From Lepiota brunneoincarnata (Eukaryota; Basidiomycota; Agaricomycetes; Agaricales; Agaricaceae): a stretch of DNA of 64,000 bases. The translations under genes and the position numbers were made by a program. Positions 1 to 64,000 of the stretch are shown here, piece by piece. Within the stretch, counting starts at the first letter, position 1; every line of letters starts with the position of its first letter. The notes below the pieces were generated by a model. The model was not told the DNA's origin, made no database searches, and saw only the letters and a list, made by a program, of their open reading frames with translations. The DNA lies in the NCBI GenBank assembly GCA_023014365.1, contig JAEBUN010000003.1, positions 2,418,001-2,482,000 on the forward strand. The letters are read 5' to 3'.

Positions 1-1547
1 ACAGAGTTTATTGAGAAAGTGTCCTTCTGGGAGTGAGAGTATGAAATGTCCTTCTGAGTTCTGAAATGTGCAGGGGCACATCAATCAACAGTGTTCCTTT
101 TTAACAATCCTGGAATGGACGCATCTCCAGATCCTTGGTAGCGCAGAGTGGAGTTCTTGTTGGAGTTCAGGATCAAGATCATTGACCATTTGGCACATCT
201 GAGATGTGACTTCTGCGATGGCAAGGGAGTACTTGCATTGTGGTTATTGTTGGGCATTCCGGTTTGGGAATCCAGGACAAGTGTTTTGTTGTCCAGGGAA
301 AGGACAATTGGGGTTTCTTGCAGGGCAAGGGGGATTGGTATGCATTCCTGGGAAGCATCTGGCTGGCGGTGGTTGTGGGCATTTACTGACCCAGTAGTCT
401 TTAGCTCCACATCAGAAGCATTCCTGGTTCTGATATGATTTCATTTGTTGTCCAGTGACAACGGCATCTAATTCCAATGGTTCTTGAGTGGAGTCTTCTT
501 TGGCATATTCCAGTTGTGGAATTTTGGGGTAAGAATCTTCAAATCCTTCTTCTACTGTGACATGGTCTATTTCCATGGTGTGTGGGTCTCGTGGGGTGAA
601 ACGTGGAGCATTGCTCCTTTGGTAAAATTGTGCATAGGGCATGTTGTTGTTTGGATGGTTCAATCCACAGTTGGGTTGGTATTGGTTCCTTTGAGGGAAT
701 GTGTTTTTGGGTGTGCCATACAGGGCATTGATTCTGTGGAAGTTGTCATTGAGTTTGTTGGCTTGGGTATACCAAGTGGTGATGGTTGTCGGAGGGTTCT
801 CTGATTTGTTGATCTTCATTGTGATATAGCAATTGATTGCTTTGCGATAGAGATTGATCAGGGTGCGATCTTCGTTAAGTCTGGACTGACAGACAAGCTC
901 CTTGAACTGAGCATTGAACTCAGTCATTGGTTTACCTGCTTGGTGCAGGACTTGAAGTCTGGTATGCATGTACGCATGTTTGTCTGCTGGGGTGAAGTTG
1001 GCTCTAAGCCGGGCAGTGAAATCGTCCCATGACTCCATGGCTATGGGTTGTCCTTGTTGGGTTTGGGCATTCCTCTCATGGAGGTATTGTCTGGCCCAGG
1101 CTTGGGCATCTCCTGATTGCATCGTTGAGAGGACAAATAGGGTTCTGGCAAGGTCAGTGTTGTAGGTAGTTGTATTAGCAAGTATGTAAACTTCACATTG
1201 GAAGATCCAATCTTCGAAGAGTCTTCTAGTTCCATTGAAGGTGATGGGTTTGAGGAGACCTAACTCCTTTGGGGTATGTGTGGCAGCCATTATTTGTAAT
1301 TGTCCAGGTGGCAGTGGCAGTGGTCTTGGTGGTTGCACTGGTTGTACAGGTGGTGCCAGTAGGGCTAAGGGTTGTACTGGTGTGGGTAATGTGGGTGGTT
1401 GAGGATCAGGGTCTGATTGGTTGTCGTTGGTGATGTAGATGTCTGAATCATTGTCTACTGGGGGAGTTCTTCCTTGATTTACTGTGTATTCGTGGTGTGT
1501 GAGTAGATTTTCTTCTGATTGGGAAAGTTCTCTTGGTTGTTTGAGGG
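1..1547 (-). pseudogene. Gag of retrotransposon A, copy 1 (interrupted)
   Basis: Structural capsid-nucleocapsid protein of a Ty3/Gypsy element. From about 1547 down to 412 the frame is open for 386 codons: an acidic and proline-rich N-terminal part, then a retrotransposon Gag capsid-like domain containing the segments KPITFNGTRRLFEDWIFQ and MTEFNAQFKELV. At 412-414 a TGA stands where copy 2 (near 26280) has CGA (Arg), cutting the protein just inside the zinc knuckle. Past the stop, homology to copy 2 continues to position 1, so the rest of this copy lies left of the window. At 1547 it is cut by insertion of element B; the N-terminal coding part resumes at 9283. Confidence 0.88.
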
Positions 1548-1899
1548 TGTTACCATTTTCCCTTTTATGCACCTGCCCATCTATTTTTACTTATCACATG
1601 TCACCGCCCATTGTCAGTGCCCAGTTATATTTATTTATCACATGCCACCACCCATCTATAGTTAGTTCTTCTTTGGCTTGTGATTTCCATATGTCCGCAT
1701 GTGATTCTCTCTTTTATCACATGCCAGTCACCCCAGTAGTATATATAGACTTAAGCATTACTTGTAATCCTTAGCTTTGTCTTGTTATACACTGTATTTG
1801 TTCCTGCTCTTTGGCATCGCCTTAGACTTGCTCGCACTACTCAACGGTTAACTTGTCATTAATCACATTGAGCCTTGCAGACACCTAACCAGCGTAACA
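1548..1899 (+). repeat. 5' LTR of B (352 bp)
   Basis: Starts TGTTACCATTTTCCC and ends CCAGCGTAACA. The 3' partner at 8912-9282 matches closely apart from a short extra CTTTTACATGCCCG-like stretch near its start. Confidence 0.92.
1740..1783 (+). promoter_or_regulatory. B promoter: TATA box and inferred transcript start
   Basis: TATATATA lies at 1740-1747. About 30 nt downstream, TAGCTTTGTCTT (1772-1783) is the exact reverse complement of the bases just after the 5' LTR (1901-1912). In Tf1-type elements the RNA 5' end is the primer, so the transcript probably starts at about 1772. Confidence 0.75.
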
Positions 1900-1900
1900 A

Positions 1901-1912
1901 AAGACAAAGCTA
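1901..1912 (+). promoter_or_regulatory. Self-primer binding site of B
   Basis: AAGACAAAGCTA starts two bases after the LTR end and pairs over 12 nt with 1772-1783. There is no TGG start of the kind expected for a tRNA primer site. By analogy with Tf1, the RNA 5' end folds back to prime minus-strand DNA. Confidence 0.75.
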
Positions 1913-2579
1913 CTTGTTGCCTCTCTTCTCTCTTCTCACCCTCCTTGGTTTGCACAGTACCATTAACTGTGAGGTCTAGACAGAACCATAATCTGTTGAG
2001 AATCATCACTTGACTATTCAAGTGTCTGACATGGTTCTCACCCCGAAGAACTCCAGCTGTTGTTCTTCTGAACCTTCACACCCCAGCATCTCTATAAGTT
2101 CTCGGATTCCTCGTTCATCTTGTCAAACGTCTTAGTGGATCTTAAATTCTTGGAGGTTCCTCTTTACCAGAAAAGACATTGTTGCCCAACACAGGTAGTT
2201 ATTTCAAAAGCCAGGACAGACCATCCTAACCCTTGCATCTCCCAAACTGGTTCTGGATCTCCAGGACCCTCTCAACCATCTATTACCCCACATGCCGCCC
2301 CATCTACTCCTCGCCCTACTTCTTCTTTTTGCATTCCTTCATCTTCTCCTGAGTCCAACCAACCTGTATATGCAACCCCGCCCAAACCAGTGGATACCAC
2401 CCTTCAGGTAGCCACCCAGATTACCGAACTGTCACCTGTTGAACCACCTCAACTCCCCTTTGGTCTACTAGAAGCAACCACAAGCACAGGAGGTCCCCTA
2501 CATTTTCCTATCTGACAGATTGAACCTGGACAGTACCAACTTCCCCAAAACCTTCAACCATTCCCACCACCTTCCCCTC

Positions 2580-3637
2580 CCTCTGAACCCATGTCTGAAA
2601 CTATGGGAGACCCACCATCTGGACCACCTGGAGGACCACCAGGACCACCTGGACCACTGCAGGGTCCACCCTGTCTACCATCACCACAACCACCACACAA
2701 CGCTACAAAGAATTATCATTCGAGAAACTGACACCGTTTGACAGCAACCACAAGAACTTCCAGGAATTCATTAACTCCGTAGCACTCTACCTTTATGGTA
2801 ACACTGACATCTACAACACCGATGACAAGAAGATCGTATTCTTCTTGTCCCTGCTTAAAACTGGAGAAGCCAGCAACTGGACGAACCAATACTTTCAGTC
2901 AAAACAAGTCTGGGGAGAATTCACCCCTGGATCATACGACGAACTCATCGAAGAATTCACTGAAGCATTCTCACCTGTCGACATCCCTTCCCAGGCATTC
3001 CACAATCTCAATACCCTTCGTCAAGGATCCCGTAACATCAAAGACATCATTGCAGAGTTCAAGACTCTTGTCCACCATTCAGGACTCACTGAAAATTGCA
3101 CCCTCATAGAAAAATTCCAAAATGTTATCAACCGGAACCTCGCTTACAAGATTCTTACTGATCCGAACCCACCCAACACCATAAACGAATGGTACCGCTG
3201 CGCTATTCAGATTGATCACAACTGGCGTACTGCCTCCACAACCCTCGGACTGTGTCCAGGATTTCGTCCACACCCCGCTCCCGCCAATAACTACCAATGT
3301 ACACAACAACCGTATCGCCGAATAACAACAGCAATCGTCCTACACTGGACCGAACCGCCACTACCAATTCCACCCATCATGTGATCCAAATGCTATGGAG
3401 ATCGACAACATGTACCTTAATGAAGGTCATGAATATTACCCTTCTTTTAATATCCCCGGTGATCCACACCCCGATCAAGAAGAAATCAAAGAAGACCAAC
3501 TGGATCATTTCCCCCACAATAACGACATCAATATCAATGCCGTCTTTACACCCAAAGAGAAATACGCCTATGAGAAAGGCTTGTGTTTCCGTTGCTTCAA
3601 ACCTGGCCATATCTCCCACATTTGCCCCAACAGTTGA
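2580..3637 (+). pseudogene. Gag of B
   Basis: A Gly-Pro-rich stretch (about 2600-2660) is followed in shifting frames by the capsid region (KLTPFDSNHKNFQEF, then TGEASNWTNQYF, open from 2845 to 3384) and by a nucleocapsid region (3395-3637) with a CCHC zinc knuckle CFRCFKPGHISHIC. At least two frameshifts and a TGA directly after the knuckle (NS-stop-EQKD) separate it from the protease. The 220 bases after the LTR (1913-2119) form the leader; a proline/serine-rich reading frame at 2120-2515 is probably the Gag N-terminus. Confidence 0.82.
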
Positions 3638-4085
3638 GAACAAAAAGATGTCCCACTTATCGCCCTCCTTGACTCTGGAGCTCAAGGAAATTTCATATCT
3701 GACAACTTCATCACTGAACATCGTTTATGGAAGCAAGCACTTCCCCAAGCAATCAACACATGTAACTTTGATGGATCAAACAACTTGAACAGAATGATTA
3801 CTCATTATTCTACTTTCTGCACAATAATTGATGGTCAATTAACTTCCATCACTGCCTATGTTACAGCAACAGGATCAAAACCAATGGTCCTTGGTTTCCT
3901 GTGGCTTAATGAAGTCAACCCAAAAATCGATTGGAAACGCCGTACGTTCCAATGGAGAAAAGAGAAGAAGCGCAACCACCACCCTGAATATTTGACAAAC
4001 AACAACCATCTGATCAATATTGCCACCCTTGCTATGGACCAATTAAATGCATTCGACCCTGAAGGAAAGTTTTCCTATACCCCAC
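3638..4085 (+). pseudogene. Pol N-terminus of B: aspartic protease, cut by a solo LTR
   Basis: Retropepsin that would process the Gag-Pol polyprotein. The active-site segment LLDSGAQGNFISD is readable near 3665, followed by a protease body (SITAYVTATGSKPMVLGFLWL) shared with element A's protease. The reading frame runs FSYTP into the solo LTR at 4086 and continues as HEPIYEPLLNEDYEEF from 5394. Broken by frameshift and insertion. Confidence 0.82.
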
Positions 4086-5393
4086 TGAAAAGGTAGAAAC
4101 TTTCGTAGGTTTTAATATAGATAGTGGGCTTGTTTTCACTAAGCTTAGCTGCAATTCGATAAGCTTAAGCTAATACAAGTGGAATGAGATAGATAATGAA
4201 CAGTTTCGTCTTTTAGGGTGTTCTGGGGGTGTGTTCTGACAGCGAAATTCAAGAGAGTAGTGTTTTTAGAGGTTAACGAACAGCCATTGAAGTTATCTTA
4301 GCCGTACGGTGCAACAATGAAAGGACAATCCCTGCCAATTCAAAGCGCTGGGTCTCTGGTCTCTGGTCTCTGGTCTCTGAACTCTGGTCTCTGTCTCTGT
4401 CTCTGTCTCTAGCACTCTGGAACTCTAAACTCTGAACTCTGGTCTCTGTCTCTGTCTCTGGGTTTGGTCGATGACCGAAGAAATCACACTTAACGATGCA
4501 CACTAAATAGCCTTCTGAAACCGTTCTTGATCATGGCTTGCAGACTTGCATGTGGAAGTGGGGGTGAGACCTCTTGCTTCTTCACGAACAAGTGCGACCT
4601 GTATTTATATTGTTTAGATACATATGAGAGATAGTAAATATGAAATAGAAAACAATAAGCTTAATTGTTACAGGCACTGTAGAACATTTTTGGAAGGTTC
4701 GGCAGCATTTCTACCTCACCCTGGGTTATGGGTTTTTCTCTGATTAACGAATGGCAATCCAGCCAGACGTGTTCCGTGCTCGTCTGCATTATTCTGCGTC
4801 CACGCAAGCGCGTTAAGTTTCCTGGATCAATTATGATCGGAATGTATAGTAGGATGGACAATCCCTTGATCCGTTGTAATTAATCTCAGTTAAGCAGTAT
4901 GCCGAAGTGCTGGGACCCTACAAAGCACTCGTTAATTAGGAGTCTTTGATATTTCTAGGGTTTTGGGCATCGGGTATTGCCTCCCGAACATTGGACGTTC
5001 CGTTCCGTGGTCCGGTCATCATTATTGAACTTGCTATAGACGTAATACACCTGCGACAGCCGCTAGGTACATTCTTTTATGTTCAAATACATTCAGGTTC
5101 ATCAGAAAACTGCTTGTAAGATCCCTTGATGCAACCGGGGTATACTTGATAGGCTATGTAGAGTCCTGAATCCCTCCGGAGAGCATTCTGATAGCTTGGT
5201 TCACTAAGCTTAGTGATAATGAGCTGGTTTGAACACTTCCGAGGCTCGAATATCCTCAGTTCGGTCAAACTGGCTACTACAGGATATAGTACCAATCCTC
5301 TATAGAGTTCTTTAATGATATAGCCAATGATTCTATGTAGAGAATCGTTCCAGAGTACGGAATTCATGTATAGGCGTGAAATCAGGCGTATCA
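4086..5393 (-). repeat. Solo LTR of element C inside B (1308 bp)
   Basis: Reverse complement of the C LTRs at 27368-28674 and 48100-49389. Its plus-strand ends are TGAAAAGG and GCGTATCA. Flanks are CCAC (4082-4085) and CCGC (5394-5397), a 4-bp duplication with one CpG transition. It carries TAAGCTTA at 4140, 4160, 4656 and 5205, the last inside the 16-bp palindrome TCACTAAGCTTAGTGA, and a CAGAGA-type simple repeat (about 4345-4470). No internal region remains, so it arose by LTR-LTR recombination. Confidence 0.93.
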
Positions 5394-7500
5394 CCGCATG
5401 AACCAATCTATGAACCTCTCCTCAATGAGGACTACGAAGAGTTCTCTCTAGAGTCTGAGATGCGTCAGATCATTAGTACACCTGTTGAACTCACTCATGT
5501 TGAGCTTGAGATCAACCAAACTAGCCAGGCTACCAAACTTGCAATTAAGCACGGAGACAAAAAGGTTGATGACCCTGCCATTAAAGTTCCCCACTGATTC
5601 CACCGATGGTTGAGTCGTTTCAGCAAGAAGGCTGCTGAACGATTCCCTCCCCAATGATCTTATGACCACACTATCGAATTAAAACCCAAATTCAAACCCA
5701 TCGCAATGAAAGCTTACAAGCTTTCTCCGAATCAGGACAACTCTTTGAAAGAGTTCATTTCCAATAACCTTTGCAAAGGATATATCTGCCCGTCAAAACC
5801 CCCGATGGCCTCCCCATTCTCCTTTGTCGACAAGAAGGATGGCTTGCTCTGCCCATGTCAAGATTACTGCTATGTCAATAAACATATGGTCAAAAACACA
5901 TACCAAATCCTGATGGTTACCAAAATTATGGATAAGCTCAAAGGAGCCCGTATATTCTCCAAACTTGATGTCTGTGCCAGATACAACAACATTTGTATCA
6001 AGAAAGGAGATGAATGGAAAGGTGCATTCAACACCCCGCTTGGACTATTTGAACTGACCATCATGTTCTTCGGAATGTGTAACTCCCCTGTGACCTTCCA
6101 GGCATTCATGGACAACATCTTAGCGTCCCTGATCCATAAAGGAGGAATTGTCATTTATATGGACAATATACTCATCTTTGCTCGTGACCAAGAAGAACAC
6201 GACTGCATTATGGAAGAAGTTCTTCGAGTGTTTGGCCCTGAACAACATCTATCTCAAGACCTGGAAGACCTTGAACTCCACCGACATATCATATGGAAAT
6301 ATCATAATTCCCCCACTGCAGGTCACCCTGGTATTGATACGACCCTTCATGCATTAGAGCGTGATTTCTATTGGCTTGGTATGGCCAGTTTCACACATGA
6401 TTATGTCAAAGGATGCACCAACTGTCAACAGTTCAAGATTAACCGACACCCTGCCAAGCCTGCCTTTACCCCTATCACGGCACCTGAATCGAACTGCCTG
6501 TTTGCTCATATCACAATAGATCTCATCACCGACCTCCCTCCTTCCACTGGTTTCGACTCAATTCTGTCCATTGTGGACCATGGACTCTTGAAGGGGGTAA
6601 TTCTCACTGCTACCAACAAAACCGCAACTGCCGACAACATTGCCAACATAATTCTAAATAAAGTCTACCCACACTATGGCCTACCTGAATGTATCATATC
6701 CAACCACGACCCACACTTCACCATGCATTCGTTCCAGAAACTGTTGGAATGACTCGAAATAACACCTGCAATGACCACAGCCTATCACCCTGAAGCAGAT
6801 GGAGCAACCAAACATTCTCATCAGGAGACCCAAGCGTATCTTTCCATTTTCTGCTCGCATCACCCCAAAAATTGGTCACAAGCCCTACCTGCTTCTCGAA
6901 TTTGCATACAATAGCCGGCTGCACGCCTTATGAAAACAAACACTGTTCGAAATCATTATGGGAATACAACCAAAAGCACTTCCCACTGTCCTCCTTGAAA
7001 CCGAATCTCCCACTGTCAACAACCACATGGAACTAATTGACTTATACCGCTGAAACACTAAAACCGCACACAAAACTGCAATGAAACACATGGAAAACTG
7101 ATGACAATCAAAGTTTACCCCATTCCATGAGAATCAAATGGTTTGGCTCGATGCCCGGAACTTAAATACCCTGTATGTCATGCGCAACATGGCCCCCAAA
7201 CGTCTCAGACCATTCTGTATCCTCAAGTGTTTATCCCCTGTTTCATATCAACTCAAACTCCCTAAATGTTGGAAAATCCACCCTGTGTTCCATACCCAAC
7301 TCCTCATGCCGTATACTGAAACTGAAACATATGGACCCAACTATGTCCGACCCCCACCTCTAACTGTTGAAGGCAAAGAAGTGTACAAAATTGAAGCTAT
7401 ATTAAACCACCAAAAACGATGAAACCACCTCGAATACCTAGTCAAATGGCTCAGATGGCCCAAATCCTGAAAATACCTGGGAACCCAAATCTCACTTTAA
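5394..7500 (+). pseudogene. Pol of B: RT fused to integrase by deletion, then chromodomain
   Basis: The RT fingers and palm are open from 5706 (SKPPMASPFSFVDKKDG, KLDVCARYNN, FGMCNSPVTFQ), but the catalytic box reads YMDN instead of YMDD. At about 6240 the RT jumps directly into integrase zinc-finger sequence (AGHPGIDTTLHALERDFYW, then CTNCQQ): the thumb, connection and RNase H domains present in element A (24007-24717) are absent. The integrase core follows (HITIDLITDLP, ISNHDPHF) with TGA stops from 6750 on, then a GPY/F-like segment and a chromodomain (YKIEAILNH, LEYLVKWLRW, about 7380-7470). Clearly nonfunctional. Confidence 0.87.
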
Positions 7501-7559
7501 ATTGGTACCCAATGAAATCAGACCCAAAACTCTGGATGGAAAAGTTATCCCTGAAATGC

Positions 7560-8822
7560 AAGATGAAGGAGATGCAGTAGCATTCCTGATGGAGTACAAA
7601 TGACTCAAAGGACTCAACTGAAACGATGAAAACACGCCTGTTATTTGTTCTCTTAAAGCCACAAAGAAACCATGCCATTCTCGCCACCACCCCTACCATA
7701 AATAAAACCACACCACCTCACATAACAATCACAATGCCCTCTTCTGTCTGTTCACTCCCATCCGAATCCACTCTTATATCTACCCCACCTATGTTAGATG
7801 GGACCACCAGATCCTCGTCCACACAACCCTGACTCCAACTGCATCCTTTACCAATTCCTCGTCAAGAGCACCCTTAACACCACTGAAGACACACCACCCC
7901 CGCGCCATGTACCATGACAGACCACTCCCCCCAGTCCCATTCCACCTGTCACTGAAACGCCAACCGCCATCCCCGCTCCCCCACTTGTCACTACTGTTAG
8001 CAACTATATTAACAAAGTCAACAGTGCCTCTACCCTTGTCTTTTTGCTTCTTATCACACCAATGCCAGCAGTATCAACAGAAGTACATGATGGCTTCTTC
8101 CAACTTCGCGAAAATCTCCTATGCTTCCGGGGTCTTGAACAAAGTGTCAAAAGAGTCAAAGAGGCAAATCAAAATACGTTCAACCACCTGTGGTCCGACC
8201 CCACCTTCCTGCCGAATCTTCACTGAACATTGCAGCTCCACATAGTATACAGATTGCACTCACAATCTCTAGTCCAATTCAACCTACGCTGACTGACAGA
8301 CCAGCCCAACGAATTCCTGTTCACTCCACCCACCGACGAGTTTGACCTGAACAACCTCCAAGTCCTATTACCCTGCCTGTTATCATACCCCCCACCTCTG
8401 CACCACCACCCCAAACTTGACAACAAACAGTGGATGACTTTACTCAATGAATGGAAGCCTGTCAACAGCAGGAAACCCACCCCCTACCCCAAAGACCTCC
8501 TCAACATCATACCACCCCCACCGTCACACCCCAAACTGCGACAACCCATTCATACGATGTTGGAAGAAATTGCTGTTTCAAGTGCCATCAAATTGGCCAC
8601 TGGGCACACAGCTGTCCTTCGTTACACCTGCCGCCACTGCAACCGCTCTGCACCAGGACACTACATGCAAACATGTCCCATCTATCACCAGAATCAGTGA
8701 AACGCCATGCTTGAAAGGACAGCGCAACGCTATCCCAACACCTTTGGATGAACGTATGATATTATTGGCGACGGCCAATACAATGACTATGACTACACCT
8801 ACGATGGCTATGGCTACGATTA
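7560..8822 (+). pseudogene. ORF3 of B: zinc-knuckle protein downstream of integrase
   Basis: A third sense reading frame between the chromodomain and the polypurine tract, broken by frameshifts and TGA codons. It has a Pro/Thr-rich N-terminal part, a helical middle (ENLLCFRGLEQSVKRVKEAN, 8110-8170), a CCHC knuckle CFKCHQIGHWAHSC (about 8570-8610), a second Cys/His module CRHCNRSAPGHYMQTC (8630-8680) and a terminal tyrosine/aspartate tail (YNDYDYTYDGYGYD, ending 8820). The two Cys/His modules are now in different frames. Element A has the same domain order at 20778-22214. Function unknown; nucleic-acid binding is likely. Confidence 0.65.
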
Positions 8823-8899
8823 GAAACAACTACTTCTGTGACCCACATCCTATGCCTGTACCCTGCCATCTTTTGGCTTCGAAACAGAGTTTGAAGATT

Positions 8900-8908
8900 A
8901 GAAGGGGG
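8900..8908 (+). promoter_or_regulatory. Polypurine tract of B
   Basis: AGAAGGGGG ends three bases before the 3' LTR (8912) and is the expected plus-strand DNA primer. Confidence 0.75.
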
Positions 8909-8911
8909 TAA

Positions 8912-9282
8912 TGTTACCATTTTCCCTTTTACATGCCCGCTTTCCCTTTTACGCGCCTGCCCATCTATTTTTACTTATCACATGTCACTGCCCATTGTCA
9001 GCACCCAGTTATATTTATTTATCACATGCCACTGCCCGTTATAGTTAGTTCTTCTTTGGCTTGTGATTTCCATATGTCCACATGTGATTCTCTCTTTTAT
9101 CACATGCCAGTCACCCCAGTAGTATATATAGACTTAAGCATCACTTGTAATCCTTAGCTTTGTCTTGTTATACACTGTATTTGTTCCTGCTCTTTGGCAT
9201 CACCTTAGACTTGCTCGCACTACTCAACAGTTAACTTGTCGTTAATCGCATTGAGCCTTGCAGACACCTAACCAGCATAACA
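8912..9282 (+). repeat. 3' LTR of B (371 bp)
   Basis: Matches the 5' LTR with scattered transitions and a short internal repeat of its TTTCCCTTTTA start. Ends CAGCATAACA, followed by AAGGG. Confidence 0.92.
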
Positions 9283-10014
9283 AAGGGCATATTTGAGTTT
9301 TTGAAGTTCAAAGTCATTTAATGGGTCTACTTTGGCATGATATTCTTTGGCTCATTTGCGTTTTCTTTCTTCTTGTTCATAGTGTTCTTTTAGTTCTTTT
9401 TCATGTTGTATTCTTTGTCATTCTGCTAGTTCTTCAGCAAAACTTGTTTGAGTGTGTGTAGATGTTGATGCACTTGGGGCAGGTGAGTTGAATGGAGATG
9501 GGGGATAGAATGGGGATGGTGTCTGAGTGGGGATAGGGTTTCTTCTGGGATCCAGGTTTTGGGTTCCTGTTCTGGAGATTCTACTTCTCAATTTGGGAGG
9601 AGGTGATGGAGTTTCTCAGGCCGAGAACTTCTTTGGAGGTGTGGTGGCAGTTGTCTAGCAATCAATTATCACTAGAAGAATAAAAAATTGAGTTGTGATG
9701 ATGGAGATTCCTGAATACAGGTTCCACAATCTGATGATGCAACAGTGGCAGGGGCACATGATGTGTTCAAGTTCTAGGGTGATTATTCAGTAGGCTGATG
9801 AGGGTGGCAGTGGGGGTAAAGACAAATATAAGTAGGTAAGCCAGATCCTCTGGTGGGGAGAGGTTGAGGGATGTAGCAATGGCTACACAGAGGGGCGGTT
9901 TTCTTTTGCACATTGTTTTGAACAACCAGAGTACCTTGATGCATTCAGTACATCGGTAAAGCAGAGCAGAGTAGAGGGTGAGCAAGAGATAAGCAGCAGA
10001 GTATCTTAGTGTTT
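9283..10014 (-). pseudogene. Leader and Gag N-terminus of A copy 1
   Basis: Continuation of A copy 1 beyond element B. Read on the minus strand from the LTR it holds the self-primer site (10002-10013, revcomp AACACTAAGATA), a small hydrophobic ORF (9767-9985, frameshifted here; see the intact copy at 49738-50064), then the charged Gag N-terminal region. Several stops are present. Confidence 0.75.
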
Positions 10015-10398
10015 TGTTACCCGGGTTAGGGGTTCCCTCTTGAGTAGCATGGAATTTGACACAGGATGTCTATACAGACTTGGTCCTGTCCTACTAAGCA
10101 TGACTTGGAGATGACGGAGCACTATAAGTCCAGCTGGTTATGGCAAAGAGGTATAGGAGGCAAGAACTTTATAACACTAAGATAAGGATACAAGGTATTG
10201 TACTGTATCCTTATATACCTCTAAGTGTGGCTGTACTCCTACTATAATAATCTGGACCAGAGTAACTATGAGTCAGAGATAAGGAACATGAGGCGTATAC
10301 TAAGAATAGTCCTTCTGATGCACACTACTGATGGTTTCATAGTGACATGGGAATGTAGATTAAAAATAACTGTCCTTCTGATAAAGCTTCTGATAACA
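10015..10398 (-). repeat. 5' LTR of A copy 1 (384 bp)
   Basis: On the plus strand it reads TGTTACCCGGG through TTCTGATAACA. It closely matches the LTRs at 20357-20739 and 50098-50480. To its right the sequence enters a Tnp2 transposase relic. Confidence 0.92.
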
Positions 10399-11633
10399 AA
10401 AGCTTTCAATGCAATCAGTCAATCACTATTCTTGCTTCATGCCTATCTTATTGTAGCATTTGGTGACATTCCAGCCATGGCCCTAATCATGCACATGAAA
10501 GGGCAGAATGGTATCAGCCCATGCTGTATCTGCAACATCAAAGGGATTCACTCACAATCTTGCACTTACTTGTCCCTCTTTGACAAGATAAGATCCCCAA
10601 AGCAAATCCTCTTCAATACAACCCATCTGATCTCCCCATTTGTACTCATGGAGAGCTTTTAGAGCAAGTGCATGCTGTAGAAATGGCCCTCAGTAACTCC
10701 ATACATAAAGAGCTCACCAAACAATATGGCATCAAAGGGATACCAATCCTCAGTACCATATCTTCGCTCTCATTCCCATCTTCATTCCCATTCAACTTCA
10801 TGCACCTCATTTGGGAAATTTTGATTCCCAACCTCATTCTGTTCTAGACTTGTGAATTCAAGGACCTAGATCACCAAGGCAAAGGTTATGTTATTGCAAC
10901 ACAAATCTGGAATGAAATTGGTGCAGCTACAGGCAGCATGTGGTGCAACAATCCCAGCAGCTTTTGGAGCTTCAGTACCCAACATTACGACTAAATGGTC
11001 GCAAATGACTGCCGAGATGTACACCATCTGGACACTCTATATTGCTCCAGTTGTGCTCTGTGGCAGGTTCACAAACACAAAGTACTATGACCATTTCATG
11101 CAGCTTGTCAAACTTTTGAAGCTCTGCTTGTTGTTCAAGCTCACAGAAGAGGAATTGAAACAGATTGATGAGGGTTTCAAGTCTTGGGTTCAGATGTATG
11201 AGAAGTGAGTATCTACCTTCTACATTATGCTCTTATACTTAAATCAATGCAGACTGTACTATCAAATGACCCTGTTCAACTCTCCGCTTGTCCTCTGACT
11301 CTCCATGCCCTTCTTCATATTACATGGGGTATCCAGATGGTGGGTCCTGTCTGGACGTATTGGGCATTTCCTATGGAGCGTCATTGCAATACTCTACTTC
11401 TATCAATCAGAAGTAGATGCCACCCTTACAAATCCATCAACACCTTTGTTACAGTGACTGCACAGCTAAATCAAATACAATTATTATATGATCTTTATGA
11501 TGCACTATCTTTGGATCCTGACAAGGAAACTGACAAAATTGTCCATGATTTATGTATGTTCAATTTGTCATCACATCATTATTGCTTATTTGCCTCTTGG
11601 AAACAGACCCACTTTACATGTTTTCTGCCCCAT
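10399..11633 (+). pseudogene. Tnp2-like (CACTA/EnSpm) transposase relic, first part
   Basis: Conceptual translation gives segments typical of the Tnp2 family common in Agaricomycetes: HAYLIVAFGDIPAMALIMHM with CCICNIKGIH (10440-10560), a helical stretch (open 10888-11208) and GPVWTYWAFPMERHCNTLL (11340-11400). This belongs to a cut-and-paste DNA transposon; no terminal repeats were found. It is broken by stops and frameshifts, by A copy 1 at its left end and by an F LTR at 11634. The relic continues at 13495 and about 14930. Confidence 0.75.
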
Positions 11634-13494
11634 TGAAATGCGGATTACTTTACAAGATTGAAAACGAAGTTTGTTAACAGGTTTGCTAATTCCGACTTTA
11701 TAAGTTCATGGGGGAGAGGTTGTCACAGATCTCCAGAAATATATTCAATTCTAGTGTTTTTAGGGTTTTGGTACATTATTCTCTTAGTCTCCAACTAGAC
11801 AGACAGTTGTTCTATCTGAATACAATGGGAACTTTGATGGTCGTTACTATATAATATGTTAACTAGTATCTTCACAATTTGATAAGTCAGGCAAAATGCA
11901 AGCTTTCGCAATCAGTGAACCTCCATAGACCTAGCAGACAACATGTTCTAATGGGCCCTAGCGTACTACATCCTTTTTTTTTGACAATACTGTAAAGTTA
12001 CACTACCCAGCAAGACAGGCTTTTGACAAGCTCCTGCAGTAAGTGTCTTTAAGCTAGTAGGCCTAGTGGACGGCGTTATCTAATGGGCCCTAGCACACTA
12101 CAGCTTCTGAACAAGGCAATAAAACTTTTATACTACTCAGCAAGACAGGCTTCTAGTGAGCTCCTGCAGTAAGTATCTTTAAACTAGATAGACCTAGTGG
12201 ACAGCGTTTTCAATGGGCCTTAGCATACTATGTTTGCTTCTCAATTAAACAGCTCTACAATTCAATGGTATACTTCTGAGGCAAGGCCTCTAAGAGGAAC
12301 CCAAAGAAACGAAGTTAGTGAACTTTCTACTTAGGAACAGAAGAGGCATAGCAACTTGTATTCAGTTCTCGAGTCAAGCAGAAGGGTCCATCAATATCTC
12401 AATCATTTCAAAGGGTCTGCTTTTAAAGAGTATAACTCTTTAAGTCTCTGGTGGTCTTATGACCAAAGAAAATTGTGTAAAACTGCTTTATATTCCTATC
12501 CTAATCGACCATACAATCAGGGGGGGAAATGGGCAAGCGGTTTCTTGCCTCCCATGTAATTTACAGATGAGTTGTTATAACAATATACAATTAACTTATG
12601 GGTATACCTGAAACAAGCCTTCAGTTTCATCATTTTATTGTCTTCTCATCATTTGGGAGCATCATTCTGGGAGTTCTGATATCAGTGACACCAATTTGCT
12701 CTCAGGGGCTTGCTCCCTAGGTGCCTGACTATTTATATCACAGCCAGCCAGGTTAGCAAGTTTCTCTGCTAACGTTTATCTATTGGTTTTATTTTATTCT
12801 TTGACTCTCCACACCTGAGTTTTCAACCCTAATGTTCTAAAGTCCACTTCCATAGTCTTCAGGTAGTAGACTAACACTCGAATTAATTAGCTTATTCTAT
12901 TCTTATCAATCTTCATTTTCTAGTTCATCATTTTTGATCTCTTTTTTGTTTCTATGAGGGGGCATCCTTCCCTGAGTACCCTCTGGGATACCCCCATTTG
13001 ATCCCTTAGGTTTCAATATCATCAGAACCATTCCAAGGGGACATTCTTGACAGGGCATTAGCTAATCCCTACATTCTTTTGTCAAGATTCACTCCCGGAC
13101 CTGTTTTTATGACTAGGTACCATCCTGATGACATAGGTGTTGCAACTTGTCCACTTTCTAGGGCAGAGGCAAAGAAATGGGTCTTTTGTGCAGTCATGAG
13201 TATCTTAACTAATATCTTAGTTAACACAGTATCAGATACAATGCTTGGGTACATTTATACCAGAGTCATTCTTCCATAGCCTTATCACCAATAAGTTAGT
13301 TAACATCACCTTTACTTGTCTGGGTGTTCTGGTTCTGTTTCTGAGATGTCCACCCTCACATATTTTAGATAGTATTCTAAATCTCTCGCACCCAGTGTCT
13401 GACCATGGCCATATACTGATATTATTCAGCAACAGAGAGTTAGTTACTTTATTAGCTAGTGATTTCACAAATGAAATGATTTTGCAGCATAACA
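11634..13494 (-). repeat. Solo LTR F, copy 1 (1861 bp)
   Basis: TG...CA ends (plus strand TGAAATGCGG to CAGCATAACA). It is an inverted copy of 61820-63682. Flanks are CCAT (11630-11633) and CTGT (13495-13498), which would both derive from CCGT by one CpG transition each. The minus-strand orientation is inferred from a TATAAATA box near 12740, matching 62577-62584 in copy 2. No coding potential recognised. Confidence 0.82.
11926..12240. repeat. Tandem repeat within LTR F (about 2.4 units of ~130 bp)
   Basis: Successive units share AATGGGCCCTAGC, CAGCAAGACAGGCTT and AGCTCCTGCAGTAAGT. Units begin at about 11926, 12059 and 12187; the third is partial. The inverted LTR copy carries the same array at about 63070-63390. 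Confidence 0.8.
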
Positions 13495-13690
13495 CTGTGA
13501 CAATGTGAAACCCTACCTCCACCCATATATAACAAAGTTCTAGCTTCTTTAGCAACACACTTTGATGTCATGAAGCAAGTTATTCAATCTGTCATAAAAC
13601 CAGATCAGCTTGTTGTCCAATATGGTAAAGTAACTTGTCCTGAAGGAGGTGATCTCATGATTGCCCGTGATTTGGTTGGGAAGTGAGAGG
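13495..13690 (+). pseudogene. Tnp2-like relic, middle part
   Basis: Right of the F LTR the segment LATHFDVMKQVIQSVIKPDQ, followed by a QYGKVTCPEGGDLM motif, is readable at about 13550-13670. It resembles the region before the C-terminus in fungal Tnp2-associated proteins. It is cut at about 13690 by a Tc1-like element. Confidence 0.6.
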
Positions 13691-14929
13691 ACAGTTTAAC
13701 AATAAACGAAAAATATTCCCACTGATCAACAACTCCACCCTACATTGCCAAAAATAGCTGGACAAAAGAATACTGTCCCTGAACTACGCTCCCTGATATG
13801 TCAAGGCATCAGGAGGGTATCCTGCTCGCGAAATTGCCAATTTCTTTGGAGTCCATATTTCCCACTGTCTATTGGGTTATCCATAGGCACAAAGAGCAGG
13901 GTCATCATGAGGATGCTCCCGGTCCTGGGAGACCTTCCTTATTGGATGACAGGGCAATGCGACACATCAAAATTGTGCTGGAGAGAAATAGACGCCAAAC
14001 TCTCCGCGAGATCACCCACACAATAAACACATTTCTCGACTCCCCTGCTCATCCCCACACTATCCGGCGTGCCAATTAGGTATCAATTGGGTCTTAGCCA
14101 ACACATTTCTGCAAAGAAACCATTTCTTAAGCCTTCCCATGTCAAAGCCAGGATGGTATGGGCAAGAGAATACGGAGGTGGATGGAGGAGGACTGGAGAC
14201 CATGTGATTTGGACAGATGAGGCTCTGTGGAGATTGGAAAGAGTTCAAAGGTGGTTTGGGTATGGAGGAGACCTGGTGAGAGGTACACAGAAAGGTGTTT
14301 AACCCCTACTTTCAAGTCTGGAAGACAGAGTCTTATGATATGGGGGTGCATGGGCACATGGAAAACTCGGTCCACTGGTTCGTATACCCAAGGGTGCAAG
14401 GACGGCTGCAGATTATATTAGCCTCATCCTTAGTGGACCATTATGGGATTTTTATGGGAATTTATCAGAGGAGAGGGGCAGGTAGCGGTGATGGAAGATG
14501 GAGCTCCAGTCCACCAGGCAAAGATACCCGACAATTCCGCAAATCCCATCTCATCAATGAGCTTCCACACCCAGCTCAGTTCACCAGACCTCAAATCCCA
14601 TCGAACATGTATTGGAGATACCTCAAAGTCAGGAATAAATGACCAAGCAGAAATCCCCCAAAACCTTGACAAACTTTGGGAGGCAATTCAGGAGGAGGGA
14701 GGATGATTGATATAAATTATATTAATGACCTGGTCAAGAGCATGCCCGATCGTGCTCAGGCAGTCCTATGAGGCCAAGGGCCACCATACAAAATATTAAC
14801 ATAATTTTAGATGCAGTGTGTGGTAGTGTAGTGAATATTTTAACGATTAATGCATTATTTGTCTTTGTTGTTTTCGCAAAACTTTTGTTACTGTACTGTA
14901 CAAGTGAGTGCTATTGCCCCTTCCTGTAT
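13691..14929 (+). mobile_element. Tc1/mariner element relic
   Basis: Inside the Tnp2 relic. The left end region (ACAGTTTAACAATAAACG) and the right end region (reverse complement ACAGTAACAAAAG) look like weak inverted repeats; exact ends and the TA duplication are not resolved. Reading across frames gives a Tc3-type helix-turn-helix (GRPSLLDDRAMRHIKIVL, NRRQTLREITHTIN), then catalytic blocks VIWTDEA, MEDGAPVHQ and NPIEH. The second Asp and the Glu are 34 residues apart (DD34E) once a 1-base insertion near 14600 is discounted. Several frameshifts: dead. Confidence 0.75.
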
Positions 14930-15290
14930 ATGATATCTGAATGCCCCCCATTCCAGTATATTCAACTTGTGGATTGGCATGCTCACCAAAAGAGAAGAAC
15001 ACCAGAATTCAGGCCATGCAATTTTTTTGGCCAACTAAAGCACATCCTTGTTTTGGAAATCCATCCACACCACAACTCAACTTAGCCACACCAATGACTG
15101 CTATCCTGGCACTTATTCACAGTGTCAAGGCAACACAAAAAAACAGCATTTATTATTACAGTTATAAAGATTGTGGTATTGATGAAGTTGTTGATCTAGG
15201 TACAGTGCAGTGTGTTGTTGGAAGGATATTAGACAGGGGTGACTAGGCCATTGTAGATCAAAGCCCTGATATGGAGATCCAGGTGGACTA
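14930..15290 (+). pseudogene. Tnp2-like relic, C-terminal part
   Basis: Readable segments are YIQLVDWHAHQKRRTPEFRP and FFGQLKHILVLEI (14955-15055), then DEVVDLGTVQCVVGRILDRG (15180-15240). They fit the C-terminal portion of the same Tnp2-associated family, so the Tc1 element split this gene. Confidence 0.55.
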
Positions 15291-17815
15291 AGGAATGGTT
15301 TACAAATTAATGCAATCAGAGCTGTGCTCCCAATCCATTTCAGTCATCCTGAGGTCAATGTGCATGCCAGGAAAATAGCTTTACTCACCGGATGATTATG
15401 TAGAATAACAGAACCTGTGTGACCAACCTGACCACATCTAGGGTTGATAATGGATTTGTCAGGAGAATATGTGGCATCCTGATTTTGCCTGTGGCCTACC
15501 TGTAGTCAAGAAAAACAAGGCACTGGGCACAACCTGTGCAGGTGCCACACATATCACCCCTCCCTATTTTATGGCCATTCAATTTGGACCAGGCAATGGA
15601 AACAACAAGCAACTCACATCAGAAGCTAGGTTGGGCCCCAGAAAATGTGGTAGCTGCCCATCAGCTCTTGTCCTGAACTAGCAAATATAAATGTGGTTGT
15701 GAAAGTTAATGAAAGGATTGATGGAAACTTTGGTTAGTATCTCTGTGAAGGGATATAGCATGGGGTGCCAGATACCTCATGTGATGGTGTTAGCATGGTG
15801 GGGATCCATGATGGGGCAACTTGTTTCTTGCTTGGCATACAAATCTGTTGCTCTCATCTATAAGAATATGGCTGCACAGCCACTTAGAGAGTGAACATGG
15901 GGTGGGGGAGTTAGCTCTGGTACTAGAACTTCCTATTCATTTAATGTTGAGGGCAGGTTGAAAATTTCTGATGTTTGACATTTGGCATGCAACTATACAT
16001 GAATGAAAATGTCAAGTAGATTCCCATACTGGCAATTCATAGGTCCAGCCCTGAAGAACAGTGACATGTTGCCTGGATGATTATGTGATACATGAACTTG
16101 AGCATTCTGTGACAACCACCCACCCACACTTATGCCATGTTCATATTGTCAAAGTTTTCCAAATGGCTTGTGAAATGATGAGTCCCCAACACATTCCTGG
16201 CAGAACATCCTCCTCAGCTGCGATGCCTTTCTCAAATTTAGACAGGTTGTAATACCAGTTTCCAGCTACTGTCAATGCTGAATAGTGTCAGCAGCGGAGG
16301 GACACTATGTGACCCAAAAGGGATGGTCCATGTGGCTCAACAAACCTGACCACTATGCATTCATATGACAAACCAACCTGAAATGAGATGGAAGGATGTG
16401 AACTGACACCTTGTCGCACCACACAGGAGAGACAGGTGCCTTGTGCAGACGAGGTTGTTGACCAAAGGCATTAGAACCTAAAGGTTGAAAATCCCCTGGA
16501 AGCATTTGGACCACATGCCTCAGAGAGCTTGAGGGGGGGCTTGTTGTTGTGAAAGGTTGATGTGAGTGGCAGCTAGCTTGAGTGCCTGCAAAGGCTTAGC
16601 TACAACATGCAGGTGCCATCTCATGGGTGACCACTTCACTTGACCCAACCTGATCATATCAAACCCAACTTGAGGGGGGGATATATTAATTCATCAAAGG
16701 GTAACAATGTAGTCATGCTGATCTGGGTGTGTGCCTTGTGAGCTTCCAGAATCAATCAGGATCTTAACAAAATACTGCAATGTTTGGATCCAGGCTTGGC
16801 TAGTTCCCTTGTACCTTGAGACAGGAGGAAACTGGTACCAACTACTACAGAGGAGTCGGAAAGATGTAAAGATGCCCCCACTTGGGAGCATCCTTCACTA
16901 TGGATGAGGGTACCTTGCAGGAATCCAACTGAACAGAACCAATGTCTATTCAAGGGGGGACTAAGGAACTTGACCCCTCTTAGTTACTACATACATGAGG
17001 TAGCAGATTCCAATAGATATCATGTTGAAGAAGTGCAAATCCTGGTGTAAGCCAGGTCTGTAGGCTTACAGTACATGTTTCACCCTTTACCCAGTCGATT
17101 CAACTGAAATCCCTCATCTATCTTCCAAAAAAGACATAAAAATACACCAAGATTTAAAGATACAACCCTGCAGATTGCCCTGACAGATCACCAGCCATAA
17201 TATTCAACCTCCTTCAGACTCTTCCCCCTGACCTTCCATTTTCCTCTGCTCTTGTAAAGCCATGCCCCTGGCAACTCACTACCATATCCATAAAGATGGA
17301 ATGTCAAAAAAGCATGATCATTGTGGAATGCTTGCACTGTCCAGTGGTCAGCAACTATTGGTGTCCAAGCTATGTTTCTGACCCCTAAATTTCCCTCCTC
17401 CATCAACTATCTAACTAATTTTGTTGATTACTCACATCAGGACCCATGCCACATCCCTATCTCCAAGAACTCCTGAAATCTTGTCCCTGAAGTCCACCAT
17501 CACTTTCCCCAGCACCCACCTTGCTTGTTTCCTGTCCTTCACACTTGGGTTTGTGTTTGCATTGTGTGAAAAGCCATAGTGGTATGTATGCATGGTGGCT
17601 GAGAGCTGTGATGGTAGCAGGGAGGAACTATGATGATGGACATGATGCCAATGACAAGCACATGTGACAGTGACAAGGTCACTCTATATTTCTCCTCACT
17701 CCATCCTAATTTACAGTTAGTGCTCTAGATGACATGACCTCCCTATTGTGTCTTTATACCTCAAACACACCTGTTCTGACATACAGTTTGATGTATGAAA
17801 CAGCCACAAATTTGC
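15291..17815. other. Unassigned 2.5-kb stretch
   Basis: No recognisable gene. Short open frames (15469-15681, 15709-15894, 16061-16252) have no family signature. Several isolated G runs next to T/A (near 16531, 16674 and 16957) resemble polypurine tracts, so this may be worn retrotransposon sequence, but no LTR pair was seen. Confidence 0.4.
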
Positions 17816-19127
17816 AGCTCTCTATACATACATTCGTCTGCTGGGGTGAAGTTGGTCCTCAAGCAGGTTGTAAAGTTGTCCCATGATTCCATAGCCAGGG
17901 ATTGTCCTGCTGGTGTTAGGGCATTCCTTTCATGGAGGTATTGTCTAGCCCAGGCTCAGGCATCTCCTAATTGCATTGTCAAGAGGACAAATAGGGTCCT
18001 GGCAAGATTGGTGTTGTAGGTAGTGGCATTGGCAAGTATGTATACTTCACATTGGAAGATCCAATCTTCAAATAGTCTTCTGGTTCCATTGAAGGCAATG
18101 GCTTTTAGGAGGCCTAGTTCCTTTGGGGTTTGGGTGGCCATTTGTAATTGTCCAGAGGGTGGTACTGGTACTGGTCCTGGTGGTTACAGGGGTTGTACAG
18201 GAGATGCCGGTAGGGCTAAGGGTTGCATAGGTGGAGGTAATGTGAGTGGTTGGGGATCAGGTTCTGATTCATTGTCATCTGTAATGTAGATGTCTGAGTT
18301 GTTTTCTACTGGTGGGGTTCTTCCTTGATTTACTGTGAATTTGTGGCATGTAAGTAAATCTTCTTCTGATTTGGTAAGTTCTCTTGGTTGCTTAAGAATG
18401 TATTCAAGTCTTGCAAGTTTGTAATTGTTTAAAGGATGTGCTTTAGCATGATATGCTTCAGCTTCAAGGCATTTCTTTTCTTCTTGTTTGTGGAATTCCT
18501 GTAATTCTTTTTCTTCTTGTAATCTTTGTCATTCTGCTAATTCAACAGCAAAGCTTGTCTGAGTGTGTGTAGATGTGGATGCATGTGGAGTGAGTGAGTC
18601 AAATGGTGATGGGGGGTAGAATGGGGCTGGTGTTTGAGTGGGTGTAGGGTTTCTTCTTGGATCAGGGTTTTGGATTCCTGGTCCTGAGATTCTGCTTCTT
18701 GATTTGGGAGGAGGGGGTGATGGAGTTTCTTGGGCTTAGAACTTCTTGGGAGGTATAGTAACAGTTGTCTAGTGATCAATTATCACTAGAAGAATGAAGA
18801 ATTGGGTGGCAATGATAGATATTCCTGAGTATAGGTTCCACAATCTGACAATGCAGCAGTGGCAGGGGCACATAATGCATTTGAGTTCTAGGGTAATTAT
18901 TCAGTAGGCAATGAGGGTAGTGGTGGAGGTGAAGACAAAAATGAGTAAGTAAGCCAGATCTTCTGGTGGGGAGAGATTGAGGGATGTAGCAATGGCTACA
19001 CAGAGAGGTGGTTTTCTTTCACATGTCATTTTGGACAACCAGAGTACCTCAACATGTTCAGTACATCAGCAGAGCAGAGTGGAGTAGAGGGCAAGCAAGA
19101 GATAAGCAGCAGAGTATCTTAGTGTTT
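17816..19127 (-). pseudogene. A copy 3: truncated Gag and leader
   Basis: Homologous to A copies 1 and 2 from the capsid start (segment TPKELGLLKAIAFNGTRRL at 18070-18140) back through the Pro-rich and charged N-terminal part to the leader. It is truncated inside the capsid at about 17816. It contains a version of the small two-helix ORF (about 18770-19060) with one TGA. Confidence 0.82.
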
Positions 19128-19951
19128 TGTTACCCAGATTAGGGGTTTACTCTTGAGTAGTATGGTGTTTGAGGCAAGATGTCTATACAGACTTGGTCAT
19201 GTCCTACTAGGCATGACTTAGAGATGATGGAGCACTATAGTCCAGCCAGTTTAAGGGCAAAGAGGTATAGGAGGCAAGAACTGTATAACACTAAGATAAG
19301 GATATATAGTGATGTACTATATCCTTTTATAATACTAAGTGTTGAAAATCAACAAGTCATGTTCATGACTAAGGTAAAGAAAAGGACAAGTAGGACCAAT
19401 GAAATGGTCACCAGGGCTCAAGTCTGTCAGGAGTAGAAGGGGAAGGGATAAATGAGAGTGATAATTTGGAGCATAAAGACAGTGGGTTTGAGTTGAGACA
19501 TGAAGTGGGTCCCTAGAACTAGAGAACTGAGGTGCAAGAGCACCTGAGCTTTATACTACCTAGAAGACAATTAGCTATAACTACTAGAATATGTTGCAAG
19601 GGGAGAAGAATGAGTATCTATGGGAACAAAGATGGAACTACACTAGAGGATGAGAGGGGCATTGTGCCACTGGGAAGCACAATGCCTCAGGGGTTGAGAC
19701 ATGTCAGGATCAATAGCACAATGGTGGGGAGGGAGCACACATGAAGTTCCACTCATGAGCATGTTTCCTCCCTCACAGTGTGGCTATGCTCCTGCTATAA
19801 TAGTCTAGACCAGGGTAATTGTGAGTCAGAGATAAGAGAATGAGGCATAAACTAAGTATAGTCCTTCTGATATACACTACTGATCATTTCATAGTGACAT
19901 GTGAATTCTAACTAAAAATAACTGTCCTTCTGATATGGAATTCTGATAACA
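19128..19951 (-). repeat. 5' LTR of A copy 3, split by solo LTR G
   Basis: The two LTR parts 19128-19342 and 19782-19951 rejoin at the duplicated GTGT to restore the AAGTGTGGCT of the other A LTRs. Right of 19951 the sequence enters an F LTR fragment. Confidence 0.88.
19343..19777. repeat. Solo LTR G (435 bp)
   Basis: TG...CA ends (TGAAAATCAAC to CCTCCCTCACA) with a perfect 4-bp duplication GTGT (19339-19342 and 19778-19781) inside the A LTR. No full element of this family is in the window. Confidence 0.82.
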
Positions 19952-20241
19952 GAGGCTCACTGATTGCAAAAGCTTGCATTTTGCCTGACTTATCAAATCA
20001 TGAAGATATTATTTAACATATTATACAGTAACAACTGTCAAAGTTCCCATTGTATTCAGATAGGACAACTGTCTGTCTAGTTGGAGACCAAGAGAATAAC
20101 ATACCAAAACCCTAAAAACATTAGAATTAAATATATTTTTGGAGATTTATGACAACCTCTCCCTCATGAACTTATAAAATTGGAATAAGTGAACTTGTTA
20201 ACAAACTCTGTTTTCAATCCTGTAAAGTAATCCACTTTTCA
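19952..20241 (+). repeat. LTR F fragment (3' end, copy 3)
   Basis: About 85-90% identical by eye to 63393-63682 and in the same orientation. Truncated on the left by A copy 3. Ends TTTTCA next to A leader sequence. Confidence 0.85.
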
Positions 20242-20356
20242 TTACTAAAAGAATGAAGAACTGGGTGGCAATGATGGATATCCCAGAGTATAGGTTCCAC
20301 AATCTGACAATACAGTAGTGGCAAGGGTACATGATGCATTTAAGTTCTAGGGTTAT
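20242..20356 (-). repeat. Fragment of A leader (copy 4)
   Basis: Matches 18783-18898 and 9670-9785 (segments GGTTCCACAATCTGACA and AAGTTCTAGGGT). Abruptly followed by the A copy 2 LTR at 20357. Confidence 0.8.
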
Positions 20357-20739
20357 TGTTACCCGGGTTAGGGGTTTGCTCTTGAGTAGCACGGGGTTTG
20401 ACACAGGATGTCTATACAGACTTGGTCCTGTCCTACTGAGTGTGACTTGGAGATGATGGAGCACTATAAGTCCAGCCAGTTATGGCAAAGAGGTATAGGA
20501 GGCAAGAACTTTATAACACTAAGATAAGGATACAAGGTATTGTACTGTATCCTTATATACTTCTAAGTGTGGCTGTACTCCCACTATAATAGTCCGGACC
20601 AAGGTAACTATGAGTCAGAGATAAGAAACATGAGGCATATGGTAATAATAGTCCTTCTGATGTACACTACTGATGGTTTCATAGTGACATGGGAATGTAG
20701 CTAAAAGTAACCGTCCTTCTGATAAGACTTCTGATAACA
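20357..20739 (-). repeat. 3' LTR of A copy 2 (383 bp)
   Basis: Plus strand TGTTACCCGGG to TTCTGATAACA, the same length as 50098-50480. Confidence 0.93.
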
Positions 20740-20777
20740 TTAGGTCTGTTCCTAGAGTTGTTTTCCATTACAACTTG

Positions 20778-22214
20778 CTAGTTTCCTTCCTCTGGGTATT
20801 TGGCTAAGTATTTTGGTTTGTAGTAATTGATTTGGGTTTGGTCAGTGGAGTCTGGTCTCGGGGGAATGATGGGAGAGAAAGGTGGAGTGGGGGTTCTGTG
20901 GAGATTGAGTACAGTGGCTGTTTCTGGGGATGGAGGTTGTCCTGGATATAAGATGTCATATAGGAGGCGTCTGAAATGGGGGCTTTCTATCCTTTCTTCT
21001 GGTGGGGTAGTTGGATTTTCTTCAGAAGGAACCACATGGTTCTCCTGTAATATTTGATTTGGCCATGTTGTTGTAGCATTCCTCGTAATAATCATCATTG
21101 GTGAGATTGATGTATCAATGGTGAGTTGTGGGAGTGGTCGAGGAATGGGTTGCAGGATTTCTGGAGTAGGGGGCATGTTGAGTCTTTTGATTTGGACATT
21201 CGGTCCATTTATGGCGAGGTTGGAAGACCGTGCAGTGGGGGCATCAGTATTTGATGCAGTTGTAGGAGTAGTGCCCTGGGGCATATTGTTTGCACCCGAG
21301 GCATGTGAATTGGGGGCAGTCCATGGCCCAGTGTCCTGTATGTCTGCATTGGATGCAGACTGATCTGTTGGTGGTTTGGGGGTTGGCTCACTTGTGAATG
21401 GGACTGGGGGAGTTCTGAACTGGGACATTGTTATTGGCGACGGTGTGGGTGGTGTTCTTGGTGGGGGTGAGAAGTCTGAAGGGATTTCTGATATTGGTGG
21501 GCTTTCCTCCCTTGTTGGGGATGGTGGTGATGATTGCGGCAGTGATCATCGTGGTAGTGGTGGGGATGGTTGTGGTGGGGGGCTGCGAGGTATGTACCTC
21601 ATTTCGTTTGGGTAGGTTCTTCGACACCTCTGACATGAGGCTCAATCTTGAGTGGAGAAGTTGCTCAAGTGACTCTGCCCAGATTGTACGCAGTAGCGAG
21701 AGCCTTAGTCTGTCATACGTGGTGGGTATAGTTGTACCAGAGTTGTCAGTCATATTCTGAAATTGAAGTGTGTTCCAATTTAGTTGTAAAGGCTCTGTTG
21801 GTGGCAGCCTCACACAGATCTCCATCAGAAGGGTGATCTGGTCCATATGATTGTACTCCAGCTGTATGGTATCTAAGGGAGGCAGCTGGGGTGGCTGTTG
21901 GTTCTGGGGTGTCATTGGGGTTGGGGGTTTTGTCTCTGAGAGAGGCATATGTTGCAGCGAAGGTGTGAGAGGGGGTGTAGGGAGACGGGGCCGGAATGGA
22001 AGTTGTCTGAAGTGCAGTATGTTTGACACTTGCATTGTTGATGATGATGATGGAAGATGATGAGGAAGTTGGTGAGGGTGTTGTTGAGAAAGGGGGAGTG
22101 GTTTGGGGGCAAGTGCGGTCGAGGTTCATGGGCATCTTTAAGTACGTCTGGTGTGGGAGCGGAGTTGTTTTTGGTAGGTTCTGGTGGGTTCCTGATCTTT
22201 CTGGAGAATTCCAT
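20778..22214 (-). pseudogene. ORF3 of A: zinc-knuckle protein downstream of integrase
   Basis: Sense ORF between the chromodomain and the 3' LTR. From high to low coordinates: a Pro/Ser-rich start; a helical domain (IQLEYNHMDQITLLMEI, then RLRLSLLRTIWAESLEQLL, 21650-21880); a TGA at 21388-21390; three Cys/His modules CIQCRHTGHWAMDC, CLGCKQYAPGHYSYNC and CPHCTVFQPRHKWTEC (about 21200-21360, with another TGA before the third); and, in a second frame open 21428-20778, a Pro-rich acidic tail ending KYLAKYPEEGN. The same architecture is in element B. Probably a nucleic-acid-binding accessory protein; its role is unknown to me. Confidence 0.68.
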
Positions 22215-22229
22215 GAGCTTCTTTATACT

Positions 22230-25200
22230 CAGTTAAATATTCTTTGGCATTTGTGCAGAGTGTTTCATTGGTGATCCATTTGTTCTCCATGTGGGAGAAT
22301 CCTTTCCATTTGATGTAGTATTGGAGTTTTCCGTGATATCAGCAGTGATTTAAAATAGCTTCTATCTCATATTTTTCTTCTTCATTGATGATGTCTGGTG
22401 GTGGTGGAGTTGGATGAGGTCCGTATGCTTCTGTTTCAGTGTATGGGGTTAGAAGATTTCAGTGGAATACTGGATGTATCTTCCATTTGATCGGAAGTTT
22501 TAGTTTGTAAGTGAGTGGCGATAAGACTTCTGAGATAAGGAAAGGTCCTAGTCTTTTTGGGGATATTTTGTTGGAGATGAAGGAGAGTTTGAGGTTCTTG
22601 GCTTCTAGCCATACTTTCTGATGTGTTTCAAGGGGTTTGACAGTTCTTCTGGTTCTTTGTTTCATAATATTGGCAGAGAGTTGATGTGCCACGTGTGCTT
22701 CTTTTCTGGCATCATCAAGGAGCCTGATGTGTTTGTCTACTGATGGAAAGTTTGATGTTTCCATTACCATGGGTATCAGTGGGGAGTTGTATCCCATGAT
22801 TAGTTCGAATGGGAATTTCTGCCTTGAGGCATGTATTTTGGAGTTGTGTGCGAACTTGGTGATAGAGAGGGTTTCCGACCAGTCAAGGGGGTTTCTGGTA
22901 CAGTATATGGCAAGGTAGGTCTTGATTTCTTGGCTATATCGTTCAGTAGAACCATCTGTCTGGGGATGGTATGTGGTTGAGAATGCTTGTTGGATGTTTA
23001 AGCGTTTGGCTAGTTCTTGGAGGGAGTTGGCAGTGAATCTGGGGTCTCAATCTGATATGATCTTGTCAGGTAATCCAAACCTAGTGAAGACTTTTTCTAT
23101 TAATAGTCATCTGATGTCATCGGTGTTTGATTGATCTGAGGTTGGGATGAAAATTATCCCCTTCATAAGGCTGTGGTACACCATGGACAATATTGCATTA
23201 TGGCTGGTGCTAGGCGGTAGACCAGTGATAAGGTCCCATGAGATCTGGGCAAATGGGCGTTTAGAGGATGGTGGAGGGATTGGTTGAGTTGGTGCGTGAT
23301 CCAGTCTGCGTATAATCTTGTGCTGTTGACACTCAGGACAGCCTTTGACATAGTTCTTTATGAATGTTGACATTCCTGGCCAATATATTTCTTTCTTGGT
23401 GAGGCAGTATGTTTCCTGTTCTCCAGGGTAGCCACATGTAGGGTGGTCATGGTATCTTGCGATAATATCCTGTCTGAGTTGGAGGTCCTCTGGAATGATG
23501 ACACATTCTTGGAACGTGAGGAGTGAACCATTTGGGGTTGGAACTGTTCCAAAGTCTTTATCAGCAGCATTAGGGTAGGCTTCTTTTAGGAGTTTGAACG
23601 CTCTGGTGGTTCTAGCATTGTATTTGGGTGATTCTGTGATTCTTTCTTGGAGTTTCATATCAACAGTGGCGATAAAGAGGTGTTCTGGGAGTACTGTGAC
23701 TAAGTCTTGATCTTCTATGTTGGCAGTAGCGACAAAGAGGTTGTTTGGAAGCATGGTGACATCTTCGTTATTGTTATCCTCATCAGGGATGTGGTCTGGA
23801 CGTCTTGATAGAGCATCTGGTGCAGGAATCTTTGATCCTGGGACATGTTCTAATTTGACGTTGTAGTTGGTGAGGGTCTGGACCCATCGTGCTTGTCGGC
23901 GGTTGATTTTCTGGGGTTTATGCCAGTATGTGAGGTTTTGGTCATCTGTTCTGATGTGGACAGTATGGGGACTGCCAAGGAGATAGCGGTGCCATTCTTC
24001 GAGGGCTCAGATAATTGCGAGGAGTTCCCTGTCGTAGATATCGTAATTACATTCCACTGGTCCAAACATCTTTGAATAGAATGATACGGGTTTCCGTATT
24101 CCGTTAATGTCATGTTGATACAGGACAGCTCCTGATGCAAATTTGGAAGTGTTGGCTTCTATTTCAAAGGGTTTTGTGGAGTCAGGCATGAGAAGTACTG
24201 GTTCCTTTAAGAATTCGCTTTTGAGTGTTTTGTACACTTTTTGTTGTTCTTCTTTCCATTCAAATTTGTTTGATTTGGATAGGAGTTGGTTAAGGGGTTT
24301 GGTGTGATGGGAGTAGCTGCAGATGAACTTCCAGTAGAAGTTACAGAATCCGATGAATTTCCAAATGTGTTGGACTGTTTTTGGCACTGGCCAGTCTTCT
24401 ATTCCCTTGAGTTTTCTGGGATCCATTTTGATCTTGTCTGGCATGATGATCATGCTGAGGTATTCAAGTTGTTGTTTGTTGAACTTGCATTTCTCTGTTT
24501 TGAGGTAGAGGTCGTTTTCCTGCAGGATCTGCAGTACTTTTTCCATAAGTTGGTCGGTTTCTTCCTGAGTTGTACCGTAGATTAGGATATCATCCATATA
24601 GATGATGATTCCTCCTTTCTCCATTATTTCAGAGAATAGTGTGTCCATCATATGTTGGAACGTTGCAGGACTGTTGCAGAGTCTGAAAAACATGACAGTC
24701 AGTTTGAAAAGACCCATGGGAGTCTTGAACGCTGCTTTCCATTGGTCGCCATCTTTGATTCTGACATTATTGTATCCTAGGTGGACATTGAGCTTAGTGA
24801 AGTACTTTGAGTTTATCCATGATAGATGAAATCATGGGGATTGGGTAGGCATTTTTGACAGTGTGATCATTTAGATAACAATAGTCTTGGCAAAGTCGGA
24901 GGTCTCCTCCTTTCTTGGCAACAAAAAAGAAGGGTGATGCCATAGGGGATTTTGAGGGGCAGATGTACCCTTTTCGGAGGTTTTTGTCTATAAATTCTTT
25001 TAGTGCTTTTTCTTCAGTGGGTGCCACTTGATAAGGTTTCATTGATTTTGCTTTGAATGTTGGTTTTAGCTCGATTTCATGATCAAACATTCTTGATGGT
25101 GGGAATCATTCGGAGGCTTTCTTATTGAATATTTTAGCCCATCAGGCAAATCTCCAAGGGATCTTGGGTGGTTCCTTGTTTGATTCTGGTTGTTTTCCTT

Positions 25201-25790
25201 TCTGGTTTGCCGATTTTGTTGGATTGTGTTGCTCATTGTGGAGCATCGTGGCATGAGTTGCTTTGGTGTTTACTTCTAATGGGGTTAGAAGCATTGGGTT
25301 CATTTCTCTTTCTAAAGAGAAGGTGTTGAGGTCAACATTTGACAGGTTGATGTATTCTTTGGGGTTTTCCTCAGGTTGGGAGGTTTTTCCAGCCATTATG
25401 TCCATGGCAATGGAGTTGAGTTCATCAGGTCATCGTAGGGTTCTAAGGAGTTTGGAAAAGTCTTAGTGGTTGATTTGGGGTTTCCAAGAGAATGTCTTGG
25501 TCTTCCAGTTGATGTTGGGATTGTATTATTCCAACCAGGGAAATCTGATGATAAGGTCTTTCTCACCAGTATTTGTGACATATGCTTCTAGCGTGCAGTC
25601 TCTTCCATCGATGATGGTTCTGATTTTGATGTATTCATGGATCTTGCCATGTTGATTGTCAGTTCCGTCAATGTTGCTGAGAGGGATTGGTTGGTCTAGC
25701 CATTTTGTTTGATAACCATGTTGTTTAACAACTTTGTGGGATATGAAATTCCCTTGGGCTCCTGAGTCTATCAGGGCGGTGATGGCCATG
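22230..25790 (-). pseudogene. Pol of A copy 2: PR-RT-RNase H-IN-chromodomain
   Basis: Minus-strand polyprotein. Protease LIDSGAQGNFISH (25750); RT fingers FFVAKKGGDLRLCQDYCYLN (about 24900), then RT palm with YMDDILIYG (24595) open 24717-24007; RNase H start (PFEIEANTSKFASGAVLYQH); integrase HHCC finger (H-PTCGYPGEQE, CPECQQ) and the first core Asp region (FAQISWDLITGLPP) within 23754-23107; integrase C-terminus with PKRLGPFLIS and HPVF (22797-22459); and a chromodomain (KYEIEAILNH, then LQYYIKWKGF and NKWITNETL) at 22230-22390 with a TGA inside. Frameshifts lie near 24760, 24000 and 23100. The catalytic RT box is intact although the frame is not. Confidence 0.87.
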
Positions 25791-25965
25791 GGTTTTGATG
25801 TCCGTTCACTCCAAATCTCGATGGGTAAGAAAAGGGATCATTTATTTGGGGATAGTCATAATTGTACAGAGTTTATTGAGAAAGTGTCCTTCTGGGAGTG
25901 AGAGTACAAAATGTCCTTCTGAGTTTTGGAACGTGCAGGGGCACATTGATCGACAGTGTTCCTTT

Positions 25966-27363
25966 TTAAAAATCCTGAAATGGATGCATCGCCGGATCCT
26001 TGGCTAGCATGGAATGGAGTTCCTGTTGCAGTTCAGGATTGAGGTCATCAACCATTTGGCACATCTGAGATGCGACTTCTGCGACAGCAAGGGAGTATTT
26101 CCATTGCAGTGATTGTTGGGCATTCTGGTTTGGGAATCCAGGATGAGTGTTTTGTTGTCCAGGGAAAGGATGGTTGGGGTTCCTTGCAGGGCGAGGGGGA
26201 TTGGTATGCATTCCTGGGAAGCATCTAGCTGGTGGTGGTTGTGGGCATTTACTGACCCAATGATCTTTAGCTCCACATCGGAAGCATTCTTGGTTCTGAT
26301 ACGATTTCATTTGTTGTCCAGTGACAATGGCATCTAACTCTAATGGTTCTTGACTAGAGTCTTCTTCAGCATATTCCGGTTGGGGTATTTCTGGATAAGG
26401 ATCTTCAAATCCTTCTTCTATTGTGGCATGGTCTATTTCCATGGCATGTGGGTCTTGTGGGGTGAAACATGGAGCATTGCTCCTTTGGTAGAATTGTGCA
26501 TAGGGCATGTTGTTGTTTGAATGGCTTGGTCCACAGTTTGGTTGGTATTGGTTCCTTTGGGGGAACATGTTCCTGGGGGTGCCATAGAGGGCATTGATTT
26601 GGCGGAAGTTGTCGTCAAGTTTATTGGCTCAGGTGTACCAAGTGGTGATGGTTGTCAGAGGGTGTTCCAATTCATCAATCTTCATGGCAATACAACGGTC
26701 AATTGCCTTGTGGTATAGATCAATCAGGGTGCAATCTTCATTGAGTCCAGATTGATGGATGAGCTCCTTGAACTGAGAGTTGAATTCAGTCATTGGTTTG
26801 CCTGCTTGATGCAGGGTTTGGAGTCTGGTATGCACATACGCATGTTCATCTGCTGGGGTGAAGTCGGCTCTGAGCCAGGCAGTGAAGTTGTCCCATGACT
26901 CCATGGCTATGGGTTGCCCTTGTTGGGTTTGGGCATTCCTCTCATGGAGGTATTGTCTGGCCCAGGCTTGGGCATCTCCTGATTGCATCGTTGAGAGGAC
27001 AAATAGGGTTCTGGCAAGGTCAGTGTTGTAGGTAGTTGCATTAGCAAGTATGTAAACTTCACATTGGAAGATCCAATCTTCAAAGAGTCTTCTAGTTCCA
27101 TCGAAGGCAATGGGTTTGAGGAGTCCTAACTCCTTTGGGGTATGTGCAGCGGCCATTATTTGTAATTGTCCAGGTGGCGGTGGCAGTGGCGGTGTTGGGG
27201 GTTGTGTTGGTCATAGGGAAGGAGCCGGTAGGGCTAAGGGTATAGTTGGCATGGGTAGTGTGGGTGGTTGTGGATTGGGATCCAATTTGTTGTCATCTGT
27301 TATATAGATGTTGGAGTCATTATCTGCTGGGGGAGTTCTTCCCTGGTTTACTGTATATTTGTG
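25966..27363 (-). pseudogene. Gag of A copy 2 (main part)
   Basis: Capsid domain open 27156-26629 (KPIAFDGTRRLFEDWIFQ), interrupted by a TGA at 26627-26629 where copy 1 has CAA, then the nucleocapsid part open 26568-25966 with a CCHC knuckle CFRCGAKDHWVSKC and a C-terminal helical tail. Insertion of C at 27363/27368 separates it from its N-terminus (49394-49740). Position 25865 corresponds to position 1 of the window in copy 1. Confidence 0.88.
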
Positions 27364-27367
27364 ACGT

Positions 27368-28674
27368 TGATATGCCAGTTTCACGCCTATACATGAATTC
27401 TGTACTCCGGAATGATTCTCTACATAGAATCATTGGCTATATCATTAAAGAACCCTATAGAGGATTGGTACTATGTCCCGTAGTAGCCAGTTTGACCAAA
27501 CTGAGGATATTCGAGCCTTGGAAGTGTTCAAACCAGCTCATTATCACTAAGCTTAGTGAACCAAGCTATCAGAACACTCTCCGGAGGGATTCCGGACTTT
27601 ACATAGCCTATCAAGTATACTCCAGTCGCATTGAGGGACCTTACAAGCAGTTTTCTGATGAACTTGGATTTGTTGGAACCTAAAGAATGTACATAGCAGC
27701 TGTTGCAGGGGTATTACACCCATAGCGAGCCCAATAATGATGACTGGACCACAGAACGGAACGTCCAATGTTTGGGAGGCGACACCCGATGCCCAAAACC
27801 CTAGACATATCAAAGACTCATAATTAACGAGTGCTTTGTGGGTCCCGGCACCTCAGCATACAGCCTGACTGAGATTAATTACAACAGATCAAGGGATTGT
27901 ACATACACCATACATTCTGATCATAATTGATCTGGAGGCTTAACGCACTCGCGTGGACACAGAATAATGCAGACAAGCACGGAACATGTCTGGCTGGATT
28001 GCCATTCATCAATCAGAGAAAAACCCATAACCTAGGGGAAGGTAGAAATGCTGCCAAACCTTCCAAAATATTCTGTAGTACCTGTAACAATTAAGCTTAT
28101 TGTTTTCTATTTCATATTTACTATCTCTCGCATGTATCTAAACAATATAAATACGGTTGCGCTTGTTCATGGAGAAGCAAGAGGTCTCACCCCTGCTTCC
28201 ACATGCAAGTCTGTGAGCCATGATCAAGAATGGTTTCAGAGGACTATTTAGTGTGCGTCATTAAGTGTGATTTCTTCGGTCGTCGACCAACCCAGAGACA
28301 GAGACAGAGAACAGAGTCCAGAGTTTAGAGTTCCAGAGTGCTAGAGACAGAGACAGAGACAGAGAACAGAGAACAGAGTTCAGAGACCAGAGACCAGAGA
28401 CTAGAGACCCTGCACTTTGAATTGACAGGGATTGTCCTTTCACTGTTGCACTGTACAGCTAAGATAACTTCAATGGCTGTTTGTTAACCTCTAAAAACAC
28501 TATTCTCTTGAATTTCACTGTCAGACCGCACCACCAGAACACCCTAAAAGACGAAACTGTTCATTATCTATCTCATACTACTTGTATTAACTTAGGCTTA
28601 TCAAATTTCGACTAAGCTTAGTGAGAACAAGCCATTTATCTATATTAAAACCCACAAACATTTCCACCTTTTCA
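27368..28674 (+). repeat. 5' LTR of C (1307 bp)
   Basis: Carries TAAGCTTA at 27548, 28092 and 28613, the first within the 16-bp palindrome TCACTAAGCTTAGTGA (27544-27559), and a CAGAGA-rich simple repeat at 28295-28405. Compared with the 3' LTR there are many transitions, so this insertion is much older than D. Confidence 0.92.
28295..28405. repeat. CAGAGA-type simple repeat inside the C LTR
   Basis: Purine-rich array of CAGAGA/CCAGAGA units. Present in all three LTRs (also 49015-49120, and reversed at 4345-4470) with different unit numbers. Confidence 0.85.
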
Positions 28675-28676
28675 TC

Positions 28677-28694
28677 TGGAGCCCACCGCAAGGG
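28677..28694 (+). promoter_or_regulatory. Primer binding site of C (tRNA type)
   Basis: TGGAGCCCACCGCAAGG begins two bases after the LTR. The TGG start complements a tRNA CCA end, so C is tRNA-primed, unlike A, B, D and E. I cannot name the tRNA. Confidence 0.65.
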
Positions 28695-28804
28695 GGGTTT
28701 TCAGTTGAATTTCATGAGACAAACACCAAAAGACTTGGACACTGGCCCGCCTTTCACCTGCAAAGCAGAAAAAGGTTCAAGCAAAGACTGTAAAGTCACC
28801 CAAA

Positions 28805-30340
28805 ATGTCCTTCGAGAGCAGTCTCAGGAAGGTCGACCCCCCAAAACAGAGAACTACTCAGAATTCTAATCGTCCAGAAGGTTCTGTTCACGATAACAAA
28901 GACGATGGACGATGCAGAAAGGATAAATTGGGCAGTGTCATATGTGGACCAGGATATCCATGAAGAGTGGATGAGTTTTGTGGAGTTCCCAGCAGAAAGC
29001 TGGACAGGCTTCATAGAGAGATTGAAGAAAGAGTATCCCAAGACTGTGGCAGCTGAGCAGGGCTCAGTGCAACGATTGAGGGAACTCTGCACAGAGAGTA
29101 GAGGCATTGCGATGAATGAGGAGCATAGAATCTTGGGCTTCAAAAGGTGATTCATTCTAGAAGCAGAGAAGTGCCTGAAGTTGCCGGCAGTAGTCTTGAA
29201 CCGAGAGCTAGTCGAGTTATTTACGAGCGCACTGGACTCTGTGTTCCAGGACGTACTCAATGCAAGATTAGTGATCACTGGGGCACGTAGAACCGTGAGC
29301 AATGGGTCGGCACTAACTGTGAAGGATTTACATGAAGAGGACCCCTATGATTGGAGGATCGTCATGGATAAAGCTGTCGAAATTTTGATTGGCAAAACAC
29401 TTATGCAATCCCTTCATCAGGATTCAAGGCCAGTGAACTTGGCATCAATGAGCCATCCACCTGCGACGTCTGGAACAGGGACTTATGACCCTGTAGTAAA
29501 GCGAGAGCTGCAAAGCTTAAAGCAGAAGTTTCAGGATGAAGTCTCGCAGATGGAAGGCAGTCGCGCTGAGCTTAAGGACCTCATGAATATCCAGGGGCAT
29601 ACTTTAAAATCATACTTAGAGAGTTTGGCAAAGGATGGACATAATCATGCCAGCTATAATCACGCTCAGAGGAATACCGGAAGTGGGCTGGCAGGGTCAC
29701 TTTCTGATCGCAAGTGTTTCTACTGTTGGTTATTGGGGCATAGTTGGTTATTCTGCCTGGACATGGAGGCGGATAAACAAGCTGGCTGAATTAGAGTTGA
29801 AGGGAACAAAATATATATGGGAGATAGCTCAAGTATCCCTTGAGGAGAAGGGCCTATTAAAGAGAAAGTGGTGAAGTACTATGCAACAAAGGGACAACTC
29901 TTCGTTCAGGTACCAGAACTGCTGGAGGTTGAGCCTGAGTTACTGCAAGTGCCAGCAGCAGCAGTGTTTGCACAGAAAGCATTCCCAAAATCAGAAAACC
30001 GAAGGTCGCCAGTGGAAGAAGAAATCCGCTGTCTGAAGCAGTGCATGGAAATGTTGGAAACAGCTGCCATCCACGCCGGGAGTGCCCCAAAGGTTAAGCG
30101 TATGACCAGAAAGGATGATAATGTCAAGATACAGTCTTTGGCCAAGCAATTGGCCCAGATACAGGCTAAGCTTAGTGGTTTGACAGATGGTATGCCCTCG
30201 GCAAGCCAGTATTTGGACACCAGGAGTGGCGCAAAGACTTGGAACTTGGAGTCGGGTTTCTAAAGGGTTTGAGGAAGGAGCTGGCTCTGAAGAAGGTCAC
30301 CTTTGCCAGAGGACAGACTCCTGAGGACGCGTCAGATTCC
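28805..30340 (+). pseudogene. Gag of C
   Basis: Capsid-like region (ERINWAVSYVDQDIHEEWMS, SWTGFIERLKKEYP) at 28905-29150; a TGA at 29148-29150, then the same frame open 29181-29789 with a CCHC knuckle CFYCWLLGHSWLFC at about 29717-29760. A coiled-coil-like, Ala/Gln/Glu-rich segment follows (29868-30263). Stops are TGA except for small frameshifts. Encodes the particle protein of the element. Confidence 0.75.
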
Positions 30341-33300
30341 AAGTGATCAGAAGAATCAGAAAATGGGGAAATAGGGCAGACAACAGAGAAACCACCGTGT
30401 GCAGTAGCAGGGGAATTACCATATAGGAATGTGAAACCACTGCGCCCAGTCATTGAGGTACCACCGCTGCCTGTCAGAAGGATGGAATCATCCAAGAAGG
30501 AGCCTGCGTATAAGCACCAGGCCCCTATAGAGAGGAATGTCGATGTTGAGGAAGTACTCAGCAGGGTATTGAAGTGAGAAGCCTCAGTATCACATGGAGA
30601 ACTCTTGGCATTGTCACCTTTATACAGGAATGCTTATAGAGAGCGAATTATGAGAAAATGGGTACCCACAAATCAAAGCTTAATAGCAAGAGTTGGGTCC
30701 TTGGAAGATGATACAGAAGATATGGAAATTAATAGTGGGCCGGTACAGGTTATGATAACAGAGCTGGCAGATGGCTCTCAGAAGTATGATACAGTGCTCC
30801 AAGAATGCTTGGCAATGCAAGCCTGGGTAGCTCAGGATCCAATCATGCAGTACTTGGAGTCACTTCCCAGAAGAGACAGGGGATGGCAAGTGTTTATTGC
30901 TAAAGAATGCGAACCATTGAGAGTAGTTCTGACTCTGATAAATGGGATTCAGCAGGAAGAGGCCTTGCTAGATAGTGGGTCACAGATTGTATCTATGAGT
31001 CAGGAAGCGGTGATTGCATGTCAAGTTTCTTGGGACCCAGACACTATGATTAATTTGCAGAGTGTGAATGGGCAGGTTGAAAAGACTTGTGGGTTGGCAA
31101 AGAATGTAGGCTTTACCTGTGGGGGAGTCACAATCTATTTGCAAGTTCACATAGTTTGCAACCCCACATATTGAGTACTGCTGGGACAACCGTTTGATGT
31201 AATGACTGCTAGCAAAGTCAGGAATAGCGCCAGTGGCAAGCAAACCTTGGTTATTATGGACCCAAATACCAGAGAAAGGGCTGTGTTGCCAACTTATGCT
31301 CAAGGAGAGTGTAATCCTCTTAAGCTTAGAGAAAACAGTCAAAATTTTCAAGAAACCTTGATGAGTTGACTAAGGGACAAGGAGAGGTGGCTTGTATAAT
31401 AGACTATGATGATGAGAAGGGCCCTGTCGTTGCACAAACACTAAGCTTAGCGAAAGGAAGCTTCTCAGAGGCCGAGCTACAGCTAATGTTCATTGACCAA
31501 GTCATACGCGATGAGGACTGTCCACAAGAAGATAAAGCGATGGCGTTATTGTGCCTAGGATGCATAGCCAATGCGCAGGGCACAGAGGACCAGGGAATAA
31601 CTGTCTTCGAAACAGAAGAAGATGATGAAGATACGGTACAATGCCTGGCTGGGAAGAAATATAAACCAGTAGCCTTAAAAGTGAGGCCAGTGTTGGGTGA
31701 TCTACCAGAGAGATTCAGGATAAAATGAGAAATAAAAGGGGACCCGCTGGCAGAAATGCCTGAGCTTAGCATGCATCCTCCAGAGTTTGTCCTCACAGGC
31801 AGATATACTGAGGAGCATAAGCTTAAGCTGGACGAAGCCCATGCAGGGGATTTCTTGTGGCCAGAGGAAAGAAAGCTGATGCACCACATCATGATGCTTC
31901 AAGAAAAGGCATTTGCCTGGACAGATGAGGAAAAGGGATGTTTTAGGGAAGATTTCTTCCCACCAATCGAGATACCGACAGTAGAACATACTCTGTGGGT
32001 GGAAAAGCCCATTCCAATTCCACCAGCAATCTATGATGAAGTCTGTGCCATTATAAAAAGAAAGATTAGTGCTGGTGTATATGAGCCGTTGAACTCATCC
32101 TATAGATCCAGATGGTTCTGTGTGGTAAAGAAAGATGGAAAAAGTTTGAGACTGGTACACAGCTTGGAACTGCTGAACAGAGTAACAATAGCGCATTCAG
32201 GGCTGCTGCCAGCAATGGAAGATTTGGCGATGCACTTTGCAGGCAGGGCTTGTGGAGGCATCCTGGATCTGTATGTTGGATATGACGAGCGATTGTTAGC
32301 TGAGTCATCTCAGGACTCAACAACGTTCCAGACATCTTTTGGAGCGCTACACTTAGTGACGCTACCTATGGGATGGACCAATTCAGTGCCTATATTTCAT
32401 GAGGATGTAACAGCGATCCTAGCCAGTGAGATACCAGAATACATGATGCCATACATAGATGATGTACCTATCAGAGGACTGAAAACCAGATATGAGTTGC
32501 CAGATGGCACTGAAGAGACGTTGAAAAAGAACCCAGGGATCCGACGATTTGTATGGGAACACATGCAGGCAGTCAATAGGATTCTACAAAGGATGAAATA
32601 CGTAGGGGGAACCTTCTCTGGGCCCAAAACAACTATCTGCACTGATGAAATCACCGTAGTGGGTTTTGAATGCTCCTATAAAGGATGGTTGCCTGCCACA
32701 GACACCATCAGAAAAATTTTAAGATGGGGGGATTGTGAGAATGTCTCAGAGCTAAGGGGTTTTCTAGGAACAGCTACACGCTGCAGGAATCATATCCCAA
32801 AGTTCATAGCCATTGCTGCACCTCTATATGAAAAGCTTAAGAAGGGACAAGAGTTTGAATGGGGAGAAAACAAATGGAAAGCGCAGCAGGAGCTGAAAGA
32901 TGCAATTCAGCGCTGTTTCCTGACCAGGAACCCCAAATTTCTGAGTAAACAACCCATAGTAGTAGCCGTGGATACCTCATGGAGGGCAGTGGGATACTAT
33001 ATATATCAGAGAGATGTAGAAGACACTAAGCTTATACATTATGCGAAGTTTGGGTCAATATTATTGGACAAGAGACAGCAGAGGTATTCTCAGCCCAAGT
33101 GAGAGCTATGTGGCTTAAGAATGGTGCTGGAACAGGAGAAATATTTATTGTGGGGATCAAGAAATCTAGTAGTGGAAACAGACGTGAAGTTTCTCTTTGG
33201 GATGTTAAACAACACAGGAAAACTCCCAAACGCTACTGTAAACCATTGGGTGGACTTCATTAGATCGTTCCACTTCATGCTAGTACACAAAGAAGGGAAG

Positions 33301-33406
33301 ACATTTGGGCCGGATGGACTGTCCAGACAACGTTACTATCCTGGTGATGAGACAGCCCATCGTTTCAACAACGGATCTGAGGACAAGGGAGAGGAGTTTG
33401 AGTTGA
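30341..33406 (+). pseudogene. Pol of C, part 1: protease, RT, RNase H
   Basis: Protease EEALLDSGSQIVSMSQ in the frame 30605-31174. RT in a 448-codon open frame 31756-33102 (FCVVKKDGKSLRLVHSLELL, LPMGWTNSVPIF, catalytic YIDDVPI at 32452, FSGPKTTICTDEITVVGF, LRGFLGTATRCRN), then RNase H from about 32955 (VVAVDTSWRAVGYYIYQ) past a TGA at 33100-33102 to WVDFIRSFHF and GPDGLSRQ. The YIDD-type palm with its long insertion is one I recognise from a basidiomycete Gypsy lineage. The frame enters element D at 33407 and resumes at 41291 (GEEFEL, then IKEDPGAADP). Confidence 0.85.
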
Positions 33407-34067
33407 TGTCATATCCACACCAAACCTAGAGCTTAACCATTAGGCTTCGGCTTCTCAACTCCACGTGTGCTCCACACGACAACCCTATGCCCTCCGACTC
33501 GGCCCCGACTGGCTCCGACCGCAACCCTTCGCCCCGATCACGCGACCTACCTCTACACGTGCCATGACCACCTGACCCTCGGTGCTCCCATTGTCCAGTT
33601 CTCCATTCTCCGTCCGTAATCAGAATACGTTACCAGTCTCCATACCCGTACCGGTCTCCATTCCATTCGAAATTATTCGTAATCCGCTTGTAACCATATG
33701 GGTCTCCGCTTCGCTCCGCACGTAGTCAGTACGGGTCATCATTCGTCGAGCTAGTAGTATATATACCGTAGGCACTTGGCTTGTACTCCTCAGTCTGATA
33801 ATCGAATCGAGCAGCGGACCAGTCCCCTGTTCCCTATCCTCCTCTCTCTCTGCCTCGCTCCGCTTCGGCCCCGACTTCCTGAAATACGGACTCGGACAGT
33901 AGGAGGGCACAGCACATAAGCTGAGGCCGCAAGTCCACTCTCCGCCCGAAGTACTCCGCCTCGGTCCCGCCGTCTACGTACTGACGTCGTCCCATCCCCC
34001 TGTTACCTTATACCAAGGATACCACCCCGACCCTCCGCTTCGGTTCCGACCCGCACCGGCTCTAACA
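33407..34067 (+). repeat. 5' LTR of D (661 bp)
   Basis: Contains four copies of the motif CTCCGCNTCGGNNCCG (33492, 33858, 33954, 34033) and the TATA box at 33758. Confidence 0.96.
33758..33802 (+). promoter_or_regulatory. D promoter: TATA box and inferred transcript start
   Basis: TATATATA at 33758-33765. About 30 nt downstream, AGTCTGATAAT (33792-33802) is the exact reverse complement of 34070-34080, implying an RNA start at about 33792 if priming is Tf1-like. Confidence 0.8.
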
Positions 34068-34069
34068 GT

Positions 34070-34080
34070 ATTATCAGACT
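34070..34080 (+). promoter_or_regulatory. Self-primer binding site of D
   Basis: ATTATCAGACT starts three bases after the LTR end and pairs over 11 nt with 33792-33802. No tRNA-type TGG is present. Confidence 0.78.
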
Positions 34081-34120
34081 CAAACTCCTCCTGTCCACCA
34101 CACTCTGAATTTTTCTAACC

Positions 34121-35527
34121 ATGGTCTCTCGAACAGTTACCCGTACTCGCACTCTGGTAACTCCAGCTGCTCGCCGTAGCAAACGCATCACTCGACAACC
34201 TCCTTCCGAGGAACTGCAACCCGACTCCCCGAGGGCTTCTCGCTCTCACCAACAATCGATCGCACCCTCGACCCCAGACCGTTTCTCTGAAGATATACAA
34301 CCTTCAGTATTCCGGACTCCCGACGGCCCCGACGACGGCCCCGACCCCAATCCTGATCCCAGCGACCCTGGTGATCCCGACGACTACCCTGACAATGGGG
34401 ACGGGCCCCCGGGCGACGACGAACCATCAGACAACGGCGACAACAACAACAACATCCCACCTGGCAACACCCGAGACGACCATGATAGACTCATACTCCG
34501 AGTTTTCCAACGCATAGCCGACCAAATGGACGGCCGTGGGAACTCTCAAGCCCCACAGCCTCCTCGATCTCCCCGTACCAAAGCTCGCGAACCTGACATC
34601 TTTACAGGTTCCGACCCCGCCAAACTCAAACCCTTCCTCTTCCAATGTCGGCTCTATTTCCGTACTAACCCGGCCCAGTTCGCTATCCCCGCCACCAAGG
34701 TCAACTTCGCGTTAACGTACCTTACCGGCGTGGCCCAGCAACACTTCGAAATCGGCCTCGACGAGGCCGACAACCACGGAATAATGCACGATTGGATCGA
34801 GGACTGGGATCAGTTCACCCTGGAACTGCAGACCAATTTCGGTCCCGCGGATCCGACCGGAGAAGCTGCTGAGCAGCTTGACTCCCTCTGAATGCGCTAT
34901 GACGAAAAGATCGCCATCTACAACGTCGACTTTCTCCGTCTGGCCGGCCAACTCCGCTGGGGTGATGAGGTATTCTGTCACCGCTACTACAAAGGCCTCC
35001 CCGACCGCATCCAGGACATTCTGTCCAATCGGCCCGACGGCAAGCCCGACACCTTCATCGAAATGCGAGCAGCAGCGATGAAGATCGATGCTCGCTACTG
35101 GGAACGCCAACGCGAGAAGGCCCGCGCCAAAGCCGCTTCGGACCCGACCGCCTCTAGGAAACCTGGAGGCAACCCATCCCCTTCCACCGCGACAAACCAT
35201 CAACCTGCCGCCAAGCCTGCCAACAGTAACAACAAAGGCAGCACCCCCAGTAATAACATCTTCAAGGGCAATCCGCCCAACCCGTCCGCCGGTCAGAAAT
35301 CGGCCCCGCCAAGGTCCGACCTTACTAGTAAACTTGGTAAGGACGGTAAATTAACCCCCGAGGAACGTCAACGACGTTTCGACAATAACCTCTGCCTTGT
35401 CTGCGCAGATCCCAATCACAGGGCTGCCAACTGCGACAAGAAGAAATTCCCTGACGCCAAGGCTAAAGGCCGACAGGCTCAGATTCCCGAGACAGACGCG
35501 CCGGCTCTCCCGAGCTCGGAAAAATAG
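34121..35527 (+). CDS. Gag of D (one in-frame TGA)
   Basis: Starts at ATG 34121 shortly after the primer site. Acidic Asp/Pro-rich N-terminus (residues ~60-120), capsid domain (EPDIFTGSDPAKLKPFLFQC; LQTNFGPADPTGEAAEQL), one TGA at 34889-34891 between DSL and MRYDEKIAIYN in an otherwise unbroken 468-codon frame, a Lys/Pro/Ser-rich linker and a CCHC knuckle CLVCADPNHRAANC (about 35390). The TGA is one CpG transition from CGA (Arg), so this copy probably makes a truncated Gag unless it is read through. Ends TAG at 35525-35527, overlapping the pol frame. Confidence 0.9.
35467..35527 (+). promoter_or_regulatory. Gag-Pol overlap with likely -1 frameshift site
   Basis: The pol frame is open from 35467 with no start codon until 35665 and lies at -1 relative to gag. 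At the gag end, five A residues precede the TAG stop (GAA AAA TAG); slippage of AAA by one base would continue as AAA ATA GTC into pol. Shifty-stop type slippage is inferred, not proven. Confidence 0.5.
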
Positions 35528-38500
35528 TCGGCGGTCCTCAGGCCTCTGCACAGACTGAGGATCGCATTGAACTCTGCTGTGCTCCAGAGAGTTTCCATCT
35601 CAATGCGTCCGCTCTTTCCGATCCAAACTCTCTTCATATTACATTAACTTCTCCTTTAGTTACTTTGTTACCCTCTGTTTCCGCTCCTGTACTCTCCGCT
35701 TCGGACCCGCTTTCTACAACGGACAATGTAGTTAGTTCTGACTTTTCTTCTTCTTTTTCTCCTTTCAAAGCTCTTGTTGATAGTGGTTCTACTCACTGTT
35801 TTGTGGACTCTTCTTTCGTTCGTTCTCATAGTATTCCAACCTCGTCCATCCCGGCTATTGAACTTCGGTTATTTGATGGGACCTCAAACGCCTACATTAC
35901 GGAACTTGCGCAACTGCCTGTATCCTTCCCCTCCGGTGAATCTATCATTTTGGACACTTATGTCACCCAGCTCGACTCTTCCTGTTCTGTGGTCTTAGGA
36001 CACAACTGGCTCACCCGCTACAATCCGTTGATTGACTGGGCTTTGGGCAGTATTACTTTCCGGCCATCCCTACTCGAGAATCCTGCTTCCGTCTCTACCT
36101 GCGTCGCACCCGCATCGGCTCCGCCTATGGCCGCCCCTGACTCTCCTGACCTAGGTTCACCACCCCTGTCCGGGACCTCGTCCCAATCTGTCCCCCTTGC
36201 GAAACCGCACATCTCCTTGATAAACGCTCCTGCCTTTATCCGCGCTGCCAAGCTCCCTGGCTCCCAACAATTCCGAATCAATCTTTCCGCCGCCTCTGCA
36301 TCGGCCGCGTCCTCTTCTGTCTCCGAGGAACCGCCTGACCTCTCGTCTATCCCCGAGGAATACCACGAGTTCGCTGATGTTTTCAGTAAATTGCGTGCTG
36401 ACACACTTGCTCCACACCGCCCTTATGACCTCCAGATTAACCTAGAGGATGGCGGTCAGCCTCCGGTCGGTACCATTTACTCCCTTTCACAATCGGAGCT
36501 TGGAGCTCTACGTGATTTTATTGACGAACATTTATCTATTGGTTTCATCCGCCCCTCCACTTCCCCTCATGGAGCCCCGGTCCTCTTCGTCAAGAAAAAG
36601 GACGGCTCCCTCCGCTTATGCGTTGATTTTAGAGGTCTCAACCGTATTACCAAGAAGGACCGCTATCCCCTTCCGCTCATCTCCGACCTCTTAGACTCCC
36701 CTCGCAAAGCTCGCGTATATACCAAGATCGACCTCCGCCACGCCTACCATCTTGTCCGCGTTGCTAACGGCGACGAATGGAAGACCGCCTTTCGGACCCG
36801 CTACGGCTCCTTCGAATGGATGGTTATGCCTTTCGGCCTCACCAATGCCCCCGCCACCTTCCAGCGGTTCATGAACGATATATTCAAGGACATGCTCGAC
36901 GTCTGCGTTACTATCTACCTTGACGACATTCTGATATACTCCGACAACCATAGTATCCATCGTGACCAAGTCAAGGAGGTCCTCAAGTGGCTCCGCCAAC
37001 ACGGTCTATACGCCCGCCCTGACAAATGCCAGTTCCACTCTGACACAGTGGAATATCTCGGCTACATTCTCTCCCCCGATGGCCTCCGAATGGACCAATC
37101 TAAGGTCAAGACCATCCAGGAGTGGCCTGAGCCTAAGAAAGTCAAGGACATCCAGTCCTTCTTAGGCTTCGCCAATTTCTACCGTCGCTTCATTCACGGA
37201 TACTCTGACATCGTCGTTCCGCTCACTCGCCTCACCCGCAAAGACGTGAAGTGGAATTTTACTGATGATTGTCGCGAGGCCTTTAACTCCCTGAAGGAAG
37301 CATTTATCTCCGCCCCCGTCCTCACTCCTTGGGTCCCCGACGCTCAGATCATTGTCGAGACCGACGCCTCCGACTACGCCCTTGCGGCAATCCTCTCTAT
37401 CGTCACCGACGATGGGGAGGTCCATCCCGTTGCATTCCATTCCCGCACCTTTAACACGGCCGAACTCAACTATGACACTCACGACAAGGAACTCCTGGCG
37501 ATATTCGAAGCCTTTCGCATCTGGCGGCACTATCTCGAAGGTGCCCCCCTTGCTATTGATGTGGTCACTGACCACAAGAACCTCGAATACTTCTGCACCA
37601 CCAAGATCCTGACTCGCCGCCAAGCTCGTTGGTCCGAGTTCCTATCCCAATTCCACCTCGTCATCCGTTTCCGACCCGGCCGCCTCGGCACCAAGCCTGA
37701 CGCCCTAACTAGACGATGGGACGTCTACCCTAAAGGGGGGAATAGCGACTATGCATCAGTCAACCCGCACAACTTCCGGCCTGTGTTCACTCACGAACAG
37801 CTCGCGGCCTCCGTCCGTGCCACCACTCTTTACGCCCCTTCCCTTCGCGCAGCTGTAGTCATGGACCTCGATCAGCTACACCGCGATATTCTCGCCGCCC
37901 TACCAGCGGATCCGACCGCTTCCGCCCATCTTGCCAGCCCAGAAGGCCGTTGGTCAGTTAATGATAAAGGTTTCCTCCTCTTAGACGACAGAATCTACGT
38001 CCCTGACACCGACAATCTCCGACTTCGGGTCCTCCAGTACAAGCATGATCACGTCCTAGCCGGCCACTTCGGTCAGAATAAAACGCTGGAACTCATCCGG
38101 CGCGAATACACCTGGCCTAGCGTCCGCACCTTCGTCAAGGATTTCTGTAAGTCTTGCGTCACCTGTATGAGGTCTAAACCCCAGCGCCATCGCCCCTACG
38201 GTCTCCTTAAGCAACTCCCCATCCCCGAACGCCCTTGGAATTCAATCTCCATGGACTTCATTGAAAAACTTCCCGCCTCCTCTGGCTATGACGCCATCCT
38301 GGTAATCGTTGACAGACTCACCAAGCAATCCCTCTTCATCCCGACTTATGATACCGTCACCTCCTCCGACCTCGCCCGCCTATTCGTCCTCCACGTCTTC
38401 TCCAAGCACGGCGTACCCGAACATGTTACCTCCGACCGCGGCTCCGAATTCGTCTCCCACTTCTTCCGCTCATTGGGACAAGCCCTTGACATGAAGCTAC

Positions 38501-39330
38501 ATTTCACCTCGGGCTACCATCCAGAAGGCGACGGACAAACGGAACGCACCAACCAGACCCTCGAACAATACCTTCGGGTCTATTGTAACTACCAACAGGA
38601 CAATTGGTCCGAATTACTACCCCTAGCTGAGTTTGCTTACAACAACGCTCCTAGTGCCACCACCGGTATCTCCCCATTCTTCGCTAATAAAGGATACCAT
38701 CCGAACATCACAGTTCATCCTGAACGCGATCTTGCCTCCGCCCGGGCCCGCCATTTTGCTGTTGATCTCGACGACCTACATACCACCCTGAAGTCCGAAA
38801 TAGCGCTAGCCCAGCAACGTTATCAGACCTCCGCCGACGCCCGCCGACTCCCTGCCCCGGACTTCAAGGTTGGACAAAAGGTATTCGTGAAAGCCCAATT
38901 CTTCCGCACCACCCGTCCCTCCAAAAAACTCTCCGAAAAGTACCTTGGACCTTATGAGATCATTGCACAAGCAGGTACTCACTCCCTTACACTCCGACTT
39001 CCCGACTCCATGTGTGGAGTACACCCAGTCTTCCATGTTTCCATGCTCGAACCAGCCACACCTAACACCATACCCGCCCGATCGGATCCGCCGCCCGCGC
39101 CGGTTTCCATTGACGGCGAACCAGAATACGAGATTGCCCGCATCGTCGACTCTAAGATCGATCGGCGCCACGCGTGCAAGCTCCTCTATAAAGTCATCTG
39201 GTTAGGTTACGAAGACACTGAAGAAGAGTCCTCGTGGTTGCCAGCCACCGAGCTTGAACATGCTATAGATCTCGTAGAGGCTTTTCATTCCTCTTACCCT
39301 GCAAAGCCTGGTCCTCTTCACTCACTTTGA
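35467..39330 (+). CDS. Pol of D: PR-RT-RNase H-IN-chromodomain, intact
   Basis: The 1221-codon frame from the first ATG (35665) ends at 39330; the true Pol probably begins by frameshift near 35520. Counting from that ATG: protease VDSGSTHCF at ~38; RT fingers KKKDGSLRLCVDFRGLN ~315, catalytic YLDDILIYS ~418; RNase H ETDASDYALAAI ~570; integrase HHCC finger (H-VLAG-H, CKSC) ~792-835; core Asp SMDFIEKLP ~862, SDRGSEF ~923, Glu in GQTERTNQ ~959, giving DD35E; GPYE and HPVFHVSMLEP ~1100-1130; chromodomain EYEIARIVDSK, YKVIWLGYEDTEEESSW ~1150-1205. All catalytic residues are present. The chromodomain would target integration to heterochromatin by binding methylated histone H3, as known for chromoviruses. 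Confidence 0.95.
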   Translation, partial: RPTGSDSRDRRAGSPELGKIVGGPQASAQTEDRIELCCAPESFHLNASALSDPNSLHITLTSPLVTLLPSVSAPVLSASDPLSTTDNVVSSDFSSSFSPFKALVDSGSTHCFVDSSFVRSHSIPTSSIPAIELRLFDGTSNAYITELAQLPVSFPSGESIILDTYVTQLDSSCSVVLGHNWLTRYNPLIDWALGSITFRPSLLENPASVSTCVAPASAPPMAAPDSPDLGSPPLSGTSSQSVPLAKPHISLINAPAFIRAAKLPGSQQFRINLSAASASAASSSVSEEPPDLSSIPEEYHEFADVFSKLRADTLAPHRPYDLQINLEDGGQPPVGTIYSLSQSELGALRDFIDEHLSIGFIRPSTSPHGAPVLFVKKKDGSLRLCVDFRGLNRITKKDRYPLPLISDLLDSPRKARVYTKIDLRHAYHLVRVANGDEWKTAFRTRYGSFEWMVMPFGLTNAPATFQRFMNDIFKDMLDVCVTIYLDDILIYSDNHSIHRDQVKEVLKWLRQHGLYARPDKCQFHSDTVEYLGYILSPDGLRMDQSKVKTIQEWPEPKKVKDIQSFLGFANFYRRFIHGYSDIVVPLTRLTRKDVKWNFTDDCREAFNSLKEAFISAPVLTPWVPDAQIIVETDASDYALAAILSIVTDDGEVHPVAFHSRTFNTAELNYDTHDKELLAIFEAFRIWRHYLEGAPLAIDVVTDHKNLEYFCTTKILTRRQARWSEFLSQFHLVIRFRPGRLGTKPDALTRRWDVYPKGGNSDYASVNPHNFRPVFTHEQLAASVRATTLYAPSLRAAVVMDLDQLHRDILAALPADPTASAHLASPEGRWSVNDKGFLLLDDRIYVPDTDNLRLRVLQYKHDHVLAGHFGQNKTLELIRREYTWPSVRTFVKDFCKSCVTCMRSKPQRHRPYGLLKQLPIPERPWNSISMDFIEKLPASSGYDAILVIVDRLTKQSLFIPTYDTVTSSDLARLFVLHVFSKHGVPEHVTSDRGSEFVSHFFRSLGQALDMKLHFTSGYHPEGDGQTERTNQTLEQYLRVYCNYQQDNWSELLPLAEFAYNNAPSATTGISPFFANKGYHPNITVHPERDLASARARHFAVDLDDLHTTLKSEIALAQQRYQTSADARRLPAPDFKVGQKVFVKAQFFRTTRPSKKLSEKYLGPYEIIAQAGTHSLTLRLPDSMCGVHPVFHVSMLEPATPNTIPARSDPPPAPVSIDGEPEYEIARIVDSKIDRRHACKLLYKVIWLGYEDTEEESSWLPATELEHAIDLVEAFHSSYPAKPGPLHSL
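37728..37740 (+). promoter_or_regulatory. Candidate central polypurine tract of D
   Basis: CCCTAAAGGGGGG here, in the RNase H-integrase linker, is identical to the sequence ending at 40620 just before the 3' LTR. Such a second tract could prime internal plus-strand synthesis, as in Ty1 and lentiviruses. Confidence 0.5.
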
Positions 39331-39403
39331 GTTACTGACCACACATCGCACCAAGAAACAACCATGTATTAAACAAACCAAAAAAAAAAACAACCCCGTA
39401 CAA

Positions 39404-40489
39404 CTACCTATCGGTGTCGTCTCCAGAGAGCCCAGGCGACCCATTCACTTCTTCCATCAAATCCTGCACCTCCTCCTCCGAAGCGGGCCTGACACTCCCC
39501 TCCGAACCCTCCGTCTCCGAAAAATTTCCACTCGACCAATTTCCGTCCACCTGAGCCTCCCAACGCCGTAGTTGCTCGTAGCGGCCAGCAAGCGACCCCA
39601 TCTTGTCGACCTTTTCCCCCAACCAAGCGATGGACCGCTCAATTCGCACCTCCAGGGTGTAGATTTTCTTGACGGTCTCCTGGTGCCTTTCTTCGATGAG
39701 CCGTTTCAACTCTACAAGGTCCATCAATTGGCATCCATCATAATACAGGATTCCTTACTCACCTTCGAATTGCTAGCCCGACAAACCACCGGCCCCACTC
39801 GGCTCCGTCTCCTCTTGACCCCCGCACCGTTTTTTCATTTTGCTGCACCGACGGCAACTCCTGGTGTTACTAAGAAACTATCAGTATGTAGTCCGGAAAT
39901 CCTCCAAAATGACTTACCCGCCGGCCACCTCACATGGGGCCCTGTCTCGCTGGCACCTCCAGCAGGGATTCTCGCCCCCGAATACGTGCGCATGGCCCCG
40001 TCGCGGGGCCGCCCTCGCCTTTGCCTTCCCCTTACCCTTACCCCCTGAATCCCCGGAGTCCTCCTCCCCCTCTTCCTCCTCGTCCCTCGCCTCATCCCTA
40101 TCCGTATATTCGGAATCCGACTCCTCTGTATCTACTTGCATCGGGTCTTCCGACAGATGGCTCAACGAGGCCCCTGTGGTCGTCGCAACGAGTCGGGCCC
40201 GAATCGCCCGACGCTCTGCCTCGGCGGTTTCCTCTTGCTGCCTCCTGATCTCCTCCGCATATCGCTCCTTCGCGCGCTCTTCCGCTTGTCGCTGGCGCAG
40301 CTCTATGAGCCACCGTCGCTCCTCCTCTTGGCGCTCTATTGCCAGCCGCCGCTCCTCCTCCTCTCGCCGTTCCTCTTCTTCTAGCCTCTCGATTTCGAGC
40401 CGCTCTCGTTCCTCTCGCTCCGCCTTCTCTCTCAGTAATCGCGCCTTGCGCTCCGTAGCGGTCGGTTGACGGGATGGTTGTCTGCTCAT
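39404..40489 (-). CDS. Antisense spliced gene of D: coiled coil with split Zn2Cys6-like cluster
   Basis: Three exons, antisense to the D transcript: 40489-39918, 39869-39763, 39711-39404. Intron 1 (48 nt) is GTAAGT...CTGAT...TTTCTTAG; intron 2 (51 nt) is GTGAGT...TTGAT...TTGTAG. Exons total 987 nt and stay in one frame. Product about 328 residues: a long Glu/Arg-rich coiled coil (residues ~10-90), an acidic and Lys/Gly-rich stretch, CWRCQRDRAPC at the end of exon 1, nine residues across the junction, then CRRCSKMKKRC in exon 2, and a C-terminal helix (LKRLIEERHQETVKKIYTLE). The spacing CX2CX6C-X9-CX2CX6C matches fungal binuclear zinc clusters. A TAG at 39773-39775 interrupts exon 2 after the cluster (CAG to TAG is the simplest origin). 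Family function unknown; DNA binding is inferred. Confidence 0.78.
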
Positions 40490-40539
40490 GGGGGTAGGAG
40501 GTTAAGTTGTGTCCTCTCAAATTCGAATCAGTTCACCTT

Positions 40540-40550
40540 TTTTTTTATAC
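40540..40550 (-). promoter_or_regulatory. TATA-like box for the D antisense gene
   Basis: On the minus strand GTATAAAAAAAAA lies about 55-60 nt upstream of the ATG at 40489, between the gene and the 3' LTR. Confidence 0.5.
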
Positions 40551-40611
40551 CCTCGTGGAATTTTCCGGTGGGCCCCGGTCTAGACCGCCTTGGGCCTCGA
40601 GGCTCGGCCCT

Positions 40612-40621
40612 AAAGGGGGGG
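40612..40621 (+). promoter_or_regulatory. Polypurine tract of D
   Basis: AAAGGGGGGG ends three bases before the 3' LTR at 40625. Confidence 0.85.
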
Positions 40622-40624
40622 CAC

Positions 40625-41285
40625 TGTCATATCCACACCAAACCTAGAGCTTAACCATTAGGCTTCGGCTTCTCAACTCCACGTGTGCTCCACACGACAA
40701 CCCTATGCCCTCCGACTCGGCCCCGACTGGCTCCGACCGCAACCCTTCGCCCCGATCACGCGACCTACCTCTACACGTGCCACGACCACCTGACCCTCGG
40801 TGCTCCCATTGTCCAGTTCTCCATTCTCCGTCCGTAATCAGAATACGTTACCAGTCTCCATACCCGTACCGGTCTCCATTCCATTCGAAATTATTCGTAA
40901 TCCGCTTGTAACCATATGGGTCTCCGCTTCGCTCCGCACATAGTCAGTACGGGTCATCATTCGTCGAGCTAGTAGTATATATACCGTAGGCACTTGGCTT
41001 GTACTCCTCAGTCTGATAATCGAATCGAGCAGCGGACCAGTCCCCTGTTCCCTATCCTCCTCTCTCTCTGCCTCGCTCCGCTTCGGCCCCGACTTCCTGA
41101 AATACGGACTCGGACAGTAGGAGGGCACAGCACATAAGCTGAGGCCGCAAGTCCACTCTCCGCCCGAAGTACTCCGCCTCGGTCCCGCCGTCTACGTACT
41201 GACGTCGTCCCGTCCCCCTGTTACCTTATACCAAGGATACCACCCCGACCCTCCGCTTCGGTTCCGACCCGCACCGGCTCTAACA
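40625..41285 (+). repeat. 3' LTR of D (661 bp)
   Basis: Same length as the 5' LTR. Differences found: CACG versus CATG (33563 region), CACA versus CACG (33721 region), CCCG versus CCCA (33993 region), each one CpG transition. Confidence 0.96.
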
Positions 41286-41290
41286 GTTGA

Positions 41291-42306
41291 TCAAAGAAGA
41301 TCCGGGGGCTGCAGATCCGTTACCCTTGGAAGCCTTCCATGATGAGATTGACAGTCGCTCTGGCTTCAACCAGGGTCTGGCGTGTGATGTGTATGATTCC
41401 GAGTATGAGCTGGATCAAGCTTGGGAAGAGTACCTGGATGAACAACAGGCTAAGCTTAGGGTTATAGAAGACCCAGCGTGCCCAGAAAACCACTGACAAG
41501 TACTAAGCTTAATGACGGATGTCAGGCTAGTGCCAGATTTCGAAGAGGAAAAGTTGACCAAGATAGAGGAAGCGTATGATGAATCGCATAGGACAGATAC
41601 AGCACAAATACAAGATGGAAGAATACCCAAAGTCAGGGAATTCCTGAAAACAGGGGGCAGTAGTGCAGCTGAAGGCTTGGATGAGCCAGATCTGCATAAG
41701 CTTAAGTATATGGTGGAGCATTTCTTCTTGGATGAAGAGGGGAGACTGTATAGGACGAGTCCTAGCGGTCAACATCAGCTAGTAGTGGATAAGGAGCAGC
41801 ATATGTATATGTTGCAAGCCAGCCACGACTTCCTAGGACACAGAGGAATATACGCAACCACTAAGCTTATAACACAGAGGTTCTGGTGGCCGGAAGTTGA
41901 AGGAGACGTAGCTTGGTATGTGCAATCATGCCATCTATGCCAGCAACAGCAAAAGGCGATCATTGAGATGCTGCCAATAGTAACGCCCATGCCATTGATA
42001 TTCCAAGTGCTACATGTGGACATGCTATATATGACACCAAGTTCTAATGGGTGTAGCTACATTGTGCATGGAAGGTGTGGACTGTCATCCTGGATGGAGG
42101 CAAAAGCTTTGAGAAAAGAGAATGCTAGTTTGATTGCGCAGTAGTTATTTGAAGATATCATTTGCTGATAGGGCTGTATAGTGAAGATTGTCACAGACAA
42201 TGGTTCTCCATTTAAGAAAGCTGTTCGATGGCTGGAAGAAAAATATGGGATAAAAGGAGTAACAATATCTCCTTACAATTCCAAAGCAAATGGGATTATT
42301 GAAAGA
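41291..42306 (+). pseudogene. Pol of C, part 2: integrase finger and core
   Basis: Continues the C pol frame after D. The HHCC finger (HDFLGHRGIYATTKLITQ, then CHLCQQ) and core Asp region (VLHVDMLYM) are in 41512-42144; VTDNGSPF follows at about 42190, and the frame reaches GIIE at 42300 where a solo D LTR enters. TGA or TAG stops lie at 41494 and around 42144-42170. Confidence 0.85.
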
Positions 42307-42967
42307 TGTTAGAGCCGGTGCGGGTCGGGACCGAAGTGGAGGGTCAGGGTGGTATCCTTGATATAAGGTAACCGGGGGACAGGGCAAAGTCAGTACGTAG
42401 ACTTTGGGACCGAGGCGGAGTACGTCAGGTGGGGGGTTGGACTTGCGGCCTCAGTGTATGTGCTGTGCCCTCCTACTGTCCTAGTCCGTATTTCAGGAAG
42501 TTGGGGCCGAAGCGGAGCGAGGCAGAAGAGAGGAGAGGATAGAGAACAGGGAGCTGGTCCACTGCTCAATTCAATTATCAGACTGTGGAGTACAAGCCAA
42601 GTACCTACAGTATATATACTACCAGCCTTATGAACTATGACTCATACTGACTACATGCGGAGCAAAGCAGAGACCGATCTAGTTACAAATGGATTACAAA
42701 CAGATTATGAATGGAATGGAAACAGGTACAGGTATGGAGACTAATAACATATCTTGACTATGGACGGGAAATGGAGACGGGGGTATGAGACACCAAGGGT
42801 CAGGTGACCATGGCACGTGTGGAGGTGGTCGCGTGATCGGGGCAGTGGGTTGCAGTCGGAGCAGGTCGGGGCCAAGTTGGAGGGCAGAGGGTTGTTGTGT
42901 GGAACACACATGGAGTCGAGAAGCCGAAGTTTAAATGATTAGACTCTGAGTTGGCATGGATATGACA
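42307..42967 (-). repeat. Solo LTR of D family inside C integrase (661 bp)
   Basis: Reverse complement of the D LTRs, the same length but diverged by many transitions, flanked by a perfect 5-bp duplication AAAGA (42302-42306 and 42968-42972). Older than the full D element. Confidence 0.95.
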
Positions 42968-42972
42968 AAAGA

Positions 42973-43665
42973 GCCCACTGGGATGTGTGGCAAATGTTGT
43001 ACAAAGCTACAGATGGAGATGTCAAAAAGTGGTATTGGCACCTACCACACGTTATGTGGGCAGATCAGATAACCATTAGAAAAGGAATGGGGTGTTCCCC
43101 ATACTTTCTGGTAACCGGAGCGCATCCGACGCTACCTCTGGATGTCAAAGAGGCCACTTGGCTAGTACAACTACCAAATAAGTACTTAACCACAGCCAAG
43201 TTGATAGGATACTGAGCTCAGGCTTTGGCAAAACATGTTCGGCATGTTGAGGAGGTGCATCAGCATGTTTCAGACACTAAGCTTAGCAAGGCTTTGGAGA
43301 TGGAACGACAAGCAGCACATAAGATAAAAGATTATTGTTTCGGCCCAGGAGATTTAGTATTAGTGAGAAACACAGCTATAGAGAGCTCAGCAGACAGGAA
43401 GATGAAACCCAGGTATCTAGGACCCATGGTGGTCATATCTAGATCAAAGGGAGGATCATATATCCTGGCAGAGTTGGATGGCTCTGTATGGCAGAATAAA
43501 GTGGTGGCGTTCAGAGTAATTCCCTACTTAGCCAGAAAACATATGCCGTTGCTGCTGGAGTTACAAGAGTTGTTAGATCTGTCACCAGAGGGACTGAAGA
43601 CCCTAGAGGAGACTACTGAGGATGAGCCTAGTGACAGATGGGAGCCAGAAGAGTTGGAGGGATAG
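42973..43665 (+). pseudogene. Pol of C, part 3: integrase C-terminus
   Basis: Removing the solo LTR joins GIIER to AHWDVWQMLYKATDGD. The end of the core (GMGCSPYFLVTGAHPTLPL) leads past a TGA at 43213-43215 to a C-terminal domain open 43225-43665 ([21 protein letters not shown]). Stops at 43665 with no chromodomain. Confidence 0.83.
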
Positions 43666-43741
43666 GAAAAACCTGATATTGTGGACAGAACTATCTACTT
43701 ATTGAAGGAAAACTATCCTGGGGACTGTAAAAGCGTTAAGC

Positions 43742-45513
43742 TTAAGCAGGGGAGGACTTGTCCAAGTTGGAGAGGTTGCGCAAAAGGCTTTTGAGATGGA
43801 TGCGCTCTTGAATGAGGAATTGGAACCTCTTTGAGTTGGCTTCAAGTGAGGGAATAGCATCAATGAAGTCCTGGCTGAGCAAATTGAGGTCGCATTTAAC
43901 TGACCGAGTGTCATCACCATGAGATTCGGACTTGTACTCGTCGCAAGAGTGAGACAGGAGGTTTTGGAGTTCCTGGAGCAAACAAGTTGCCCGGGAGAAG
44001 TGTCAGAACTGTTAAGCTTAGTGAATAGAAGTGAGAAATTGCCCACCAGATAAGCCTGCAAAGGTGCACTCATCAGAAGTAAACTTGGTACGGGCACGCT
44101 TGGCAGTATTGGCATTGGCTTTGGCTAGAATCTGTTCAGCCCAGGCATAACAGCAGTGTTTAGTGTTCATATTGGGAACTTGACAATAGGGAAGAAGACG
44201 GACAGTCCCTTTAGATGAGGAGGACTTTTTGAGAGCCTCCTAGCAAAGGATGAAGTCAGAATCAGTGGTTAGGGGGAGTAGAGCTGGTGCACCATGTCGG
44301 AGGTAGACAAACAATGCTTGCGATAAGGCAAGACTACACAAACCTCTTCAACGATAGCTTGAGAGACCTCCTCATTGACCATCATGTCCTGAAGGTGAGC
44401 GATTATCTCAGCCAATGTAATAGGTTGAGAAGCAGCTATATTACCAGTGTCAGCACTGGTTGCTTGGGAGTTGGAAGCACTGGTCATACTCTCAGCAAGC
44501 TTGGTATCGGTGTCTACCACAACAGCAGCAGAGACAGGGGCCTTGCAACCTTTGCGAGGCTAAGCTTATACATGAGGAGACAATTGGAGCCAAAAGAATG
44601 CTAAGCTTATGCGTTTGGGGACAGCAGAGCCTTTGGCAATGTTGGAGGAAGTAGAGCCAGTTGTGGATGATGGGTTCTGAGCCTCTTTGGTCCTGGATTT
44701 GTGGGATTCTTCAGAACAAACGCGATTAATGCGGCTACAGCATTCAGAGAGCGCCTTATAGATCGCGGGCATCTCATAAGACGAATGGTAGTTGTTTTGG
44801 TAAATTTCGTAGAGCTTGCGGATACGGAAGATGTAGTCCTGGTTGACATGAAGCTTGATAGCCTCATTATTCTCTGATAACGCTTCAATATAAGCAGACT
44901 AGAAATGATTTAGAAATGGCGAGAGAAGCATGGAAAGAGTAGACATATCCCAGGGGCATTGAATGCAAGGAGAGCCTTCTCGACGAGGGGACAAGCGACT
45001 TGGCTGTTTTGCAGGCACTGAAGACGACCTTTGGCGTTGCTGATGAGATTGTCGAGCTCGACCTGGAGATGGGGGATAGAAGAAGCCATTTTCTTGTGAA
45101 GGGTGTCTGCTAGGATGAGGCATCGCTCCCTTGCTTTTATAAGAAAAGGCCGTAGGCAGTGATGACAAATCATAACGAGTGGATGAAGAGCACCCTCCAC
45201 CCTAAGCTGATGACCTGAGAGGCCTAGGAAACCTGTAATCTTGAGTAGCCAGCCTTCGACAGACTTGCTGAACCACAGTTGCCTTATTAGGTAACATGTC
45301 GCCAGGGTCTTGCGGTTATCAGTGTGCACAGGGATTCTGATGGAACAGTGAGGGCACCAATTTCAATTTGGCTAGGGGGAGATGGGTCCCAAGGGGCACT
45401 TCAGTTTGACAGTTTGACGCAAGCTTTTTTGTGAAGAGCTTTTTTGAACATCGTGGACAGGCTGGTTTGGGCTTGTAAGTAAACTGGAGCGGATGAGCTG
45501 GGTCGCTACGCAT
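43742..45513 (-). CDS. Second antisense gene of C (multi-exon, approximate)
   Basis: Minus-strand exonic segments lie between the integrase end and the first antisense gene: a CPRC-containing segment (45513-45430) and a WCPHCSIRIPV segment (about 45350); a helical stretch (LQVELDNLISNAKGRLQCLQ, 45060-45000); after a TTTCTAG acceptor near 44901, an open segment (NNEAIKLHVNQDYIFRIRKL, YEIYQNNYHSSYEMPAIYKA, 44885-44740); a Ser/Thr-rich part with ITLAEIIAHLQ (44520-44390); and a final helical exon (FIDAIPSLEANSKRFQFLI) ending at 43742. Exon borders are not resolved. Paired CX2C motifs suggest a zinc-binding start. No family recognised. It could instead be the tail of the upstream antisense gene. 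Confidence 0.45.
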
Positions 45514-45739
45514 TGTGGATCATGGCACGTTGAGGGGCAATAGGCACCTGCAGAAGTGTCAGAGAAATATCTAATGGGCGTATAAGCAGCTGGAAGCCTT
45601 AGCTTAGCTCAGGGTCTTCAGAAAGGCCTCAAGCTTAACTCAGAAAGATACCAAGAGACAAGAATCTTTAATTATGAATGTATCTACAGGACAAAATAGG
45701 ATGTTACATTCAAGAGATAAAGGTATAAAAGGGGAGCGG

Positions 45740-47772
45740 CTAGTTTAAGTCCTCCAAGATAGACTCCGGATCCTGAGTCATCGGGAAAGCAAGGAAGAGA
45801 AGTGATTTGAGCTTCTCAAATTCTTCATATGTCGGGACTCCTGGAAAGTTGTTGGCAAACTCAAAGAACACCTTGACATCTTCAATGGAGTTGGCCATCC
45901 CCATCTCAACAAACGCCATGTTGTTACCTTCCAAGGCCATCCTGGTAGCTTGCATTTCCTGGACGAACTGATAAACCACCCAATGGTGGTGAAACACCAA
46001 AGCCTCGTAAGTGACGTGGTTTGCCTCCAGGCTGACCAAGCTGGAGGACACAACATGCGCAAAAGCGGCCAGATCTAGAAAATAAAGAGAATAAGAAAGG
46101 AGAAAAATAGTGAACAAAGAAACTTACAGTATTCACTGGTCAGTGAAGACGTGACTAGGGCATTTGCAACGCCAGCCAAGACTTGCGGATGGTCTGCAAA
46201 GGTGCAGGGGTAATTATAGAGGTTGCAGCTACGACACTTCTTACCCTTGCCCAGAGGCTTGCACTCCAACTTATGAGCAGCGCAGGAAGGACACCGAGAC
46301 TGAGGTGGCACGTACTGGGGTATATGTCAAAACCCAGTAAGGAAACACAAAAAAACTTGGAGAACGTACCAAAAGCTGGCTAGCTGCCAGCAGCCTAGGA
46401 AAGTCCTCACAAAAGAGTGGGACTGGGTGGTGGTATCCATGGTCCCAAATAATGGTGGCCTCAGAGCATCGAATGCAAACTCGGGGAACGTATTTCTTTG
46501 TCTGCGTGTTGGAACTCTTCTTGGATGAAAGGATGCATTGTTGACATGACAGGCCAGCATGAGGAGACTCTTGAGGGATCTCTGGAACCACTGGGCTATG
46601 CAAACGAGAAAGGACGGGGGTCAGAGAAGCTAAGACCACAGTCTTGAAAAACAAAAGTCAGGTTCTTGAGGGGCAGGCAAAGGCTCTAGAAGGAGCTCCA
46701 AATCTGGAGAAGGTGAAATCTCCACAGCGCTTGCGGGAGACTTGACTGGAGCACCAGCTAAGTGAGGTGGTGATGGTGTTGGGCACCTAGGCAAAGCCAG
46801 CACATGTTGCCCATCCAGAGAAGAGGACCAGCTAAAGATTTTACAGAGGTCAGCTTGAGAGACCTCAGGGACCGGAGAATGCGATGACAAGTTAGAACCC
46901 GCCAGGAATAAGGGGAGAGAGGGTGGCATCGATGATTTTGCCCTCTGTTTGCCTTTAAAGGCAGCTGGTATACGTGCTAAAGCAGAAGTCAGTGGAAAGA
47001 ACAAATATATCGTGAAAAACAATTAAGCTTACGCATTGAAGTAGCAGAAGAGAGTACAGGGGAAGAAGGCCGGTTTGTTGAAGGGCCCGGCACCTCCGAA
47101 CCTGATGCAATACCCAGGGGAGGGAGCACCAGCGAGTCTTCCTCATCCAGGGTGTGCAGAGAGACGGCGAGAGGGGGCAGTGACATTGAACTGGACAAAG
47201 CCTCTGTGGATAATCCACCAGAGGGCCTGCCAATGGGGATACCTGATGAGGGTTCTGCAGAAAATCTGGCAGAGCGCTCATTGGTTGGATTGCACAATGA
47301 CACAATGGAAATCATGCGTCTTGGCACTGGAGCGGCCAAGGGAGAGGCCAGCAGAGGAGTTGGTTTGCGGGGCAGAGAGTATGGTGGAGGAGGGGTCCTT
47401 GCCACACCTACCTGATGATTTCCGCAAGCTCCTCAAGCTCCTTGCCCTCCTCTAGCCCTCCTAGTATGCAGTGCTGGTGGTTCCCATTGAGGCAGGAGGT
47501 TGCGACGCACTGGTAGGTGAATAGTGAGACCTAAAAGCAGAGAAAAACATGAGTGATGACAATGAGAATGGGGGAAAAACACTGACTCACGTTGCACGAT
47601 TGAAGGAGAAGACGCATTTCCTGGAGCCATAAGGGCGCTCCTTGGCTCAGTATAGTCTGAAGACAGTGTTAGCAAGACAAGGACAACAGTAAAACAAACA
47701 TTGCTTACTAGAGGAAGAATCTGAATCTTCATCATGACAAGCTCTCTTGTTGCTGCACATGTTTCTATCCAT
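45740..47772 (-). CDS. First antisense gene of C: multi-exon protein with Zn2Cys6-like cluster
   Basis: Starts at ATG 47772 (MDRNMCSNKRAC). Resolved exons: 47772-47709, 47656-47591, a Ser/Pro-rich exon ending at 47043, one beginning at 46976, one ending at 46370, 46314-46128 and 46075-45740. Introns are 52-66 nt, e.g. GTAAGC...CTAAC...TTCAG, GTAAGC...CTGAC...TTTAG and GTAAGT...TTCTAG, and the checked junctions keep frame. The parts at 47530-47410 and near 46650-46600 are unresolved. Exon 46314-46128 encodes CPSCAAHKLEC, eight residues, then CRSCNLYNYPC, the spacing of a fungal binuclear zinc cluster. Upstream exons hold CQQC and CIRC pairs; the last exon is a helical domain (SLVSLEANHVTYEALVF, MANSIEDVKVFFEF). 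Exons remain open while the sense pol has decayed. Function unknown; DNA binding inferred. Confidence 0.68.
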
Positions 47773-48086
47773 TGTTGTTGTGGGCAGGCATAGAAGACTG
47801 GAAGTTGAGATGAAAATAGACAAGTAAGAAGTGAGAGGGAGAACAAAAGAGAGGACACGAGACCTTGGGACTTTTAAAAGACCCAATAACAAGATAAAAA
47901 TTTAGGCTATAGCAACAAGAAGTTGATCTATACATTTAAACTTGGTGACATGACATCATCTTGGAATAAGCTTAGCAAAAGTATGCTACTCTCAAAGCTG
48001 GTGAATGTTCTAGAACATAGAGCGTATCAGAGAGACTCAGATACTGCAAATTTGATGGAGATAATGACTGAGGACAGTCAGCAATT

Positions 48087-48099
48087 GGTTAGGGGGAGA
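48087..48099 (+). promoter_or_regulatory. Polypurine tract of C
   Basis: GGTTAGGGGGAGA directly abuts the 3' LTR at 48100. Near-copies occur at about 44264-44275 and 45369-45380. Confidence 0.75.
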
Positions 48100-49389
48100 T
48101 GATATGCCAATTTCACACCTATATATGAATTCTGTACTCTGGAACGATTCTCTACATAGAATCATTGGCTATATCATTAAAGAACCCTATAGAGGATTGG
48201 TACTATGTCCCGTAGTAGCCAGTTTGACCAAACTGAGGATATTCAAGCCTTGGAAGTGTTCAAACCAGCTCATTATCACTAAGCTTAGTGAACCAAGCTA
48301 TCAGAACACTCTCCGGAGGGATTCCGGACTTTACATAGCCTATCGAGTATACTCTGGTCACATCAAGGGACCTTACAAGCAGTTTTCTGATGAACTCGGA
48401 TTTCGTTGGAACCTAAAGAATGTACATAGTGGCTGTTACAGGGGCATTATGCCCATAGCAATGACCGGACCACGGAACAGAACATCCAACGTTCGGGAGG
48501 CAACACCCGATGCCCAAAACCCTAGACATATCAAAGACTCATAATTAATGAGTGCTTTGTGGGTCCTGGCACCTCGGCATACTGCCTGACTGAGATTAAT
48601 TACAACGGATCAAGGGATTGTACATACGCCATACATTCCGATCATAATTGATCCGGAGGCTTAACGTGCTCGCATGGATGCAGAATAATGCAGATGAGCA
48701 CGGAATACATCTGGCTGAATTGCCATTTGTCAATCAGAGGAAAACCCATAACCTAGGGCAAGGTAGAAATGCTGCCGAACCTTCCAAAATATTCTGCAGT
48801 ACCTGTAACAATTAAGCTTATTGTTTTCTATTTCATATTTACTATCTCTCGCATGTATCTAAACAACATAAATACGGTTGCGCTTGTTTGTGGAGAAGCA
48901 AGAGGTCTCACCCCCGCTTCCACACGCAAGTCTGCAAGCTGTGATCAAGAACGGTTTCAGAGGACTATTTAGTGTGCATCATTAAGTGTGATTTCTTCGG
49001 TTGTTGACCAACCCAGAGACAGAGACAGAGAACAGAGTCCAGAGTTTAGAGTTCCAGAGTGCTAGAGACAGAGACAGAGACAGAGAACAGAGTTCAGAGA
49101 CCAGAGACCAGAGACTAGAGACCCTGCGCTTTGAATTGACGGGGATTGTCCTTTCACTGTTGCACCATACGGCTAAGATAACTTCAACGGCTGTTCATTA
49201 ACCTCTAAAAACACTATTCTCTTGAATTTCAGCTGTCAGAACGCACCCCCAGAACACCCTAAAAGACAAAACTGTTCATTATCTATCTCATACTACTTGT
49301 ATTAACTTAAGCTTATCAAATTTTGACTAAGCTTAGTGAGAACAAGCCATTTATCTATATTAAAACCCACGAACATTTCCACCTTTTCA
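48100..49389 (+). repeat. 3' LTR of C (1290 bp)
   Basis: Partner of 27368-28674. TAAGCTTA at 48280, 48813, 49308 and 49328. Followed by the ACGT duplication and the rest of A copy 2. Confidence 0.93.
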
Positions 49390-49393
49390 ACGT

Positions 49394-49737
49394 GTGAGTA
49401 AGTTCTCTTCTGATTTGGAAAGTTCTCCTGGTTGCTTGAGGGCATATTCAAGTCTTTGAAGTTTGTAATCATTTAATGGGTCTACTTTGGCACGATATTC
49501 TTTGGCTTGTTTGCATCTTCTTTCTTCTTGTTCGTAGTGTTCTTTTAGTTCTTTTTCATGTTGTATTCTTTGTCATTCTGCTAGTTCTTCAGCAAAACTT
49601 GTTCAAGTGTGTGTGACAGTTAATGCACTTGGAGCAGGTGAGTCAAATGGAGATGGGGGATAGAACAGGGATGGTGTTGGAGGGGGTGATGGAGTTTCTC
49701 AGGCTGAGAACTTCTTTGGAGGTGTGGTGGCAGTTGT
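49394..49737 (-). pseudogene. Gag N-terminus of A copy 2
   Basis: Charged Gln/Glu/Lys-rich segment (minus strand: QRIQHEKELKEHYEQEERR, PLNDYKLQRLEYALKQP), normally joined to the capsid at 27363 but separated by element C. The same region is cut by element B in A copy 1 about 60 bp further along. Confidence 0.75.
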
Positions 49738-50064
49738 CTAGCAATCGATTATTGCTAGAAGAATGAAAAATTGGGTTGCAATGATGGAGATTCCTGAATA
49801 CAGGTTCCACAATCTGACAACACAACAGTGGCAAGGGCACGTGATGCGTTTGAGTTCTAGGGTGATTATTTGGTAGGCGATGAGGGTGGCAGTGGAGGTA
49901 AAGACAAAGATGAGTAGGTAGGCCAGGTCTTCTGGCGGGGAGAGGTTGAGGGATGTAGCGATGGCTACACAGAGGGGCGGTTTTCTTTTGCATGTTGTTT
50001 TTGAATGACCAGGGTACCTCAACGTATTCAGTACATCGGCAGAGTAGAGCAGAGTGGAGGGCAA
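49738..50064 (-). CDS. Small two-helix hydrophobic ORF in the A leader
   Basis: 108 codons between the primer site and gag. After a basic patch (CKRKPPLC) come two strongly hydrophobic segments, DLAYLLIFVFTSTATLIAYQ and LYSGISIIATQFFILLAIID, separated by a Cys-rich turn (CPCHCC). It is open in this copy, has one TGA in copy 3 (18770-19060) and is frameshifted in copy 1 (9767-9985). The only upstream start in frame for the full length is TTG; internal starts would shorten it. Either a membrane protein or a fortuitous frame. Confidence 0.4.
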   Translation of the reverse strand: MPSTLLYSADVLNTLRYPGHSKTTCKRKPPLCVAIATSLNLSPPEDLAYLLIFVFTSTATLIAYQIITLELKRITCPCHCCVVRLWNLYSGISIIATQFFILLAIIDC

Positions 50065-50084
50065 GCAAGAGATAAGCAGCAGAG

Positions 50085-50096
50085 TATCTTAGTGTT
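50085..50096 (-). promoter_or_regulatory. Self-primer binding site of A copy 2
   Basis: On the minus strand AACACTAAGATA begins two bases after the LTR end and is fully complementary (12 nt) to the LTR segment at 50256-50267. Confidence 0.75.
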
Positions 50097-50097
50097 T

Positions 50098-50480
50098 TGT
50101 TACCTGGGTTAGGGGTTTGCTCTTGAGTAGCATGGGGTTCAACACAGGATGTCTATACAGACTTGGTCCTGTCCTACTGAGTGTGACTTCAAGACAATGG
50201 AGCACTATAAGTCCAGCCAGTTATGGCAAAGAGGTATAGGAGGCAAGAACTTTATAACACTAAGATAAGGATACAAGGTATTGTACTGTATCCTTATATA
50301 CTTCTAAGTGTGGCTGTACTCCTACTATAATAGTCCAGACCAAGGTAACTATGAGTCAGAGATAAGAAACATGAGGCATATGGTAATAATAGTCCTTCTG
50401 ATGTACACTACTGATGGTTTCATAGTGACATGGGAATGTAGCTAAAAGTAACTGTCCTTCTGATAAGACTTCTGATAACA
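50098..50480 (-). repeat. 5' LTR of A copy 2 (383 bp)
   Basis: Same length and ends as 20357-20739. Element E1 sequence follows directly at 50481. Confidence 0.93.
50256..50300 (-). promoter_or_regulatory. A promoter: TATA box and inferred transcript start
   Basis: Minus-strand TATATAA at 50300-50294, with the self-primer complement TATCTTAGTGTT starting at 50267, about 30 nt downstream. Confidence 0.72.
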
Positions 50481-53400
50481 CTCATGCTGTACAGAATGCC
50501 AAGACCAGTCACGCGCCAAACACCATGCCCAAAAGCTTCAAGCTGGTTGTATCCATGCCTGCCAACTCAGCCCCTTCCCTACCTTAGATGAAGAAGAGGA
50601 TGAGGATGAGCCAGCCCTCCCTGCTGAAGAGCCAGAGGAGCCTTTAGAAGATGGGGATTGCATCTTTGCAGTAGGACTCCTCCCTCCAAAGCCCACTCTG
50701 GAGGTGATTGCTGCAGGCTCGGCCACCTCTCAGCACCTAGCAGAAGCCTTCCTCCAGAATTCCCAGATTGATAGCCCCCAGAATTCCAGCTTCCGAGCAC
50801 ATGTTCCCCCATATCTTCAGGAGTATGCTGCTGTCTTTGCCAAGGGGTTCTTTGACATGCTCCCAGATCACTGACCCTGGGACCATGCAATAGAGCTTGT
50901 TCCAGGAGCATCCCCAAGGGGTACAAGGTCTATCCACTGTCCCCTCTTGAGCAGAAGGAACTGGATGAATTCCTACAGGAAAACTTGTCTTCCAGTCAGA
51001 TACGCACATCTAAGTCTCCTATGGCTTCCCCAATCTTCTTCATTAAAAAAAAGGATGGCTCGCTTCACCTAGTACAGGATTACCAAGCACTCAATGCCCT
51101 CATGGTGATGAACAAGTACCCTCTACCCCTCATCTCCAAGCTGGTTGCGCAGCTCTGGGGGGCAAAGTACTTCACCAAACTAGACGTTCAATGGGGCTTT
51201 AATAATGTCTGGATTAAGCCAGGAGATGAGTGGAAGGCAGCATTTTGCACCAATAAGGGCCTCTTTGAACCCCTTGTCATGTTCTTTGGCCTTACTAACA
51301 GCCCGGCCACCTTCCAGACGATGATGAATGACATCTTTCATGAACTTATCATGGAAGGAGTTGTAGTTGTCTACCTGGATGATATCCTCATCTTCACCTG
51401 GACTTGGAGCAGCATAGGGATGTTGTTAGGCATGTCATGGAGATCCTTCAACAGCACAAACTCTACCTATGGCTGGAAAAGTGTGAGTTCGAGCACACTC
51501 GCATTGAGTACCTAGGACTCATCATCTCAGAAAACTCCATCAAGATGGACCCAGTCAAAGTTGCAGGAGTCAAGGAGTGGCCGACCCCCAAGGATAAGTT
51601 AGGGCTTCAGTCTTTCCTGGGTTTTACAAACTTCTACCATTGCTTCATCCAGGACTTCTCCCACATAGCCTGACCCCTCTTTGACCTCACCCAAAACAGC
51701 ACTACATGGCAGTGGAACTTGGAACAGCAAGCAGCATTTGATGGCTTGAAAGCAGCTATCACTTCAGCTCTGGTTTTGGCTTCTCCAGATGATAAGGCAC
51801 CCTTCCGAGTAGAAGCCAATAGTTCAGATTTTGCCATGGGGGCTGTACTCTCTCAACTCTCTGGAGATGATGGAAAGTGGCACCCAGTAGCATTTTACTC
51901 TAAAGCCTTGTCTCCAGTGGAGCACAACTATGAGATCCATGATAAGGAGATGCTGGCCATTATCCAGGCACTGGAAGAGTGGAGACACTTCCTTGAAGGA
52001 GTGTCAGAAAAATTTGAAATCTGGACAGATCACAAGAACTTAGAGTATTTCATGACAGCTCAGAAGCTAAACCGCCAACAGGCACATTGGTCCCTCTATC
52101 TTTCCCGGTTCAACTTCTCTCTTCACCATCACCCTGGTCACAGCATGGGAAAGTCTGACACCTTGTCTCAGAGATCTGATCATGGCTCAGGAGCACAGGA
52201 TAATGCTGACATTATGCTTCTCCCAGCATCTCTCTTTGCAGTACAAGCTGTTGACGAGATTTCTCTTCAAGGGGAAGAGCAGGCCCTCCTCTGAGACATC
52301 CGCTCTGGAAACCAAGGAGGCAGACAAGAGGAAACAGTGGCCAAAGCAGCCCGGGAACTCCAGAAGTCTGCAACATGCTCAGTGTGCAGTGCCGAGTGGT
52401 CAGAACTGGATGGCTTGCTTCTCTTCTGAGGCAAAATATATGTTCCAGATGATGCAGCACTCTGCCAACACATTGTAGCCCTTCACCATGACTCCCAAAT
52501 TGGGGGACACGTGGGCCAATGGAAAACTCTGGAACTTGTCTCCCAAAACTACTGGTGGCCCAACATGTCTTGCTACATTGGTCAGTATGTTTCTACATGC
52601 AACCTGTGCCTCCATGCAAAACCAATCTGGAAACTCCCTGTTGGAGAACTTCACCCTCTCCCCATTCTGGAAGCCTGATGGGATACCATTAGCATAGACT
52701 TTGTAGTGGAACTCCCAGAGTCCAATGGGTATGATGCTGTCATGACTGTGGTTGACTCTGTCTCCAAATGTGCTCATTTCATCCCAACACACACTACCCT
52801 TACAGCAGACAGAGCAGCATGGCTATTTCTCCATCACATATGGAAATTACATAGACTTCCACATCAAGTGGTCTCAGATTGGGGTCCTCAGTTCATTGCA
52901 TCGTTCACCAGGGAACTCTACTGCTTACTTGGAATCAAAGGTGCTTCCTCTACAGCATGGCACCCCCAATCAGATGGGCAGACAGAACAGGTCAACCAGG
53001 AATTGGACCAATACCTCCAGATCTTTGTCAATGAGCGACAGAATGATTGGCATGACCCTCTCCCCCTGGCAGAATTTCAGCACAACAACCACATCCATAC
53101 TTCCACCCAACACTCACCATTTGTCCTAGACACTGGCTGAAACCCGAGAATGGGGTTTGAACCCTGCCAACAACTGTCTCGGCTGGAAACAGTCAATGGG
53201 TTCAAATCCCAGATGGAATCGGCATTGGAGGAGGCAAGATTGGCACTTGTGAAGTCCAAAGATGACATGGCAAGGTACTACAATAAACAGCAAACCCCAA
53301 CTCTGGAGTTCAAGCCTGGAGACAAGGTTTTCCTGGATGCATTGGACACACAAACCACACAACCATCAAAGAAACTCTCACATTGCCAGTTGGGACCCTA

Positions 53401-53834
53401 TGTGATCAACAAACAGGTCAGCTCCAATGTGTACCGACTAAAGCTACCAAAATCCATGAGACACCTCCATCTGGTCTTCAATGTGGTAAAGCTCACACTC
53501 ACTCCCACCAACCCCATTCCTGGATGCCAGCCCAAACCACCGCCAGCACCTATCATCATCGAGGATGAAGAAGAGTGGGAAGTTGAGGAAATCCTGGATA
53601 GCTGCATCCACCAGAGGAGACTCCAGTTCCTAGTGAAATGGAAGGACTTCGGGATTGAAGAAAACTCCTGGGAATCAGCTGAGAACATCCATGCTCCTGA
53701 CTACATAATGGAATTCTATCAACAACACCCAGGAGCTCCGAGACAGATCAGGAGTCTTGCTTTTGGCTCAATCCCCTTTCATGCCCTCAATCCGACCATT
53801 GTGCTGAGTTGTCACAACCTTGAAGGGGGGGTAG
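50481..53834 (+). pseudogene. Pol of chromovirus E1 (5'-truncated)
   Basis: Begins abruptly at the A LTR within the protease-RT linker (acidic stretch EEDEDEPALPAEEPEEPLED at 50590). RT from about 50985 (SPMASPIFFIKKKDGSLHLV, FGLTNSPATFQ, intact YLDDILIF at 51373), frameshift near 51400, second RT part to 51673 (TGA), RNase H 51719-52294 (FRVEANSSDFAMGAVLSQ), integrase finger region frameshifted at 52300-52680, core 52706-53140 (SIDFVVELPES, SDWGPQFIASF, GQTEQVNQ), C-terminus and chromodomain (EEWEVEEILDSC, LQFLVKWKDFGIEENSWES) in 53150-54091. Gag and 5' LTR are missing. Confidence 0.86.
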
Positions 53835-54213
53835 GTGTAAGGGGAACTCCAGGTCATTGCTCACAACTGCAGATTCGGAATTCTGATTCCCAGACTCCCT
53901 GCACCCGGAAATCCAATCTCCAGCCCTCCTGCACTCAGAAATCCAGTCCCCAGCCTCCCAATGCTCAGGAAATCTGTCCCCTGACACCCCAGTACTTGGA
54001 ATTCCCTCCTACACCCCTCCAATGCAAATGCAAACCCTCACTGGCATGCATGACCCTATCCCAAGCCCATTCCCAACTATACTTACTTTAGGCATCCCTG
54101 ACACCTCATGGCCATTTATGTAGAGTAGATTACTCAACTTGGACTTATGGCAGGTAGTATAAGTAGTGTAGGTGAGCTTGGAGAAACCTTACTTGATTCT
54201 CTAAGGTTTCTCC
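53818..54213 (+). repeat. E1 polypurine tract and partial 3' LTR
   Basis: GAAGGGGGGG (53823-53831) precedes TGTAAGGGGAACTCC at 53835, the probable LTR start. The E2 LTR also starts TGTAAGGGG, but the bodies differ, so E1 and E2 are separate subfamilies. The LTR is cut by the end of the Copia fragment at about 54214. Confidence 0.65.
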
Positions 54214-54217
54214 CTGC

Positions 54218-56100
54218 TCAGCCAATGCAATACAGTGACCAGGTCACCCTTACAACAGCTTTCTTCCCCTCCAGTAATATATCCACCTCCTCAAACATGC
54301 CTTGTGCCTTAAGCTGGTCAAACTCAGACTTGATCAAAATCTCCCACTGCTTCACAGCAGGGGACCATTGGACTTCATGGTACATGCAAGGCTCATTGTG
54401 TATAGCCACAAATGCAAAATTAATGCCATTATCCAGAGATACTGCACTGTCAATAACAAGGTTCCCAAACCACTCTGGGACTCAACGTTCATGCCCAGAG
54501 GGTTCACACTGGGGAAGGAAGGCCCACTTGGAAGACTTTCAAGGGGCAGGAGGTGGCTCAACGCTCCCACTGGGGATAGGAGGAGGGGGTGCAGATGGGT
54601 GTCCTGGCTCGGCAGGAGATGAGGGAGACTGAATGGTAGGAACAACATCCAACTTGGCAGTAGTGGGACTGAGCTCAACTAAAGCACTAGGCCCAGGAAC
54701 AATGCCAACAGCATTATCCACCAATGTATCAACTTCTTCAGCAGAAGGTGCAGGATCACTAACTTCCATGATCGCTAACTCACTGGGGGAGCTATCCTCA
54801 TAGAAACGAATGTCCCTGGATGCAATTAACTTGCCATTCCCAAGATCTTCAAGGCGGTATCCCTTTGTCTCATCAGTCCACCACCCTAGCATGTGGACCT
54901 TAACAGCCCTCAACTCCAGCTTTCCTTTGTGTACCTGCTTGGGGATGTGGGCCCACCCAAGAGACCTGAAAATGCAGAGGTGCAAAACACTGGGCTTATG
55001 CCTGGTCCAAGCCTCATAGGGAATGATGCCTTTCAACCCAGAGGTGAGAGTGAGACTCCTGATGTGTACAGCATACATAAAAGCTTCCCCCCAGTAGCAC
55101 AGGTTGACTCCTGCAGTATATAACATGCAGTGGACCATTTCAAAGAAGACAGCAATCACATGTTCTGCAATACCATTTTGCTCAGGGAGGTAGGGGTTGG
55201 ACGTCTCATAAATGATACCATTGCAGCAGCAGAACTCATCCATGACAGAATTAACAAACTCGGTGCCATTATCACTCTGGAAATGATGTGTCTTGAGACC
55301 TGATTGGCATTCCAACATCACAACCACATCCTGTACAGCTGTTCCAGTCTCTTTGTCCTTTAGCAACCTCCCAACTGGGTAACGACAGCTGACTTCAACA
55401 ACAACAAGGGCATACAGGCAGCTATCCCAAGTGGGGATGGATATAGGGCTGGTGAGATCCATGACAACTAGCTCCATTTTGGCATACTGACTTGAGCTTA
55501 CAGTGGGCAAAGGTAGATGGTAAGACTTTCCGTTTGCACAACCGCTGCAAAGATGATCAAAATCATGAGGGGCTCAAATATCAAGACCCTTAACAGCATG
55601 TTGGTGAGACATAGTGTCAATGGTAAAGGGGCTCAATTGCCCCATATGTCAATGCCAAAGATGCATGGAGGGGCCACCTGTGAGGTAAGCAACCTTGCCC
55701 CTATTCTCCACACAGTGAATATGGTATAGAGTACCAGCCAATCCAGTAAGAATGGCATGGAACAAATCCTTGCCACTCACCGAAATCACCAACCCATCTT
55801 TGCTACTCTGCATGGAGGCACCTTCACACTGCAGGACACCAAGACTGACTAGATTTGCACCCAACTGCAGAACATGGAGAACATTGTGTAGGGTCACATT
55901 GGGGTATCCACCAGTCAATACAGCCCTGAACCTTACTGATCCATGGCCCTTCATGGCAACTTTGTTATGCCCATCCACAGTAACATACTCATTGGACACC
56001 TCTCAGTAGGAAACGAAACACTCTCAGTCCATGAACATGTGAGTGGTCACACCACAATCAAGGATGATTCCAATAGTGGTGGTAGAGGTTGAAGAGGCCA
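54218..56100 (-). pseudogene. Pol of Copia H: protease, integrase, RT N-terminus
   Basis: Protease region near 56060 with the active-site Asp in DCGVTTHMF, then YVTVDGHNKVAMKGHGSV (open 55999-55649). Integrase HHCC finger (HQHAVKGLDI, CSGCANGK) with TGA stops; integrase core open 55510-54539 (MDLTSPISIP, SDNGTEFVNSV, PEQNGIAEH), and a downstream linker with LGWWTDETKGYRL. The RT start (WEILIKSEFDQLKAQGMFEE) ends at 54218. Confidence 0.82.
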
Positions 56101-56239
56101 TCAGCATCTTTCCAACCTCATGTTCCTCCAGGGATTTCAGATCATCAATAGCCAAGTTAGCAGATCCACCAGACTTGGTGGGTGCATCCTTGCCCTTTCA
56201 TCTTGGCTTGGGGCAGTCAGGACTCCAATGTCCTTTTTT

Positions 56240-57293
56240 GTGGCAATTGTGACATTTGTCAGTGGGTTTAACCTTCTTCATCTGCCTAGCTTTCCTCATA
56301 TCCTTATTACCTGAGTTTCCAGAACTGGTCAGCCATGACTTGGCAACCAAGGCCAGCTGATCAGACTTGGCCTTCAAGGTATCACCATTGGCATGCTCAT
56401 GTTCAATTCAATGGTGTGTCATAATCAATTCAGCCTTTACCTTGTCAAGGGTAAGGCTCTTTCCTTGGCTGAGGGATTGTTTGACGATGTCCCAGACACT
56501 GGAAGAGGTGAGGGAAAGGAGTATATTGTGGATGAGAATTGTTAGGGGAGTAAGAGCACTGGAACCAAATTGATATTCAGGTGGCGATTACAATTGCCAC
56601 CCATGCTACATATATACATAGTGGTCTGCGCACAGACTAGGCAACTAAACACTACAATAGCTACCAGAAATAACATGCACAAACAATACACAAACAACTA
56701 AAGATAATAAAGTCATCTGCGGATCAGGCTCAGGGATGGGGGTGGCCGAAGGCCGAGACCGGGCTTGGGCATCGGGCATCGGCTAGGAAGGCCGAGCCCA
56801 GACGTCCAACCACAAGTCCCTAGATGTACCTTGCGTAAGGGGGGGGCACAACACCCATCCCCTTACAAGAATGGTGTCTTTGAGCCTCTTGCCCACTTTG
56901 ACAATGCGACAGTGATGGCTCAAGAAGGCACCAATATGTTTGGTCATGGAGGTATGTTCATCCCACTTCATAGTAAAGAGTTCTTGGTCGGAATAATGAA
57001 TGCTGACATCGTGGCATTGGTCCACATAGAATGTACAAAGTTTGTCCCACATCTTCTTGGATGACAGGACTTTGCCAATGTGTTCTTGCTCACTGAACTT
57101 GATAGTGCCTCTTATAAACCCCATTGCAGAAGCATCAAGCTTCTTCCAGGTAAGGTAATCCTTCTTTGCATGCAACCATTCCTTGTAGATGGGTGAGTAT
57201 GTCATTAATGGCTTCAATTCATCACCAGTAGGAGGATCAGCAGATGGCTTTGGGGGACATTCCTCCAGTCCCTCAACATGGAACCAGAGTTGG
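56240..57293 (-). pseudogene. Gag of Copia H
   Basis: Open 57313-56783: segments YSPIYKEWLHAKKDYLTWKK, then MGFIRGTIKFSEQEHIGKVL and MWDKLCTFYV resemble Copia-type (UBN2-like) Gag. A CCHC knuckle CHNCHKKGHWSPDC is readable near 56250. Stops and frameshifts lie between. Confidence 0.75.
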
Positions 57294-57754
57294 TGTAAGG
57301 GGACAATCCACAAACACCTCTAAGCCTCCCAACACACTGTACATCTCCCCTTTCAAATGCCTACACCCCAAACATAACCAGAACACACTGGAGGTCCCCT
57401 CACTGCCCAGTTAAACCCCTCCCTTCACCCTCTACACCTTCCTTAACCCTCTCCTGTTTCCTCTCATTCCCCATAGACTTCAGACTGTTATCTTCACTTC
57501 CTACACTCATTTTAATCATACCTGGCCTTGTGCAACACCCAGACACCACAGTCAAGCCTTGTTCACTTTATATTGATTATATAAGTCAAGTATATATATA
57601 GTTTTTGCCTGCAGGGGTTTCCTCATCCTATTCTCTTAGGATTCCCCTGCAGGTATGGACTCTCTGCATAGTTCACAGATTAATAAACTTAGGATTCCCC
57701 TGCAGCAATGTTCTGGCTTTCTGGGCTGCTCAAACCCTCCAGGTTGCCCTAACA
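57294..57754 (+). repeat. 5' LTR of chromovirus E2 (461 bp)
   Basis: TGTAAGGGGACAATCC to CCCTAACA. Contains TATATATATA at 57591-57600 and a Pro-codon-like CT-rich first half. Inserted in the Copia gag; the partner LTR lies right of the window. Confidence 0.82.
57591..57634 (+). promoter_or_regulatory. E2 promoter: TATA box and inferred transcript start
   Basis: TATATATATA at 57591-57600, then ATCCTATTCT (57625-57634), which is complementary to the bases just after the LTR. Confidence 0.62.
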
Positions 57755-57756
57755 GA

Positions 57757-57766
57757 AGAATAGGAT
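57757..57766 (+). promoter_or_regulatory. Self-primer binding site of E2
   Basis: AGAATAGGAT starts three bases after the LTR and pairs over 10 nt with 57625-57634. Confidence 0.58.
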
Positions 57767-57888
57767 CCCCTTAACAAGACCAGTCTTGTGTCCATGGGCC
57801 CTACCATGTCCACAATGCATTTTTCGACTCAGTAGCAGCCTATCACTCAACACTCTTCTCTTCTCTCATCCAACCTCATCCCTCACTC

Positions 57889-59049
57889 ATGTCACAGCAA
57901 AATGCACCAGAGAACAGGCCCTCAGACCCTCTGGCTATGATTGCCCAACTCCAGCAGGATGTGGCATCAGTGATCCAGTCAATTCAAACCACCCTCCAAG
58001 AACTCTCCCAACATCCAAAAACCCCAAATGCCCCTGATGTGGCTCTACCTGTCCCCAACACGTCTTCTCCCTCTACCCAACACCCTCACTCCTCAAAGGT
58101 CAAACCAGTGACTCCACCAGACTTCTCGGGTGACTGAATGCATGGGAGGGCCTTCCTGAACTCCTGTAACACTTACCTATGACTTTGCCCCACTCATTTC
58201 ACCTCGGACCAGCAGAAGATACTCTGGGCAATGTTGTTCATGAAAGAGGGGCATGCTGCTAAGTAGATAGATCAGATATTTTGGTGGGAAGATAGAAATC
58301 AAGGAGTGGAGAGATTCTTAGATTGGGAGGACTTTCAGGGCAAATTCCATAAGCAATTCTTCCCCATGGACTCCGAGGCAGCTGCTGTCAATCAGCTGGA
58401 AAGTACAGAGTACTTCCAAGGAAATAGGAACATCAAAGACTACCTGGATGAGTTTCTGGAGCTTATCTTGGACTCTGGGTACAAAGACAACAAGACCATC
58501 ATTGTCAAATTCTGTCGAGGCCTCCACCTGGCAATACAGACCATGGTAGCCACAATGATGGCCAACTAACCCTTGGACAATGCCCCAGAGGCTTGGTATA
58601 AAGTGGTGCAGCTCATCAACCAAAACTGGGCTGCCAATGATGCCTTCCAAGCCTTGGGGTGGACACAAATGCCTTTGATAAAGCCCTCTGCCAACTCCTA
58701 TCACCTCACATCCACCCCTGTTGCCCCCCCTGGCACATCAACTTTGACTCCCTTTCCACCAATCTGTTCCTTTGCCCATGTCACCCCCACTCTGACCAAA
58801 TCTGTCCCAATGGATATTGATGCAACCAGAAAGGCCACAACAACACCCGTAGTCTGCTACAGATGCCACCAGTCAGGCCATGTCAAATCCAAATGCCCCC
58901 AGCATTTTGACATTTGCTTCTTAGACTTGGAGGAGATGGAAGCCCTGATTCAGCAATTATTGGCTGAGAAAGACATCATGGAAGTTCAAGGGTCATTGGA
59001 ACATCAGGAAAGCAAAGATGAGATGGATTTTGTCTTAAGCAGTCGGTGA
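57889..59049 (+). pseudogene. Gag of E2
   Basis: Short coiled-coil start (DPLAMIAQLQQDVASVIQSI), Pro/Ser linker, capsid (WEDFQGKFHKQFFPMDSEAA, GNRNIKDYLDEFLELI) open 58306-58569, and a nucleocapsid part open 58573-59049 with a CCHC knuckle CYRCHQSGHVKSKC at about 58855. Interrupted by TGA at 58135, TAG near 58265 and TAA at 58567. Confidence 0.83.
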
Positions 59050-61819
59050 ATAGTGTGCCCCAGTCACCCACAGGGAGTAGGTACAGTGTATTACCCATAG
59101 ACCTAATAAATGACACTGTCCCTAGCCGAAACCCAATCTCTGTACAAGACACACCCCCTTTAAGTTCTTCCCTGCCTAAACAACTGAGATGGCCAAAATG
59201 GGAGTGGTGTTTGCCCCTGGTGTTCAAAATATCTTCAGCAGAGTCTCTGCGGTCACTTCACCTGACAGTAGAGCTAGAGATGATGGACACAGTGGAACAG
59301 AAGGTCACTCAGGCTCTCCTGGACAGCGGGGTGACAAGCTGCTTTGTTGACTGTGATTTCATACAGAGAAATTGTCTCAACACACACCCCCTTTCCCAAC
59401 CCATTTCCATCTTCAATGTTGATGGCACCAAGAACGAAGCAGGTTCAATTACTGAGGTCTTAGACATAATTCTCCATTACAAATCTCACTCAGAGTGCAC
59501 CACCTTAGTGGTCATGTCACTCAGAAAGCAAGATTTACTACTTGGCTTCTCATGGTTGAAGGAGCATAAACCTGAAGTAGACTGGCAGACAGGCAAAGTC
59601 TGGATGACCTGGTGCCCAGATAGGTGTTGCACACTGTGTAAGGAACAGCTGAGAACTGAACAAAAGCTCTGGAAGGCTGAAATTAAAGCAATCTCAGTAT
59701 GCTTGGAACACCCTTATCCACTCTGGAGTGATGACTAGGAGGAGATTCAAGAGATCCCAGGTCTCCAACCAAAATCTGAACAAGAGACTGGAGACAGTGA
59801 ATGTATCTGGGCCACCATTCTCTGTCTGGACCCCCAGTTCATCCAAGCAGCTGGCACTACCTCTCAAAGTCTTGCAGAGGCCTTCCACTGCAATTTGCAA
59901 TCCCTGTGGGCATCTCCTGAAATCTCTGGCCCTCTAGATCTCATCCCCAAGTATCTCCATAACTTTGCCTCCATGTTTGAGAAAGAATCCTTTGACTCCC
60001 TCCCAGAATAAAGGGCTTGGGACCATGCTATCAAGCTCATACTGGGAGCGATGCCTACAGGCTGTAAGGTATACCCTCTGGCCCCCTCTGAACAGTCAGA
60101 ACTTGACTCCTTCATTCAGGAGAACTTGGCCACTGGGAGAATCCATGCTTTGAAGTTCCCCATGGCCTCTCTGGTGTTTTTTTATTAAAAAGAAGGACAG
60201 CTCACTCAGACTGGTTCAAGATTACTGAGCTCTTAATGTAATCACAGTAAAAAATAAATACCCACTCCCACTCATCTTGGAGCTTGTAAATCAACTCTGA
60301 GGGGCCAAGTATTTCACCAAACTCAATATTCACTGGGGTTTCAATAACATATAGATTAAGCCTGGAGATGAATGAAAAGCAGCTTTCCGCACCAACTGGG
60401 GCCTCTTCAAGCCTCTAGTAATGTTCTTTGGACTTACCAACAGCCCTGCTACTTTCCAGATGATGATGAATGATGTCTTCAGGGACCTCATTGCAGACGG
60501 GGTCATTGTAGTATATCTTGACAACATCCTTATCTTTACAAGGACCATAGAAGAACATAGGAGAGTCACTCATCACGTTCTGGAGATACTTTGCTGCCAC
60601 TGGCTCTACCTCCAACCAGAGAAGTGCAAGTTTGAGAAGACCAGGGTGGAGTACCTAGGGCTAGTCATTTCAGAAAATAAGGTGGAAATGGACCCAGTAA
60701 AGGTTGCTGGAGTACAGGAGTGGCTGGAGCCTACAGACAAATGAGAGGTCCAGGTGTTCCTGGGCTTTGTGAACTTCTATAGGCATTTTATCCAAGATTT
60801 TTCACACCACACCCGCCCTCCGTTTGATCTCACTAAATCAGACACTCCTTGGCAATGGGGAGAGCTAGAACATAGCGCTTTCACCACCCTTAAGGAGTTA
60901 ATCATGTCCATGCCCATTCTTGCCTCACCAGACACCTCCTTACCTTTCTGACTTGAAGCAGACAGTTTGGATTTTGCCACTGGAGCAGTACTTTCTCAGC
61001 AGTTAGAAGAAGGTAAATGGCACCCAGTGGCATTCTACTCTGAATCCCTGGACCAGGCACAATGAAACTATGAGATTCATGACAAGGAAATGCTGGCAAT
61101 CATCTGGGCACTTGAGGAGTGGTGGCACTTCTTAGAAGGTGCCCCCCACAGTCATGGAAATCTGGTCAGACCACCAAAACCTAAAGTATTTCATGACAGC
61201 TAAAAAGCTTAATCGCTGCCAAGCTTGCTGGTCACTCATCTTGGCTCACTTCAACTTCAAGCTTCATCACCGGCTGGGTAAATCAATGGGGAAAGCCAAC
61301 ACATTGTCCCACCATGCAGACCACAGCCCCAGGGATCATGACAATGAAGATGTTGTCCTCTTGACCAGGGAGAAGTTCATGATCTGAGCCCTCGAAGGAA
61401 TTCAAGCCACTGGCAAAGACCAAGGCCTTCTATGAGACATACGGGCAGGGAATCGCTCCAAGATTGCAGAAGAGGCAGTTGTGAGTTTGGCTTGTAGGCT
61501 CAAGGAGTCCTCCTCTAGAACTGTACACTCATCTGAGTGGTCTAATGTGGATGGACTGTTATTATTCTGAGGCTGGATCTATGTCCTGAACAGCAACGAC
61601 CTCTGATGCCGCATTGTGGCCCTCTGCCATGATTCCCCAATTGGTGGACATGCAGGTCATTGGAAGACACTCAAATTGGTCTCCCAAAATTACTGGTGGC
61701 TGCAGATGTCTTGCTTTGTTGGTCAGTATGTCTCCACATGTGACTTATGCCTCAGAACCAAGCCCCACCATCACCTCCCTACTGGAGGACTTCACCCCTT
61801 GCCTATTCTGGAGTCCTGA
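59046..61819 (+). pseudogene. Pol of E2: protease, RT, RNase H, integrase finger
   Basis: Protease QALLDSGVTSCFVDCDFI (59315) in the open frame 59046-59738, overlapping gag by 4 nt. RT from 60180 with several stops; the palm is open 60421-60744 (FGLTNSPATFQMMMND), but the catalytic box is YLDN instead of YLDD. RNase H 60754-61387 ([23 protein letters not shown]), then integrase finger remnants ([20 protein letters not shown]) to 61815, where an F LTR enters. Confidence 0.83.
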
Positions 61820-63682
61820 TGTTGCACTGCAAAATCATTTCATTTGTGAAATCACTAGCTAATAAAGTAACTAACTCTCCATTACTGAATAATATCAGTA
61901 TATGGCCATGGTCAGACACTGGGTGTGAGAGATTTAGAATACTATCTAAAATATGTGAAGGTGGACATCTCAGAAACAGAGCCAGAACACCCAGACAAGT
62001 AAAGGTGATGTTAACTAACTTATTGGTGACAAGGCTATGGAAGAATGACTCTGGTATGAATGTACCCAAGCATTGTATCCGATACCATGTTAACTAAGAT
62101 ATTGGTTAAGATACTCATGACTGCACAAAAGACCCATTTCTTTGCCTCTGCCCTAGAAAGTGGATGAGTTGCAACACCTATGTCATCAGGATGGTACCTA
62201 GTCATAATAACAGGTCTGGGAGTGAATCTTGATAAAAGAATGTAGGGATTAGCTAATGCCCTGACAAGAATGTCCCCTTGGAATGGTTCTGATGATATTG
62301 AAACCTAAGGGATCAAATGGGGGTATCCCAGAGGGTACTCAGGGAAGGATGCCCCCTCATAGAAACAAAAAGAGATCAGAAATGATGAACTAGAAAATGA
62401 AGATTGATAAGAATAGAATAAGCTAATTAATTCTAGTGTTAGTCTACTACCTGAAGACTATGGAAGTGGACTTTAGAACATTAGGGTTGAAAAATCAGGT
62501 GTGGAGAGTCAAAGAATAAAATAAAAACCAATAGATAAACATTAGCGAGGAAACTTGCTAACCCAGCTGGCTGTGATATAAATAGCCAGGCACCTAGGGA
62601 GCAAGCCCCTGAGAGAAAATTGATGTCACTGATATCAGAACTCCTAGAATGATGCTCCCAAATGATGAGGAGACAATAAAATGATGAAGCTGAAGGCTTG
62701 TTTCAGGTATACCCATAAGTTAATTGTATATTGTTATAAAAAAGTTGTCTGTAAATTACATGGGAGGCAAGAAACCACTTGCCTATTTCCCCCCCTGATT
62801 GTATGGTCGATTAGGATAGGAATATAAAGCAATTTTACATGATTTTCTTCAGTCATAAGACCACCAGAGACTTAAAGAGTTATACTCTTTAAAACCAGAC
62901 CCTTTGAAATGATTGAGATATTGACAGACCCTTCTGCTTGACTTGAGAACTGAATACAAGTTGCTATGCCTCTTCTGTTCTTAAGTAGAAAGTTCACTAA
63001 CTTCTGTTTCTTTGGGTTCCTCTTAGAGGCCTTGCCTCAGAAGTATACCATTGAATTGTAGAGCTGTTTAATTGAGAAGCAAACATAGTATGCTAGGGCC
63101 CATTGAAAACACTGTCCACTAGGTCTATCTAGTTTAAAGATACTTACTGTAGGAGCCCGCTAGAAGCCTGTCTCACTGAGTAGTATAAAAGTTTTATTAC
63201 CTTGTTCAGAAGCTGTAGTGCGCTAGGGCCCATTAGATAACGCTGTCCGCTAGGCCTACTAGCTTAAAGACACTTACTGCAGGAGCTTGTCAAAAGCCTG
63301 TCTTGCTGGGTAGTGTAAATTTACAGTATTGTCAAGAGAAAAGGATGTAGTACACTAGGGCCCATTAGAACACGTTGTCTGCTAGGTCTACAGAGGTTCA
63401 CTGATTGCGAAAGCTTGCATTTTGCCTGACTTATCAAATCGTGAAGATATTAATTAACATATTATATAGTAACAACCATCAAAGTTCCCATTGTATTCAG
63501 ATAGAACAACTGTCTGTCTAGTTGGAGACTAAGAGAATAATGTACCAAAACCCTAAAAACACTAGAATTGAATATATTTCTGGAGATCTGTGACAACCTC
63601 TCCCCCACAAACTTATAAAGTCGGAATTAGCAAACCTGTTAATGAACTTCATTTTCAATCTTGTAAAGTAATCCACATTTCA
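61820..63682 (+). repeat. Solo LTR F, copy 2 (1863 bp)
   Basis: TGTTGCACTGC to CACATTTCA with a perfect 4-bp duplication CTGA (61816-61819 and 63683-63686). TATAAATA at 62577-62584 suggests plus orientation. Inverted relative to 11634-13494, about 50 kb away. Contains the ~130-bp tandem repeat (63070-63390). Confidence 0.88.
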
Positions 63683-63686
63683 CTGA

Positions 63687-64000
63687 TGGGATACCATCAG
63701 CATTGACTTTATTGTAGAGCTTCCCCCTTCAGCCAGGTATGACGCCATGATGACCATAGTTGATTCAGCCTCCAAGTGAACCCATTTCATCCTCACACAC
63801 ACCACAGTGATGGTGGAAGGAGCTGCTTGGCTATTCCTGCACAATGTATGGAAATTACATGGGCTCCCCAAACAGGTGGTGTCTGACAGGGGCCCCCAGT
63901 TCATCGCAGAGTTCACTAAGGAACTTTACTGGAAACTAGGAATTAAGGTAGCAAGCATGACTGCATGGCACCCCCAGGCAGATGGTCAAACAGAAAGGGT
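63687..64000 (+). pseudogene. Integrase core of E2, continuing past the window
   Basis: Joining across the F LTR restores the reading through WSPDGIPSALTL-like sequence into FIVELPPSARYDAMMTIVDS, then GVW-type helix, SDRGPQFIAEF and, at the window edge, AWHPQADGQTER. The catalytic residues Asp and Glu are present in this part. Confidence 0.78.

Follow-up and report, generated by a model that had tools for sequence, protein, structure and literature searches.

The window, a 64,000-nucleotide stretch of the Lepiota brunneoincarnata genome, contains element C, a Ty3/Gypsy LTR retrotransposon of this fungus. The assignment follows from its LTRs and target-site duplication and from the order of RT-RNase H and then integrase. 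The 5' and 3' LTRs are 92.4% identical, and ACGT flanks at 27364-27367 and 49390-49393 were read by eye. Homologous proteins number 872, and an RT/RNase H domain annotation is carried by most of the matches listed (120). At least 93 copies of the RT/RNase H region are present in the genome. The copy in the window is broken: RVT_1 (E 3.4e-04) and RT_RNaseH_2 (E 5.4e-04) scored below the Pfam cut-off, and a Pfam scan of one gag-region ORF (29151-29786) found no gag match. Other LTR elements are nested in C, and two antisense genes lie between pol and the 3' LTR.

Table 1. Features of element C and associated elements in the window, with the positions of exact TAAGCTTA sites.
Feature	Position	Strand	TAAGCTTA sites	Basis or remark
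C solo LTR	4086..5393	-	4140, 4160, 4656, 5205	89.7% to C 5' LTR
C 5' LTR	27368..28674	+	27548, 28092, 28613	
gag-like region	28794..30263	+	30167	by position; ORFs; broken in window copy
Aspartyl-protease-like ORF	30578..31174	+		gag-asp_proteas E 6.9e-05, 23.8 bits, below cut-off 28.2
Protease-RT linker	31175..31728	+	31321, 31442	
Reverse transcriptase / RNase H ORF	31729..33102	+	31818, 33027	
Element D, younger nested LTR element	33407..41285	+	0	terminal repeats identical over 300 nt compared
Integrase zinc-binding region	41497..42144	+	41451, 41504, 41697, 41862 (with upstream linker)	Integrase_H2C2 E 1.9e-16, above Pfam cut-off
D-like solo LTR nested in C	42307..42967	-		inverted match to D LTRs, 80-96% in pieces
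pol 3' end, SH3_Tf2-1-like (weak)	43216..43665	+	43278	E 0.0054, below cut-off
pol end to antisense gene 2 interval	43737..44020	+	43737, 44013	
Antisense gene 2, apparently spliced	44561..45362	-	44561, 44602	ORFs
Antisense gene 1, several exons, from 3' LTR side inwards	45740..47901	-	47024; 47967 (upstream of gene)	ORFs; splice sites read by eye
Zn2Cys6-like exon of gene 1	46078..46326	-		135 matches in genome
C 3' LTR	48100..49389	+	48280, 48813, 49308, 49328	

The window has 27 occurrences of the palindrome TAAGCTTA, compared with an expectation of 0.6; 23 belong to element C and 4 to its solo LTR. Dinucleotide shuffles of the window had a mean of 0.62 and a maximum of 4, and 0/100 reached 27. 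Within C (27368-49389), 7 sites are located in the LTRs and 16 are spread across 10,885 bp of internal sequence, for which a second-order Markov model built from C predicts 0.17. The initial annotation had reported these 16 internal sites against a chance expectation of about 0.2; all exist, 15 at the exact coordinate and one displaced by ten (47034 for 47024). It gave 3-4 sites per LTR, and 3, 4 and 4 were counted in the 5', 3' and solo LTRs. The longer extension that it saw once per LTR is TCACTAAGCTTAGTGA, present three times in the window, one in each LTR. In agreement with its description, the exact count was zero in D, in the neighbouring elements and in the remainder of the window. The observation itself is confirmed, and the interpretation attached to it is partly supported.

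An exact genome-wide count gave 5370 TAAGCTTA. Control palindromes of equal composition had 419 (TTAGCTAA), 675 (AATCGATT) and 842 (ATTCGAAT) occurrences, the latter two containing CpG. Among 100 matches listed, all from the start of contig C1, 96 had another listed site within 5 kb. The fourth of the 4 isolated matches is the last one listed and was seen from one side only; the sequence around two of the four was read and had no similarity to C. Two apparently near-complete C copies carry 27 and 26 sites, 19 of them internal by position in each copy. The density in C is about 27 sites per 13-15 kb; in the single copy tested, the sites are dispersed and their spacing resembles random placement. 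C copies lacking the motif, which the initial annotation had named as a refuting finding, were not encountered: each of 29 other copies, read over about 4.4 kb around the RT, carries 4-9 sites. The sites are genuine and, among the copies read, a property of the whole family.

Individual sites are widely shared. The linker sites 31321 and 31442 are kept in 30/30 and 28/29 covering copies, and the four sites of the integrase region and its upstream linker in 27/28, 27/29, 26/29 and 26/30, in the order of Table 1. At two further places the window copy differs from other copies. At position 28593 its 5' LTR has TAGGCTTA, where its 3' LTR and two further copies have TAAGCTTA; at position 45203, within antisense gene 2, it has TAAGCTGA, where 28/28 other covering copies have TAAGCTTA. 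A further place in the RT ORF, 31761, is occupied in another subfamily.

Retention across diverged C lineages is far above that of other 8-mers. Compared with five diverged copies, the window sites were intact in 9/12, 9/9, 6/6, 2/3 and 4/4 cases (30/34 in total, one of the four misses being a one-base alignment shift). Of all 8-mers in these alignments, 24-35% were retained; the figure was 34-43% for those free of CG, CA and TG, and 32-51% when two G/C were required as well. Across the five lineages, 4/4 LTR sites were invariant where covered (coverage was four lineages for two of these sites), compared with 215/1234 LTR 8-mers and 54/214 of the matched class. Of two sites in the antisense region, one was invariant in all five lineages and one was kept in four; 81/2393 8-mers of this region were invariant. 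The earlier proposal to test synonymous positions gave a weakly positive result: among recent copies, these positions vary slightly less inside TAAGCTTA than outside it (P 0.04-0.07).

Exact sites predominate. In the antisense part of a sister copy (4.4 kb), 8 sites are exact and a single variant has one mismatch (1.5 expected); 12/13 AAGCTT in 6.1 kb of this copy belong to TAAGCTTA. Exactness is not absolute, with a modest excess of one-base variants in pol: four pol-side segments of other copies had 8 exact sites and 4-5 variants (1.5-1.7 expected). The window copy has 16 exact sites and 9 variants (4.4 expected).

In pol, the motif lies within coding frames and at one position appears to impose a residue. 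At one RT locus, 6/8 sites are read as xxT AAG CTT Axx (Lys-Leu), the usual frame according to the initial annotation, and 2/8 as xTA AGC TTA. At 31818, the best-covered pol site, 84/109 homologues have Glu or Asp and 2 have Leu, which indicates at the level of sequence that the motif imposes Leu in place of the acidic residue. Such an effect on the protein does not extend to all sites. Leu is present at 33027 in 15/90 homologues, nine of them with Lys-Leu, and the Lys-Leu pair is found at 31761 in 7/12 homologues shown with letters. The six best-scoring homologues have no Lys-Leu at 31818 and none at 33027. The two best-covered pol sites had gaps in 0/109 (31818) and 0/87 homologous RT rows. 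Of the earlier proposal of nucleotide-level selection or amplification, selection is the part that is supported, by lineage conservation, the predominance of the exact 8-mer and the Leu at 31818; amplification by insertion is unsupported because the RT homologues are gap-free at these sites.

CpG transitions in C copies amount to 0.076 per opportunity, compared with 0.012-0.016 at other C contexts. This heavy decay is read as a sign of methylation. It was not lower near TAAGCTTA (Spearman 0.04, P 0.45, 432 columns).

Antisense gene 1 is, judged by its substitution pattern, under strong purifying selection. Among 28 copy pairs, dS could be estimated for 20, and 18 of these had a dN/dS of 0.05-0.18; five pairs with dS of 0.47-1.34 gave 0.06-0.09. 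Gene 1 of the window itself is a decayed copy. In gene 2, synonymous exceeded non-synonymous change in a frame-specific manner between the two copies compared. One exon of gene 1 has the spacing CX2CX6CX8CX2CX6C, which fits the Zn2Cys6 binuclear cluster pattern CX2CX6CX5-12CX2CX6-8C. The six Cys are invariant in 5/5 aligned copies of four lineages, an alignment that left out two other decayed copies, C37 and C25d. The exon resembles Gal4-type transcription factors (Pfam PF00172) in this spacing and differs from them in its Zn_clus score, which stays below the cut-off of 21 bits (best 17.1 bits, E 0.0059, in a sister copy; 12.9 bits for the copy in the window). No Zn2Cys6 protein was found when the PDB was searched by profile, and the lone exon was predicted with a poor fold (pLDDT 59.7). 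Classical Zn2Cys6 proteins bind CGG triplets; TAAGCTTA, unlike these targets, has no CGG. The antisense product, called the cluster protein in the initial annotation, is a plausible candidate for the TAAGCTTA binder. A distant, LTR-like family 'E' encodes a gene 1 homologue with 54% identity in the Zn exon; its 7 kb contain 0 TAAGCTTA, and no substitute motif was found there.

Several origins of the pattern were weighed. A mutational or amplification artefact, such as insertion footprints, gene conversion or a CpG/RIP-like decay product, is hardly credible. The strong CpG decay of the C family makes CpG-free 8-mers look more conserved because decay-prone 8-mers are lost faster; however, TAAGCTTA also exceeds the CG/CA/TG-free baselines, CpG decay gives TG or CA and the motif has neither, covered sites are gap-free in homologues, and little-diverged copies hold the site set. 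An origin by insertion or CpG decay is contradicted by these findings. A role in RNA packaging or dimerisation, splicing or RNA decay is very unlikely: a palindrome can drive RNA kissing, and inspection by eye places 47024 at a probable splice donor of antisense gene 1, but perfect two-fold symmetry and sites in both transcription units and on both strands would better fit DNA recognition. Given the lineage conservation, the exactness, the Leu at the pol site and the failure of insertion and CpG decay as explanations, selection probably acts on the double-stranded DNA form of TAAGCTTA.

Two other alternatives involve a protein that binds the motif. TAAGCTTA may be bound by a protein of the host, be it a transcription factor, an insulator or a nucleosome-excluding factor, with C having accumulated sites for expression or openness and the antisense gene serving another purpose. 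Family 'E' favours this somewhat unlikely explanation, since gene and motif are uncoupled where a gene 1 homologue is kept without TAAGCTTA, as does the missing CGG; but isolated sites are few (4 among the 100 matches listed), and a host factor alone leaves the sites throughout the gag-pol body unexplained. Element-encoded transactivators are exemplified by foamy-virus Tas and the HTLV regulators. It is clearly unlikely that gene 1 or 2 acts only in this way, on LTR and antisense-promoter sites, with the body sites as enhancers or a titration sink. The 3-4 sites in each of the three C LTRs of the window, the invariant LTR sites and site 47967 upstream of gene 1 would suit a transactivator, but most sites are in the body, a large share of them kilobases away from the LTRs, and the random-like spacing seen in a single copy also speaks against it.

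VANDALs are MULE DNA transposons. In Arabidopsis, the VANDAL-encoded VANC reads a short family-specific motif, and the entire element loses methylation; the excerpts considered describe sequence-specific anti-silencing by a repeated motif for these plant elements (PMC5735166, PMC10398659). Their motifs, YAGTATTAY for VANC21 and AGTTGTMC for VANC6, are non-palindromic and differ between related families (PMC5735166, PMC10398659), and sit in non-coding tandem repeats (PMC5735166). As far as these excerpts go, C shares with VANDALs a short family-specific motif that has built up within the element; in C a reader is suspected, and the copies are CpG-decayed. It differs by its LTR organisation in place of a MULE backbone, by an 8-bp perfect palindrome at single dispersed sites that include the pol frames, and by the same motif across lineages with gene 1 dS of about 1. 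A Pfam scan of a subset of single antisense exons gave no match to VANC domains (DUF1985/DUF287) with E of 1 or less. Membership of C among the VANDALs is ruled out by the LTR structure, the dispersed motifs and the lack of a VANC domain in the exons scanned; the parallel drawn in the initial annotation is a reasonable one where the mode of action is concerned.

C also resembles Retand-type elements, in the partial descriptions used, by an antisense gene between pol and the 3' LTR with protein-level selection. It differs by a Zn2Cys6-like domain instead of the Retand TRP28 and by a fungal instead of a plant host; the same descriptions give tandem repeats and mention no dispersed motif. The antisense exons scanned with Pfam gave no TRP28 (PF04195) match with E of 1 or less. 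Some fungal DNA transposons carry a TET/JBP dioxygenase gene, which has been proposed to act against cytosine-methylation silencing or C-to-T hypermutation (PMC12730594). They share with C a fungal transposon gene with possible anti-silencing function. Unlike C, they are DNA transposons that encode an enzyme, and the part of the source considered describes no repeated recognition motif (PMC12730594).

The preferred reading, held tentatively at a little less than an even chance, is that TAAGCTTA may mark the entire element for a DNA-binding protein that acts as a dimer, the antisense product being the likeliest candidate, with VANC-like anti-silencing. The motif would be a family-specific recognition code over the whole body of the retrotransposon, and a protein with two-fold symmetry would bind it in double-stranded DNA. 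With less certainty, this protein may be C's own gene 1 product with its Zn2Cys6-like domain. Most speculatively, and by analogy, binding along the entire element could keep chromatin accessible and counter host CpG-methylation silencing, with the opening limited to its own copies as by VANC for VANDAL transposons. The motif-free family 'E', the unprotected CpGs beside sites and the weak synonymous conservation count against element-encoded anti-silencing. So do the one-base variants in pol, the Leu or Lys-Leu that homologues have at 33027 and 31761, the missing CGG, the sub-threshold Zn_clus score, the negative PDB search and the decay of gene 1 in the window. The full version, a convergent VANC in which an antisense Zn2Cys6-like protein reads a non-CGG 8-bp palindrome at about 27 marks in LTRs, introns and enzyme genes, opens its own copies and reshapes parts of pol, is possible and rather doubtful.

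If true, a fungal LTR retrotransposon would provide a second case, unrelated to the plant VANDALs, and would suggest that self-marking is a general way for elements to address only their own copies. Regulatory DNA selection would override amino-acid preference in a polymerase gene, and a zinc-cluster protein would possibly have a new DNA specificity.

The 8-bp palindrome TAAGCTTA occurs 27 times in the window, whereas 100 shuffled sequences averaged 0.62 and never exceeded 4. Of these occurrences, 23 are located within element C (27368-49389) and 4 within the C solo LTR (4086-5393). The C internal sequence (10,885 bp) has 16 sites, with 0.17 expected. The initial annotation had listed 16 internal coordinates, of which 15 are exact and the remaining one is 47024, not 47034. 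It had also reported the motif as absent from D, a younger LTR element nested in C, and the count in D is indeed zero. The genome (55.6 Mb, 95 contigs) contains 5370 copies of TAAGCTTA versus 419, 675 and 842 copies of the control palindromes of equal composition TTAGCTAA, AATCGATT and ATTCGAAT; AAGCTT occurs 20786 times. TCACTAAGCTTAGTGA is present once per C LTR in all three LTRs of the window and 529 times in the genome, pointing to a similar number of LTRs that carry this site. Of 100 listed genome places, 96 have another listed TAAGCTTA within 5 kb, and two of the four isolated places were read and had no match to C. Judged from listed positions around RT matches and not from sequence, two apparently near-complete C copies elsewhere have 27 and 26 sites, of which each has 19 in the internal part. 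A regular spacing was not seen in the one copy analysed (coefficient of variation of the gaps 1.02 vs 0.95 for random placement). A strict rule for the flanking bases was rejected, since the genome has GTAAGCTTA 341/338 times, also at C-typical positions.

Element C belongs to the Ty3/Gypsy-type LTR retrotransposons. Its window copy has decayed and is interrupted by two insertions, D and a D-like solo LTR; of the domain matches in this copy, Integrase_H2C2 exceeds the Pfam cut-off, and protease, RT and RNase H fall short of it. The RT has 872 homologous proteins, and many of them carry an RT or RNase H annotation; the named ones are from Meripilus and Mycena, which suggests a fungal, probably agaricomycete, host. 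The genome has at least 93 RT matches (93 scored out of 1296 candidates), and the Zn exon of antisense gene 1 has 135. Both C LTRs include a short-repeat tract rich in AGAGAC/CAGAGA, at 28287-28410 in one of them. Element D, with a GC content of about 0.55, has terminal repeats that are identical over the 300 nt compared and a 1221-aa frame that by eye resembles pol; it has probably inserted very recently. The C RT had no match in viral contigs. A viral link through an LTR 16-mer was dismissed as chance: seven stretches in viral contigs have only one or two TAAGCTTA each in the part fetched.

Features of element C, insertions in its window copy and copies of the LTR-like family E
Feature	Position or extent	Remark
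C LTRs	1.3 kb each	ACGT on both flanks
Two antisense genes, apparently spliced	between pol and 3' LTR	strand opposite to pol
Element D	33407-41285	nested, breaks window C copy
D-like solo LTR	42307-42967	breaks window C copy
Family E copies	L072/L075 (G000 contig C35, about 354-361 kb) and L076 (C60)	

The palindrome is very probably under selection at the nucleotide level. Window sites are intact in five diverged copies in 9/12, 9/9, 6/6, 2/3 and 4/4 cases (total 30/34, not independent because the copies share ancestry). As a baseline, these alignments keep 24-35% of all 8-mers intact; for 8-mers without CG, CA or TG the share is 34-43%, and it is 32-51% where they also have two G/C. In the five-lineage alignment, four LTR sites are invariant wherever covered, with a baseline of 215/1234 and 54/214 for the matched class. 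Of two sites in the antisense region, one does not vary among the five lineages and the other is kept in four (baseline 81/2393). The site at 46361 is present in one of five lineages. By eye, the palindrome at 47024-47031 shares bases with GTAAGC, a probable splice donor on the antisense strand, so that conservation of this site may have two causes. Conservation at synonymous positions, expected from the nucleotide-level selection proposed in the initial annotation, was weak among recent copies: degenerate third positions inside sites are less variable than expected, at P 0.04-0.07.

The sites are mostly exact. A sister copy has eight exact sites and one single-mismatch variant in 4.4 kb (1.5 expected), and 12 of 13 AAGCTT in its fetched 6.1 kb belong to TAAGCTTA. 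Four pol-side segments of other copies have eight exact sites each and 4-5 variants vs 1.5-1.7 expected. A strictly all-or-none motif was rejected on this modest excess, in which two variants are alternative states at 31761 and 31818. Neither the variant excess nor the RT matches below the cut-off have a bearing on which protein binds.

At the RT locus of one copy, six of eight sites are read as xxT AAG CTT Axx (Lys-Leu) and two as xTA AGC TTA; the remaining frame yields a stop codon. In the column of 31818, 84 of 109 homologues have Glu or Asp, two have Leu and none has a gap; Leu is found at 33027 in 15 of 90, and the Leu columns of the other four pol sites are covered by few homologues (5-18). 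Lys-Leu is absent at 31818 and 33027 in the six best-scoring homologues (P0001-P0006) and occurs in more distant ones, once at 31818 and nine times at 33027. At 31761, it is common (7 of 12 homologues shown). Some sites thus originated in the C lineage through substitutions away from the usual residue, and at least one makes use of a residue pair that was there before. The initial annotation had named amplification as an alternative to selection; insertion footprints were rejected, as homologous proteins are ungapped at the sites (0 of 109, 87, 17, 11 and 4 rows with letters on both sides; one site had no such rows). A CpG- or RIP-like origin was considered as well: CpG decay in C is strong, but the 8-mer has neither TG nor CA, and this origin was rejected. 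Turnover is visible at 31761 and 31818, where 19 of 30 copies, including the window's, have 31818 alone and 11 have 31761 alone; this 30/30 pattern reflects just one or two events in the lineages and was left out of the statistics. The more distant copy C73 has both.

The 8-mer has perfect two-fold symmetry, is mostly kept exact and is found in LTRs, gag-pol and antisense exons and at a probable antisense intron boundary. This suggests a dimer on double-stranded DNA, and a dimeric DNA-binding protein is likely to read TAAGCTTA. For the product of antisense gene 1 as this reader, the chances are about even. All five aligned copies of its Zn exon, from four lineages and including the distant LTR-like family E, have CX2CX6CX8CX2CX6C, a spacing typical of Zn2Cys6 domains in fungi. 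The Pfam match stays below threshold (best 17.1 bits vs a cut-off of 21), a profile search of the PDB found no Zn2Cys6 protein, and the fold predicted for the single exon was too poor to use. In gene 1 (up to 213 codons), dS was estimable in 20 of 28 copy pairs, the other eight being saturated, seven of them with E. dN/dS is 0.05-0.18 in 18 pairs, 0.20 in one and 0.80 in one very similar pair (dS 0.03); some compared copies are decayed. These values indicate maintenance of the antisense protein. Parts of gene 2 also show protein-level constraint (one pair of copies). For gene 1, pS between copies B and C73 is 0.58; for gene 2, pS is about 0.2-0.3 in likely frames, and the LTR is 93% identical. 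The larger silent divergence of gene 1 between two subfamilies (window 45740-47901, L073) suggests an exchange of the gene 1 module between lineages. A 569-aa spliced query found no gene 1 homologues elsewhere (region 320-560, 2761 candidates). The last exon had one 99% match among 15 candidates, probably from the same species or one close to it.

The chief argument against a gene 1 reader is family E, which has a gene 1 homologue (54% identity in the Zn exon) and no motif: TAAGCTTA is absent from about 7 kb, and no clear substitute was found there. This argument is limited by the age of the E repeats and by the E domain, which also differs. Over 2.9 kb, two E copies share about 99% identity; the LTR-like repeats inside one copy agree with each other to 73-83%, and the stretch read is without pol. 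By eye from translation, an apparent histidine-kinase gene adjoins E. CCGCAAG was rejected as an E motif, its enrichment being partly due to repeated LTR-like DNA, and it is not kept in other C copies.

C copies have a signature of methylation type. CpG transitions amount to 0.076 per opportunity versus 0.012-0.016 at other C contexts (about 5-6 times; L010-L038). Among near-identical copies (0.1-0.3% other change), some have 7-11% of CpGs changed and others 0-1.5%, as judged on 20 of 30 copies, the 12 with the highest and the 8 with the lowest values; this suggests CpG methylation or CpG-directed hypermutation that acts unequally on the copies. CpG decay is not lower near sites (Spearman 0.04, P 0.45, 432 columns, without the diverged rows L010, L021, L030, L035 and C73).

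In the literature covered, largely outside subscription journals, no LTR element with such a motif was found described, and TAAGCTTA as text gave nothing relevant by title and abstract start among the papers listed. The anatomy of C resembles that of the plant elements Retand and Grande, which carry antisense, possibly DNA-binding genes; no TRP28 was found in the antisense exons of C that were scanned. The initial annotation had drawn a parallel to the Arabidopsis VANDAL transposons and their anti-silencing VANC proteins. As far as sequence tells, the mode of action is similar; the parallel fails in the features that define the family, as C has no MULE backbone, no VANC domain was found in the antisense exons scanned, and the motifs are not in non-coding tandem repeats. 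VANC21 is described as binding a 9-base motif and stripping methylation from whole elements (PMC5735166).

The location of sites over the body of C, and not in promoters alone, suggests a role in chromatin. A dimeric protein would bind TAAGCTTA along the whole element as double-stranded DNA, and this binding may act on chromatin and counter methylation-type silencing. Given the methylation-type signature and the analogy to VANC21, anti-silencing is a possible, still tentative purpose of the TAAGCTTA code.
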